This document shows positions 1-37,051 of a DNA stretch of 37,051 bases, piece after piece; positions within the stretch are counted from its first letter, which is position 1, and the number at the start of each line of letters is the position of its first letter. The stretch lies in NCBI RefSeq assembly GCF_021864505.1, contig NZ_JAKJIB010000010.1:1-37051 (forward strand), in the 5' to 3' direction. The translations under genes and the position numbers were made by a program. Source of the stretch: Falsiroseomonas oryziterrae. GTDB taxonomy: Bacteria; Pseudomonadota; Alphaproteobacteria; Acetobacterales; Acetobacteraceae. The notes below the pieces were generated by a model. It saw nothing but the letters and a program-made list of their open reading frames with translations. It was not told the DNA's origin and ran no database searches.

Positions 1-1056
1 CCGGTGCTGCGCCACGCGGCTGAGGCGCTGCTCCGCGAGGGCGGCGTCGACGCCATCCAGCCCGTCAGCCCGCCCGGCGAGGAGGCCGCGCTCGCCACGC
101 TGCTCGAGGGCCTGCCGATCTGCCCGCCGGTCGCCGGCGGCGCGACCCGCCAGGCGAGCGTCCGCGCGGGACTCGAGGCGCTCGCCGCCGACCCGCCCGA
201 TGTCGTGCTGGTGCATGATGCGGCGCGCCCGGTGATCCCGGCCGGTACGGTCGCCGCGCTGCTCGCGGCGCTGCGGGAGGCGCCGGGCGCCATCCCGGCG
301 CTCGCGGTGGCGGATACGCTGAAGCGCGGCGCGGCGGGACGCATCCTGGAGACGGTCCCGCGCGAGGGGCTGTTCCGCGCCCAGACGCCGCAGGCCTTCC
401 GCTATGCCGACCTGCTCGCCGCGCATCGCGGCGCGAGGGCCGAAGCGACGGACGACGCGCAGCTGCTGGAAGCCGCCGGTCTGCCGGTCGCGCTGGTGGC
501 CGGGCACGACAGCAACGTGAAGATCACCTGGCCGGAGGATTTGCCCCGCGTGGAAGCCCAGATGCTCGCCCGGATGATGCCGCGCATCGGCACCGGCTTC
601 GACGTCCACCGCATCGCCGAGGGCCGGCCGATGGTGCTCTGCGGCGTCACCATCCCCGCCCCCTTCGGCCTGGACGGGCATTCGGACGCCGATGTCGGCA
701 TCCACGCCCTCTGCGACGCGATCTACGGCGCGCTCGCCGAGGGCGACATCGGCCGCTGGTTCCCGCCGTCCGAGATGCAGTGGAAGGACGCCGACAGCGC
801 ACGCTTCCTGCGCCACGCGGCGGAGCGCATCGCCGCGCGCGGTGGCGTGCTGGCGAATGCCGACGTCACGCTGATCTGCGAGCGGCCGAAGATCGCCCCG
901 CATGCCGAGGCGATGCGCGCGCGGCTTGCGGAACTGCTCGGCGTTCCGCTCGATCGCGTCTCGGTCAAGGCGACGACGACGGAGCGGCTCGGCTTCCCCG
1001 GACGCGGCGAGGGCATCGCGGCGCAGGCCGCCGCGACGGTGCTGGTGCCGGCGTGA
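1..1056 (+). CDS. ispDF: Bifunctional IspD/IspF, 5' end outside the window
   Basis: Fusion of two enzymes of the MEP isoprenoid pathway: 2-C-methyl-D-erythritol 4-phosphate cytidylyltransferase and 2-C-methyl-D-erythritol 2,4-cyclodiphosphate synthase. The frame is open from base 1, and the N-terminal glycine-rich CTP-binding segment of IspD is missing, so the gene starts upstream of the window. The IspD half (first ~190 visible residues) shows [30 protein letters not shown] and VKITWPEDL. The IspF half begins near 577 with [13 protein letters not shown] and has the metal-site stretch [14 protein letters not shown] and a C-terminal region with [21 protein letters not shown]. Known for the family: the fused form is common in alphaproteobacteria and acts in the cytosol. 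The GTG at base 4 is an internal codon and not a start. Identity is very secure. Confidence 0.96.
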
Positions 1057-1081
1057 CCAGGCACGCGACAGGAATAATTTC

Positions 1082-1110
1082 TTGACCGAGGTGGTCTCCC
1101 CGCCTAGTCT
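1082..1110 (+). promoter_or_regulatory. Possible sigma-70-type promoter before the phage-fibre-like gene
   Basis: TTGACC at 1082-1087 matches the -35 consensus at five of six positions. It is followed after exactly 17 bases by TAGTCT at 1105-1110, a weak -10 match (three of six). The site lies 26 bases after the ispDF stop and about 100 bases before the next likely start, so it could give that gene its own transcription. Only the -35 and the spacing are good. Confidence 0.35.
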
Positions 1111-1209
1111 CCGCCCGCCAGCGCCCGAGCCATGCGCCGCGCCCTGGCCCCCTTTCCCCGGAGACCCCGACATGCGGACCGCCTCGCGGCCCGGCGCGGA
1201 GACGCGCTG

Positions 1210-2490
1210 ATGGTCATCGCCCAGCCCTGCCTGCACGGCGCCCTTGCCGAGACCGCCCGCACCCTGGTCGCGCCCGGCCGGCTGCACCCCGCCCTGGCCT
1301 TGGCGCGCAGCCAGACCGGCAGCTTCGCGACCGTCCTCGGCGCCGACGGCGCGAACTGGGCGGAGGCCGGCGCGAATGCAGCCCGCTTCCACGGCGCGTC
1401 CCGCCGCCTGCTGGTCGAGGCCGCGCGCACGAACCTGATCGCCAACGCCCGGACGCCGTTCTCGGCGGGCTGGACGAACAGCGGCGTCGCGAGCGCCGCC
1501 GCCGCCGCCGGTCCCGATGGCGGAGCCTCCAGCGCGATCCTCGCGACGGAGAGCACCGCCGCGGCGAACCACTGGTCGGTGCCGGCGGCCTTCGCGGTCA
1601 CCAGCGGCCAGCCCTACGCCACATCGGTGCTGGTCAGGCCCGGCACCTGCACGGCCCTGCAGATCTTCTGGCCGAGCACGGTCGCCGGCCTGGAGGCCTG
1701 GGCCAACTTCGTGCTGACCGGCGCGGGATCGCTCGGCTCAGCCGGCACGGCGGTACCGCGCCGGACCATCCGCCAGGTCGGCGCCTGGTATCTCTGTGAG
1801 ATGGTGGCGACGATGACGGCCGCCGGCTCGGCCAGCCCCACCATCGCCTTCCTGCAGTCGGCGACCGATGTCCGCGCGCCGTCCTTCACCGGCACCGGGC
1901 GGACGCTGACCCTCGCCTGGGCCTCCTGCGAGCAGGCGGCGAGCGCATCGACGCCTGTGCTGCCGCCCGCGGCCACCCCGGCGGCGAGCACGCGTGGGGC
2001 GGACCTGGTCAACGTGCCGCTCTCCGCCCTCGGGATCCCGCCCAACGGCGCCTGCACACTGCTCTGGTCCGGCATGCTGCCCCAACCGGCGCCCACCACG
2101 GCAGCGCAGACCATCCTGACGCTCGACGACGGTACGAACACCAACCTGTACCGGGTCAGGAACGTGGCGGGCGGCACATCCGTCGTCGCCGGTCGCGTCA
2201 CCGCCGGCGCGGCTGCGGATGCGACGGCGCTCGGCAGCATGACGCCGGGCTCGCCCTTCCGCCTCGGCCTCGCGATCGACGGCGCGGGGCGCGTGGCGGC
2301 ATCCTTCAACGGGGCGGCGGCGGTGGCCGTCACGGGCGGTCCGACCGCGGGCCTGACGACCTTCCGGCTCGGGCAGACCGCAACGGCAGCGGCCGCGATG
2401 TGCGGCGAGACGGCCGTGCTGCGCGCGCTGCCCTTCGCGCTGGGGGATGCGGCCCTGGCCGCGGCCGTGGCGTCGCTCGCGGTGCCGTGA
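1210..2490 (+). CDS. Phage tail-fibre/head-spike-like protein, orphan
   Basis: A 426-residue protein rich in Ala, Gly and Thr with no signal peptide. The N-terminal part has the pattern common in phage fibre and spike proteins: RFHGASRRLLVEAARTNLI followed by an SAGWTNSGVA segment, where phage proteins usually read 'GLLVEEARTNLL..S..W'. The rest alternates short beta-like segments (for example IFWPSTVAGLEAWANFVLTG, FRLGLAIDGAGRVAASFNG), as expected for a lectin-like or carbohydrate-binding beta-sandwich. The frame is open from 1132, but ATG at 1210, after a GGAGAC stretch, starts the recognisable domain and is preferred. No other phage gene is visible on either side, so it is an isolated remnant, a domesticated fibre gene or a secreted carbohydrate-binding protein. 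Function not known. Confidence 0.7.
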   Translation: MVIAQPCLHGALAETARTLVAPGRLHPALALARSQTGSFATVLGADGANWAEAGANAARFHGASRRLLVEAARTNLIANARTPFSAGWTNSGVASAAAAAGPDGGASSAILATESTAAANHWSVPAAFAVTSGQPYATSVLVRPGTCTALQIFWPSTVAGLEAWANFVLTGAGSLGSAGTAVPRRTIRQVGAWYLCEMVATMTAAGSASPTIAFLQSATDVRAPSFTGTGRTLTLAWASCEQAASASTPVLPPAATPAASTRGADLVNVPLSALGIPPNGACTLLWSGMLPQPAPTTAAQTILTLDDGTNTNLYRVRNVAGGTSVVAGRVTAGAAADATALGSMTPGSPFRLGLAIDGAGRVAASFNGAAAVAVTGGPTAGLTTFRLGQTATAAAAMCGETAVLRALPFALGDAALAAAVASLAVP

Positions 2491-2611
2491 CACGTGGCGG
2501 CCCGCGCCGCATTTCGGTTCGCAAAATGCAAATCCGAATGGCGGGCGGCGGGGGGATGCCGCCGTCGCCATCCCCGAGGCGAGGCGAGGACGGCATGTCG
2601 GCTCTCCTGGA

Positions 2612-2674
2612 AACCTTGCCCTGCCGCGAAAAAGAAGAGGGCCGATCCTTTCGGACCGGCCCCAAGGCAAGGTT
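2612..2674 (-). terminator. Intrinsic terminator-like hairpin on the minus strand, nested in a second stem
   Basis: On the minus strand GGGCCGGTCC, loop GAAA, GGATCGGCCC (2662 down to 2639) forms a 10-bp stem with one wobble-type position and a GNRA tetraloop. It is followed at once by CTCTTCTTTTTCG, a U-rich tract. A second perfect 9-bp stem, AACCTTGCC (2612-2620) with GGCAAGGTT (2666-2674), encloses it and could compete with or extend the structure. The plus strand has no U tract after the stem, so direction is leftward. Confidence 0.55.
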
Positions 2675-2798
2675 GAGGAAGGCTAAGCTGCCAGGGACGG
2701 GCAAGACCCGTCGCTTGACGCGAGGAGCGTAGCAACCCCCGTGCCACGGATCGGCGGGGCCCTCTGATAGCCTTTGCGGCCCCCCGATCGCGCCTCAG

Positions 2799-2827
2799 TT
2801 GACAGGATTGGCGCTCCCCTCCCTATT
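2799..2827 (+). promoter_or_regulatory. Possible promoter for the glycosyltransferase/uxs/GT61 run
   Basis: A perfect TTGACA (2799-2804) is followed after 17 bases by CCTATT (2822-2827), or after 19 bases by TATTCG. The -10 is poor. Transcription starting about 2835 would place the GGGGGA ribosome-binding site (2843-2848) and the ATG at 2859 in a short leader, which fits that start. Confidence 0.35.
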
Positions 2828-2858
2828 CGCGGAGGGATGGCTGGGGGATCCCGCGCGA

Positions 2859-3860
2859 ATGCCGGGAGAAGGTGCGAGCGACGCGACGGCAGGCGGCCAG
2901 CTCGGCCCGGTCATCGTCATGTCGTTCAATCGTCCCCATTACCTGCGCGAGACCCTGCTCTCGCTCGCGGCCCAGCCCTGCGTGGCAGCCGGCCGGCGCG
3001 AGGTCCACCTGTTCCAGGACGGCGCGGTCAATTTCCATTCCGGCGAGCGCTACGCGACCGACGAGGAGATCGAGGCCTCGGTCGCGACCTTCCGCTCCGT
3101 CTTCCCGGCCGGCACCGTCCATCTGGCCGAGCGGAACATCGGCATCGCGCTCAACTTCGACCGCGCCGAGCGCCACGTCTTCCTGAAGCGCCGCTTCGCC
3201 TCGGCCTGCTTCTTCGAGGACGACATGGTCCTCGGCCCGCACTATCTCGCCACCCTCCAGCGCTTCCTCGACTATGCCGCGAGCCCCGCGAGCCACGGCA
3301 TGGTCGGCTACGTCGCCGCCTACGGCCACCACAAGGCGGGCCTGGAGGAGCAGTTGCGCAAGCGCCGGCAGGTCCTCCTGCTCGGCCATGCCTGGGGCTA
3401 CGGCGTGACGCGCGAGCACTGGCTGAAGGTGCGCGAGGTCATCGATCCCTACATCAAGATCGTCTCCGACTGCGACTACCGGAACCGCCCGAAGTCGCGC
3501 ATCGGCGGGATCCACAACGCGCTCGGCCTGGCCGTCCGCGCCCTGTCGCAGGACGCGATGAAGATGATCGCCACGCACTGGCTCGGCCGCGTCCGCCTCA
3601 TGCCCTTCGTCTGCAACGCCCGCTACGTCGGCGCGCAGGGCGTGAACTTCACCCCCGAAAGCTGGGCCAAGCGCGGCTACGGCAACGAGCAGCTCTTCCC
3701 GGAGGAGCAGACGGAATTCGACTGGCCGTCGCGCGACGAGCTCGCCGCCATGCTTGCCAAGCTGCGCGAGGAACAGGCCGCGCATTGCCGCGAGGCCTAC
3801 GGGGATCGCGACATGCCGGTGCCTCCGCTCGGCACCTTCCGTGCCGACGAGCACGCCTGA
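2859..3860 (+). CDS. GT-A fold glycosyltransferase with EDD motif (GNT-I-like layout)
   Basis: A 333-residue cytosolic protein. It opens with a nucleotide-sugar-binding strand (VIVMSFNRPHYLRETLLSL), has FFEDDMVLGP near residue 118, where a DxD-type metal/nucleotide motif is expected, and GHAWGYGVTREHW near residue 175. This order resembles GT2/GT13 enzymes such as GNT-I, whose EDD motif binds the metal and UDP-sugar. No membrane segment is visible. ATG 2859 is chosen because GGGGGA lies ten bases upstream. A TTG at 2799 in the same frame is part of a TTGACA box and lacks a ribosome-binding site. The uxs gene follows after 15 bases, so they are probably co-transcribed and act in one glycan pathway. 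Acceptor and donor cannot be read from the sequence. Confidence 0.8.
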   Translation: MPGEGASDATAGGQLGPVIVMSFNRPHYLRETLLSLAAQPCVAAGRREVHLFQDGAVNFHSGERYATDEEIEASVATFRSVFPAGTVHLAERNIGIALNFDRAERHVFLKRRFASACFFEDDMVLGPHYLATLQRFLDYAASPASHGMVGYVAAYGHHKAGLEEQLRKRRQVLLLGHAWGYGVTREHWLKVREVIDPYIKIVSDCDYRNRPKSRIGGIHNALGLAVRALSQDAMKMIATHWLGRVRLMPFVCNARYVGAQGVNFTPESWAKRGYGNEQLFPEEQTEFDWPSRDELAAMLAKLREEQAAHCREAYGDRDMPVPPLGTFRADEHA

Positions 3861-3875
3861 GCCCAGGACCAAGCC

Positions 3876-4826
<951 letters not shown>

Positions 4827-4860
4827 GCGCCTGGGTGCGCCTTTTGTCCGAATCCGCCGG

Positions 4861-6081
4861 ATGAACTGGCCCCGCCCGGCCTATGGGGCGCCGGAGGGCG
4901 ACGTCGACCCGCCGGTGATCCCGGACATCGGCGATCAGCGCTTCGCGCATGCCCCGAAGATCCCGGCGGCGCAGATTCCCGACGCGCAGCTTCTGGCCAT
5001 CCTCGACCCCTCCAGCGAGGTGACGGGGCTCAGCGCGCGGGTCCGCTTCCCCGGCCTGCTCGAAGGGCTGGAGTGCCGCGCCCGCGCCGGTTTCCTGACC
5101 GGCGCACCGTATCGCGTGCCGGCCGCCGCGTTCTGGGCGGTGCCTCGCCTCCGCCTTCTCCAGGCGCCGCGCGCCGAGGGCATGTGCTTCAGCGCGGACG
5201 GGGCGCTGGTACGCGAGACGCGCGGCAGCCCCCGCGTGCTGCCGGGCAACGACATGTTCCGCTGGGCCGGCGGCGCCGCCTTTCTGAATCGCGAACTCCG
5301 CCCGACCGGCGCGGTGGCGCGTGGGGCGGTCTGCTATGACAGCGCGTCCCGGAACTTCGCGCACCTCATGATGATCATGCTGCCACGCGTCATGCTGGCA
5401 GACGCGACTTTGTCCGAAACGCCGATCCTGCTGCCCGACCTCCCCGACTATCCGGGCGCCGCCATCCGCAACGAACTGCTGTTCCGGCTCGGCGAGGTGC
5501 TGCCGCTGTCGCGCGGCAATTTCTACGCCCCCCTAGGTCACGGCGTCTGGGCCCTCGATGAGGCGCTGGTGCCGTCCGCCGGGTCGTCCCGCTGGGATCT
5601 CGTGCTGCACCCGACGGTCCGAACCGGCTTCGCGCGCATCGCGGCGGAGGCGCTCCGGCGCTGCGCCCGCCTCACAGCGCGCGAATCCACTTGGCCGCGC
5701 CGGATCTACGTCTCGCGACAGGGCGCGACGCGGCGCCGGATCACCAATGGCGAGGAGGCCGAGCGCGTGCTCGTCGCGCGCGGCTTCGAAGCGGTGCAAC
5801 TCGAGCAGCTGGATATCTTCGAGCAGGCCGCGCTCTTCGCCGAGGCGGAGGCCGTGGTCGCGGTGCATGGCGCGGGATTGGCCAACCTGCTGTTCAATGA
5901 CGGGCGTGCGCGCGTGCTGGAACTCTACCCGGCCGGTGCGCCGCAATACCACTTCGCCCTCTGCGCCGCGGCGCAGGGCTGCATCTACGTGCCCCTGGCC
6001 TGCGAGAACCGCTCCAAGCAGCACGACGTCCAGGTGGATCTCAAGGCGCTCGACCGCGCGCTCGACCTCCTGTTCGCCTGA
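4861..6081 (+). CDS. GT61-family glycosyltransferase (subfamily A), stand-alone
   Basis: A 406-residue protein with the GT61/DUF563 signature: SRNFAHLMMIMLPRVML, IYVSRQGATRRRI near residue 281, then FAEAEAVVAVHGAGLANLLF near residue 325. The HGAGL stretch is the conserved nucleotide-sugar site of the family. Known GT61 members include xylosyl- and GlcNAc-transferases. The protein is closely similar along its length to the C-terminal half of the protein at 15186-17126, including runs of shared nucleotides, so the two are recent paralogs. It follows uxs by 34 bases, so UDP-xylose is a reasonable donor guess. There is no clear ribosome-binding site before ATG 4861 and no membrane segment. Family identity is secure, substrate unknown. 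Confidence 0.87.
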   Translation: MNWPRPAYGAPEGDVDPPVIPDIGDQRFAHAPKIPAAQIPDAQLLAILDPSSEVTGLSARVRFPGLLEGLECRARAGFLTGAPYRVPAAAFWAVPRLRLLQAPRAEGMCFSADGALVRETRGSPRVLPGNDMFRWAGGAAFLNRELRPTGAVARGAVCYDSASRNFAHLMMIMLPRVMLADATLSETPILLPDLPDYPGAAIRNELLFRLGEVLPLSRGNFYAPLGHGVWALDEALVPSAGSSRWDLVLHPTVRTGFARIAAEALRRCARLTARESTWPRRIYVSRQGATRRRITNGEEAERVLVARGFEAVQLEQLDIFEQAALFAEAEAVVAVHGAGLANLLFNDGRARVLELYPAGAPQYHFALCAAAQGCIYVPLACENRSKQHDVQVDLKALDRALDLLFA

Positions 6082-6483
6082 CCGGCCGGGTCGCCTGTGG
6101 CGGTCGTGCCCGCCAGCGGCGACAGGCGCTGTCGAGCGCCGCCCCGGGAAGCTCGCGGGCCAACGGGTCGCCCGCGCACCGGGGAGCGCGAGGCGGTGAC
6201 ACGGGCAGCTGCCGGTGAAGCCGGCTCGGATCGCGCCGTCGGTTCTCCGGTGACTCGCCGACAGCAGGATGTCAGCCGACCTCGGCAGCGTCGGCGACAC
6301 GCCGGATGAAACACGGCCTACGCTCGCGCAGCCCGCATTCCGCGGCACTGAGAACACCCTCGCCGCTCGGTCATGCGCAGCCGGCGAGCAGCAGGTCAAA
6401 CAGCATCGCGTGGGGAACGCGAGATTCGGGCCGGTCGCCACTGACGGAGTTCGATGGCCCGATGCCGGTCTGCCCTCCCTGCG
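6082..6483. other. 402-base gap between convergent genes with no intact gene
   Basis: Between the stop of the GT61 gene and the stop of the minus-strand methyltransferase gene there is no credible coding frame. The only recognisable content is a thiolase gene relic at 6211-6290 (listed separately). No U-tract terminator or tRNA was seen. Confidence 0.6.
6211..6290 (-). pseudogene. Relic of a thiolase gene (fragment)
   Basis: The 80 bases align with 8989-9066 inside the intact thiolase gene, in the same orientation, with about 80-85% identity by eye and one single-base gap. Translated on the minus strand it reads DILLSASHRRTDGAIRAGF, against DILLSASHRRTEGEIPAGF at thiolase residues 124-142. 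Similarity fades on both sides, and no start, active-site cysteine region or C-terminal part is present. It is therefore a decayed fragment of a second copy, not a gene. Confidence 0.72.
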
Positions 6484-8214
6484 TCAGAGCGGCGGTGGGA
6501 CGCGGTTGCGCTCCTGCGGGAGCGGGAGGGCGCGAACCTCTGCTCGCGTCGGGGCGAGGGCCTCTCTCAGTTCGGCGGCTTCGGTCGGTGGCACGGCGAT
6601 CCCGTCCTGCACCGACGGCGACCGGAACAGCGCCAAGCCACGCAAGAGTTCCTCGTTCGTGGTCGCGACCGCAAGCGACACGGGAGGCGAGGCGAGCCAA
6701 GTGAAGAAGCCCGTGTAGGACCAGCGGGATTCCGGTCCGACCCGGTGCAGGACGAGCAGCAATGACCCCGAGTAGTAGGCCATCTGATAGGTGCCGCCCC
6801 CCTGCGCACTGATGAAGTGGTGACATCGCGCATAAAGGGCAGACTTGAAGCCGTTGAGGTCCGCCTTCCCGCCCGAAGCGATGTGTTCGGCGTAGAGGGC
6901 ATGAAATTCCAACACCGACGGGAAGCGTGCGAGCACCTCACGGTCTCCCAGATCGCCGTGGGGATCAGCGTCCGAGTCGTAGCCCTCGACGGCTGGCGCC
7001 AAGCCGTGCCGCACATAGACGATTGTATAGTCGCCGCCGAGTGTGGCGAAGATCGCCTCCAGTGCATCGGCAGTGATGTGGTTGACAGGCCGTCCGAACC
7101 ACCACTCGGCGTTGTACTTGTTGTGCACGATCAGCAGCGGCTTCGCAGGATCGGGCCAGCGGCAATGAAGCGAGAAGTCACTGAACAGGCGCCGGAAATC
7201 GGGATACCGGTGCATCGGGCTCGGCGCATAGGTCCCGTCAAAGTCGTCCTCGTTCCGGACCGGCAGAGGCCCGCGCCCAGCGGGTGCGATGAAGCCACGC
7301 GACTTTCGCAGCGGCAAGAAACCCTTGCAGTCGAGATGACGATAGAAGCACTCCATCCCGGGGTAGGACACGACGTAGCGGTCTCGCAGCAGGCCCTGTT
7401 CCGACAGCCAAGTGACGTACGGCAGGAAGACCACCAGCTCGGAGCCGAATTCTCCCTTGTAGCCGATCTTCTCCGGCATCGAGGCAGGATCGAACGTCGT
7501 CTCGGGAAGCGGCTTGTTGAGCCGTATCTTCGGAACGGTAACGACCGGCTCCAGTCGGTGAGTCCCCGTGAAGGTGTCGAAAGCCGCCTTCACTCCTGGC
7601 CACCGGTCGCCGGCGGGAAAATAATCGTCCCCGATCAGCGCACCACCTGCCCGCAGAAGTGGCCACCAAGCGCGCAGATCAGCCTCGACGGAACCAAGAT
7701 CATGGCCTGCGTCGACGTGCAGCATGTCCGCCATAATCCCGCGCTGCCGCAGCAGCACCGCGGCGTTGCCGGAATCAAGCGGCAGGGGCAGCACGAGGTC
7801 CTGAACGTCGGCCTCAAGAACGTTGGCAACGAAGGTGCGGTAGAGCGTCGGATAGCCGTCCTGCGTCTGCAGCGACGGGAACCAGATATCCGACAGCCAG
7901 TTCTCCGAGGAACCGAGCCAGGTGTCCACAGCGAGCACCACGCCATCCACACCATGTTGGCGCAGAAGCTTCGCCATGTGGATCACGGAAGCACCCTTCC
8001 AGACGCCGACCTCGACGATAAGCCGCGGACGCAGTTCCCTGATGGCCTGCTCAAAGGCCGGGTGGTTTGATGCCCAGCCCTGCATGTCCACCCGCGCCGG
8101 GTCCGGGCGCGCATGGCGGAACGGGTCGTTGCCTCGCCAGAGGCGCGCAACAAGCTCCGCCCGCGCGCTGCCTTGGCGCGGCGCCGGCCTTGCGGCCGAT
8201 ACCCCCTGCTCCAT
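6484..8214 (-). CDS. Two-domain protein: class I methyltransferase plus glycosyltransferase-like C-terminal domain
   Basis: A 576-residue protein. Residues ~60-215 form a SAM-dependent methyltransferase of the Methyltransf_24/cephalosporin-hydroxylase-like type: RLIVEVGVWKGASVIHMAK (SAM loop, EVG at 68-70), LHVDAGHDLGSVEADLRAWW, then GGALIGDDYFP. The C-terminal ~330 residues have LLIVHNKYNAEWWFGRPVNH near 357 and HFISAQGGGTYQMAYYSG near 466, a pattern I associate with uncharacterised glycosyltransferases (fucosyltransferase-like), but the assignment is tentative. ATG 8214 follows GGGGGA by four bases, while an in-frame GTG at 8229 lacks such a site. It is the last gene of the peroxiredoxin-to-thiolase run, 27 bases after the thiolase stop. 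Base composition is visibly less GC-rich than its neighbours, suggesting acquisition. Confidence 0.72.
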   Translation of the reverse strand: MEQGVSAARPAPRQGSARAELVARLWRGNDPFRHARPDPARVDMQGWASNHPAFEQAIRELRPRLIVEVGVWKGASVIHMAKLLRQHGVDGVVLAVDTWLGSSENWLSDIWFPSLQTQDGYPTLYRTFVANVLEADVQDLVLPLPLDSGNAAVLLRQRGIMADMLHVDAGHDLGSVEADLRAWWPLLRAGGALIGDDYFPAGDRWPGVKAAFDTFTGTHRLEPVVTVPKIRLNKPLPETTFDPASMPEKIGYKGEFGSELVVFLPYVTWLSEQGLLRDRYVVSYPGMECFYRHLDCKGFLPLRKSRGFIAPAGRGPLPVRNEDDFDGTYAPSPMHRYPDFRRLFSDFSLHCRWPDPAKPLLIVHNKYNAEWWFGRPVNHITADALEAIFATLGGDYTIVYVRHGLAPAVEGYDSDADPHGDLGDREVLARFPSVLEFHALYAEHIASGGKADLNGFKSALYARCHHFISAQGGGTYQMAYYSGSLLLVLHRVGPESRWSYTGFFTWLASPPVSLAVATTNEELLRGLALFRSPSVQDGIAVPPTEAAELREALAPTRAEVRALPLPQERNRVPPPL

Positions 8215-8241
8215 CTGGTCCCCCGACACGCGACGCGACGG

Positions 8242-9420
8242 CTACCCAACCCGCTCCAGGATCGAGCAGTAGTTCGCCACCGCCGCGCCGCCCATGTTGA
8301 ACACGCCGGCGCGGTCCGCCTTCGGCAGCTGCATGTCGCCCGCGGTCCCGGTCAGCTGCATCGCCGCCATGGCGTGCATCGAGACGCCCGTCGCGCCGAT
8401 CGGGTGGCCCTTCGACTTCAGCCCGCCCGAAGGATTCACCGGCAACCGCCCGTCCTTCCGCGTCCAGCCCTCGAGCGCGGCGCGCCCGCCCTGCCCTTCA
8501 GGCGCCAGGCCCATCGCCTCGTATTCGATGAGCTCGGCGATGGTGAAGCAGTCATGCGTCTCGACGAAGGAGAGGTCGGACAGCGACAGCTCGGCCGCAT
8601 CCAGCGCGCGCGCCCAGGCCGCGCGGGCGCCCTCGAAACGGATGATGTCGCGGCCGGCGATCGGCATCATGTCGGTCGCCTGCGCCGTGGCACGGAAGCG
8701 CACCGCCTTGGCCCCGCGCGCGACCATGCCGCGCGCCGTCTCCTCGTCCGTCAGCACCAGCGCCGCCGCGCCGTCCGAGACCAGGCTGCAATCGGTGCGC
8801 TTCAGCGGCCGCGCGACGAAGGGGTTCTTCTCGCTCTCGGCACGGCAGAAGGCGAAGCCGAGGTCCTTGCGCATCTGCGCAAAGGGGTTGGCCACGCCGT
8901 TCGCGTGGTTCTTCGCCGCGATCGCGGCGAGCGCGTCGGACTGGTCGCCATGGCGCTGGAAGTAGGCCTCGGCGATGCGGCCGAAGACGCCGGCGAAGCC
9001 CGCCGGGATCTCGCCCTCGGTCCTCCGGTGGCTCGCAGAGAGCAGGATGTCGCCGACCTCGGCGGTCGGGGTCGCCGTCATCTTCTCCGCCCCGACGACC
9101 AGGGCGAAGCGCCCCCGCTTCGCGGCCAGGAAGTCCAGCGCGCCATGGATCGCGGCCGAGCCGGTGGCGCAGGCATTCTCGTAGCGTGTCGTCGGCTTGA
9201 AGCGCAGTTCCGGCACCGTCTGCAGCAGGAGCGAGGCAAAGAAATCCTGCTTGCTGAAGCCGCCGTTGAACACGCCGACGAAGGCCGCATCGACCTCCGC
9301 CGGCTCGATGCCGGCGTCGTGGATCGCCGAGAGCGCCACGCGGCCGAACAGGCTCTCGATATCGGGATCCTCGAGCTTGCCGAAGGGCGTATGGGCCCAG
9401 CCGACGATGCAAGCGGTCAT
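8242..9420 (-). CDS. Thiolase family protein (acetyl-CoA acetyltransferase-like, SCP-2 thiolase type)
   Basis: A 392-residue thiolase, which condenses or cleaves acyl-CoA. The nucleophile region is YENACATGSAAIHGAL with Cys84. The C-terminal region carries GGLKSKGHPIGATG (catalytic His) and ends VANYCSILERVG, rather than the CxG ending of classical degradative thiolases, so an SCP-2-like thiolase is the better description. AGGAGG stands five bases before ATG 9420. The enoyl-CoA hydratase-like gene lies 12 bases upstream, so the pair likely acts on the same acyl-CoA. An internal 80-base stretch recurs as a relic at 6211-6290. The exact substrate is unknown. Confidence 0.9.
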   Translation of the reverse strand: MTACIVGWAHTPFGKLEDPDIESLFGRVALSAIHDAGIEPAEVDAAFVGVFNGGFSKQDFFASLLLQTVPELRFKPTTRYENACATGSAAIHGALDFLAAKRGRFALVVGAEKMTATPTAEVGDILLSASHRRTEGEIPAGFAGVFGRIAEAYFQRHGDQSDALAAIAAKNHANGVANPFAQMRKDLGFAFCRAESEKNPFVARPLKRTDCSLVSDGAAALVLTDEETARGMVARGAKAVRFRATAQATDMMPIAGRDIIRFEGARAAWARALDAAELSLSDLSFVETHDCFTIAELIEYEAMGLAPEGQGGRAALEGWTRKDGRLPVNPSGGLKSKGHPIGATGVSMHAMAAMQLTGTAGDMQLPKADRAGVFNMGGAAVANYCSILERVG

Positions 9421-9432
9421 GGGGTCCTCCTG

Positions 9433-10227
9433 TCAGCCGTCCCGCCGTGGTGCCCAGGCGGCCCTGCGGCGCTCCCCGAAGCTCGCGATGCCTTCGGCCG
9501 CCTCCTCGCTCGCGGCACGCCGGGCGAAGGCGGCCGCGCCGGCTTCGGCATAGCCCTCCGGCACGACCGGGCCAAGCGCGGCGATCAGCGCCTTGGTTTC
9601 GGCGATGGCACCCGGCGCCCCTTCCAGGACCTCGGCGACCGTGGCGGCCACCGCGGCGTCGAGGTCGGACACCGCGTCGTGCACCAGGCCGATGGCCGCC
9701 GCGGCCTCGGCCCCGATCACGTTGCCTTGCAGGCAAAGCCTGGCGGCGGCGCTGCGGCCCATGCGGCGCGCGAGCCAGGGCAGGATCTGTGCCGGCACCA
9801 GGCCGCGCCGCACCTCGGGCGCGCAGAAACGGGCCGAGGGCGCGGCGAGCGCGACGTCGGCCGCGCAGACGAAGCCGAGGCCGCCGGCGAAGGCGCTGCC
9901 CTCGACCGCGGCGATCACCACCTGCGGCAGGTCGGCGATGGCCTGGAAGCGCGCCCCCATGCGCCGGTTGCGTTCCTGCTGCCGCGCGAGCTTCGTGGCC
10001 CGATCCTCCGGCGCGCCGACCTCCGTCAGGTCGAGCCCGGCGCAGAAATGCCCGCCGGCCCCGGAGATCACCAGCACGCGCGCGACCTTGTCGTGCTTGA
10101 GTTCCGCCAGCAGCGCGTCGATCCGTGCGACGAGCGCCTCGTCCATCGCGTTGCGGCGCGACGGGCGGTTCAGGACGGCGCGCACCACGGCGCCGTCGCG
10201 GCTGACCAGCAGTTCGGCCTCGCTCAT
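9433..10227 (-). CDS. Enoyl-CoA hydratase/isomerase family protein
   Basis: A 264-residue crotonase-fold protein acting on acyl-CoA. It shows LNRPSRRNAMD, the oxyanion-hole segment GAGGHFCAGLDL, and VEGSAFAGGLGFVCAADVAL followed by FCAPEVRRGLVPAQ, whose Glu sits where a crotonase catalytic acid is expected. The ATG at 10227 overlaps the stop of the deacylase gene (ATGA at 10227-10224), which fixes the start and indicates translational coupling. The same frame stays open further upstream only because of GC bias. It probably works with the adjacent thiolase. Reaction type (hydratase, isomerase or hydrolase) cannot be decided. Confidence 0.9.
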   Translation of the reverse strand: MSEAELLVSRDGAVVRAVLNRPSRRNAMDEALVARIDALLAELKHDKVARVLVISGAGGHFCAGLDLTEVGAPEDRATKLARQQERNRRMGARFQAIADLPQVVIAAVEGSAFAGGLGFVCAADVALAAPSARFCAPEVRRGLVPAQILPWLARRMGRSAAARLCLQGNVIGAEAAAAIGLVHDAVSDLDAAVAATVAEVLEGAPGAIAETKALIAALGPVVPEGYAEAGAAAFARRAASEEAAEGIASFGERRRAAWAPRRDG

Positions 10228-11228
10228 GCCGCGACATCCGTGCCGAGGTGGAACAGGCAGTCGCCGCGCGCCGTCATGCCGGGCCAGCGCATGCACAGCA
10301 CCAGCCCGTCGCGCTCGAAGGCGACCTCCAGCGGCGCGCGCCAGGGCACCTCGGTCTGGTGGATGAGGCCCGCAGGCTGGCCGGCCTTCACTTCGGCGCC
10401 CGGCTCGACCAGCGGCTCGAAGACGCCGGGGTCGGGCGCATGCAGGAAGTAGTCGGCGCCACCCACCTCGACGAGGCGCGTCGCGCGCGGCGTGCGGCCG
10501 TCCCAGTCGAGATCGGCGACGCCCAGATGCCGCAGCGCGCCGGCCAGCCCGCGTTCCGCGACCCGGATCGCCGCCGGCGTCGCATGGCCGCCGCCGCCGA
10601 GTTCCGTCCCGATCTGCGGGATCCCCCGCCGCGCGCAGGCATCCGACAGCGTCCCGCCCCAGAGCCCGCCCGGCCGCACGATGTAGGAGACCGGGGCGCC
10701 GAAGGCGCGGAGCAGCGCGAGCGAGCGCTCGAACACCGTCGTGTCCTCGCCGCGCCGCGCCAGGGCAGAGGGCGTGTACATCAACGAGGAACCGCCCGAA
10801 TGCAGGTCGATCGCCGCATCGCACATCGGCAGCACCACGCTGTCGATGAAGTGGGCGATCTGCTGGGTCGGCGTACCGTCGGCGACGCCGGGGAAGCTGC
10901 GGTTGAGGTTGCCCGCATCGAGCGGGCTCACGCGGCGGCCGGCGCGAGCTGCCGGGAAGTTGGCCGCCGGCAGGATGATCAGGCGCCCGCTCACCTGCCC
11001 TGGCTCGACCTCCCGGATCAGCCGCCCGAGCGCGATCTGCCCCTCATACTCGTCGCCGTGGTTGCCGGCCGAGAGCAGCACCGTCGGCCCAGTCCCGCGC
11101 GCGATCACCGCGACGGGGATCGGGATCCAGCCATAGGCGCTCTCATGCGTCGAATGCGGCAGGCGCAGGAAACCGGTGCGCTTGCCGGAACCCTCGAGGT
11201 CGATGTCGCAGAGGATGCGGCTGGCCAT
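10224..11228 (-). CDS. Succinylglutamate desuccinylase/aspartoacylase family deacylase
   Basis: A 334-residue M14-like zinc amidohydrolase that would remove an acyl group from an N-acyl amino acid. Zinc ligands are visible as SAGNHGDEYEG (His57, Glu60) and AIDLHSGGSSL (His143), with the family motif AGNLNRSFPG in between. The C-terminal beta domain (residues ~240-334) has PDPGVFEPLVEPGAEVKAGQ. The layout resembles DoeB-type N-acetyl-diaminobutyrate deacetylases as well as general AstE/AspA relatives, and no choice between them is possible here. GGAGG stands eight bases before ATG 11228. Its stop overlaps the start of the enoyl-CoA hydratase-like gene by four bases. Confidence 0.85.
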   Translation of the reverse strand: MASRILCDIDLEGSGKRTGFLRLPHSTHESAYGWIPIPVAVIARGTGPTVLLSAGNHGDEYEGQIALGRLIREVEPGQVSGRLIILPAANFPAARAGRRVSPLDAGNLNRSFPGVADGTPTQQIAHFIDSVVLPMCDAAIDLHSGGSSLMYTPSALARRGEDTTVFERSLALLRAFGAPVSYIVRPGGLWGGTLSDACARRGIPQIGTELGGGGHATPAAIRVAERGLAGALRHLGVADLDWDGRTPRATRLVEVGGADYFLHAPDPGVFEPLVEPGAEVKAGQPAGLIHQTEVPWRAPLEVAFERDGLVLCMRWPGMTARGDCLFHLGTDVAA

Positions 11229-11271
11229 GCCGAAAGCCTCCGTCGCGCCCCCGGTCCCGTCAAGGATGCCC

Positions 11272-11925
11272 TCAGGCGCGCTCCCGGCTCTCCGCCTTCA
11301 CGCGGTCGAGTTCGGCGCGCAGCCCCGCGATCTCGGCGCGCAGCGCGGCAAGCTGCTCGCCGACCGGGTCCTCGGTGACGTCGCGCAGGCCGTAGCCGAT
11401 CCCCTCGTCCTCGCAGGGCGCGCCTTTCGGTGGCCGCGCGGGGATGCCGACCACGGTGCACCCTGGCGCGACGGGGTTCACCACCACGGCATTGGCGCCG
11501 ATCCGTGCGCCATGCCCGACCAGGATGGGGCCGAGGACCTGCGCCCCGGCGCCGATCGTCACATGGTCCTCCACCGTCGGATGGCGCTTGCCCGGCTGGC
11601 CGGACAGGCCTCCGAGGGTGACGCCGTGATAGATCAGCACGTCGTCGCCGATCTCCGCCGTCTCGCCGATCACCACGCCCATGCCGTGGTCGATGAAGAG
11701 CCGTCGCCCGATCCGCGCCCCCGGATGGATCTCGATGCCCGTCAGCATCCGCGCAAGATGGGAGGAGAGCCGCGCGAGGCCGCGCAGCCCGAGCCCCCAC
11801 AGCGCATGCGACAGCCGGTGCCACAGCACGGCGTGCACGCCCGCATAGCAGAAGACGCTCTCGAACCAGCCGGGCCGAGCGGGATCGCGGGCGCGCACGT
11901 TGCGGGCGAGTTCCACGAGTTCCAT
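11272..11925 (-). CDS. cysE: Serine O-acetyltransferase, short EpsC type
   Basis: Cytosolic enzyme making O-acetylserine from serine and acetyl-CoA, the first step of cysteine synthesis. The 217 residues show an N-terminal helical part ([20 protein letters not shown]), then a left-handed hexapeptide-repeat helix with [38 protein letters not shown] and [15 protein letters not shown], all typical of CysE. It lacks the long N-terminal domain of the E. coli enzyme, as in the EpsC subtype. A charged helix at the C terminus ([19 protein letters not shown]) could form a coiled coil. GGAGGG stands just before ATG 11925. It follows cysK by 13 bases, so the two consecutive steps are co-transcribed. Confidence 0.94.
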
Positions 11926-11938
11926 CGAACCCTCCGCG

Positions 11939-12958
11939 TCACGCCATCCAGGGCGGGACCGGCAGCCCGCGTTCGCGCAGGAAGGCCGGGTTGAACAGCT
12001 TCGACTGGTAGCGCGCCGCGCCGTCGCAGAGGACGGTCACCACCGTGTGCCCGGGGCCGAGCGTGCGGGCGACGCGGATCGCCGCCGCGACGTTGAGCCC
12101 GGCGCTCCCGCCGACCGAGATGCCCTCGTGCATCTGCAGGTCGAAGACCTGCTCGAGCGCCTCGGGGTCCTCGACGCGCACCGCGTCGTCGATGAGGTCC
12201 CTCGCCTGGGCCAGGTTGCCCGGCGCGCGGGCCGCTTGGCCGATGCCCTCGGTGATCGAGTTGCCCTCGGCCTTGAGCTCGCCGGTCTTGACCCAGGAGG
12301 CCAGCGCGCTGCCGCCGGGATCGGCCAGCACGATCCGCACATCGGGCCGCCGTGACTTCAGCGCGCGCGCGACGCCGGCCAGCGTGCCGCCGGTGCCGCA
12401 GGCGCAGGTGAAGGCGTCCACTCGGCCATCGGTCTGCGCCCAGATCTCGGGCCCGGTCGTCTGCTCATGCGCGCGGGCATTGGCGAGATTGTCGAACTGG
12501 TTGGCCCAGACCGCGCCCATCTCCTCCGCCAGCCGGCGCGAGACATGCACGTAGTTGCCGGGATCGGCGAAGGGCTTCGGGTCCACCAGCCGCAGGTCGG
12601 CGCCGATCATGCGGAGGTAGTCGAGCTTCTCCTTCGCCTGGGTGTGGGGCACGACGATGATGCTCTTCCAGCCCATCGCATTCGCCGCAAGCGCGATGCC
12701 GATGCCGGTGTTGCCGGCCGTGCCCTCCACCACCGTGCCGGGCTGGCCCGGCACCAGCAGCCCGCGCTCCACCGCGTCCTGCAGGATGCCGAGCGCGGCC
12801 CGGTCCTTCACGCTGCCGCCCGGGTTCATGAACTCGGCCTTGCCGAGGATCTCGCAGCCCGTCGCGGCGGAGGCGCGCTTGAGCCGGATGAGCGGCGTGC
12901 GCCCGACCGCGCCCCAGAAGCCGTCGACGATGGAGGTGGCGGGCGGCACGCTGTCCAT
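11939..12958 (-). CDS. cysK: Cysteine synthase A (O-acetylserine sulfhydrylase)
   Basis: PLP enzyme of 339 residues that makes cysteine from O-acetylserine and sulfide. PLP lysine is Lys51 in [24 protein letters not shown] forms the substrate/cofactor loop, and the phosphate-binding [16 protein letters not shown] follows. The SVGGSAGLN-like segment and C-terminal [20 protein letters not shown] agree with a CysK slightly longer than the E. coli protein. The gene begins four bases after the peroxiredoxin stop and has no strong ribosome-binding site, so translational coupling is likely. cysE is next in the run. Confidence 0.94.
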
Positions 12959-12962
12959 GGCG

Positions 12963-13616
12963 CTACTTCACCTCGACATAGCGGAGATAGGGCTTCTTCG
13001 CGTCCCAGCCCTGGGGGAACAGCGCCTTGGCGTCGGCGTCGCTCACCGACGCCGCGATGATCGCCTTGTCGCCCGGCTTCCAGTTGGCCGGCGTGGCCAG
13101 CTTCTTTTGAGCCGTCAGCTGGAGGCTGTCGATGACGCGGAGGATCTCGTCGAAGTTGCGGCCCGTCGTCATCGGATAGGCGAGCGCGAGCTTCACCACC
13201 TTGTCGGGCCCGATCACGAAGACGGTGCGCACCGTCGCGTTGTCGGCCGCGCTCCGGCCCTGCGAGGTCTCGCCCGCGCCGGCCGGAAGCATGCCGTAGA
13301 GCTTGGAGACCTTGAGATCCGGATCGCCGATCATCGGGTAGTTCACCGCATGACCGGTGACGTCCTCGATGTCCTTCGACCAGCCCTTGTGGCTGTCCAC
13401 CGGATCCACGCTGAGGCCGATGATCTTCACGCCGCGCTTCGCGAATTCCGGCGCGAGGCCGGCCATGGTGCCGAGCTCGGTCGTGCAGACCGGCGTGTAG
13501 TCCTTCGGGTGGCTGAACAGCACACCCCAGCTGTCGCCGAGCCATGCGTGGAAGCGGATCCGCCCTTCCGTCGTGTCCGCCTCGAAATCGGGGGCGATCT
13601 GGCCGATCTGGATCAT
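12963..13616 (-). CDS. 1-Cys peroxiredoxin (Prx6 type)
   Basis: A 217-residue thiol peroxidase that reduces hydrogen peroxide or organic peroxides. The peroxidatic cysteine is Cys44 in HPKDYTPVCTTELG. DPVDSHKGWSKDIE and YPMIGDPDLKVSKLYGM follow, and the long C-terminal domain (RTVFVIGPDKVVKLALAYP, then NWKPGDKAI) is that of the Prx6 group with a single catalytic cysteine. AGGAG lies about seven bases before ATG 13616. It heads the leftward run cysK-cysE-deacylase-acyl-CoA genes. Being first suggests a stress-linked promoter in the 229-base space to its right, although no clear box is seen. Confidence 0.93.
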   Translation of the reverse strand: MIQIGQIAPDFEADTTEGRIRFHAWLGDSWGVLFSHPKDYTPVCTTELGTMAGLAPEFAKRGVKIIGLSVDPVDSHKGWSKDIEDVTGHAVNYPMIGDPDLKVSKLYGMLPAGAGETSQGRSAADNATVRTVFVIGPDKVVKLALAYPMTTGRNFDEILRVIDSLQLTAQKKLATPANWKPGDKAIIAASVSDADAKALFPQGWDAKKPYLRYVEVK

Positions 13617-13845
13617 GTTGCCTCTCCTCAACCGCAGGCCCGGCCCGGACAGATAAGGACGATACGGGCGTCGTTTCCAGGCGGCGGGCCGGTCGTTCCC
13701 CTGGCGCAGAAGATCATGCATGCTCGGCCCGCATGGCGACGCGCGCCGCTTTTCGTGAGCGAGGGCCAGGGGAGACGAAGTTGGCTGTCGCAGGCATTGC
13801 CGAGGGCAAGAGTTTTTTCGCCGCAACTGTCCCGGACCAGGCGCG

Positions 13846-14829
13846 ATGACCCTCGACCTCCCGCTCGCCGAGCGCCTCGCGCGGATCGCGCTCGGCCATG
13901 TCGCGCTGGAATGGCCCCAGAAGCTCGACCAGGTGTTGGAGGGGCCAGAGGATCTCCGCCGCCCCTCCGAGTTGCATCCCGTCTTCCATGGCAGCTTCGA
14001 CTGGCATTCCTGCGTGCATGCGCATTGGATGCTGGCGCGCCTGCTGCGCCGCGTCCCTGGCCTGCCGGCCGCGGCGGACATCGCGGCGCGCTTCGACCAC
14101 GCCTTCACGGCGGAGAAGGTCGCGGCGGAACGTGCCTTCCTCACGCGTCCCGCCGCGCGCGGCTTCGAACGCCCCTATGGCTGGGCCTGGCTGCTGAAGC
14201 TGCATGCGGAGTTGGATGGCGGATGGGCTGCGGCGCTGGCGCCGCTCGCGCAGGACTTCGCCGCGCGCTTCACGGCGCATCTGCCGCTCGCCGACTATCC
14301 GGTGCGGCACGGCGTGCATTCCAACACCGCCTTCGCGCTCACGCTGGCCGCGGACTGGGCGGAACGCCACGACGCCGCGCTGCTCAGGCTGCTGCGCCAG
14401 ACGGCGATGCGCTGGTACGGGGCGGATGCGGATGCGCAGGCCTGGGAGCCTTCGGGCGAGGATTTCCTCTCGCCCGTGCTGATGGAGGCGGCCTGCATGG
14501 CGCGCCTCCTGCCACCCGGCGCGTTCGCCGACTGGCGCGACCGCTTCCTCCCGCGCCTCGGTCAGGGCGAGCCGGCGGCGCTGCTGGAACCGGCGCGTGT
14601 CTCCGACCGCACCGACGGGCGGATCGCGCATCTGGATGGCGTGAACCTCTCGCGCGCCTGGTGCTGGCGCGTTCTGGCCGCGGGCTTCGCGCCCGACGAT
14701 GCGCGCCGCGGGCTGGCCGAGGACGCGGCCGCGCGGCATGTCGCCGCCTCGCTGCCGCATGTGGACGGGCACTACATGGGCTCGCACTGGCTGGCGAGCT
14801 TCGCGGTGCTGGCGCTGGACGGGGCCTGA
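13846..14829 (+). CDS. DUF2891 family protein
   Basis: A 327-residue protein matching the DUF2891 family by its overall pattern: an N-terminal LHPVFHGSFDWHSCVHAHWM, then GFERPYGWAWLLKLHAEL, YPVRHGVHSNTAFAL, SGEDFLSPVLMEAA and C-terminal LPHVDGHYMGSHWLASFA. The many conserved His, Trp and Glu residues and the regular helices suggest an alpha/alpha-barrel of the kind seen in glycan-active enzymes. The activity of the family is not known to me. It is divergent from the peroxiredoxin gene (229 bases apart) and stands alone on the plus strand. No signal peptide or membrane segment is visible. Confidence 0.8.
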   Translation: MTLDLPLAERLARIALGHVALEWPQKLDQVLEGPEDLRRPSELHPVFHGSFDWHSCVHAHWMLARLLRRVPGLPAAADIAARFDHAFTAEKVAAERAFLTRPAARGFERPYGWAWLLKLHAELDGGWAAALAPLAQDFAARFTAHLPLADYPVRHGVHSNTAFALTLAADWAERHDAALLRLLRQTAMRWYGADADAQAWEPSGEDFLSPVLMEAACMARLLPPGAFADWRDRFLPRLGQGEPAALLEPARVSDRTDGRIAHLDGVNLSRAWCWRVLAAGFAPDDARRGLAEDAAARHVAASLPHVDGHYMGSHWLASFAVLALDGA

Positions 14830-15185
14830 GGCGGTCATTGGCAGTCCCGGCACCCGCCTTGCGCAGCACTGCCTGCTGCCGCGACCCGGTCCGCCCCAGC
14901 ATCGCGCAGGGCGAATGGTCCCGCAGCGTCGTGGCTTGGCGAAGGTGCCGGGCGGGATGCACCAGGGCGGCAGGTCGTGCTCTGGTTTGACGGATCGAGG
15001 AGCAGATCGGCCGACGCACGGACGTTGACAGTGCGCCGAACGTCACGCCACTAGTTCCCATGCGTTACGCAACGCCGCAGACTGCGCATGCACACGAGTG
15101 ACGGGCGGAGGGCGCTCGACGCGGAGCTCGCGCGGACCATCACGCCTCTCCGCCACCAGGGGCCCGGCCTTGGGTCGGACGCGCC
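14830..15185. other. 356-base intergenic region, possible promoter only
   Basis: No gene is recognisable. A perfect TTGACA occurs at 15025-15030, but no good -10 box lies 16-18 bases downstream (CCACTA at 15048-15053 is poor). A short inverted repeat, GCGTT-ACGC-AACGC, is at 15062-15075. These could belong to the promoter region of the FkbM-GT61 genes that start at 15186. Otherwise nothing is seen. Confidence 0.4.
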
Positions 15186-17126
15186 ATGCTGATCTACGAC
15201 GTGGGCATGCACCGCGGCGAGGACACCGCCTACTACCTCGCCAAGGGGGCACGAGTCGTCGCGATCGAGGCGAATCCCGAACTCTGCGCTTTGGCGCGGA
15301 CGCAGTTCGCGCGCGAGATCACGGATGGGCGCCTGACCATACTCGAGATCGCTGTGGGCGATGATGACGGCGAGGCGGTGTTCCACATCGCGCCCACCCA
15401 TTCCGTGCACAGCAGCCTGGTCGCGATGCCGGATGCCCGCCCGGTGCGCGTCCGCATCCGCCCGCTATCCGCCGTGTTCGAGGAGTTCGGCACGCCGGAT
15501 TTCTGCAAGATCGACGTCGAGCATGTGGACCATATCGTGGTGGCCGAGATCGCCCGCTCGGGCCGCCTGCCCCCGCAGATCTCGGTCGAGGCCCATCGCG
15601 ACGACGTGCTACGAGCGCTCGTCGGCGCAGGATACCGGGATTTCCGGCTCGTCAATGCGCGCGGTGCCGGGCAGCGCTACGGTGAGTGGAACATCCGTCG
15701 GCTGGACGGCACGGTTGCGCCTTTCCGCTTCGGCAAGCATTCGAGCGGTCCTTTCGGCGACGACCTGCCCGGCGAGTGGCACGACGCCGATGGCGTGAGG
15801 GAGGTATGGCGCCGCCGCAGCGAATTGCTGGGGCCAGGCTGGTACGACCTGCACGCGCGACTGTCCGTCTCGTCGGCTGGTATGTCGCCCGCGCCGGAGG
15901 ATGTACCCGCTTCGACGCCAGACGGAGCGCCCGCTGTGGCGACGGATGCGGCGGCAGGCTTCGTCCTCGCGTCACGCATCCCGGCCCATGCGCTGCCCGG
16001 CTCGCGCCTGGTTGCGGATTTCGCCATGCCGAGCCCCGTCCACGACCTCGCACGGCGTGTAGGTTTCGCCGACGCGGCCACGCGCGATGAGTGCGCGCGG
16101 CGAGCCCCTTTCCTTTCCGGCGTTCCCTATGAAGTGCCGTCTGCCGGTTTGTTCGAGGTGCCGGAGGTTCGGCTGCTGCACCATCCTCGCGCGGAGGGGA
16201 TGTGCTTCACCGACCGCGACGAGCTGGTGCGCGAGACCCGGGGCAGCCCGCGCATCGTCGAGGGTAACGACTGGCTGCGCTGGATCGACCACGACGCCTG
16301 GTTGCGCCGAGGCCTCGGGGCGGATGGCGAGGTCAAGCGCGGCGCCGTCTGCTACGATTCCGCCTCGCGCAACTTCGCGCACTTCATGATGATCATGCTG
16401 CCGCGGCTCATGCTGGTGGACCACACCATGGCGGGCGTGCCGATCCTGCTGCCCGACCTGCCGGGCTACGGGCCAGGCGCGGGCGCAGGCATCCCGAACG
16501 AGATGCTGCACCGGCTGGCCGATATCCATCCCCTGTCGAACGGCAACTTCTACGCCCCCCTCGGTGCCGGCGTCTGGAAGCTTCGCGGCGCTCTGATCCC
16601 CTCGATCGGATCGAGCCGCTGGGACATGGTGCTGCATCCCGTGGTCCGCGCGGGCTTCGCCCGCATCGCGGCCGAGGCGCTGCGTCGGCATGCCGCGCTC
16701 CACGGCGCCGCAGACCTGCCGCGGCGCATCTATGTCTCGCGCCAGGGCGCCTCGCGCCGGCGGGTCGCGAACAACGACGCAGTCGAGGAGGCACTGGCCG
16801 CCCGCGGCTTCGTGGCGGTGCAACTGGAGAAGCTCGACTTTTTCGCCCAGGCAGCGCTCTTCGCGCAGGCCGAGGCGGTGGTCGCCGTACACGGTGCGGG
16901 CCTCGCCAACCTGCTGTTCAACGACGGCCGCGCCGGGGCGGTGGAACTCTATCCCGCCGGCGACCCGCAATACCACTTCGCCCTCTGCGCCGGCGCCTCG
17001 GGCTGCGCCTATGTCCCGCTGGCCTGCCAGCCTGCGAACAAGTTGCGCGACGTCACGGTGGACCTCGTGAAGCTGGAGCGTGCGCTCGAGCTGCTGTCGC
17101 CGTGGTCAAGGACAGGGCAGCGGTGA
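15186..17126 (+). CDS. FkbM methyltransferase fused to GT61 glycosyltransferase (subfamily A)
   Basis: A 646-residue fusion. Residues 1-~200 are an FkbM-type SAM methyltransferase: YDVGMHRGEDTAYYLAKGAR (SAM loop, residues 4-23), IEANPELCALA, and FCKIDVEHVDHIVVAE, where most FkbM proteins have an EG pair after KIDV. Residues ~300-646 are a GT61 domain with SRNFAHFMMIMLPRLML, IYVSRQGASRRRV near 515 and EAVVAVHGAGLANLLF near 563, closely paralogous to the protein at 4861-6081. A low-complexity linker around residues 235-265 (Ala/Pro-rich) separates the domains. The likely role is O-methylation plus glycosyl transfer on one glycan. The next gene starts inside this one (25-base overlap), showing tight coupling. 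Confidence 0.86.
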   Translation: MLIYDVGMHRGEDTAYYLAKGARVVAIEANPELCALARTQFAREITDGRLTILEIAVGDDDGEAVFHIAPTHSVHSSLVAMPDARPVRVRIRPLSAVFEEFGTPDFCKIDVEHVDHIVVAEIARSGRLPPQISVEAHRDDVLRALVGAGYRDFRLVNARGAGQRYGEWNIRRLDGTVAPFRFGKHSSGPFGDDLPGEWHDADGVREVWRRRSELLGPGWYDLHARLSVSSAGMSPAPEDVPASTPDGAPAVATDAAAGFVLASRIPAHALPGSRLVADFAMPSPVHDLARRVGFADAATRDECARRAPFLSGVPYEVPSAGLFEVPEVRLLHHPRAEGMCFTDRDELVRETRGSPRIVEGNDWLRWIDHDAWLRRGLGADGEVKRGAVCYDSASRNFAHFMMIMLPRLMLVDHTMAGVPILLPDLPGYGPGAGAGIPNEMLHRLADIHPLSNGNFYAPLGAGVWKLRGALIPSIGSSRWDMVLHPVVRAGFARIAAEALRRHAALHGAADLPRRIYVSRQGASRRRVANNDAVEEALAARGFVAVQLEKLDFFAQAALFAQAEAVVAVHGAGLANLLFNDGRAGAVELYPAGDPQYHFALCAGASGCAYVPLACQPANKLRDVTVDLVKLERALELLSPWSRTGQR

Positions 17127-19327
17127 GGCAGGAGGAGGCGATCAGGCTGGCGCGCCGCGCCTTTCCCCGTCTGCCCTTCGACTGCGTCTTCGACGTCGGT
17201 GCCAATTGCGGACAGTCCAGCCGGGCGTTCCTCGGCCTGTTTCCCGCTGCGCGCATCCACGCCTTCGAGCCCGCCAGCGAAACCTTCGCCGAACTCGCCA
17301 GGGCGCTGGAGTCCGAACCCCGGGTCGCCTGCCACCACCTCGCCCTCGGCAGCGAAGCCGGCGACGTCCGCGTGACGTGCTTCGGCACCTCGGTCTCCAA
17401 CACGATCGTGCCCGCGACCGCTGCCGTCCCCACCGAGGCGGTCCGGCGCGAGACAGGCGACGGCTTCTGCGCGACGCAGGGGATCGGGCGCATCGGCTAT
17501 CTCAAGATCGACACCGAGGGCCACGATCTCGAGGTGCTGCGCGGCTTCGAGACGATGCTACGGGAGCAGCGGATCGACCTTCTCGAGGTCGAGGCCGGCA
17601 TGCATCACCACAACGAGAAGCACGTGCCGATCGGCGTGTTCATGGAATACCTCGCGCCGCTCGGCTACTTCCTGTTCCAGGTCGCCGAGCAGGCCTTCGA
17701 GCGCCATGGCCGCGCGCATCTCCGGCGCGCCAACCTGGTCTTCGTCTCGGACCATGCGGTGCGCGGCAACCTCGCACCGGACGCGCCGAGCAAGCGCTTC
17801 CCGGTCTATCCGCTGGCAGCACCGGCACTGCGCCTCGCGCTGCTGACCCCGAAGCACCTGCAGGTGCCGGCGACGCCGGGCGGCATCAGGCTGAAAGGCG
17901 GCCTTCAAGGCAGCGGCGGCGCGACAAGCCAGCCTTCCGCGGCGCTTGAACTGCGCTGGCGCAGGCCGGAGCGCACGGAGCCCCTGTGGACGGAAAGGCA
18001 GGAGGTGCCACTGCGCAAGCCCGCGCCGGACCGCCTGGAGTTCGAGGCCAAAGCCGGCACCGCCGGGCTGCCGGTCGGGGAGTTGATCCTCGAGGTCGCG
18101 CTGTCGCTCGCCGAGGGACAGCGAGCCACTGCCACACTGCGCGTGCATCGCCACGGGCCCGGCGCGGATCCCGCCCTCGCGTTGCGCGATGCCGAGTGGC
18201 TTTATCCCGTGACGCTGCGCGCCCTGGCTGTGCGACCGTCGCGGGACACGACGCCCACCAACGGCGATGCGCTGCTGGAAATCGAGCCGTCAAGCGAGAT
18301 CACCGGCCCCTTCGCCCGCGAGGACGACCTCGCCGCGATGCAGGTGGCCTCGGCACGGTTTCTCGCCGGGCACTGGCGGGCGAACGGCTTCCGCGCGCCT
18401 GGCCTCGCCGTCGCCGTACTGAGGGATGCAGAGGGGTACGGGACCGGCAGCGCCGTCTCTACCGCAAGCGGGCTCTTCGGCGAGACCATCCATTTCGCCA
18501 CGCGACGGCCCTGGCGCGTCTATCTCCAGGGCGCGCTCGGCTCGGTGAAGGAGGATGGGGAGCAGGTCTTCGAAGCGGCGGCGCTTCTGTTCAACGAGGG
18601 ACCGCATCTCTACTACCACTGGCACGCCAACTCCCTGGCCGCCGTGCATGCGATGCTGCTGCTCGAGGAACGCGCCGGCCTCGCGCCCGTGCCCCTGCTG
18701 ACCCGTCCCATGCGGTCCTGGCAGGCCGAGTCCCTCGCGCTGCTCGGCGTCCCGGCGGAGCGGCTGTGCACCGTGCCGCCACGCGCCTGGCGCGTGCGAA
18801 AGTTGTTCCTGCCTTCGCCACTCATCGAAGGCACGGATCATCCTGATCCCTCGCTCCTTGGAATGTTCGGGCGCATCCGGGACGCCGCGCGCCGCGCCGC
18901 GCCGCCGGGCGACACGCCGCCGATCGTCTATGTCTCGCGGCTCGACACGCCACATCGGCGGCCCATGCTGAACGAGGAGCGGCTTGTGGAGCGGCTGCGG
19001 GCACGTGGCATATTCATCTTCGACGCGCGCGAGCACGGCTATGCCGCGCAGGTCCGTCTATTCGCCGGTGCGCGCGTGATCATCGGGCCGCACGGGGCGG
19101 GGCTCGTGAACATGGGTTTCGCCGCACCGGGTGCGCGCATCGGCGAGATCTTCCATGCGGGCGAGCAGGCCCTCTACTACGCCCGCCTCGCGCTGCTATG
19201 CGGTCATCCCTATCGCGCCGCGGTCGTCGGCCCGTCACCGGCGGCCGACGCGCCGAAAGGGGGATGGGTCGCGGACGAAGACGCCGTGATGCGCTTCCTC
19301 GACGACATCCTCCGGAACGACACCTAG
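17102..19327 (+). CDS. FkbM methyltransferase fused to GT61 glycosyltransferase (subfamily B)
   Basis: A 741-residue fusion starting at GTG 17102, 25 bases before the previous stop. Residues ~25-250 are FkbM: CVFDVGANCGQSSRAFLGLF (SAM loop at 28-47), IHAFEPASETF, and IGYLKIDTEGHDLEVLRGFE with the usual TEG motif. Residues ~250-400 are beta-rich. The GT61 domain follows, with YYHWHANSLAAVHAM, IVYVSRLDTPHRRPMLNEE near 610 and IIGPHGAGLVNMGFAAPG near 661. The FkbM part differs clearly from that of the upstream gene, and the GT61 part belongs to the other subfamily, so the two fusions did not arise by simple tandem duplication. Its stop is only three bases from the stop of the convergent GT61 gene. 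Confidence 0.86.
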   Translation: MVKDRAAVRQEEAIRLARRAFPRLPFDCVFDVGANCGQSSRAFLGLFPAARIHAFEPASETFAELARALESEPRVACHHLALGSEAGDVRVTCFGTSVSNTIVPATAAVPTEAVRRETGDGFCATQGIGRIGYLKIDTEGHDLEVLRGFETMLREQRIDLLEVEAGMHHHNEKHVPIGVFMEYLAPLGYFLFQVAEQAFERHGRAHLRRANLVFVSDHAVRGNLAPDAPSKRFPVYPLAAPALRLALLTPKHLQVPATPGGIRLKGGLQGSGGATSQPSAALELRWRRPERTEPLWTERQEVPLRKPAPDRLEFEAKAGTAGLPVGELILEVALSLAEGQRATATLRVHRHGPGADPALALRDAEWLYPVTLRALAVRPSRDTTPTNGDALLEIEPSSEITGPFAREDDLAAMQVASARFLAGHWRANGFRAPGLAVAVLRDAEGYGTGSAVSTASGLFGETIHFATRRPWRVYLQGALGSVKEDGEQVFEAAALLFNEGPHLYYHWHANSLAAVHAMLLLEERAGLAPVPLLTRPMRSWQAESLALLGVPAERLCTVPPRAWRVRKLFLPSPLIEGTDHPDPSLLGMFGRIRDAARRAAPPGDTPPIVYVSRLDTPHRRPMLNEERLVERLRARGIFIFDAREHGYAAQVRLFAGARVIIGPHGAGLVNMGFAAPGARIGEIFHAGEQALYYARLALLCGHPYRAAVVGPSPAADAPKGGWVADEDAVMRFLDDILRNDT

Positions 19328-19330
19328 CCT

Positions 19331-21031
19331 TCAGATCCGCCCCGCCTTCGCTTCCGCCTCCAGCAGCGGGTCGAGGAACGCCAGGAAGGCCGGAACGTCG
19401 AGCCGCCACGCCTTGGCTTCCGTCTCGGCGGGGTCGGCCTCGGGCGCGGTGAAGGCGCGGTAGCGTTGGCCGAGCACCTGCGCGAAGCGGAGATAGAGCG
19501 GCGAGGTGTAGAAATGCGGATGAATCTCGACCACCAGCGCGTCGCGCGCGGCGAAGCCGATATTGGTCAGCCCCGCCCCATGCGGCGCGATCACCACCCG
19601 CGCCCTTGATGCCGTCAGGACCTGCTGCGCGTAGCCGAGTTCCGCGGAGACGAAGATGCGCACGCCGCGCGCCCGCAGCGCTTCGATCAATTCGGGCTCG
19701 TTCAGCATGGGCCTGATCGTCGAATCGGTGCGAGCGACGTAGATCAACTCGGGCCGCCCGGCGGCCTCGGGCAAGCGCAGCGTGCCGGCCTCGGCCCGCG
19801 CGAGCGCGGCGGCGCGGATGCGGCGGCAGACCGAGCGGAGCAGCGGCTCGATGCCGACATTCATGCGCAGCACCGCGCTTGGCCAATAGAGCCGCTCGGG
19901 CTGCAGGCAGCGCCGGCCGATCGTCCTGACCCGCCGGTCATCGAGGCCGAGCAGGTCGACCGCCTCCTTCGTCCAGCCCGAGAGATCGGGCAGCAGGATG
20001 TCGAAATCCGGCGCGCCGCCCAGGTCGCGGAACATCTCGAGCTGGACGAGCGCGGCCAGCGGCTCGGCATGGGTGTGGTAGTAGTTGTGCTTGCGCCAAG
20101 GCGCGGCCCACCAGATGCCGACATCGCCGCAGCGCTCCGGCTCGGACCAGGGCTCCAGGAAGGGGCGGATCTGGTAGAAGGGCGGAGTGCGGGGATGCAG
20201 CGCGCCCCAGCTTTCGTCGGCGATACCGCCGGCGCCGACCACGCAGCCGGTCTGGCCCATCACGGTGGCGCCGTGCATCACGCCGACCCAGAGCCCGTTG
20301 AGCGGATAGGACCGCTGCGAGAAGCGCTTCGGCAGGCCGTTTGCGGCCAGCATCCCCGCCAGGTCGGCCGCGTCCATTGGCAGCAGCTGCACGGGGGCTG
20401 GCGCGCGCATGACCAGTCGATGGTCTGCGCCCTCCCCTGCCGCCGGCACGGATGCCCCGAGCGGGAAGGCCGGCAGATCCTCGATCCGCATCGAACGCAG
20501 CGGAAGGGCCACCTGCTGGTCGCGCAACGGAAGGTCCGCCACGCGCAGCACGAGCGTCTCCACGGCGGAGATCGCGAGCACGGCGTCGTCGCCGTCCAGC
20601 AGCGTGGCGATGGCGCGGCCGGGTCCGGCAGGCAGGCTGTCGTCCCGGAACTCGAAGCGGAAGGCGGCCGGCGCTGCGCCAGGCGCGGGCAATTCGATGG
20701 TCGTTTCCTCGCGCCGCAGCGACGAGCCGTCGCTGCCGAGCCAGTCGAGCACGACCCTGCCAGGGCCGGCCATCCCGCCTTCCCCCGCAACCTCGCCGGC
20801 CGCGCGCAGCCCAGCGAAAGGAAGGTGCAGCAGGCGCGGCGCCGCGAAGCCGATGCGAAACGCATCCCCCGTCCGCGGCGCAGCGGCTGCCTTCGCGGCG
20901 AGGTCTGAAGGATCGAGGCTCATCGGGTCGAGCTCATGGCGGCAGGCGTTGTACAGCAGTTCGCCGGCCTCGCAGACAGGGCAGCGCCGACCGGCCGGTG
21001 CGACGCCCTCGGTCAGTGCGCCACTTCGCAC
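19331..21031 (-). CDS. GT61-family glycosyltransferase (subfamily B) with Cys-containing N-terminus
   Basis: A 566-residue protein. After an N-terminal segment with RRCPVCEAGELLYNACRHE (Cys17, Cys20, Cys30; possibly a small metal-binding knuckle) come a beta-rich domain of about 180 residues and a GT61 domain: HNYYHTHAEPLAALV, LIYVARTDSTIRPMLNEPE near 428, and VIAPHGAGLTNIGFAARD near 478. It ends in the WRLDVPAFLAFLDPLLE tail shared with its paralogs. GTG 21031 is chosen because GGGAGGGG stands six bases upstream. ATG 20923 is a possible alternative without that site and would omit the cysteines. The divergent GT61 gene starts only 30 bases away. Confidence 0.83.
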   Translation of the reverse strand: MRSGALTEGVAPAGRRCPVCEAGELLYNACRHELDPMSLDPSDLAAKAAAAPRTGDAFRIGFAAPRLLHLPFAGLRAAGEVAGEGGMAGPGRVVLDWLGSDGSSLRREETTIELPAPGAAPAAFRFEFRDDSLPAGPGRAIATLLDGDDAVLAISAVETLVLRVADLPLRDQQVALPLRSMRIEDLPAFPLGASVPAAGEGADHRLVMRAPAPVQLLPMDAADLAGMLAANGLPKRFSQRSYPLNGLWVGVMHGATVMGQTGCVVGAGGIADESWGALHPRTPPFYQIRPFLEPWSEPERCGDVGIWWAAPWRKHNYYHTHAEPLAALVQLEMFRDLGGAPDFDILLPDLSGWTKEAVDLLGLDDRRVRTIGRRCLQPERLYWPSAVLRMNVGIEPLLRSVCRRIRAAALARAEAGTLRLPEAAGRPELIYVARTDSTIRPMLNEPELIEALRARGVRIFVSAELGYAQQVLTASRARVVIAPHGAGLTNIGFAARDALVVEIHPHFYTSPLYLRFAQVLGQRYRAFTAPEADPAETEAKAWRLDVPAFLAFLDPLLEAEAKAGRI

Positions 21032-21061
21032 CCGCGCCCCTCCCGTTTATCTCACATTGCG

Positions 21062-22540
21062 ATGAACTCATTGCACCCGCGGCTCGAGGCGCTGGGGCCG
21101 GCGGTCTGCCTGCCGACCGTCGGGATGCGGTTGCCGCTGCGCCTCTCACCCGCGGCCGGGTCGGCGGAAGTCGCCCTGACCCTGTATTGGCAACTCGACG
21201 CCGAGTCCGCGCCACGACGGGTGGACCGGATCACCGCCCTGGCCAGCCAGGAGGCGGACGGGCTGGTGTTCGAGGCGCTCGTCCCGCGCGGCGACCTGCC
21301 GGGCGGTCGTTACCGGCTGTCGGTCACGGCCGATATGCCGGACGGCGCGGCGACAACCGACCTCGTCGCCGAGGTATGGGATTTCGCCGCGCCGTCCACC
21401 GTGGCGCGGCTGTCGCCTGCGATCCTGCGCAGCGTCGCGCTCCGCGACCTGCCGCGGGCCGGCGAGCATGCGGCGTGGCCGGGCGACACCCGGCTGGTCA
21501 TGCGTGAGGCCGAGCCCCGTGCCGGCACGAGCCTCGACCCCCGAGACCTGCGCCAGATGGCGGAGGCGGGTGCCCTCGCGAAACGGGTCGTGCGCGGCTA
21601 CCAGGTGCCGGAGCTCTCCGCCGCGCTGCTGGAGGAGGCAGTGGTGTTCGGTCCACAGAACGTGGTGGCGAGCCGCCTGGGCGTTCTGGAGGACAGCTGG
21701 CGCGGCGCCAAGACGATGCGGCCGGAGGAACTCGCGCTCGGGCCCTTCCGCACGCCGCGCGCGCCGAAGCACCTCGATGGCACGCCCGTGCTGACGCAAC
21801 GTACGGCCTATCTCGCGCGCAAGGCGAACTACTACCACTTCCACGCCGAGCACATTGCCGCACTTCTCCAGGTCGAGTTGCTGCGGAAGGCCCATCCCGG
21901 GCTCGACCTCTTCGCCCTCGTGCCGGACTACGCCCCGATGCATGCCGAGAGCGTGGCCTTGCTCGGCGCAGACCTCGGGCCGGCCGTCACGCTGGACGGC
22001 TCGGACTTCTCCGCCGCGCGGCTCGTCTTTCCGAGCGCCGTGCTGGGCAATGCAGAGCGCGCCAACGACCCGCTGATGGCCGAGGCGCTGCAGCGCATTC
22101 GCCGCAACGCGCTGGCGGGCGGGACGGCGCATGGCGCGCGTGCGGTCTATGTCTCGCGACTGGATGCGACGAGCCGGCGCATGCGGAACGAGGACCGTCT
22201 CGTGGAGGCGCTCGCATCGCGCGGCGTCGGGATCTTCACTGCCGGTGGGCGGAGCTATCGCGAGCAGGTTCTGTGCTTCGCCGACGCACGGGTCGTGATC
22301 GGGCCGCATGGGGCCGGGCTGACGAACATAGGTTTCGCGGCGCCGGGCGCGACGCTGGTCGAGATCTTCCAGGCGAGCTTCACCCTGCCATTCTATCCGC
22401 GCCTCGCGGCGCTGCTGGGTTGCCCTTACCGCTGCTTCACCCAGCGTGATGGGGACGAGGCCGGAGATCCCGGCAGCTGGACGCTCGATCTCGATGCCTT
22501 CCTCGCCTTCCTGGACCCGATCCTGGCCAGGACGGCGTGA
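21062..22540 (+). CDS. GT61-family glycosyltransferase (subfamily B) with N-terminal beta domain
   Basis: A 492-residue protein. Residues ~1-110 look like a beta-sandwich (CLPTVGMRLPLRL, then alternating strands such as GGRYRLSVTADMPDG). The GT61 catalytic region has ANYYHFHAEHIAALLQVELL, VYVSRLDATSRRMRNEDRL near 360 and VVIGPHGAGLTNIGFAAPG near 412, ending WTLDLDAFLAFLDPIL. It aligns from its first residues to its last with the C-terminal ~490 residues of the 1156-residue protein at 26073-29543, which marks the boundaries of a complete transferable GT61 unit. ATG 21062 begins the conserved region; no good ribosome-binding site precedes it. Donor and acceptor are unknown. Confidence 0.86.
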   Translation: MNSLHPRLEALGPAVCLPTVGMRLPLRLSPAAGSAEVALTLYWQLDAESAPRRVDRITALASQEADGLVFEALVPRGDLPGGRYRLSVTADMPDGAATTDLVAEVWDFAAPSTVARLSPAILRSVALRDLPRAGEHAAWPGDTRLVMREAEPRAGTSLDPRDLRQMAEAGALAKRVVRGYQVPELSAALLEEAVVFGPQNVVASRLGVLEDSWRGAKTMRPEELALGPFRTPRAPKHLDGTPVLTQRTAYLARKANYYHFHAEHIAALLQVELLRKAHPGLDLFALVPDYAPMHAESVALLGADLGPAVTLDGSDFSAARLVFPSAVLGNAERANDPLMAEALQRIRRNALAGGTAHGARAVYVSRLDATSRRMRNEDRLVEALASRGVGIFTAGGRSYREQVLCFADARVVIGPHGAGLTNIGFAAPGATLVEIFQASFTLPFYPRLAALLGCPYRCFTQRDGDEAGDPGSWTLDLDAFLAFLDPILARTA

Positions 22541-22551
22541 TGGTCGTCCGG

Positions 22552-22596
22552 CGCCTTCGCGCGGTGCGGAAACTGCCGCTGGCGCAGGCGAAGGCG
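22552..22596. terminator. Hairpin between convergent genes, possible two-way terminator
   Basis: CGCCTTCGC (22552-22560) and GCGAAGGCG (22588-22596) pair perfectly over nine bases with a 27-base loop. The hairpin lies just after the plus-strand GT61 stop and just before the minus-strand stop at 22598. There is no U tract on either side, so termination is only suggested by position. Confidence 0.3.
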
Positions 22597-22597
22597 A

Positions 22598-24814
22598 TCA
22601 CCGTCCGATATGCGTCGCTGTGCGGGGCTCGCCCGGGTGGCCCCAGACGAAGGTGCCGAACAGTCGCATGGCCGCCGGCAGTCCCGCGCGCGATTCGACG
22701 TAGCGGTAGCGGTTGTTGACCGTCCGCTCGACGCCGCCCGCACCGAAATTCTCCTGGTCGGCGGCGGTACTCTCGGAGATCAGCGGCCGAATGACGCGGA
22801 GCAGGTAGTCGCGGCGGATGATCTGTGGGTTGTTGGAGAAGGTCGGCGTGCGGCAAAGCCGGCTTTCGCGATCCCGCCTGCCCTGGGTCAGAATGCTGTC
22901 GTAGCCGGCGACGACGTTCGATCGGCGGGCGTATCGGATGTAGAAGGCATCCGGCCGCGCCAGCATCGTCTCCACCACGCGCGAGAGCGGCGGACACTCC
23001 GGCTGGAACTCCAGGTCGTGCTCGATCAGCAGCACGAGGTCGGTCCTGGCCCGCGCCATGGCGTCGAGCCATTGCCGCCTGAGCCCATTGCCGTGATTGA
23101 CCACGAGCCCGAGGCCGGCCTCCGCGCACCAGGCTTCGAGATTGCGGCGGTAGATCGCGTTCTCCTCGGTCTCTCGATGGTCGTAGAGCACTGTGATCGG
23201 GAAGTCCGGTCGCAACTCCATCCGCTCGCGCATGGTCATCACCGTGCGCTGGATCAGGCCGAGACCGGGCCCGGCGAGGTCGCCGAAGACCTGCAGCTTC
23301 TCCTTGCGGTGGAGATGCGTGAAGACGAAGGCCTCCACGGCAGGCTGGACGGGCGCCGGCGCCAGCGCATCGGCGGCATGTGCAAGCAGCGTCGCGAGCA
23401 GTGGATCCCCGGACGCCTCGGGCAGGTCCAGCGCCGCCTCGAACCCTGCCTTGGCGGCCGCGAGGTCCCCGGCGTCGAGCGCGACACAGGCCTCGCCGAG
23501 CAGGGCCGGCAGCATAGCGGGCCGCTCCGCCCGCGCCGTGCCGTAGAACAGGCCGGCCCGCTCCGGCAGATCGAGCAACAGCAGCGCGTCACCCAACAAA
23601 CGCCAGATCTCGGCGGCGTCGCGCTCGGCGGCGATCTCCTCGCGGAGGCGTTCGGCCTCGGTGACAAAGAAATGGAGCGCGCCGCGGTCGCGCACCGTGA
23701 TCGCCGCGGCAAGTCCACCCCGGACCGCCTCGGCGCGGAGCGGCGCGACCGCGCCCTCGTGCAGTGCACGCTGGTAGATCTTCAGGCGGTCGGACCAGCT
23801 CAGCAGGACCTTGGACCGCGCCGCGGCGAGTTCGGCGCCCAGCGGAAGCACGCCCCCCGCCATGGCGAGCAGCCTCTCCCGCAAGGTCCGGGCCTGCTCC
23901 ACGTGATCGCGGCCGCGAGCGGCAGCGGTGAGATAGCGCTCGGCCACGGCGGCGAAGCCCGCGCGGTCGGTGCTTAGATCGACTTCGGCGAGCGCCGCCT
24001 CGAACATCGCAAAGCCCGCTTCTGTGTCGCCGGCGGCGCAAAGCGCCTCCGCGCGCATCAGCGTCACGGCATGGCGCGCCGGCGTCCCCTGGGCGTCGTC
24101 GAAGCAGGTCGCGAAATCCAGCAGGCGCGGCAGCTGGAGGGCGCCATAGGCGGCGTTGGCGTGATGGCGGTCGCTCGGTTCGCCGAATTCGGGCCGCAGG
24201 AAGCTCGCCCGCGGCAGGCCCTGATACGCCTCGATCGGCGCCCGCAGCACGGGGATGCCGAGGCCGGCGAGTTCCGCATCGATCGCACCGCGCGCGAGCC
24301 GGTCGATCTCGAGCACCGCCTCCGGCGCTCCCGTCTTTTTCACCCCGATATCATCGCGCCGCACCGGCGGGGATTCCACGACGAAGAAGCGTACGCCGGC
24401 GCGGCGAAGGTCGGCGAGCCAGGCGAAGGCATGGCGGAAATGCTCGCGCACGATGGCCGTGACGGCGGCGTCGCTGACGGGCTGGAGCCCCTCCGCGCAG
24501 CAGCGCCAGGGCCGGTGCGTCCGCCAGGTCGCGCTCCAGAGCAGCAGGCTGGTGGAGAAGGGCAGCGATATCGCGAAGACGTCGCCCTCCGGTCGCATCA
24601 CGGCGCTGCCGCTGACGGCCAGGAAGCGTCGGGCCATGTTCTCGTCGAGAAAGCCGACGCCGCCGGGCGCAAGGTGATGGAACGGCTTGAGCGTGGCCGG
24701 GAAGGAGAACAGCTTGACGATCGGCACCGCGTCCGGCCAGGCGCCGGCAGGCAAGGCGCGCCGGCCCAAAGCCAGCGACACGACATGCGAATCGCCGAGC
24801 ACATGGAGCCTCAT
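22598..24814 (-). CDS. Three-part protein: SGNH-like domain, helical repeats, C-terminal glycosyltransferase-like domain
   Basis: A 738-residue protein. The N-terminus MRLHVLGDSHVVSLALG carries a GDSH block (residues 7-10), and EPSDRHHANAAYG near 213 supplies a D-x-x-H block, together suggesting an SGNH-type esterase or acyltransferase fold. Residues ~240-490 are Ala/Leu/Glu-rich helices resembling TPR repeats (ALCAAGDTEAGFAMFEAALA). From ~490 on, FVFTHLHRKEKLQVFGDL, PITVLYDHRETEENAIYRRN and LVLLIEHDLEFQPECPPL suggest a GT-A-like glycosyltransferase with an HD motif. The start ATG overlaps the stop of the GSCFA gene (ATGA, 24814-24811), which rules out the longer open frame to the right. Domain calls are by motif only; the SGNH call is the firmer one. 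Confidence 0.68.
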   Translation of the reverse strand: MRLHVLGDSHVVSLALGRRALPAGAWPDAVPIVKLFSFPATLKPFHHLAPGGVGFLDENMARRFLAVSGSAVMRPEGDVFAISLPFSTSLLLWSATWRTHRPWRCCAEGLQPVSDAAVTAIVREHFRHAFAWLADLRRAGVRFFVVESPPVRRDDIGVKKTGAPEAVLEIDRLARGAIDAELAGLGIPVLRAPIEAYQGLPRASFLRPEFGEPSDRHHANAAYGALQLPRLLDFATCFDDAQGTPARHAVTLMRAEALCAAGDTEAGFAMFEAALAEVDLSTDRAGFAAVAERYLTAAARGRDHVEQARTLRERLLAMAGGVLPLGAELAAARSKVLLSWSDRLKIYQRALHEGAVAPLRAEAVRGGLAAAITVRDRGALHFFVTEAERLREEIAAERDAAEIWRLLGDALLLLDLPERAGLFYGTARAERPAMLPALLGEACVALDAGDLAAAKAGFEAALDLPEASGDPLLATLLAHAADALAPAPVQPAVEAFVFTHLHRKEKLQVFGDLAGPGLGLIQRTVMTMRERMELRPDFPITVLYDHRETEENAIYRRNLEAWCAEAGLGLVVNHGNGLRRQWLDAMARARTDLVLLIEHDLEFQPECPPLSRVVETMLARPDAFYIRYARRSNVVAGYDSILTQGRRDRESRLCRTPTFSNNPQIIRRDYLLRVIRPLISESTAADQENFGAGGVERTVNNRYRYVESRAGLPAAMRLFGTFVWGHPGEPRTATHIGR

Positions 24815-25905
24815 CGCGCGCTGGCCAGTTCCGGATCGATCTCGACCTCGTCGCAGATGACCCGCATCGCCTCGGCCTCGTCGGCATCCTCCGCCTCGGC
24901 AGGGCCAGCCGCGCTCGGCAGTGCCTCGACCGGAACGCCAAGCCCGCAGGCCCCGAGGAAGCAAGCCATGACGCGCTCCACCGCCCCCGCCCGCACATTG
25001 CGGCGGTCTGCCTCGAAGCAGTCGCCGGAAAGATGCGACGTCACGAGTTCGAAGGAGGGAAAGTAGTCCACGCCGGGATCGCCCGCGGCGACCTCGGCGG
25101 CCGCCGCGCGGAGCACGGCCTTCGCCTGGGCGGTCGCCACGACGACGTGGGCATCGGTGGCGGTGGCGACCAGCGGCACCGGCGAGACCGTCAGCAGCAG
25201 CCGGAGCGCCGGGTTGACCTCCCGCCCCAGCGCGAGCACGGCGCGGAGATCCTCGACGACCTCGGCGACGGTGAGATTGCGGAAGATGTGGCGGGCGGGG
25301 TCGAACTCGCCGGCCACGGTGCCCGGGCAGACGGGATAGGCGTGCCCTTCGACGGCGTTCATCCAGCATTCCGTCAGGCCCAGCGTGAAGACCAGGAGGC
25401 CGGCCTGCTCGATCAGGCGGCGGATCGCGGCATGGTGGGCGCGCCGCAACGCCCGCATCTCCTCTTCCGAGCCGAATCCACCGGGCTCGATGGCGGGGCG
25501 CATCGGATCGAACCAGCGACCGCCCTGCTCCCAGGCTTCCTCGATGGCGCGGCGGCCGAGCGCGGCTTCCACCAGATTGCGAAGCTGGCGGGCGGTGTAG
25601 ATGTTGCCGTATCGCGCGGAGTAGAGGCCGTAGCCGAAATCGGCCCAGCGATCCGGCGGTAGAAGTCCCGGCGCGGGCTCGACGTCGAGCAGGTTGCAGC
25701 CGGCCTTCCGCAGGGCGCGAGTGACGTGCTGGGCGAAGCAACTGCCCGCCGTGGCGATCGGCGTGTCGCGGTCGATGGAGAACTTCGGGCGGTAGATATC
25801 TCCGGCCTCGCCCGCCGCCCAGGCAGCAGCGGTCCGGCGCCAGAAGTGGCGGTCGGGCAGCCTGGCATAGGGATGCTCGTGTCGCACGGGGCGATCGGGG
25901 CTCAT
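24811..25905 (-). CDS. GSCFA domain protein
   Basis: A 364-residue protein with the family-naming motif: IATAGSCFAQHVTRAL, GSCFA at residues 54-58. Further family-like stretches are FGYGLYSARYGNIYTARQL, FTLGLTECWMN, LLTVSPVPLVATATDAHVVV and VDYFPSFELV. GSCFA proteins belong to the SGNH hydrolase superfamily and have been linked to glycan or exopolysaccharide biosynthesis, but the activity is not settled. The serine of the motif is the likely nucleophile. It overlaps the next gene, itself SGNH-like, by four bases (ATGA), so the two products are probably made together. It is divergent from the large gene at 26073, with 167 bases between. Confidence 0.88.
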   Translation of the reverse strand: MSPDRPVRHEHPYARLPDRHFWRRTAAAWAAGEAGDIYRPKFSIDRDTPIATAGSCFAQHVTRALRKAGCNLLDVEPAPGLLPPDRWADFGYGLYSARYGNIYTARQLRNLVEAALGRRAIEEAWEQGGRWFDPMRPAIEPGGFGSEEEMRALRRAHHAAIRRLIEQAGLLVFTLGLTECWMNAVEGHAYPVCPGTVAGEFDPARHIFRNLTVAEVVEDLRAVLALGREVNPALRLLLTVSPVPLVATATDAHVVVATAQAKAVLRAAAAEVAAGDPGVDYFPSFELVTSHLSGDCFEADRRNVRAGAVERVMACFLGACGLGVPVEALPSAAGPAEAEDADEAEAMRVICDEVEIDPELASAR

Positions 25906-26072
25906 GCGGCTGTCTTAACAATGCGCCCGAGCCGCGACCAGCACCTGGCGGTACGCCTTGATCACCGGCGGCGCTTGACAGGCGATGCACAGCGGAAGTT
26001 GCCGATGGCACGCACGGCGGGGCAATCGGTTCGGGTCGATGAAGTGCCTGACGAGGACGTGCCTGGGTCCTC

Positions 26073-29000
26073 GTGACCCGCTCCATCGCAACCTATCAAC
26101 CGGGTGGCCGAGGGGGCACGGACTGCACTCGCAACATCTTGCCGATCACCGTGGGCCCGGCCACGATTTGGGTTGAAGCGACGGTGGCAGTAGTCTGCGG
26201 AGAGTGCCCCACTTTGGAACGCCTGCTGACATGGTTCGGCACGCTGGTCTACGAGGACGCGGTGTCGGCTCTGTGCCATGGCGAAGCCGGCACGGCGCCG
26301 CGTAACTTCTTGGCCCCTGCGCAAGCGGAGACGGAGGCGGACGGGTATGTCCGGCTCCGCCGCGACGGCGTGTTGCTGGAGGCAGCCGAGGATGGCTCGC
26401 TGAGGCCAACGTTGGACCCACGCACGCCGCAGACGCGCTTCCTGAGAATCGCCGACGACCGCTTGCGCGCTCTGCTCGGCCTCGGCGCCCAGGATTGGAC
26501 CCTGCATGACGGCCAGCACGTCAGGGCACAGGCGATACGACTCGGCCCCGGCTTTGCGCTCGAGTTCGGCCCCTGGCGCGTCGCCCTCGATGCTGATCCC
26601 AATACCTGCATCATCGAGAGCCAGGATGGCACCGTGCGGTGTTTGCGACTGGTCCACGATGATTGGCGCATAGGTCAGGCCCGAGCCTACCGGCCGCTAA
26701 TCTATAGCTGCGCCTTCGGGTCCGACACGCAGTTCCGCCAACTGGAACTGTTCCTCCGCTCCATCTCCGAGTTTGGCGCGTATGACGGCCATATCCTGCT
26801 GGTCACCGACCGTGATGAAGCGGCGCTACGTCAACTGATCCCGACCGGCTTCGCCGACAAGATGGTCTTGGTACGGAAGCGCCCTGATTCGGTCTTTGCC
26901 ATGCTCACGGCACGATATCAGATCGACGATCTACCCATCGAACGCTTCCAACCGGTCCTCTACCTCGACAGCGATGTGATCTGCGATGCGCCGATCGGGC
27001 CGTTGTTCGACGCCCTGAACTGCCGGGAGGGCTTTCACGCGGTGGCCGAATACCCTGGCCGCAGCGTGGCGGAAGCCGGCAAGCTGCGACCCTTCTTCGG
27101 CGCCTTCATCTTCAACAAACATCCGCCGAAGGGCGCTGCTCCGCAGTGCCTTAATTCTGGTTCCTTCGGCTTCGCGGATAAGGCAACGGCCGCGCCTGTA
27201 TTTCGCCAGATGCTGACGAGCCTTCGCGCCTATGCCGCGACGGAGCCGGATTTCAATGCTGCGATCGGTGATCAGCCTTTCTTCAACTATGCCTTGCAAA
27301 CGATCACGCGTCCCGACACGGACGTGCTCAACGGCTTCATCCGGACGCTGGGCAACCGCCAACCAGACCTGAGCGCGCCTCCCATCGGCCTCGTCCATTT
27401 CAACTCCGGCGTTGGGTACAGGGGCAAGCCAGCGGCGATGGCGGATTATCTTGCGCATTTGTCGCGCACGGGCCGTCCCGCCGCGCCAGCCATCCGGCTC
27501 AATCGCTCCATTCCCGGCCAGATGACCGACGTTGAGTTGCTGCGATTGATCGAGCTTGCACAAGCGGTTCCGCCCGGCGGCGTGATCGTTGAGGTCGGCA
27601 GCCTGTATGGCCTGTCAGCCTGGCACATGGCGAAGCACTGCTCGCCCGGGACGCGGGTCTTCTGCATAGATCCGTGGCAGCGTGTGAAGTGGATCATCCA
27701 CGGTGTCGAAGGCCCGCAAAGCGCACCGCCGTTCGGGCGCGCGGCTTTCGATGCCTTCACTGCGGATTGCGACAACATCGTTGCGATTCAGGGCTACAGC
27801 CCCGAGGTCGCAAGGGATTGGTCGTTGCCGGTCGATCTCTTTGTCGATGACGCCGTCCACACGAATCCGGCACTCGCCGAGAACATCGCGTTCTGGTCGG
27901 AACATGTGAAGCCCGGAGGCGTGATTGCCGGGCATGACTATGCCCGCAGATGGCCGGATGTGATCACAGAGGCCGAAAAACTTGCAGCGCGCTATGGCAC
28001 GCGTGTCGAGTGCTTCGACTCTCTCTGGTCGGTCAAGAAACCCGATCCCGACGCCGTGGTGACCGCGCCGCTCCGACTGGAGGCGACGGCCCCCGCCGTC
28101 TCGCTGCCTGGCGTCGGCATGCGTCTGCCGCTTCGCTTGGTCGGAACTCTACCGGGCCCGCCGCCGGGCTCCGTGTCCGTTGATCTGACTTGGCCTGGCG
28201 GGCGCGCCTCGACAACTGCCCCGCTTCGCCTGAGTGAGCATGGGCATGAGCTCGCAGTGGAGTTGCCGGCTGGTGAGCTCCCGTCCGGTGAAACCGAGCT
28301 TTCCTTGGTTGTGCGAGACCACGGAGGCACGGCACTCGGCAGCCTCGGTCTCTCGGCCATGGTACCTCGATTCGAGACGCTCCCGCTCCCCCGCGCCCTG
28401 CCGGCCGCAGCGCTGCGTCGCTTTGTCCTCGGCTCGCTGCCGGAGGCCCGGCCAGGTGACCGGCTGCATGGCGACCTTCGCCTCATTCTGCGCGACGCCG
28501 TGGCGAAGCCGTGCACGCCGCTCGATCCGCTGGACGCCGAGCGAATGGAGAAAGCCGGCGGACTGCTCAAACGATTCACCCGCCCTTACTCCGAACCGCC
28601 GCTCGAAGCGGCGGTTATCGAGGGTGGAGCTGTTCTCGGAACAGCCGGCCTGGTCGCCTCGCCCCGGCTCGGGTTGCTCGACGAAAGTTGGCATGCGGGT
28701 AACCTCAGGATTCCGGCCGAGGCAGGGCTGGCGCCTTTCCTGACGCCGATGCAGGCCGCCCGCGAGGTGCCGACGGCAATCGTCACCCATTGCGGCACCT
28801 ATGCCGGCAACAGGACCGACCATTACCATTTCCATGATGAGCACCTCGGCACGCTGCTACTTGCCGAGCAACTCCGCCAACACTTGCCGGAGGCCGAAGT
28901 GTTGGTGCCTCCGTACACCGCCTTCCACGCCGAGGCTGTCGGCCTGCTCGCTGCTGACCTTGGCGTCACCCGGACCCTGGCTACGGAACCAGTGCTCACC

Positions 29001-29543
29001 GCCGGCCACGCTGTCTTTCCTACGACGCTCGTCATGGCCCGCGACCGCTCGGTTGACCTGATGACGGCGAAAGCCATGCAGCGCGTCCGCGCCAGCGTAC
29101 TGCGCAGCGGACACCCGCCTCAGGGGGAACGCGTGGTCTACGTCTCACGGCTCGGCAGCGCGAGGCGGCGCATGAGAAATGAGGCCGCGCTGATGTCGCG
29201 CATGGAAGCGCTGGGCGGACGCGTTTTCGACGCGCGCGAACTCGGCTACCGCGAGCAGGTTCTCGCCTTCACCGAAGCGCGCCTCATCGTCGGGCCGCAC
29301 GGCGCGGGGCTGTCGAATATCGGTTTTGCGCCGCCGGGTTGCTCGATCGTCGAGATTTTTCAATCCAGCTTCGTGTGGCCGCAGTTCGCTCGGCTCGCAG
29401 GGCTGCTCGGCCACCGCTACCGTTGCTTCACCCAGGCCGAGACAGCCCCCGACCCTGCCGAGCCAGACAGCTGGACGCTCGACATCGACGCCTTCCTCGC
29501 CTTCCTCGACCCGATCCTCGAAAAGGCGGCGCGGGCCGCCTGA
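26073..29543 (+). CDS. Three-enzyme fusion: GT8-like glycosyltransferase, class I methyltransferase, GT61 glycosyltransferase
   Basis: A 1156-residue protein. Residues ~205-430 resemble a GT8-like transferase: LIYSCAFGSDTQFRQLELFL, VLYLDSDVICDAPIGPLFDA with DSD near 300, and LNSGSFGFA. Residues ~495-650 are a methyltransferase: GVIVEVGSLYGLSAWHMAKH, CIDPW, LFVDDAVHTNPALAENIAFW, GGVIAGHDYARRWPDV. Residues ~670-1156 are a full GT61 unit of subfamily B (VSLPGVGMRLPLRL, DHYHFHDEHLGTLL, VVYVSRLGSARRRMRNE, IVGPHGAGLSNIGFAPPG). The first ~190 residues are unrecognised. The start is uncertain: GTG 26073 has no close ribosome-binding site, and a TTG at 26214 after GGAGAG is an alternative. The first two-thirds are less GC-rich than neighbours (about 65% in one 60-base line checked against 78% in the transporter gene), suggesting transfer. 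Confidence 0.83.
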   Translation: MTRSIATYQPGGRGGTDCTRNILPITVGPATIWVEATVAVVCGECPTLERLLTWFGTLVYEDAVSALCHGEAGTAPRNFLAPAQAETEADGYVRLRRDGVLLEAAEDGSLRPTLDPRTPQTRFLRIADDRLRALLGLGAQDWTLHDGQHVRAQAIRLGPGFALEFGPWRVALDADPNTCIIESQDGTVRCLRLVHDDWRIGQARAYRPLIYSCAFGSDTQFRQLELFLRSISEFGAYDGHILLVTDRDEAALRQLIPTGFADKMVLVRKRPDSVFAMLTARYQIDDLPIERFQPVLYLDSDVICDAPIGPLFDALNCREGFHAVAEYPGRSVAEAGKLRPFFGAFIFNKHPPKGAAPQCLNSGSFGFADKATAAPVFRQMLTSLRAYAATEPDFNAAIGDQPFFNYALQTITRPDTDVLNGFIRTLGNRQPDLSAPPIGLVHFNSGVGYRGKPAAMADYLAHLSRTGRPAAPAIRLNRSIPGQMTDVELLRLIELAQAVPPGGVIVEVGSLYGLSAWHMAKHCSPGTRVFCIDPWQRVKWIIHGVEGPQSAPPFGRAAFDAFTADCDNIVAIQGYSPEVARDWSLPVDLFVDDAVHTNPALAENIAFWSEHVKPGGVIAGHDYARRWPDVITEAEKLAARYGTRVECFDSLWSVKKPDPDAVVTAPLRLEATAPAVSLPGVGMRLPLRLVGTLPGPPPGSVSVDLTWPGGRASTTAPLRLSEHGHELAVELPAGELPSGETELSLVVRDHGGTALGSLGLSAMVPRFETLPLPRALPAAALRRFVLGSLPEARPGDRLHGDLRLILRDAVAKPCTPLDPLDAERMEKAGGLLKRFTRPYSEPPLEAAVIEGGAVLGTAGLVASPRLGLLDESWHAGNLRIPAEAGLAPFLTPMQAAREVPTAIVTHCGTYAGNRTDHYHFHDEHLGTLLLAEQLRQHLPEAEVLVPPYTAFHAEAVGLLAADLGVTRTLATEPVLTAGHAVFPTTLVMARDRSVDLMTAKAMQRVRASVLRSGHPPQGERVVYVSRLGSARRRMRNEAALMSRMEALGGRVFDARELGYREQVLAFTEARLIVGPHGAGLSNIGFAPPGCSIVEIFQSSFVWPQFARLAGLLGHRYRCFTQAETAPDPAEPDSWTLDIDAFLAFLDPILEKAARAA

Positions 29544-29570
29544 ACCGCGTCGCCTAGGCAGACCCGGACA

Positions 29571-29593
29571 CGGCGGCGACCCAGCGGCCGCCG
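29571..29593. terminator. GC-rich hairpin after the large fusion gene
   Basis: CGGCGGC (29571-29577), loop of nine, GCCGCCG (29587-29593): a perfect 7-bp stem 28 bases after the stop at 29543 and 62 bases before the 3' end of the convergent tRNA. There is no U tract. Position between convergent units is the main support. Confidence 0.3.
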
Positions 29594-29654
29594 CACGATC
29601 AGCGAGATGAAGGCGCGCCGCCCCGCCTCGCCCGCTGGACCTGAGGCAGGCGTC

Positions 29655-29731
29655 TGGCGCGCCCGGAGGGACTCGAACCCCCGACCGACGGATTAGAAAT
29701 CCGATGCTCTGTCCAGCTGAGCTACGGGCGC
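29655..29731 (-). tRNA. tRNA-Arg (UCU)
   Basis: The minus strand reads GCGCCCG TA GCTC AGCTGGACA GAGC, then the anticodon arm CGGAT-TTCTAAT-CCG with anticodon TCT, a five-base variable region, the T arm with GGTTCGAGTCC, and the closing acceptor strand CGGGCGC. The acceptor stem is seven perfect pairs. A discriminator G and an encoded CCA follow (29657-29655). The whole is 77 bases and reads AGA codons. No repeat of its 3' end was seen elsewhere in the window. Confidence 0.97.
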
Positions 29732-29868
29732 CTGTGACGCCGCGCTTACCACCCTGGCCGCCGCGCGAGTAGGCATCGACGCATCAAGCCCATTGCCCTG
29801 ACCTTCACGGATAAGCAACGATAGGTTGATAAATGGCGCGCCCCTAACAGCGTATCGGTTTGTCCGGC

Positions 29869-31644
29869 ATGGCGGGCCGCCCCCGAGGAAGGACAGTGCG
29901 GCCCATCCACGCGCGACTGCCGGCCCTGGCCGGCGCCCTCGCCATGCTCGCGCCGGCTGCGCCGGCCTGGGCCCAACTGCCGCCGCCTCTTCCCGGGGTG
30001 ATCGAGCGGGTCGCACCCCCTGCCCCGCCGGACCTCGGCCCGTCGCTGCTGCCGCCGGAGCCGGAGGCCGCCGTCGGCCCGGGCGCGCAACGCGCTGTCC
30101 GGATCGGGCGCGCCACGATCGCGGGCAACCAAGCCCTGCCGGACGGCGTGCTCCGCCAGTCGCTGGCTGCCGTGGAAGGCCGTAGCGTGACGCTCGCGGA
30201 GGTCGAGGCCGCGCGCCTCGGTGTGCTGCGCGCGTATCGGGAGGCCGGCTTTCCCTACGTCGCCGTCGCGGCGAGCCTGGTCGCGGAGCCGGACGGCGCG
30301 GCGGGGCTCCGCATCCTGATCACCGAGGGCTTCGTCGCCGACCTGCTGCTCGAAGGCGAGATCGAGCCGGCGGCGCAGCCGGCGCGACAATTCCTGCAGC
30401 CTCTGGTCGGCGAGCGGCCGCTGCCGGGCGCGGCGCTGGAACGCGCGCTGCTGCTCGCCTCCGACATCCCCGGCGTGACGGCGCGCGGCGTGCTGCGGCC
30501 GCTGCCGGGAGAGCCGGGCGCGCTGCAGCTCGTGGTGCGGCTGGAGCGGCGGGCCGTGACCGGCTTCTTCAGCCTGGACAATCGCGGCTTCGAGGGAACC
30601 GGTGCCTGGCAGGGGCTGCTGGTCGGCCAGCTCAACAGCCTGACCTCGCTCGGCGAGCGGACGGAGGTCGCGCTGCTCGGCACGGACGGTGCCGGCCAGG
30701 GCTTCGTGCAGGTGACGGAGGAGCTGTTCCTCGGTGCCTCGGGGCTGCGGCTGCGCGCCTATGCGGGCGCCGGCCGCGCCGTGCCGGGCTCGCCGCTCGC
30801 CGCGATCGGCTATGTCGGCGACACGCGCGTCGCCGGCGCGGCGCTGCTCTATCCGCTGATCCGCAGCCGCCCGCTCAATCTCACCCTGACCGCCGGGCTC
30901 GATGCCTTCGAGAGCACGGTGGAGGCGCGCGACGCGCCGGGGCTCGGACGCACGCGGCAGGGTCGCGACGCGGTGCGCGTGCTGCGCTTCGGCGTCGAGG
31001 GCGCGGCGCTCGACGGCCTTGTCGGCTTCGCGCCGGTCGCCGCCTCCACCGCCGGCTCGCTCCGGCTGTCGCAGGGGATCGAGGCGCTCGGCGCCTCGGC
31101 CGATGGGCGCGGCTCCCGCCCCGGCAGCGAGTCCGGCTTCACCAAGCTCGTCGCGGAGGTGACGCGGCTGCAGCCGCTGGCCGAGTTCGAGGGCTGGCTG
31201 CTCGCGCTGCAGGGCAGCGTCGCGGGGCAATGGAGCGAGGATGTGCTGCCGCCGGCCGAGAAGTTCTTCCTCGGCGGCACCCGGCTGGGCCGCGGCTTCT
31301 ATGCCGGCCAGGTGACGGGCGACCGCGCTGTGGCCGGGTCGCTCGAGCTCCAACTGGGCCGGCTGTTCGAGATCGCGATGCCAGCCGGCTGGCCGGGCGG
31401 GGCGGAGCTGCGCCTCGGCAGCCAGTTCTACCTGTTCCGCGACATGGGCTGGGCCGAGGACAACGGGCCTGCCGCGCTCGACCGGCGATTGTCATCCTGG
31501 GGCGGCGGCGTCAGGCTGCAATTCGACGAGCGCGTCCAGCTGGACCTGGAAGGCGTCCGCCGCATCACGCGCCGTCCGGATGGCGTGGCCGCCGACGAAC
31601 TGTCGGAACACGCTGCCTTCGTGCGGCTGCTGGTCAGGTTCTGA
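29869..31644 (+). CDS. TpsB-type outer-membrane transporter (ShlB/FhaC/HecB family)
   Basis: Omp85-superfamily protein of two-partner secretion, which exports a large TpsA passenger across the outer membrane. A signal peptide is visible (LPALAGALAMLAPAAPAWA, cleavage before Gln36). A proline-rich stretch is followed by POTRA-like segments from ~residue 70 (VRIGRATIAGNQALPDGVLR, YREAGFPYVAVAASLV). The remainder is a beta-barrel of alternating strands, with LGGTRLGRGFYAGQ near 468 (the L6-loop VRGF/Y-like motif) and a final phenylalanine typical of outer-membrane proteins. It is 591 residues, the usual size. ATG 29869 is chosen; a TTG nine bases upstream is equally in frame. No haemagglutinin-like TpsA gene is near, so the partner lies elsewhere or the role differs. 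Confidence 0.85.
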   Translation: MAGRPRGRTVRPIHARLPALAGALAMLAPAAPAWAQLPPPLPGVIERVAPPAPPDLGPSLLPPEPEAAVGPGAQRAVRIGRATIAGNQALPDGVLRQSLAAVEGRSVTLAEVEAARLGVLRAYREAGFPYVAVAASLVAEPDGAAGLRILITEGFVADLLLEGEIEPAAQPARQFLQPLVGERPLPGAALERALLLASDIPGVTARGVLRPLPGEPGALQLVVRLERRAVTGFFSLDNRGFEGTGAWQGLLVGQLNSLTSLGERTEVALLGTDGAGQGFVQVTEELFLGASGLRLRAYAGAGRAVPGSPLAAIGYVGDTRVAGAALLYPLIRSRPLNLTLTAGLDAFESTVEARDAPGLGRTRQGRDAVRVLRFGVEGAALDGLVGFAPVAASTAGSLRLSQGIEALGASADGRGSRPGSESGFTKLVAEVTRLQPLAEFEGWLLALQGSVAGQWSEDVLPPAEKFFLGGTRLGRGFYAGQVTGDRAVAGSLELQLGRLFEIAMPAGWPGGAELRLGSQFYLFRDMGWAEDNGPAALDRRLSSWGGGVRLQFDERVQLDLEGVRRITRRPDGVAADELSEHAAFVRLLVRF

Positions 31645-31711
31645 GGGCGCGACCCGAGTTGTGCGACCGGGATACTGGCCAGCGCAGATACCGGGGCGGC
31701 CAAGCGAGGGT

Positions 31712-31730
31712 GCGGCCGCACAGCGGCCGC
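31712..31730. terminator. Perfect hairpin between convergent genes
   Basis: GCGGCCGC (31712-31719), ACA, GCGGCCGC (31723-31730): two copies of a self-complementary octamer form an 8-bp all-GC stem with a three-base loop. It lies in the 177-base space between the transporter stop (31644) and the NDUFS4-like stop (31822). It has no U tract, so it would be a U-less terminator serving both sides, if it acts at all. Confidence 0.38.
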
Positions 31731-31821
31731 CGCGCCACGACCGTCAGGCCCGCCGGGCGCGCCATGTCTGCGGCGCGCAAAGCCAAGCGCGCGGAGCGCG
31801 CGCCGGCGCCTGAGGCAATAA

Positions 31822-32148
31822 TCAGTGCGTCCAGTTGTCGGTCCGGCCGAAGCGGAAATTGTCGGCGTAGCTCTTCGGCTTGATCTCGGCGCGCACCGGC
31901 GGCGCGGGCTCGACCTCATAGGGGATGCCCTTCGCCTCGGCATAGGCCACCGCCGCCTCGGCGGTCGGGAAGGCGAGGCGCAGTTGGCCGTTGGTGTCGC
32001 CCGAGCCGGACCAGCCGGTCAGCGGGTCGATCCGCTTCGGCTCCAGCGGCTCGTATTGCAGGACCCAGTCCTGCGTGCGGGCGCGGCCGGACTGCATGGG
32101 GGATTTCGGCGCGCGGTAGATGCGCGCCTTCTGGCTCTCGTGCGGCAT
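31822..32148 (-). CDS. NDUFS4-like ETC complex I subunit
   Basis: A 108-residue protein of the ETC complex I subunit family, the bacterial relative of the mitochondrial 18-kDa NDUFS4 subunit, present in many alphaproteobacteria. It shows KARIYRAPKSPMQSGRARTQ, WVLQYEPLEPKRIDPLTGWS, GSGDTNGQLRLAFPTAEAAV, and ends KPKSYADNFRFGRTDNWTH, all typical. It would sit on the cytoplasmic arm of NADH:quinone oxidoreductase. ATG 32148 begins the conserved sequence; a TTG nine bases upstream is less likely. It lies 75 bases beyond the kdsD stop in the same direction and is functionally unrelated to it. Confidence 0.92.
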   Translation of the reverse strand: MPHESQKARIYRAPKSPMQSGRARTQDWVLQYEPLEPKRIDPLTGWSGSGDTNGQLRLAFPTAEAAVAYAEAKGIPYEVEPAPPVRAEIKPKSYADNFRFGRTDNWTH

Positions 32149-32223
32149 GGCGCGCAACCTAGCACCGGGGCGCCGGGCGGTCCAAGGCGCGGGCCCGGCG
32201 TCGAACGCCCGACGGGCGGCGCC

Positions 32224-33195
32224 CTACATCACCCCCGCCCGCAGCAGGTCGTGCAGGTGCAGGATGCCGACGGGGCGCCCGTCCTCCACCACGAAGAGGC
32301 TCGTGATCCGCTTCTCGTTCATCACGCCGAGCAGGTCGGGGGCGAGGTCCTCGGGCGCCGCGGTGCGCGGCGTGCGGGTCATCGCCTCGGCCACCGGACG
32401 ATCCATCGCCAGGCCGCGCTGGAAGGCGCGCCGCAGGTCGCCGTCGGTCAGCACGCCGACGAGGCGACCGTCCTCCACCACGCCGGTAACCCCGAAGCGC
32501 CGCGACGTCATCTCCACGATCGCCTGTTCGAGCGTCGCCGCGGGCGGCACGAGCGGCAGCTCGGCCGGCCCGTGCATGAGGTCACGCGCATGCTTGAGCC
32601 GCGCGCCGAGCTTGCCGCCCGGATGGAACTCCCGGAAATCCTGGGGCGAGAAGCCGCGCGCCTCCAGCAGGGCCATCGCCAGGGCATCGCCGAGGGCGAG
32701 CTGCATCGTCGTGCTGGTGGTCGGCGCCAGCCCGTTCGGGCAGGCCTCCGGCATCCGCGGCAGCGCCAGCAGGATGTCGGCCGCGCTGCCGAGCGCACTG
32801 TCGGGCCGCGAGGTGATGGCGATCAGCTTCACGTCGAAGCGGCGCGTATAGGCGATGATGTCGGCGAGTTCCGGCGCCTCGCCCGACCAGGAGAGCGCGA
32901 GCACCGCATCCTCGCGCCCGATCATGCCGAGGTCGCCGTGGCTCGCTTCCGCCGGGTGCACGAAATGCGCCGGCGTGCCGGTGGAGGCCAGCGTCGCCGC
33001 GATCTTGCGCCCGACATGGCCGGACTTGCCCATGCCGGTGACGATCACGCGCCCGGGCAGCGCCAGGGTGAGTGCCACGGCTTCGAGCACGCGCGCGCCG
33101 AGCTCGCCCTCCAGCGCGCCATGCAGCGCCTGCAGCCCCTCCACTTCCAGCGTGAGGGTGCGCAGCAGGGTCGCGCGCCGTGCCGCCTCGCTCAC
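32224..33195 (-). CDS. kdsD: Arabinose-5-phosphate isomerase
   Basis: Converts ribulose 5-phosphate to arabinose 5-phosphate, the entry step of Kdo synthesis. The 323 residues have a SIS domain with [20 protein letters not shown] (GMGKSGH at 54-60), [27 protein letters not shown] and [19 protein letters not shown]. Two CBS modules follow, with [20 protein letters not shown] and [23 protein letters not shown] 33195 is the start because it overlaps the kdsB stop by four bases (GTGA) and begins the family's N-terminus. The frame stays open further upstream inside kdsB only through GC bias. It is third in the kdsA-kdsB-kdsD run. Confidence 0.94.
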
Positions 33196-33923
33196 GCCAG
33201 CATCTCCCGCGCGCGCGCCAGGTCCTCCGGCGTGTCCACGCCAAGCGGCACCGCGTCCACCGCCACCGCCTCGATGCGCATCCCGGCCTCCAGCGCGCGC
33301 AGCTGCTCGAGCTTCTCGCGCTTCTCGAGGCCGGAGGGCGGCAGCGCCACGAAGCGCGCCAGCGCCGCGCGCCGCCACGCATAGAGCCCGATATGGTGCC
33401 AGAGCGGCCCCTCGCCCCAGGGCGCCGTGGCGCGGGTGAAGTAGAGGCAGCGGAAGCGGCCGGGCGCCAGCTCGCTGCCCACCATCTTCACCACCTGCGA
33501 GGCCGTCCGCTCCTCCTCCCGCGTGATCTCCGCGACCAGGGTCGCGAGATCCACCGCCGGATCCATCAGCGGGATCAGCGCGGCGCGGATCGTGGCGGGC
33601 TCGATGGTCGGCAGGTCGCCCTGCACGTTCACCACCGCATCGTGCAGGCCGGTCGGGTCGAGCGCCGAGACCGCCTCATGGATGCGGTCGGAGCCGGAGG
33701 GATGGTCGGCGCGGGTCATCTGCACGCGCCCGCCCGCGCGCGTCACCGCCTCCGCGATCTCCGCGCTGTCGGTGGCGACAACGACCTCGCCGATCGCGGC
33801 TTCCACGGCGCGGCGCCAGACATGCACGATCATCGGCTCGCCATGGATGTCGGCCATCGGCTTGTTCGGCAGCCGCGTGGCCGCCATGCGCGCGGGGATC
33901 AGGACGAGCGGGTTGAGGTTCAT
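33192..33923 (-). CDS. kdsB: 3-deoxy-manno-octulosonate cytidylyltransferase (CMP-Kdo synthetase)
   Basis: Activates Kdo with CTP to CMP-Kdo for the lipopolysaccharide inner core. The 243 residues match the usual length. Motifs are [18 protein letters not shown] at the N terminus (nucleotide-binding loop), [32 protein letters not shown] and [16 protein letters not shown]. The C-terminal [17 protein letters not shown] and [16 protein letters not shown] are also typical. It begins nine bases after the kdsA stop and overlaps kdsD by four bases, so all three are translated from one message. Confidence 0.96.
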
Positions 33924-33932
33924 GGCCCGATC

Positions 33933-34760
33933 TCAGAAGCCCTTCACCAGCGCGTCGATCGCCTGCAGGCGGGCGATCAGCGCCTCGAACTCCCGCAGCG
34001 GGACCATGTTCGGCCCGTCCGACGGCGCCTTGTCGGGGTCGGGATGCGTCTCGATGAAGAGGCCCGCGACACCGACCGCGACGGCGGCGCGCGCCAGCGT
34101 CTCGACGAACTCCCGCTGCCCGCCCGAGGAACTCCCCTGCCCCCCCGGCTGCTGCACGGAATGCGTCGCGTCGAACACCACGGGGTGGCCGGTGCGCGCC
34201 ATGATCGGCAGCGCGCGCATGTCGGAGACCAGCGTGTTGTATCCGAAGGACGCGCCGCGCTCGGTCAGGATCACGCGCGGGTTGCCAGCGTCGGTGACCT
34301 TGGCCGCGACGTTCACCATGTCCCACGGCGCCAGGAACTGGCCCTTCTTGACGTTCACCGCCCGCCCCGTGGCTGCGGCGGCGAGCAGCAGGTCGGTCTG
34401 GCGGCAGAGAAAGGCCGGGATCTGCAGCACGTCCACCGCCTCCGCCACCGGGGCGCATTGCGCGCTCTCATGCACGTCGGTCAGCACCGGCAGGCCGAGG
34501 CTCTCGCGGATTTCGGCGAAGACCGGCAGCGCGGCGGCCATGCCCATCCCGCGCGCCGCCTTGCCGGAGGTGCGGTTCGCCTTGTCGAAGCTCGTCTTGT
34601 AGATCAGCCCGATGCCGCGCCGCGCGGCGATCTCCTTCAGCGCCTGCGCGGTCTCCAGCGCATGCGCGCGGCTTTCCATCTGGCAGGGCCCGGCGATCAG
34701 CGCGATGGGCAGGCTGTTGGCCAGCCGCACCGGGCCGACCTCGACGATCTGGGGTGTCAT
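33933..34760 (-). CDS. kdsA: 3-deoxy-8-phosphooctulonate synthase (Kdo-8-phosphate synthase)
   Basis: Condenses phosphoenolpyruvate with arabinose 5-phosphate to Kdo-8-phosphate. The 275 residues show [69 protein letters not shown] and [20 protein letters not shown], the standard KdsA series. Cys in AGPCQ marks the position seen in metal-dependent forms, and DATHSV holds a conserved His. ATG 34760 gives MTPQIVEVG; an in-frame start 18 bases upstream would add six residues. It lies 58 bases after the UDP-glucuronate 4-epimerase stop, in the same direction. Confidence 0.96.
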
Positions 34761-34818
34761 GGGGCGGGTGGCTGCCACCGCCGGGGCGGCGGCGCAAGGG
34801 CCGGGGCGCCGGGCCCGG

Positions 34819-35799
34819 TCAGCCGAAATGCCCGCGCCACCAGGCGACGAAGCGGCCGAGCCCGGTGCGAAGGTCCGTGCTGGGGCGCCAGCCGAAGTCG
34901 CGCTGCATCGCCGAGACGTCGGCGAAGGTGGCCGGCACGTCGCCCGGCTGCATCGGCAGCAACTCGCGGACCGCCTTCACCCCGAGCAACTCCTCGAGGA
35001 GCGCGACCATGTCCAGCAGCTCCTCGGGGTGGCTGTTCCCGATGTTGTGGATCCGGTGCGCGGGCTCGGCCGGCGGGTGGTCCAGCACCGCCAGCACGCC
35101 GGAGACGACGTCGTCCACATAGGTGAAGTCGCGCCGCATGCGGCCGCCATTGAACAGGCGGATCGGGCGGCCCTGCAGCATCGCCTCGGTGAACAGCCAA
35201 TAGGCCATGTCGGGCCGTCCCCAGGGCCCGTAGACGGTGAAGAAGCGCAGCCCGCTGATGCGCAGGCCATAGAGCTGCGCGTAGCTCGTCGCCATCAGCT
35301 CCGCCCCGAGCTTGGTCGCGGCGTAGAGCGAGGCGGGGCGGTCGGTGCGGTCGCCCTCGACGAAGGCGCCGTCGGTACGCGAACCGTAGACCGAGCTGGT
35401 CGAGGCGTGCACGAGATGCCGGATCCGTCCCTCGCTGCGGCGCACGCCTTCCAGCACCGCCAGCGTCCCGGTGACGTTCGCCGCTGTGTAGGCGAAGGGC
35501 GCCTCGAGCGACCAGCGCACGCCGGCCTGGGCGCCGAGATGCACGACGCGGTCGAGCCCCGGATGCGCCGCGAAGAGGTCCAGCACCGCGCCGTGGTCGG
35601 CCAGGTCCACCCGGTGGAAGCCGAAGGCGCCGGGCGGCGCGCCGCCGGTCAGCGCCTGGAGTCGCGCATGTTTCAGGGCCGGATCGTAGTAGGGGTTCAG
35701 GTTGTCGAGGCCGACCACCTGTTCGCCGCGCGCCAGCAGGGCCTGGCAGACATGCGCGCCGATGAAGCCGGCGGCGCCGGTGACGAGGATCTGGCCCAC
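34819..35799 (-). CDS. UDP-glucuronate 4-epimerase-like SDR protein
   Basis: A 326-residue extended SDR enzyme expected to interconvert UDP-glucuronate and UDP-galacturonate. It begins [20 protein letters not shown] with the NAD motif, then [20 protein letters not shown] (the LNxYYDxxLK run typical of the GlcA epimerase/CapI group), [30 protein letters not shown] and the catalytic [29 protein letters not shown] is also diagnostic of this group. GTG 35799 is chosen because GAGGGA stands five bases before it; the upstream frame to 35859 is without family similarity. It leads the kdsA-kdsB-kdsD run, linking uronic acid and Kdo supply for lipopolysaccharide or capsule. Confidence 0.9.
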
Positions 35800-36133
35800 G
35801 CTTCCCTCTGCGAACTCTGCGAATCCTGCGCCATGCGCTGCGGCAGCGCCGGGCGACATGCCGCCGGCTGGCCGCGCTCCGGCATGGGCCCGAGGACGGC
35901 GGCCGTTCCGCCAAGGCGGTCAGGATAGCGGCGCGGCATCCCCCCCGCCACCCGCCTCGCGCAGAGGGCGATCGGGGGCGGCGGGGATGGCGCGCAGGTT
36001 GGGCCGTCGCTATGAGGGACCCGCCTTGAGGCCGGGCCGCGCGCCGGCATCCACCGTTTCGGGAACTCGACGTGGGGAGCAGCCCAATCCGCCTCGCGCG
36101 CCGTCGCGCAGCCCCGGCCAGGCCGCGCGTCGC
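35800..36133. other. 334-base divergent intergenic region
   Basis: This separates the leftward epimerase/Kdo run from the rightward GT4-like gene, so it should hold both promoters. I see no TTGACA-like box with a matching -10, no long inverted repeat and no credible short gene. It contains only GC-rich sequence with a G-tract (GGGGGCGGCGGGG around 35973). Confidence 0.45.
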
Positions 36134-37051
36134 ATGAGCCGGGTGAACATCGTCACCTCCGACCGCGGCTGGATCCTCGAAAGGCTGGCGCATGAGATCT
36201 CCCGCCGCCTTCCCTATGTGAGCTTCGGCGACGGTCCCGACCCGGATGCGGCGATCCAGTACTACATGACCTTCGCGTGCCGCCGGCGGCGCCTGTCGCC
36301 GGTCGAGGTCGCCTACTTCGCCCATCTCGAGCCCGAGGGCGAGGCGCATGACCGGTTCTTCGCCGTGGCGCGCGATGTGGAGCACTGCGTCTGCCACGCG
36401 CGGCTCTACGAAGGCGTGCTGCGCGACGCGGGCATCGCGCAGGTGACGACCATCTCGCCCGGCGTCGACCTCGAGACCTTCCAGCCGAAGCTCCGGATCG
36501 GCGTGGTCGGCCGCACCTACCACACCGGGCGCAAGGGCGAGCACCTCGTCGCGCAGGTGATGGACATCCCGGAGATCGAGTGGTCCTTCACCGGCGAGGG
36601 CTGGCCCGGACCTGCCCTGTCCCTGCCCGATGCGGCGATGCCCGACTACTACCGCGGCCTCGACTACGTGCTCGTTCCGGCGCTCTACGAGGGCGGGCCG
36701 ATGTGCGTGGCCGAGGCGCTCGCCTGCGGCACGGAGGTGATCGCGCCTGCGATCGGCTGGGTGCCGGAATTCCCGCACGAAGAATACGAGGTCGGCAACG
36801 CGGCCGACCTGCGGCGCGTGCTGCTCCGACTGGTCGAGAAGAAGCGCGCCCTGCGTGCAAGCGTCCTTGACCGGACCTGGGACGGCTGGGCGGAGGGCCA
36901 TGACCGCGTCTTCCGTGCGGTGGCCGCCGGCGCGGGCCTGTCGCTCGCCCCCGCCGCCCCGCGGTCGCCGCGGCGGACGCGGCCCCGCTCGGTCGGGCTC
37001 TTCCTGCACGGCAACGAGGCGCGGTCGCAGGGCGGTCCGTCGGTGCGCGTG
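36134..37051 (+). CDS. GT4-like glycosyltransferase, 3' end outside the window
   Basis: From ATG 36134 a frame stays open for 306 codons to the window edge. It begins MSRVNIVTSDRGWILERLA. It then shows TTISPGVDLETFQPK (sugar-transfer loop typical of GT4 proteins), RIGVVGRTYHTGRKGEHLVA, WSFTGEGWP, and the C-terminal nucleotide-sugar site DYVLVPALYEGGPMCVAEAL with ACGTEVIAPAIG (the E-x7-E-like region of GT-B enzymes). After residue ~280 a Pro/Arg-rich linker and VGLFLHGNEARSQGGPSVRV may start a second domain that continues outside. It is divergent from the epimerase/Kdo run. The product is probably cytosolic and adds sugar to a surface glycan. Acceptor and donor are unknown. Confidence 0.82.
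   Translation, partial: MSRVNIVTSDRGWILERLAHEISRRLPYVSFGDGPDPDAAIQYYMTFACRRRRLSPVEVAYFAHLEPEGEAHDRFFAVARDVEHCVCHARLYEGVLRDAGIAQVTTISPGVDLETFQPKLRIGVVGRTYHTGRKGEHLVAQVMDIPEIEWSFTGEGWPGPALSLPDAAMPDYYRGLDYVLVPALYEGGPMCVAEALACGTEVIAPAIGWVPEFPHEEYEVGNAADLRRVLLRLVEKKRALRASVLDRTWDGWAEGHDRVFRAVAAGAGLSLAPAAPRSPRRTRPRSVGLFLHGNEARSQGGPSVRV

Follow-up and report, generated by a model that had tools for sequence, protein, structure and literature searches.

The window analysed here, 37,051 nucleotides of Falsiroseomonas oryziterrae contig NZ_JAKJIB010000010.1, carries two blocks of glycosyltransferase and methyltransferase genes that are inserted into a conserved chromosomal neighbourhood, as comparison with genus mates shows. 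We consider it likely that both blocks serve to decorate a glycan and lead to a strain-specific, methylated and probably xylose-containing surface polysaccharide. Block 1 (2.75–8.24 kb) holds a GnT-like glycosyltransferase, a UDP-xylose synthase candidate (UXS), a GT61 enzyme of subfamily A (GT61-A) and a methyltransferase. Block 2 (14.8–29.6 kb), about 7 kb away, holds a second GT61-A and four GT61 enzymes of subfamily B (GT61-B); methyltransferase domains are joined to this GT61-A and to two GT61-B enzymes.

Six GT61 modules in two subfamilies

The original prediction named six GT61 reading frames, here m1–m6, and all are present where it placed them, matching PF04577 far above its 27-bit cut-off (51.7–73.5 bits, 6/6). 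They are the only GT61s found in a search of the whole genome, a 4.6-Mb draft in 735 contigs. The proposed division into two subfamilies also stands: m1 and m2 (A) are 63% identical over 380 aa, the B members m3–m6 show pairwise identities of 32–43% over 244–509 aligned positions (43% over 497 for m5 and m6), and between A and B modules similarity is limited to the surroundings of the HGAGL core. The VSR and GFAxxG signatures that had been described for the modules fail in m4, which has YVAR and GFAARD.

Block 1 contains m1 (4861..6081, + strand), a stand-alone subfamily A enzyme by its PF04577 match (68.4 bits) and its place in the tree; m2–m6 are in block 2. In m2 (15186..17126, +) an FkbM methyltransferase domain (PF05050, 44.6 bits) precedes a subfamily A GT61 (PF04577, 73.5 bits), and in m3 (17102..19327, +) FkbM (40.7 bits) is followed by a beta domain and a subfamily B GT61 (66.9 bits). 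Both FkbM matches (PF05050/TIGR01444) are over cut-off; the two frames as called overlap by 25 bp. A beta domain and a subfamily B GT61 make up m4 (19331..21031, −; 51.7 bits and motif read-out) and m5 (21062..22540, +; 70 bits), and in the 1156-aa m6 (26073..29543, +) Pfam and sequence comparison place a GT8-like module and a Methyltransf_24 domain before the same pair. The predicted fusions to FkbM and to the second methyltransferase were therefore borne out, but the N-terminal module of m6 is called GT8-like only, as its match to PF01501 is under the Pfam cut-off (16.0 vs 24.3 bits, E 0.0095).

The B modules are GT61 enzymes by PF04577, as predicted, but the repeated unit is larger, at about 490 aa, and includes the N-terminal beta domain (residues 261–737 in m3). 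The AlphaFold2 model of m5 (pLDDT 82.3), one of the six modules, superimposes on POMGNT2 with a Z of 17.6 and an rmsd of 5.2 over 288 residues, and its predicted fold is GT-B, like that of solved GT61 structures. The N-terminal beta domain of the B unit is modelled with a pLDDT of about 56–76 and is possibly Ig-like; the Ig-like match has a Z under 8 and could reflect a common arrangement.

Two insertion sites in a conserved neighbourhood

The original prediction treated the modules as one cluster. This description does not hold, because a conserved segment (8242..14829) lies between m1 and m2 and separates two blocks. By Pfam and NCBIfam it encodes thiolase, enoyl-CoA hydratase, AspA/AstE, CysE, CysK, peroxiredoxin and DUF2891 proteins; it is kept in genus mates and we place it outside the system. 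The left-hand landmark of block 1 is a conserved non-coding element (about 2628..2746, −) that combines a sigma-54-like promoter with a terminator-like hairpin and is treated here as a candidate sigma-54-dependent small RNA. Since about one match per window is expected in shuffled sequence at up to one mismatch, the sigma-54-like pattern carries weight only through its conservation. The right-hand landmark of block 2 is a tRNA-Arg(TCT) gene (29655..29731, −), identified with ARAGORN and Rfam RF00005 and kept in mates.

Genus mates have the same surrounding gene order without the glycosyltransferase genes. At site 1, element and thiolase are 5,495 bp apart in the window and 1, 10, 12, 12, 56, 72, 80 and 149 bp apart in eight mates; in the ninth comparable mate the gap is 2,098 bp and holds a chemoreceptor gene, so that the glycosyltransferase genes are absent in 9/9 and the gap is at most 149 bp in 8/9. 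At site 2, the distance from DUF2891 to tRNA-Arg is 14.8 kb in the window vs 1.1–2.6 kb in four mates, and in four more, which have no DUF2891 match there, tRNA-Arg lies 0.3–2.1 kb from Prx or CysK; block 2 is therefore absent in all eight comparable mates (0.3–2.6 kb instead). The GT61 profile matched none of the genes called in the mates' gaps.

Base composition agrees with insertion for most of the genes. GC3 is 0.76–0.89 in nine inserted genes vs 0.88–0.96 in 15 others (rank test, p 8e-5; p 0.0015 with W2859, the GnT-like gene, and UXS counted as inserted). Two traits of genomic islands are thus present, an empty site in relatives and a deviating composition, the latter except in W2859 (0.93) and UXS (0.92), which are host-like. 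No integrase was recognised among the scanned window genes (31822–32148 lies outside the scan, and 1132–2490 matches nothing), and a repeat search found no direct repeat of tRNA-Arg of at least 12 bases. The only match, of 12 bases and in inverted orientation at 31753, was rejected as evidence for integration at tRNA-Arg.

A cassette with a candidate donor-sugar gene

The core of block 1 is a cassette of a GnT-like glycosyltransferase, UXS and GT61-A. The first gene, W2859 (2859..3860, +), encodes a GT-A type glycosyltransferase weakly like the GnT-I/MGAT2/POMGNT1 group. Its GT2, MGAT2 and GNT-I matches in Pfam are all sub-threshold, and single-sequence folding gave an unusable model (pLDDT 34.6), so a profile of 30 family members was searched against the PDB instead, with MGAT2 (E 0.0022) and POMGNT1 (E 0.0041) as matches. 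Pfam matches among these 30 at E up to 0.1 are GT2 in 19/30, MGAT2 in nine and GNT-I in six, and E120 and D122 are invariant in conserved columns of the family alignment. The second gene, UXS (3876..4826, +), begins 15 bp after W2859 and ends 34 bp before m1. It belongs to the SDR family and has 77–82% DNA identity to plasmid genes annotated as UDP-glucuronic acid decarboxylase, and by these close annotated relatives it is a predicted UDP-glucuronate decarboxylase (UDP-xylose synthase). A second UXS copy is on contig C123.

We sampled 397 genomes of the family, including this one, from a larger group. Full-length GT61-A (at least 378 aligned query residues) and W2859 orthologues (at least 58%) occur in the same 4/397 genomes, which represent this and two other genera, and are neighbours in 4/4, with at most five and four candidates, respectively, scored per genome. 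The co-occurrence has a p of about 1e-9, a value obtained with thresholds chosen after viewing the lists and with kinship ignored. Shorter GT61-A matches occur in 22 further genomes; the longest, of 274 (G313) and 245 (G363) query residues, were kept outside the tree.

UXS lies inside 3/4 A-type loci vs 0/36 other GT61 stretches of the family; in the fourth genome (G345) the contig with the cassette is only 4.1 kb long and UXS lies on a different one. Because two of the genomes (G017 and G323) belong to one genus, these are few independent cases of linkage. A profile search of genome contigs with all six full proteins, m5 first, gave the best 80 of 227 confirmed places. Of 80 GT61 loci of named genomes, 13 contain UXS, a count with no control rate beside it. 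The strong form of the idea that UXS specifically marks the cassette was rejected, as 17 of the 18 genomes searched have UXS (G000 has two). Its host-like GC3 and the 79–82% identical UXS proteins at other places in four mates suggest that it may have been native to the genome and become part of the cassette. Its position beside GT61-A and W2859 in three of the four genomes suggests that GT61-A may transfer xylosyl residues.

The last gene of block 1 (6484..8214, −) encodes a Methyltransf_24 protein (PF13578, E 1.3e-16) whose C-terminal half matches no known family. In G139 and G270, a W2859-like glycosyltransferase is encoded in one frame with a methyltransferase like that of block 1, and the C-terminus of these W2859-like proteins shares 43–45% identity with the methyltransferase part of the block 1 protein. 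Block 2 contains two further genes between m5 and m6. One (22598..24814, −) encodes an SGNH-like N-terminus, judged by eye from a GDSH motif, a TPR-like middle (E 0.00077, far under the TPR cut-off) and a GT2-like C-terminus (sub-threshold, E 0.0073). The other (24811..25905, −) encodes a GSCFA-family protein (PF08885, 159 bits). A GSCFA gene likewise lies in a variable gap of the corresponding region of G013.

Origin of the modules and alternative readings

The original prediction saw a duplicated and reshuffled GT61 set, and we consider it quite unlikely that the modules are a single array grown in place through rounds of tandem duplication and shuffling of domains. The GT61 tree, which has many long branches, does place sister copies within each subfamily (m1/m2, support 97/78; m5/m6, 100/96), as the identities within these pairs also indicate, but subfamilies A and B belong to GT61 clades far from each other. 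One gene of another genus, G323, joins the four B modules of the window in a clade (99/96) and branches inside the window set (100/91), which dates at least one B duplication before the split from the G323 copy. The FkbM domains of m2 and m3 are only 30% identical (48/162 aligned residues), so the two fusions look independent, and two insertion sites 7 kb apart, both empty in mates, further weaken growth in place. Reshuffling is supported by m6, whose modules have separate relatives: the GT8-like module is related to a 430-aa gene of the genus mate G007 (43%), Methyltransf_24 to a 202-aa gene of G362 (63%) and the GT61-B unit to m5. No full-length relative of m6 was found in the 396 other family genomes, with two candidates scored per genome. 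Duplication within each subfamily and reshuffling of modules are thus retained from the prediction, and the single local array is not.

That pieces of foreign contigs were joined into the genome during assembly or binning is very improbable. The draft has 735 contigs, but outside the blocks this contig keeps the order of the genus: IspDF with the element, thiolase to DUF2891, and tRNA-Arg with ShlB and Kds genes. We also regard as unlikely that the target is a secreted or surface protein, such as a two-partner adhesin or flagellin, rather than a polysaccharide. The nearest solved GT61 fold, POMGNT2, works on glycoprotein (a mannosyl-peptide acceptor according to structure entry titles), the gene of a ShlB-type outer-membrane transporter is located 0.35 kb past m6, and 22598..24814 has its TPR-like segment. 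However, ShlB adjoins tRNA-Arg in mates without the block (G006, G008, G011) and was for this reason rejected as a system member, the window has no recognised gene for a TpsA-like protein or flagellin, and in G345 a gene of multi-GT4 type lies side by side with W2859 and GT61-A, as expected for polysaccharide loci.

Proposed function

We return to the decoration of a polysaccharide, which we prefer. UXS would convert UDP-glucuronate to UDP-xylose, W2859 would put a sugar on a cytosolic precursor of a surface glycan, and GT61-A would add xylose to the precursor bearing that sugar. Further residues would be attached by the GT61-B enzymes, in which a beta domain precedes the POMGNT2-like GT-B core. 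The added sugars would be O-methylated by the FkbM and Methyltransf_24 domains, the fusions coupling transfer with capping, and the GSCFA and SGNH proteins may alter ester groups. Export and chain polymerisation would come from elsewhere, plausibly in part from the glycan genes at the contig's right end; the window has no recognised gene for a flippase, a polymerase or a ligase, so our choice of acceptor glycan is guesswork. As in the original prediction, we infer a variable, methylated product. A bolder proposal, which we find rather doubtful, is that the GnT-like glycosyltransferase, UXS and GT61-A are a transferable, so far unrecognised xylosylation cassette that has its own donor sugar and recruits GT61-B/methyltransferase fusions, with the two sites as interchangeable slots for surface-glycan rewriting.

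Comparison with known systems

The GT61 enzymes POMGNT2 and EOGT share the GT-B fold and the HGAGL-type region with the window modules. Identity to these is only 12–15%, and they are eukaryotic enzymes for protein-linked glycans; in the window, the extra beta domain is N-terminal. In monocots, GT61 genes form tandem loci with an inverted member, and the family is tied to xylan synthesis (PMC6297846); tandem expansion with an inverted member is common to these loci and the window, but those are plant genes, whereas the window has two distant subfamilies and fusions to methyltransferase and GT8-like modules. A Vibrio sulfated-capsule cluster has a GT61 gene inside the capsule locus, one in its GT table vs six here, and the exact glycosyltransferase functions are called unknown there (PMC11641403).

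The original prediction took such a dense and modular GT61 array to be undescribed as a system. PMC full texts, which leave most subscription journals outside, yielded no paper that treats an array of bacterial GT61 genes or GT61 together with FkbM, but there are the monocot loci, and 3–4 consecutive GT61s occur also in Heliobacterium, Paenibacillaceae and Geitlerinema genomes. Among the 397 family genomes, 53 others have at least four GT61s, and none has more than four within 25 kb among the matches listed, a by-eye count that fragmented draft contigs lower. Judged by this sample, the grouping in the window goes beyond chance. GT61 fusions likewise occur elsewhere, according to a check of 20 chosen long GT61 proteins (19 from the family, one from Heliobacterium).

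Little on bacterial GT61 enzymes was found in searchable papers. With GT61 beside UXS in a compact locus, the window offers a direct donor hypothesis and a natural series of six variants from two subfamilies; its fusions predict which methyltransferase partners which transferase. If our reading is true, it provides bacterial GT61 xylosyltransferases to test and shows an exchange of glycan-decorating enzymes at fixed sites.

Variable LPS and capsule islands differ in gene content at one site between related bacteria, deviate in composition and carry many glycosyltransferases and methyltransferases. The window shares all of these features with them; unlike them, it has two blocks a few kb apart, is dominated by GT61 and has no recognised export or polymerase genes. 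For the blocks, a role in decorating a surface glycan is probable, with xylose as a possible added sugar, and they resemble an extreme example of this known type of variable glycan locus.

Two blocks at conserved sites

The GT61 genes of this genome fall into two blocks rather than one array, and they most likely represent two acquired sets of glycan-decoration genes, one of which contains a conserved GT/UXS/GT61 cassette. The window is one entire contig (C2, 37,051 bases) of a 4.63 Mb draft assembly in 735 contigs. Six GT61 modules had been noticed originally, and with small corrections all six stand: Pfam matches PF04577 in six window proteins, and a genome-wide search finds exactly these six. 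Block 1 (2.75-8.24 kb) holds m1 (4861-6081, GT61). Block 2 (14.8-29.6 kb) holds m2 (15186-17126) and m3 (17102-19327), both FkbM plus GT61; m4 (19331-21031, minus strand) and m5 (21062-22540), both GT61; and m6 (26073-29543), GT8-like plus Methyltransf_24 plus GT61. The motif patterns proposed for the modules fail in m4, which reads YVAR and GFAARD instead. In the 14 genus mates searched, the number of GT61s ranges from 0 to 3; at least one occurs in 248 of the 397 sampled family genomes, with up to 11 per genome among the matches listed.

We compared the window at the DNA level with the 14 mates (16 stretches, retrieved and aligned to it) and two genomes from another genus. The mates keep, in whole or part and without GT genes, the order IspDF, conserved non-coding element, thiolase/ECH/AspA, CysE/CysK, peroxiredoxin, DUF2891, tRNA-Arg, ShlB. 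Site 1, from the element to the thiolase, spans 5,495 bp in the window; in mates it spans 1 (G008), 10 (G012), 12 (G013 and G014), 56 (G005), 72 (G010), 80 (G011) and 149 bp (G006), and 2,098 bp in G004, where it contains a chemoreceptor gene. Among the 16 aligned stretches, the element has no match in five mates: the thiolase directly adjoins IspDF in G002 and G007, in G003 and G009 2.5-2.9 kb of other genes separate the two, and G001 has a changed order. Site 2, from DUF2891 to tRNA-Arg, spans 14.8 kb in the window and 1.1 (G003), 1.8 (G006), 2.0 (G001) and 2.6 kb (G009) in mates. Where DUF2891 has no match, the tRNA lies 0.3 (G011), 1.3 (G002), 1.7 (G008) or 2.1 kb (G007) away from CysK or peroxiredoxin. 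G004, G005, G010, G012 and G013 have the tRNA at another place or a different gene order, and in G014 the contig ends.

No gene called in the mates' gaps matches the GT61 profile. Site 2 of G008 carries an FkbM methyltransferase gene, and in G013 GSCFA and WcbI genes lie between CysE and AspA (locus L266, 6437-8364), which makes this the third variable slot of the region. Other gaps hold chemoreceptor, DUF2254, spore-photoproduct-lyase-like and nitroreductase-like genes. Because the mates' gaps hold FkbM, GSCFA and WcbI as well as unrelated genes, the neighbourhood is variable, with glycan genes among its uptake. GC3 is 0.76-0.89 in nine inserted genes versus 0.88-0.96 in 15 others, and that of W2859 (a GnT-like glycosyltransferase gene, 2859-3860) and UXS (UDP-glucuronate decarboxylase, or UDP-xylose synthase, 3876-4826) does not deviate from other genes. 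No integrase was recognised among the window genes scanned, and no direct repeat of the tRNA of 12 bases or more flanks the blocks. The window's thiolase gene has 77-78% DNA matches to Roseomonas plasmids, pointing to a probable origin in Acetobacteraceae.

The non-coding element (2628-2746, minus strand) is also found in nine genus mates, as a tandem pair in G010, and once in the source genome. Both boxes of its pattern TGGCACG-N4-TTGC (2732-2746), which resembles the sigma-54 promoter consensus, are invariant in 11 aligned copies; at up to one mismatch, 0.97 such patterns are expected per shuffled window, so the pattern alone is not rare. The pattern is followed by about 105 nt that close with a strong GC hairpin and a T-rich end (fold z -3.95), and no Rfam family reaches its gathering score. 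The element is a candidate sigma-54-dependent small RNA. Nearby, 1132-2490 encodes a 452-aa protein with no Pfam match, and several mates have 35-53% homologues near the same site or near UXS genes.

Origin of the modules

The original prediction read the modules as one duplicated and reshuffled array. In trees of 174 GT61 domains, and more carefully of 61, subfamilies A (m1, m2) and B (m3-m6) lie far apart, and their relatives are rare, none at the same position. The distance goes against a local expansion; the rarity of the relatives and their other positions do not. The A modules cluster with G323, G017 and G345 genes (100/100), m1 and m2 being sisters (97/78; 63% identity over 380 aa). The B clade comprises the four window modules and one gene of G323, from genus g4 (support 98 in the larger tree, 99/96 in the smaller); within it m3 splits off first and the G323 gene second (100/91), followed by m4 (100/77) and the pair of m5 and m6 (100/96; 43% identity over 497 aligned positions). 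G323 gives the closest B match, all others scoring at most 94 bits (up to two candidates scored in each of 397 genomes). The reshuffling part fares better than the single array, since parts of the fusions have stand-alone relatives. Two candidates scored in each of the 396 other family genomes yielded no full-length relative of m6. Each of its parts is found on its own: a 430-aa gene of G007 matches the GT8-like module (43% over 426 aa), a 202-aa gene of G362 matches the Methyltransf_24 module (63% over 188 aa), and m5 corresponds to the GT61-B unit. Between m2 and m3, the FkbM domains are 30% identical.

Subfamily B members share a unit of about 490 aa, roughly the first 110 residues forming a beta domain. 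In an AlphaFold2 model of m5 (52 aligned sequences, pLDDT 82.3), the predicted core resembles the GT61 enzyme POMGNT2 (Foldseek E 5e-10; VIA Z 17.6 over 288 residues, 13% identity), and the N-terminal part, modelled at low confidence, resembles Ig-like domains with Z under 8. An alignment of 52 GT61s that includes the six modules has seven invariant columns, among them H259, R366, R372 and HGA of HGAGL.

A conserved cassette

W2859, UXS and m1 follow one another, 15 bp separating the first two genes and 34 bp the last two. Full-length GT61-A occurs in the source and 3 of 396 other genomes (G017, G323, G345; up to four candidates scored per genome), and W2859 orthologues of at least 58% identity occur in those same four of the 397, adjacent to GT61-A each time. 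Besides these four, 44 genomes have weaker W2859 homologues (at most 46%; up to five candidates scored per genome) and 22 have shorter GT61-A matches. UXS lies inside the locus in the source, G017 and G323; in G345 the cassette contig is 4.1 kb and UXS is on a different contig. In G139 and G270 a W2859-like glycosyltransferase and a methyltransferase like that at 6484-8214 are joined in single frames of 633 and 685 codons, which ties these two genes together.

In plants, GT61 enzymes take UDP-xylose or UDP-arabinose as donor, and because UXS adjoins GT61-A, the GT61-A donor is likely xylose. One paper gives plant GT61 a role in xylan synthesis (PMC6297846). UXS accompanies GT61 in G323 alone of 37 family stretches (0/36 for the remainder). 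UXS of at least 45% identity is present at 13 of 80 GT61 loci of named genomes (the best 80 of 227 places), a figure with no control, either overlapping the GT61 frame or up to 3,558 bp away. Since the GT61-UXS link is absent family-wide and the thresholds were chosen after the fact, both of which count against the donor step, our confidence in the overall reading is slightly lower. The data directly show the gene content, the mates' sites that lack the blocks, the tree, the co-occurrence and the stand-alone relatives of the fused parts; besides the donor sugar, we infer the acceptor, the methylation targets and a surface location.

Positions 32224-37051 encode KdsD, KdsB, KdsA and an NAD-dependent epimerase, and the contig breaks off inside a GT4-type glycosyltransferase gene of which only the start is present. 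The homologues of this gene in the mates G004 and G012 have 1929 aa and lie near epimerase and W2859 paralogues; the one scanned has three GT4-type stretches. In G345 the cassette adjoins the start of another homologue (68% over 118 aa).

Comparison with other GT61 arrays

Among the matches listed, counted by eye, the six GT61s in 24.7 kb are the most within 25 kb in the 54 family genomes with at least four; next come G130, with four in 3.9 kb, and G254 and G230, with three each. Contig C168 of G230 (9352-12252) has an open frame of 1204 aa in which GT61 matches three times. In Heliobacterium (L140, L130) and Paenibacillus (L124), 3-4 consecutive GT61 genes have a UXS gene nearby. Outside the family, among the loci listed, four GT61s lie within about 5 kb in Heliobacterium mobile and a Paenibacillaceae MAG, and three lie together in Heliobacterium chlorum, Paenibacillus sp. 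J31TS4 and Geitlerinema sp. Among twenty chosen long GT61 proteins (19 from the family, one from Heliobacterium), family members show GT61 fused to GT2-type, Methyltransf_24 or FkbM domains, and some carry two GT61 domains. GT61 rows and fusions thus occur elsewhere, and the density and modularity in the window are extreme rather than unique.

Follow-up and report, generated by a model that had tools for sequence, protein, structure and literature searches.

A predicted three-enzyme glycan assembly protein encoded beside a tRNA-Arg gene in Falsiroseomonas oryziterrae

In contig NZ_JAKJIB010000010.1 of Falsiroseomonas oryziterrae, 1156 codons stand open at positions 26073-29543 (+) of a window of 37,051 nucleotides (the whole stretch of DNA analysed here), which raises the question of whether a single protein joins two glycosyltransferases and a methyltransferase and, if so, what it might do. 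An initial annotation had placed three transferase regions in this one stop-free frame, and this is borne out by the open frame, Pfam, profile searches, predicted structure and conserved residues. The GC content by codon position revealed a single coding phase across 26101-29540, and each of the five remaining frames is interrupted by 7 to 32 stops; the stop counts, together with the steady coding phase, imply that the open frame is not due to chance.

The start had been set at GTG 26073, yielding 1156 residues. This codon is merely the longest option, and we rejected it, since the homologues begin (with ATG or GTG) at the residue aligned with TTG 26214. In the alignment the homologue starts MQVLSWFG (the trefoil-GT8 protein of Falsiroseomonas selenitidurans, L007/L054), MTFLLTHHG, MTYLLTGLG and MQFLLTGPG fall on LERLLTWFG, the sequence encoded from TTG 26214 onwards; moreover, a putative ribosome-binding site read from the sequence, GGAGAG (26199-26204, +), lies 9-11 bases 5' of that codon. 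Because the stand-alone homologues begin there and GGAGAG lies upstream, TTG 26214 is most likely the true start, and the fused gene would extend over 26214-29543 (+), end with TGA and encode 1109 amino acids. Residue numbers of motifs and modules are counted hereafter from TTG 26214, and Pfam match ranges from the 26073 frame. A scan of the 1109-residue protein did not retrieve any hydrophobic stretch of transmembrane strength. The modules are arranged in the order beta-trefoil, GT8-like retaining GT-A glycosyltransferase, Methyltransf_24, FnIII-like beta-sandwich and GT61 (POMGNT2-like).

The N-terminal region (residues 1 to about 150; 26214-26670, +) belongs to the roughly 190 residues that had appeared unrecognisable. 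The family evidence revises this, in that it points to a fascin-like beta-trefoil conserved together with this GT8 type: the region precedes the same transferase in most of the 15 relatives, two of which are shorter (alignment A1), and the family profile A1 matched fascin, a beta-trefoil, in the PDB at 1.1e-6, and designed trefoils weakly. Pfam Fascin was matched by one family member. The single sequence of the fused protein matched neither fascin nor other trefoils, the trefoil evidence coming from the family, and its own trefoil is shortened and devoid of the WExF motif of the relatives (alignment A1). AlphaFold predicts 12 strands within residues 1-124. A structural aligner run on the model of module 1 listed no trefoil for residues 1-150; the listed matches were filled by the GT-A domain, so this result says nothing about the trefoil. 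On these family and model data we conclude, with reserve, that the N-terminal domain is a beta-trefoil.

The trefoil is followed by the region (26671-27461, +) for which a GT8-like identity had been proposed from its DSD motif; profile, model and alignment agree on a real glycosyltransferase fold with active-site residues in place. Pfam GT8 matched residues 280-410 marginally (E 0.041), with a score of 13.9-16.3 bits against a curated cut-off of 24.3, which is why we call the domain GT8-like; the same Pfam family matched 10 of 16 relatives (best E 2.6e-8). In the PDB the family profile reached GlyE (5gvv, 0.0024); its match to WbbM (6u4b, 0.45) was not significant. The DxD (D252/D254), the DQ (D353-Q354) and H395 are invariant among the 16 relatives, some of which have S or T at the position of N314. 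The active-site set reported for LgtC, D103/N153/D188/Q189 (PMC7826918), corresponds to D252/N314/D353/Q354 of the fused protein. The AlphaFold model of module 1, built with eight sequences, has a pLDDT of 85.8 and a pTM of 0.86, and Foldseek aligned it with UGGT, glycogenin, LARGE1 and GlyE. With a structural aligner, GT6 enzymes scored Z 18 and LARGE1 scored Z 17.4, and the fold alone cannot separate GT8 from GT6. Furthermore, a stand-alone relative of module 1 (genome G007) shares 44% identity with it. According to sequence and model, module 1b is a predicted retaining GT-A enzyme of a GT8-like type.

The middle region (27486-28049, +), read at first as SAM-binding, can indeed be assigned to the SAM methyltransferases. 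Pfam Methyltransf_24 (PF13578) matched residues 506-623 with E 1.4e-12 and 48.8 bits, above the curated cut-off of 26.3, and the module keeps E460xG462xxxG466, D486-P-W488, D541, D546, H549 and D575, as in its relatives (alignment A7). The latter are a stand-alone protein of genome G362 (63-64% identity) and those of G020 (43-47%) and G522 (36%); the paralogue at 6487-8229 aligned badly and was left out of the folding alignment, and a search of viral contigs retrieved no relative of the methyltransferase. The nearest solved structure is PDB 6g7d, a weak match (E 3.9e-5), which we take to be Mycolicibacterium hassiacum MeT1, a mannose-oligomer 1-O-methyltransferase. MeT1 has been described as the 1-O-methyltransferase of the methylmannose polysaccharide (PMC9883506, where entry 6g7d is not named). 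It is this nearest structure alone, and not a feature of PF13578 as a whole, that suggests a methyltransferase acting on a sugar oxygen.

The C-terminal part of the protein had been read as a complete GT61 unit, and its fold and active-site residues agree with that reading. Pfam GT61 (PF04577) matched residues 918-1093 (E 3.4e-18; 66.6 bits, cut-off 27), and the invariant active-site residues of the GT61 set are present (alignment A6), including YVSR 976-979, R985, N989, HGAGLSN 1029-1035 and E1047 in the GT-B domain (28473-29540, +). By sequence, the nearest PDB entries are EOGT (0.0011) and POMGNT2 (0.58). The model of the methyltransferase, beta and GT61 portions (model 2) has a low confidence (62.9), its GT61 part being mostly at pLDDT 75-90; with it the best 16 Foldseek rows are all POMGNT2 (E to 4.9e-11), in agreement with a POMGNT2-like GT-B fold. 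An Ig/FnIII-like beta-sandwich (28059-28470, +), seen as strands in this low-confidence model and matched by Foldseek to FnIII and SKICH domains, precedes the GT61 domain, as it does in the stand-alone paralogue at 20936-22540. Domain predictions hence support both transferases, the GT8-like and the GT61 one.

How did these modules come to share a frame? The stand-alone methyltransferase of G362 has MTLNLSIPGQM in its initial part and ends with DTLWSVERPA and a stop; in the fused protein the corresponding stretches are IRLNRSIPGQM and DSLWSVKKPDPDA, and then VVTAPLRLE follows. At this methyltransferase/GT61 junction the GTG codon 28056 (GTGGTG, 28056-28061, +) aligns with the ATG of the GT61 paralogue at 20936-22540 (MNSLHPRLE), which is probably the true start of that paralogue. 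The linkers between modules measure about 5-10 residues and lie at former gene ends. Since the ends of the stand-alone relatives fall on the junctions, the sequences indicate that the fused gene arose by the head-to-tail joining of three genes.

The same architecture was then sought in other genomes, namely 59 relatives and larger sets from the family (397 genomes), the order (397) and the class (385); these sets overlap and comprise an estimated 800 or so distinct genomes. In the three large searches, scoring was limited to the two top-ranking candidates of each genome, among which a full-length relative would be expected to come first. The whole-protein search did not retrieve, from any of these about 800 genomes, a second protein spanning two or more of the modules in the same order, so that the fusion is unmatched among them; a first contig-level scan with the whole protein retrieved no relative either. 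Few genomes carry the methyltransferase module (three others out of 397 at E 1e-12), and plasmid records contain single modules only (Azospirillum, Methylobacterium). Trefoil-GT8 proteins are frequent in Acetobacteraceae; the fascin-like trefoil plus GT8 family (alignment A1) also extends to at least one other alphaproteobacterial family, in genome G1008 (L109, L110).

Analogous fusions do exist. In genome G214 a trefoil-GT8 module is fused to a different type of methyltransferase (L036:1336-3468/L072:3436-5568), a fusion independent of the one in F. oryziterrae; others are GT61-TPR-FkbM (L016) and GT2-GT61 (L043). Two FkbM methyltransferase-GT61 fusions identified with Pfam lie upstream of our gene (15186-17126, + and 17102-19327, +, the second also with a beta-sandwich). 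These, together with the GT8-methyltransferase of G214, imply that the pairing of such activities recurs. A literature search found no paper on GT61/FkbM fusions, nor any on bacterial trefoil-GT8 enzymes or fascin-type glycosyltransferases in this bacterial family.

The fused gene sits in a 15-kb glycan island (14829-29655) between a DUF2891 gene and a tRNA-Arg (TCT) gene (29655-29731, -), the right edge, which adjoins TpsB in congeners too. The stretch at 15.2-29.5 kb contains five GT61 genes together with genes for a GSCFA protein and a GT2-like one. Besides the fused gene and the two FkbM-GT61 fusions, these comprise a stand-alone GT61 (19331-21031, -) 32-34% identical to module 3; the closest paralogue of module 3, a GT61 with beta-sandwich (20936-22540, +; 43-45%); and the GSCFA family protein (24811-25905, -; 1.9e-46). 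The protein at 22598-24814 (-) opens with an SGNH-like segment (GDSH), continues into a long middle part that resembles alpha repeats, and finishes with a weakly GT2-like region. A search of the genome found six GT61 domains, every one of them within the window, compared with 0-3 in fourteen congeners. In genome G006 the distance from the DUF2891 gene to the tRNA-Arg/TpsB/KdsD block is 1.8 kb, with no island, and neither G008 nor G011 has an island beside the same tRNA-Arg. The site holds an Xre-like regulator in G006, an FkbM-like methyltransferase and a regulator in G008, and almost nothing in G011. The fused gene has a third-position GC of 0.73-0.80, whereas many backbone genes nearby reach about 0.9 or more. 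No integrase family was found among the window ORFs scanned with Pfam, and the window contains no flanking direct repeat of the tRNA end, that is, no attachment-site repeat at the tRNA; for this reason we speak of an island and not of an integrative element. As far as its gene content tells, the region represents a tRNA-Arg-flanked island made up of variable glycan genes.

A second insertion relative to G008 and G011, at 2750-8230 between g1132 and a thiolase gene, carries an epimerase, a GT61 sharing 63% identity with the GT61 half of the fusion at 15186, and a Methyltransf_24 protein of 581 amino acids (6487-8229, -) whose C-terminal 330 or so residues have no Pfam match. On the other side, 316 bases separate the fused gene from a downstream gene for a TpsB transporter; a functional tie to it was rejected, TpsB being genus-wide and present where the island is absent. 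Three TPS-domain exoprotein fragments occur on other contigs of the genome (L051, L052 and L053; G000 C141, C198 and C226), two of them adjoining a TpsB-like gene of their own.

Taken together, these data make it probable that the gene encodes a cytosolic three-enzyme glycan assembly protein derived from the head-to-tail fusion of three genes. GT8 enzymes transfer with retention and GT61 enzymes with inversion, from which the proposed stereochemistry is taken. Module 1, the trefoil with its retaining GT8-like enzyme, would probably use a UDP-hexose donor and form an alpha linkage; module 2 would be a SAM-dependent and probably metal-dependent O-methyltransferase, probably acting on a hydroxyl group of the sugar chain as it grows; and module 3, an inverting GT61 with its own beta-sandwich, would probably add a beta-linked sugar. 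The two beta domains might help to hold the acceptor, and in the simplest working model all three modules would act on one growing surface glycan. Catalytic activity, donors, acceptor, order of action, surface destination and product are all inferred from sequences and models. A bolder version, in which the one protein both builds and methylates an entire surface-glycan repeat or cap and the fascin-like trefoil serves as a built-in acceptor lectin, appears doubtful to us; if true, it would amount to a bacterial assembly line complete in itself and of a previously undescribed architecture.

The alternative that survives best, although we give it a rather limited chance, is that the modules are all active on different acceptors or steps, the fusion serving equal dosage and co-localisation. 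Each module exists alone elsewhere, stand-alone GT61 paralogues adjoin the fused gene, and model 2, of low confidence, predicts no fixed arrangement of the modules; on the other hand, the linkers are very short, and the precedent of A064R, as far as it is cited in PMC7826918, works sequentially on one glycan.

A protein target in place of a polysaccharide, such as a surface or two-partner-secreted adhesin that the enzyme would decorate, is unlikely. The nearest characterised relatives by sequence or fold do include protein glycosylators (EOGT, POMGNT2, GlyE), and both the downstream TpsB gene and the TPS exoprotein fragments might hint in this direction; yet TpsB is a backbone gene of the genus, so that its nearness establishes no link, and the fragments reside on other contigs, two of them beside their own TpsB copies.

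Improbable, too, is a degenerate module (most likely the GT8 or the methyltransferase one) left over from the fusion, with one or two activities remaining: the GT8 score below the cut-off and the shortened trefoil without WExF would fit it, but the active-site residues invariant in the GT8 type are present, as are those of the methyltransferase and GT61 sets, and the codon-phase bias continues through every module. Finally, an assembly artefact linking separate genes is very hard to credit, even for a unique architecture in a draft of 735 contigs, for the 821-base stretch spanning both junctions occurs just once in the genome, which makes a repeat-driven misassembly unlikely, coding phase and composition are unbroken across the junctions, with no sign of a frameshift or assembly join, and misassembly would have had to join gene ends in frame twice independently, which is improbable.

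If the three modules do cooperate on one glycan, the fusion would link the retaining transfer, the O-methylation and the inverting transfer of a single uncharacterised glycan and make them accessible from a single construct. Moreover, it points to an overlooked trefoil-GT8 family in Acetobacteraceae and other Alphaproteobacteria, and it highlights a tRNA-Arg site where congeners vary in glycan genes.

Among the closest known systems is A064R of chlorovirus PBCV-1, one protein responsible for two glycosyl transfers and one methylation (as cited in PMC7826918). Like the fused protein, and within what that citation conveys, it combines two glycosyltransferases and a sugar O-methyltransferase that build one glycan stretch; it differs in its order (GT-GT-MT), its length of 638 amino acids, its viral origin and its two rhamnosyltransferases, and the likeness does not imply kinship of the modules. 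PBCV-1 A111/114R and Klebsiella WbbM are multi-domain glycan enzymes that likewise include a GT8-like domain bearing the DQ signature, but they have no reported methyltransferase and no GT61, and the WbbM profile match is the non-significant one given above. The neighbouring FkbM-GT61 fusions likewise have a methyltransferase ahead of GT61; it belongs to another family, and they lack a trefoil/GT8 module. The trefoil-GT8 protein of F. selenitidurans BU-1 (L054) represents a complete module 1, 44% identical and with the same start, but it and its relatives end after GT8, with neither methyltransferase nor GT61. POMGNT2 and EOGT share fold and family with module 3, differing in being eukaryotic, single and protein-directed enzymes. 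Multi-domain glycan assembly enzymes are thus known; what is new, as far as the predicted domains and the roughly 800 genomes compared here tell, is this triple architecture.
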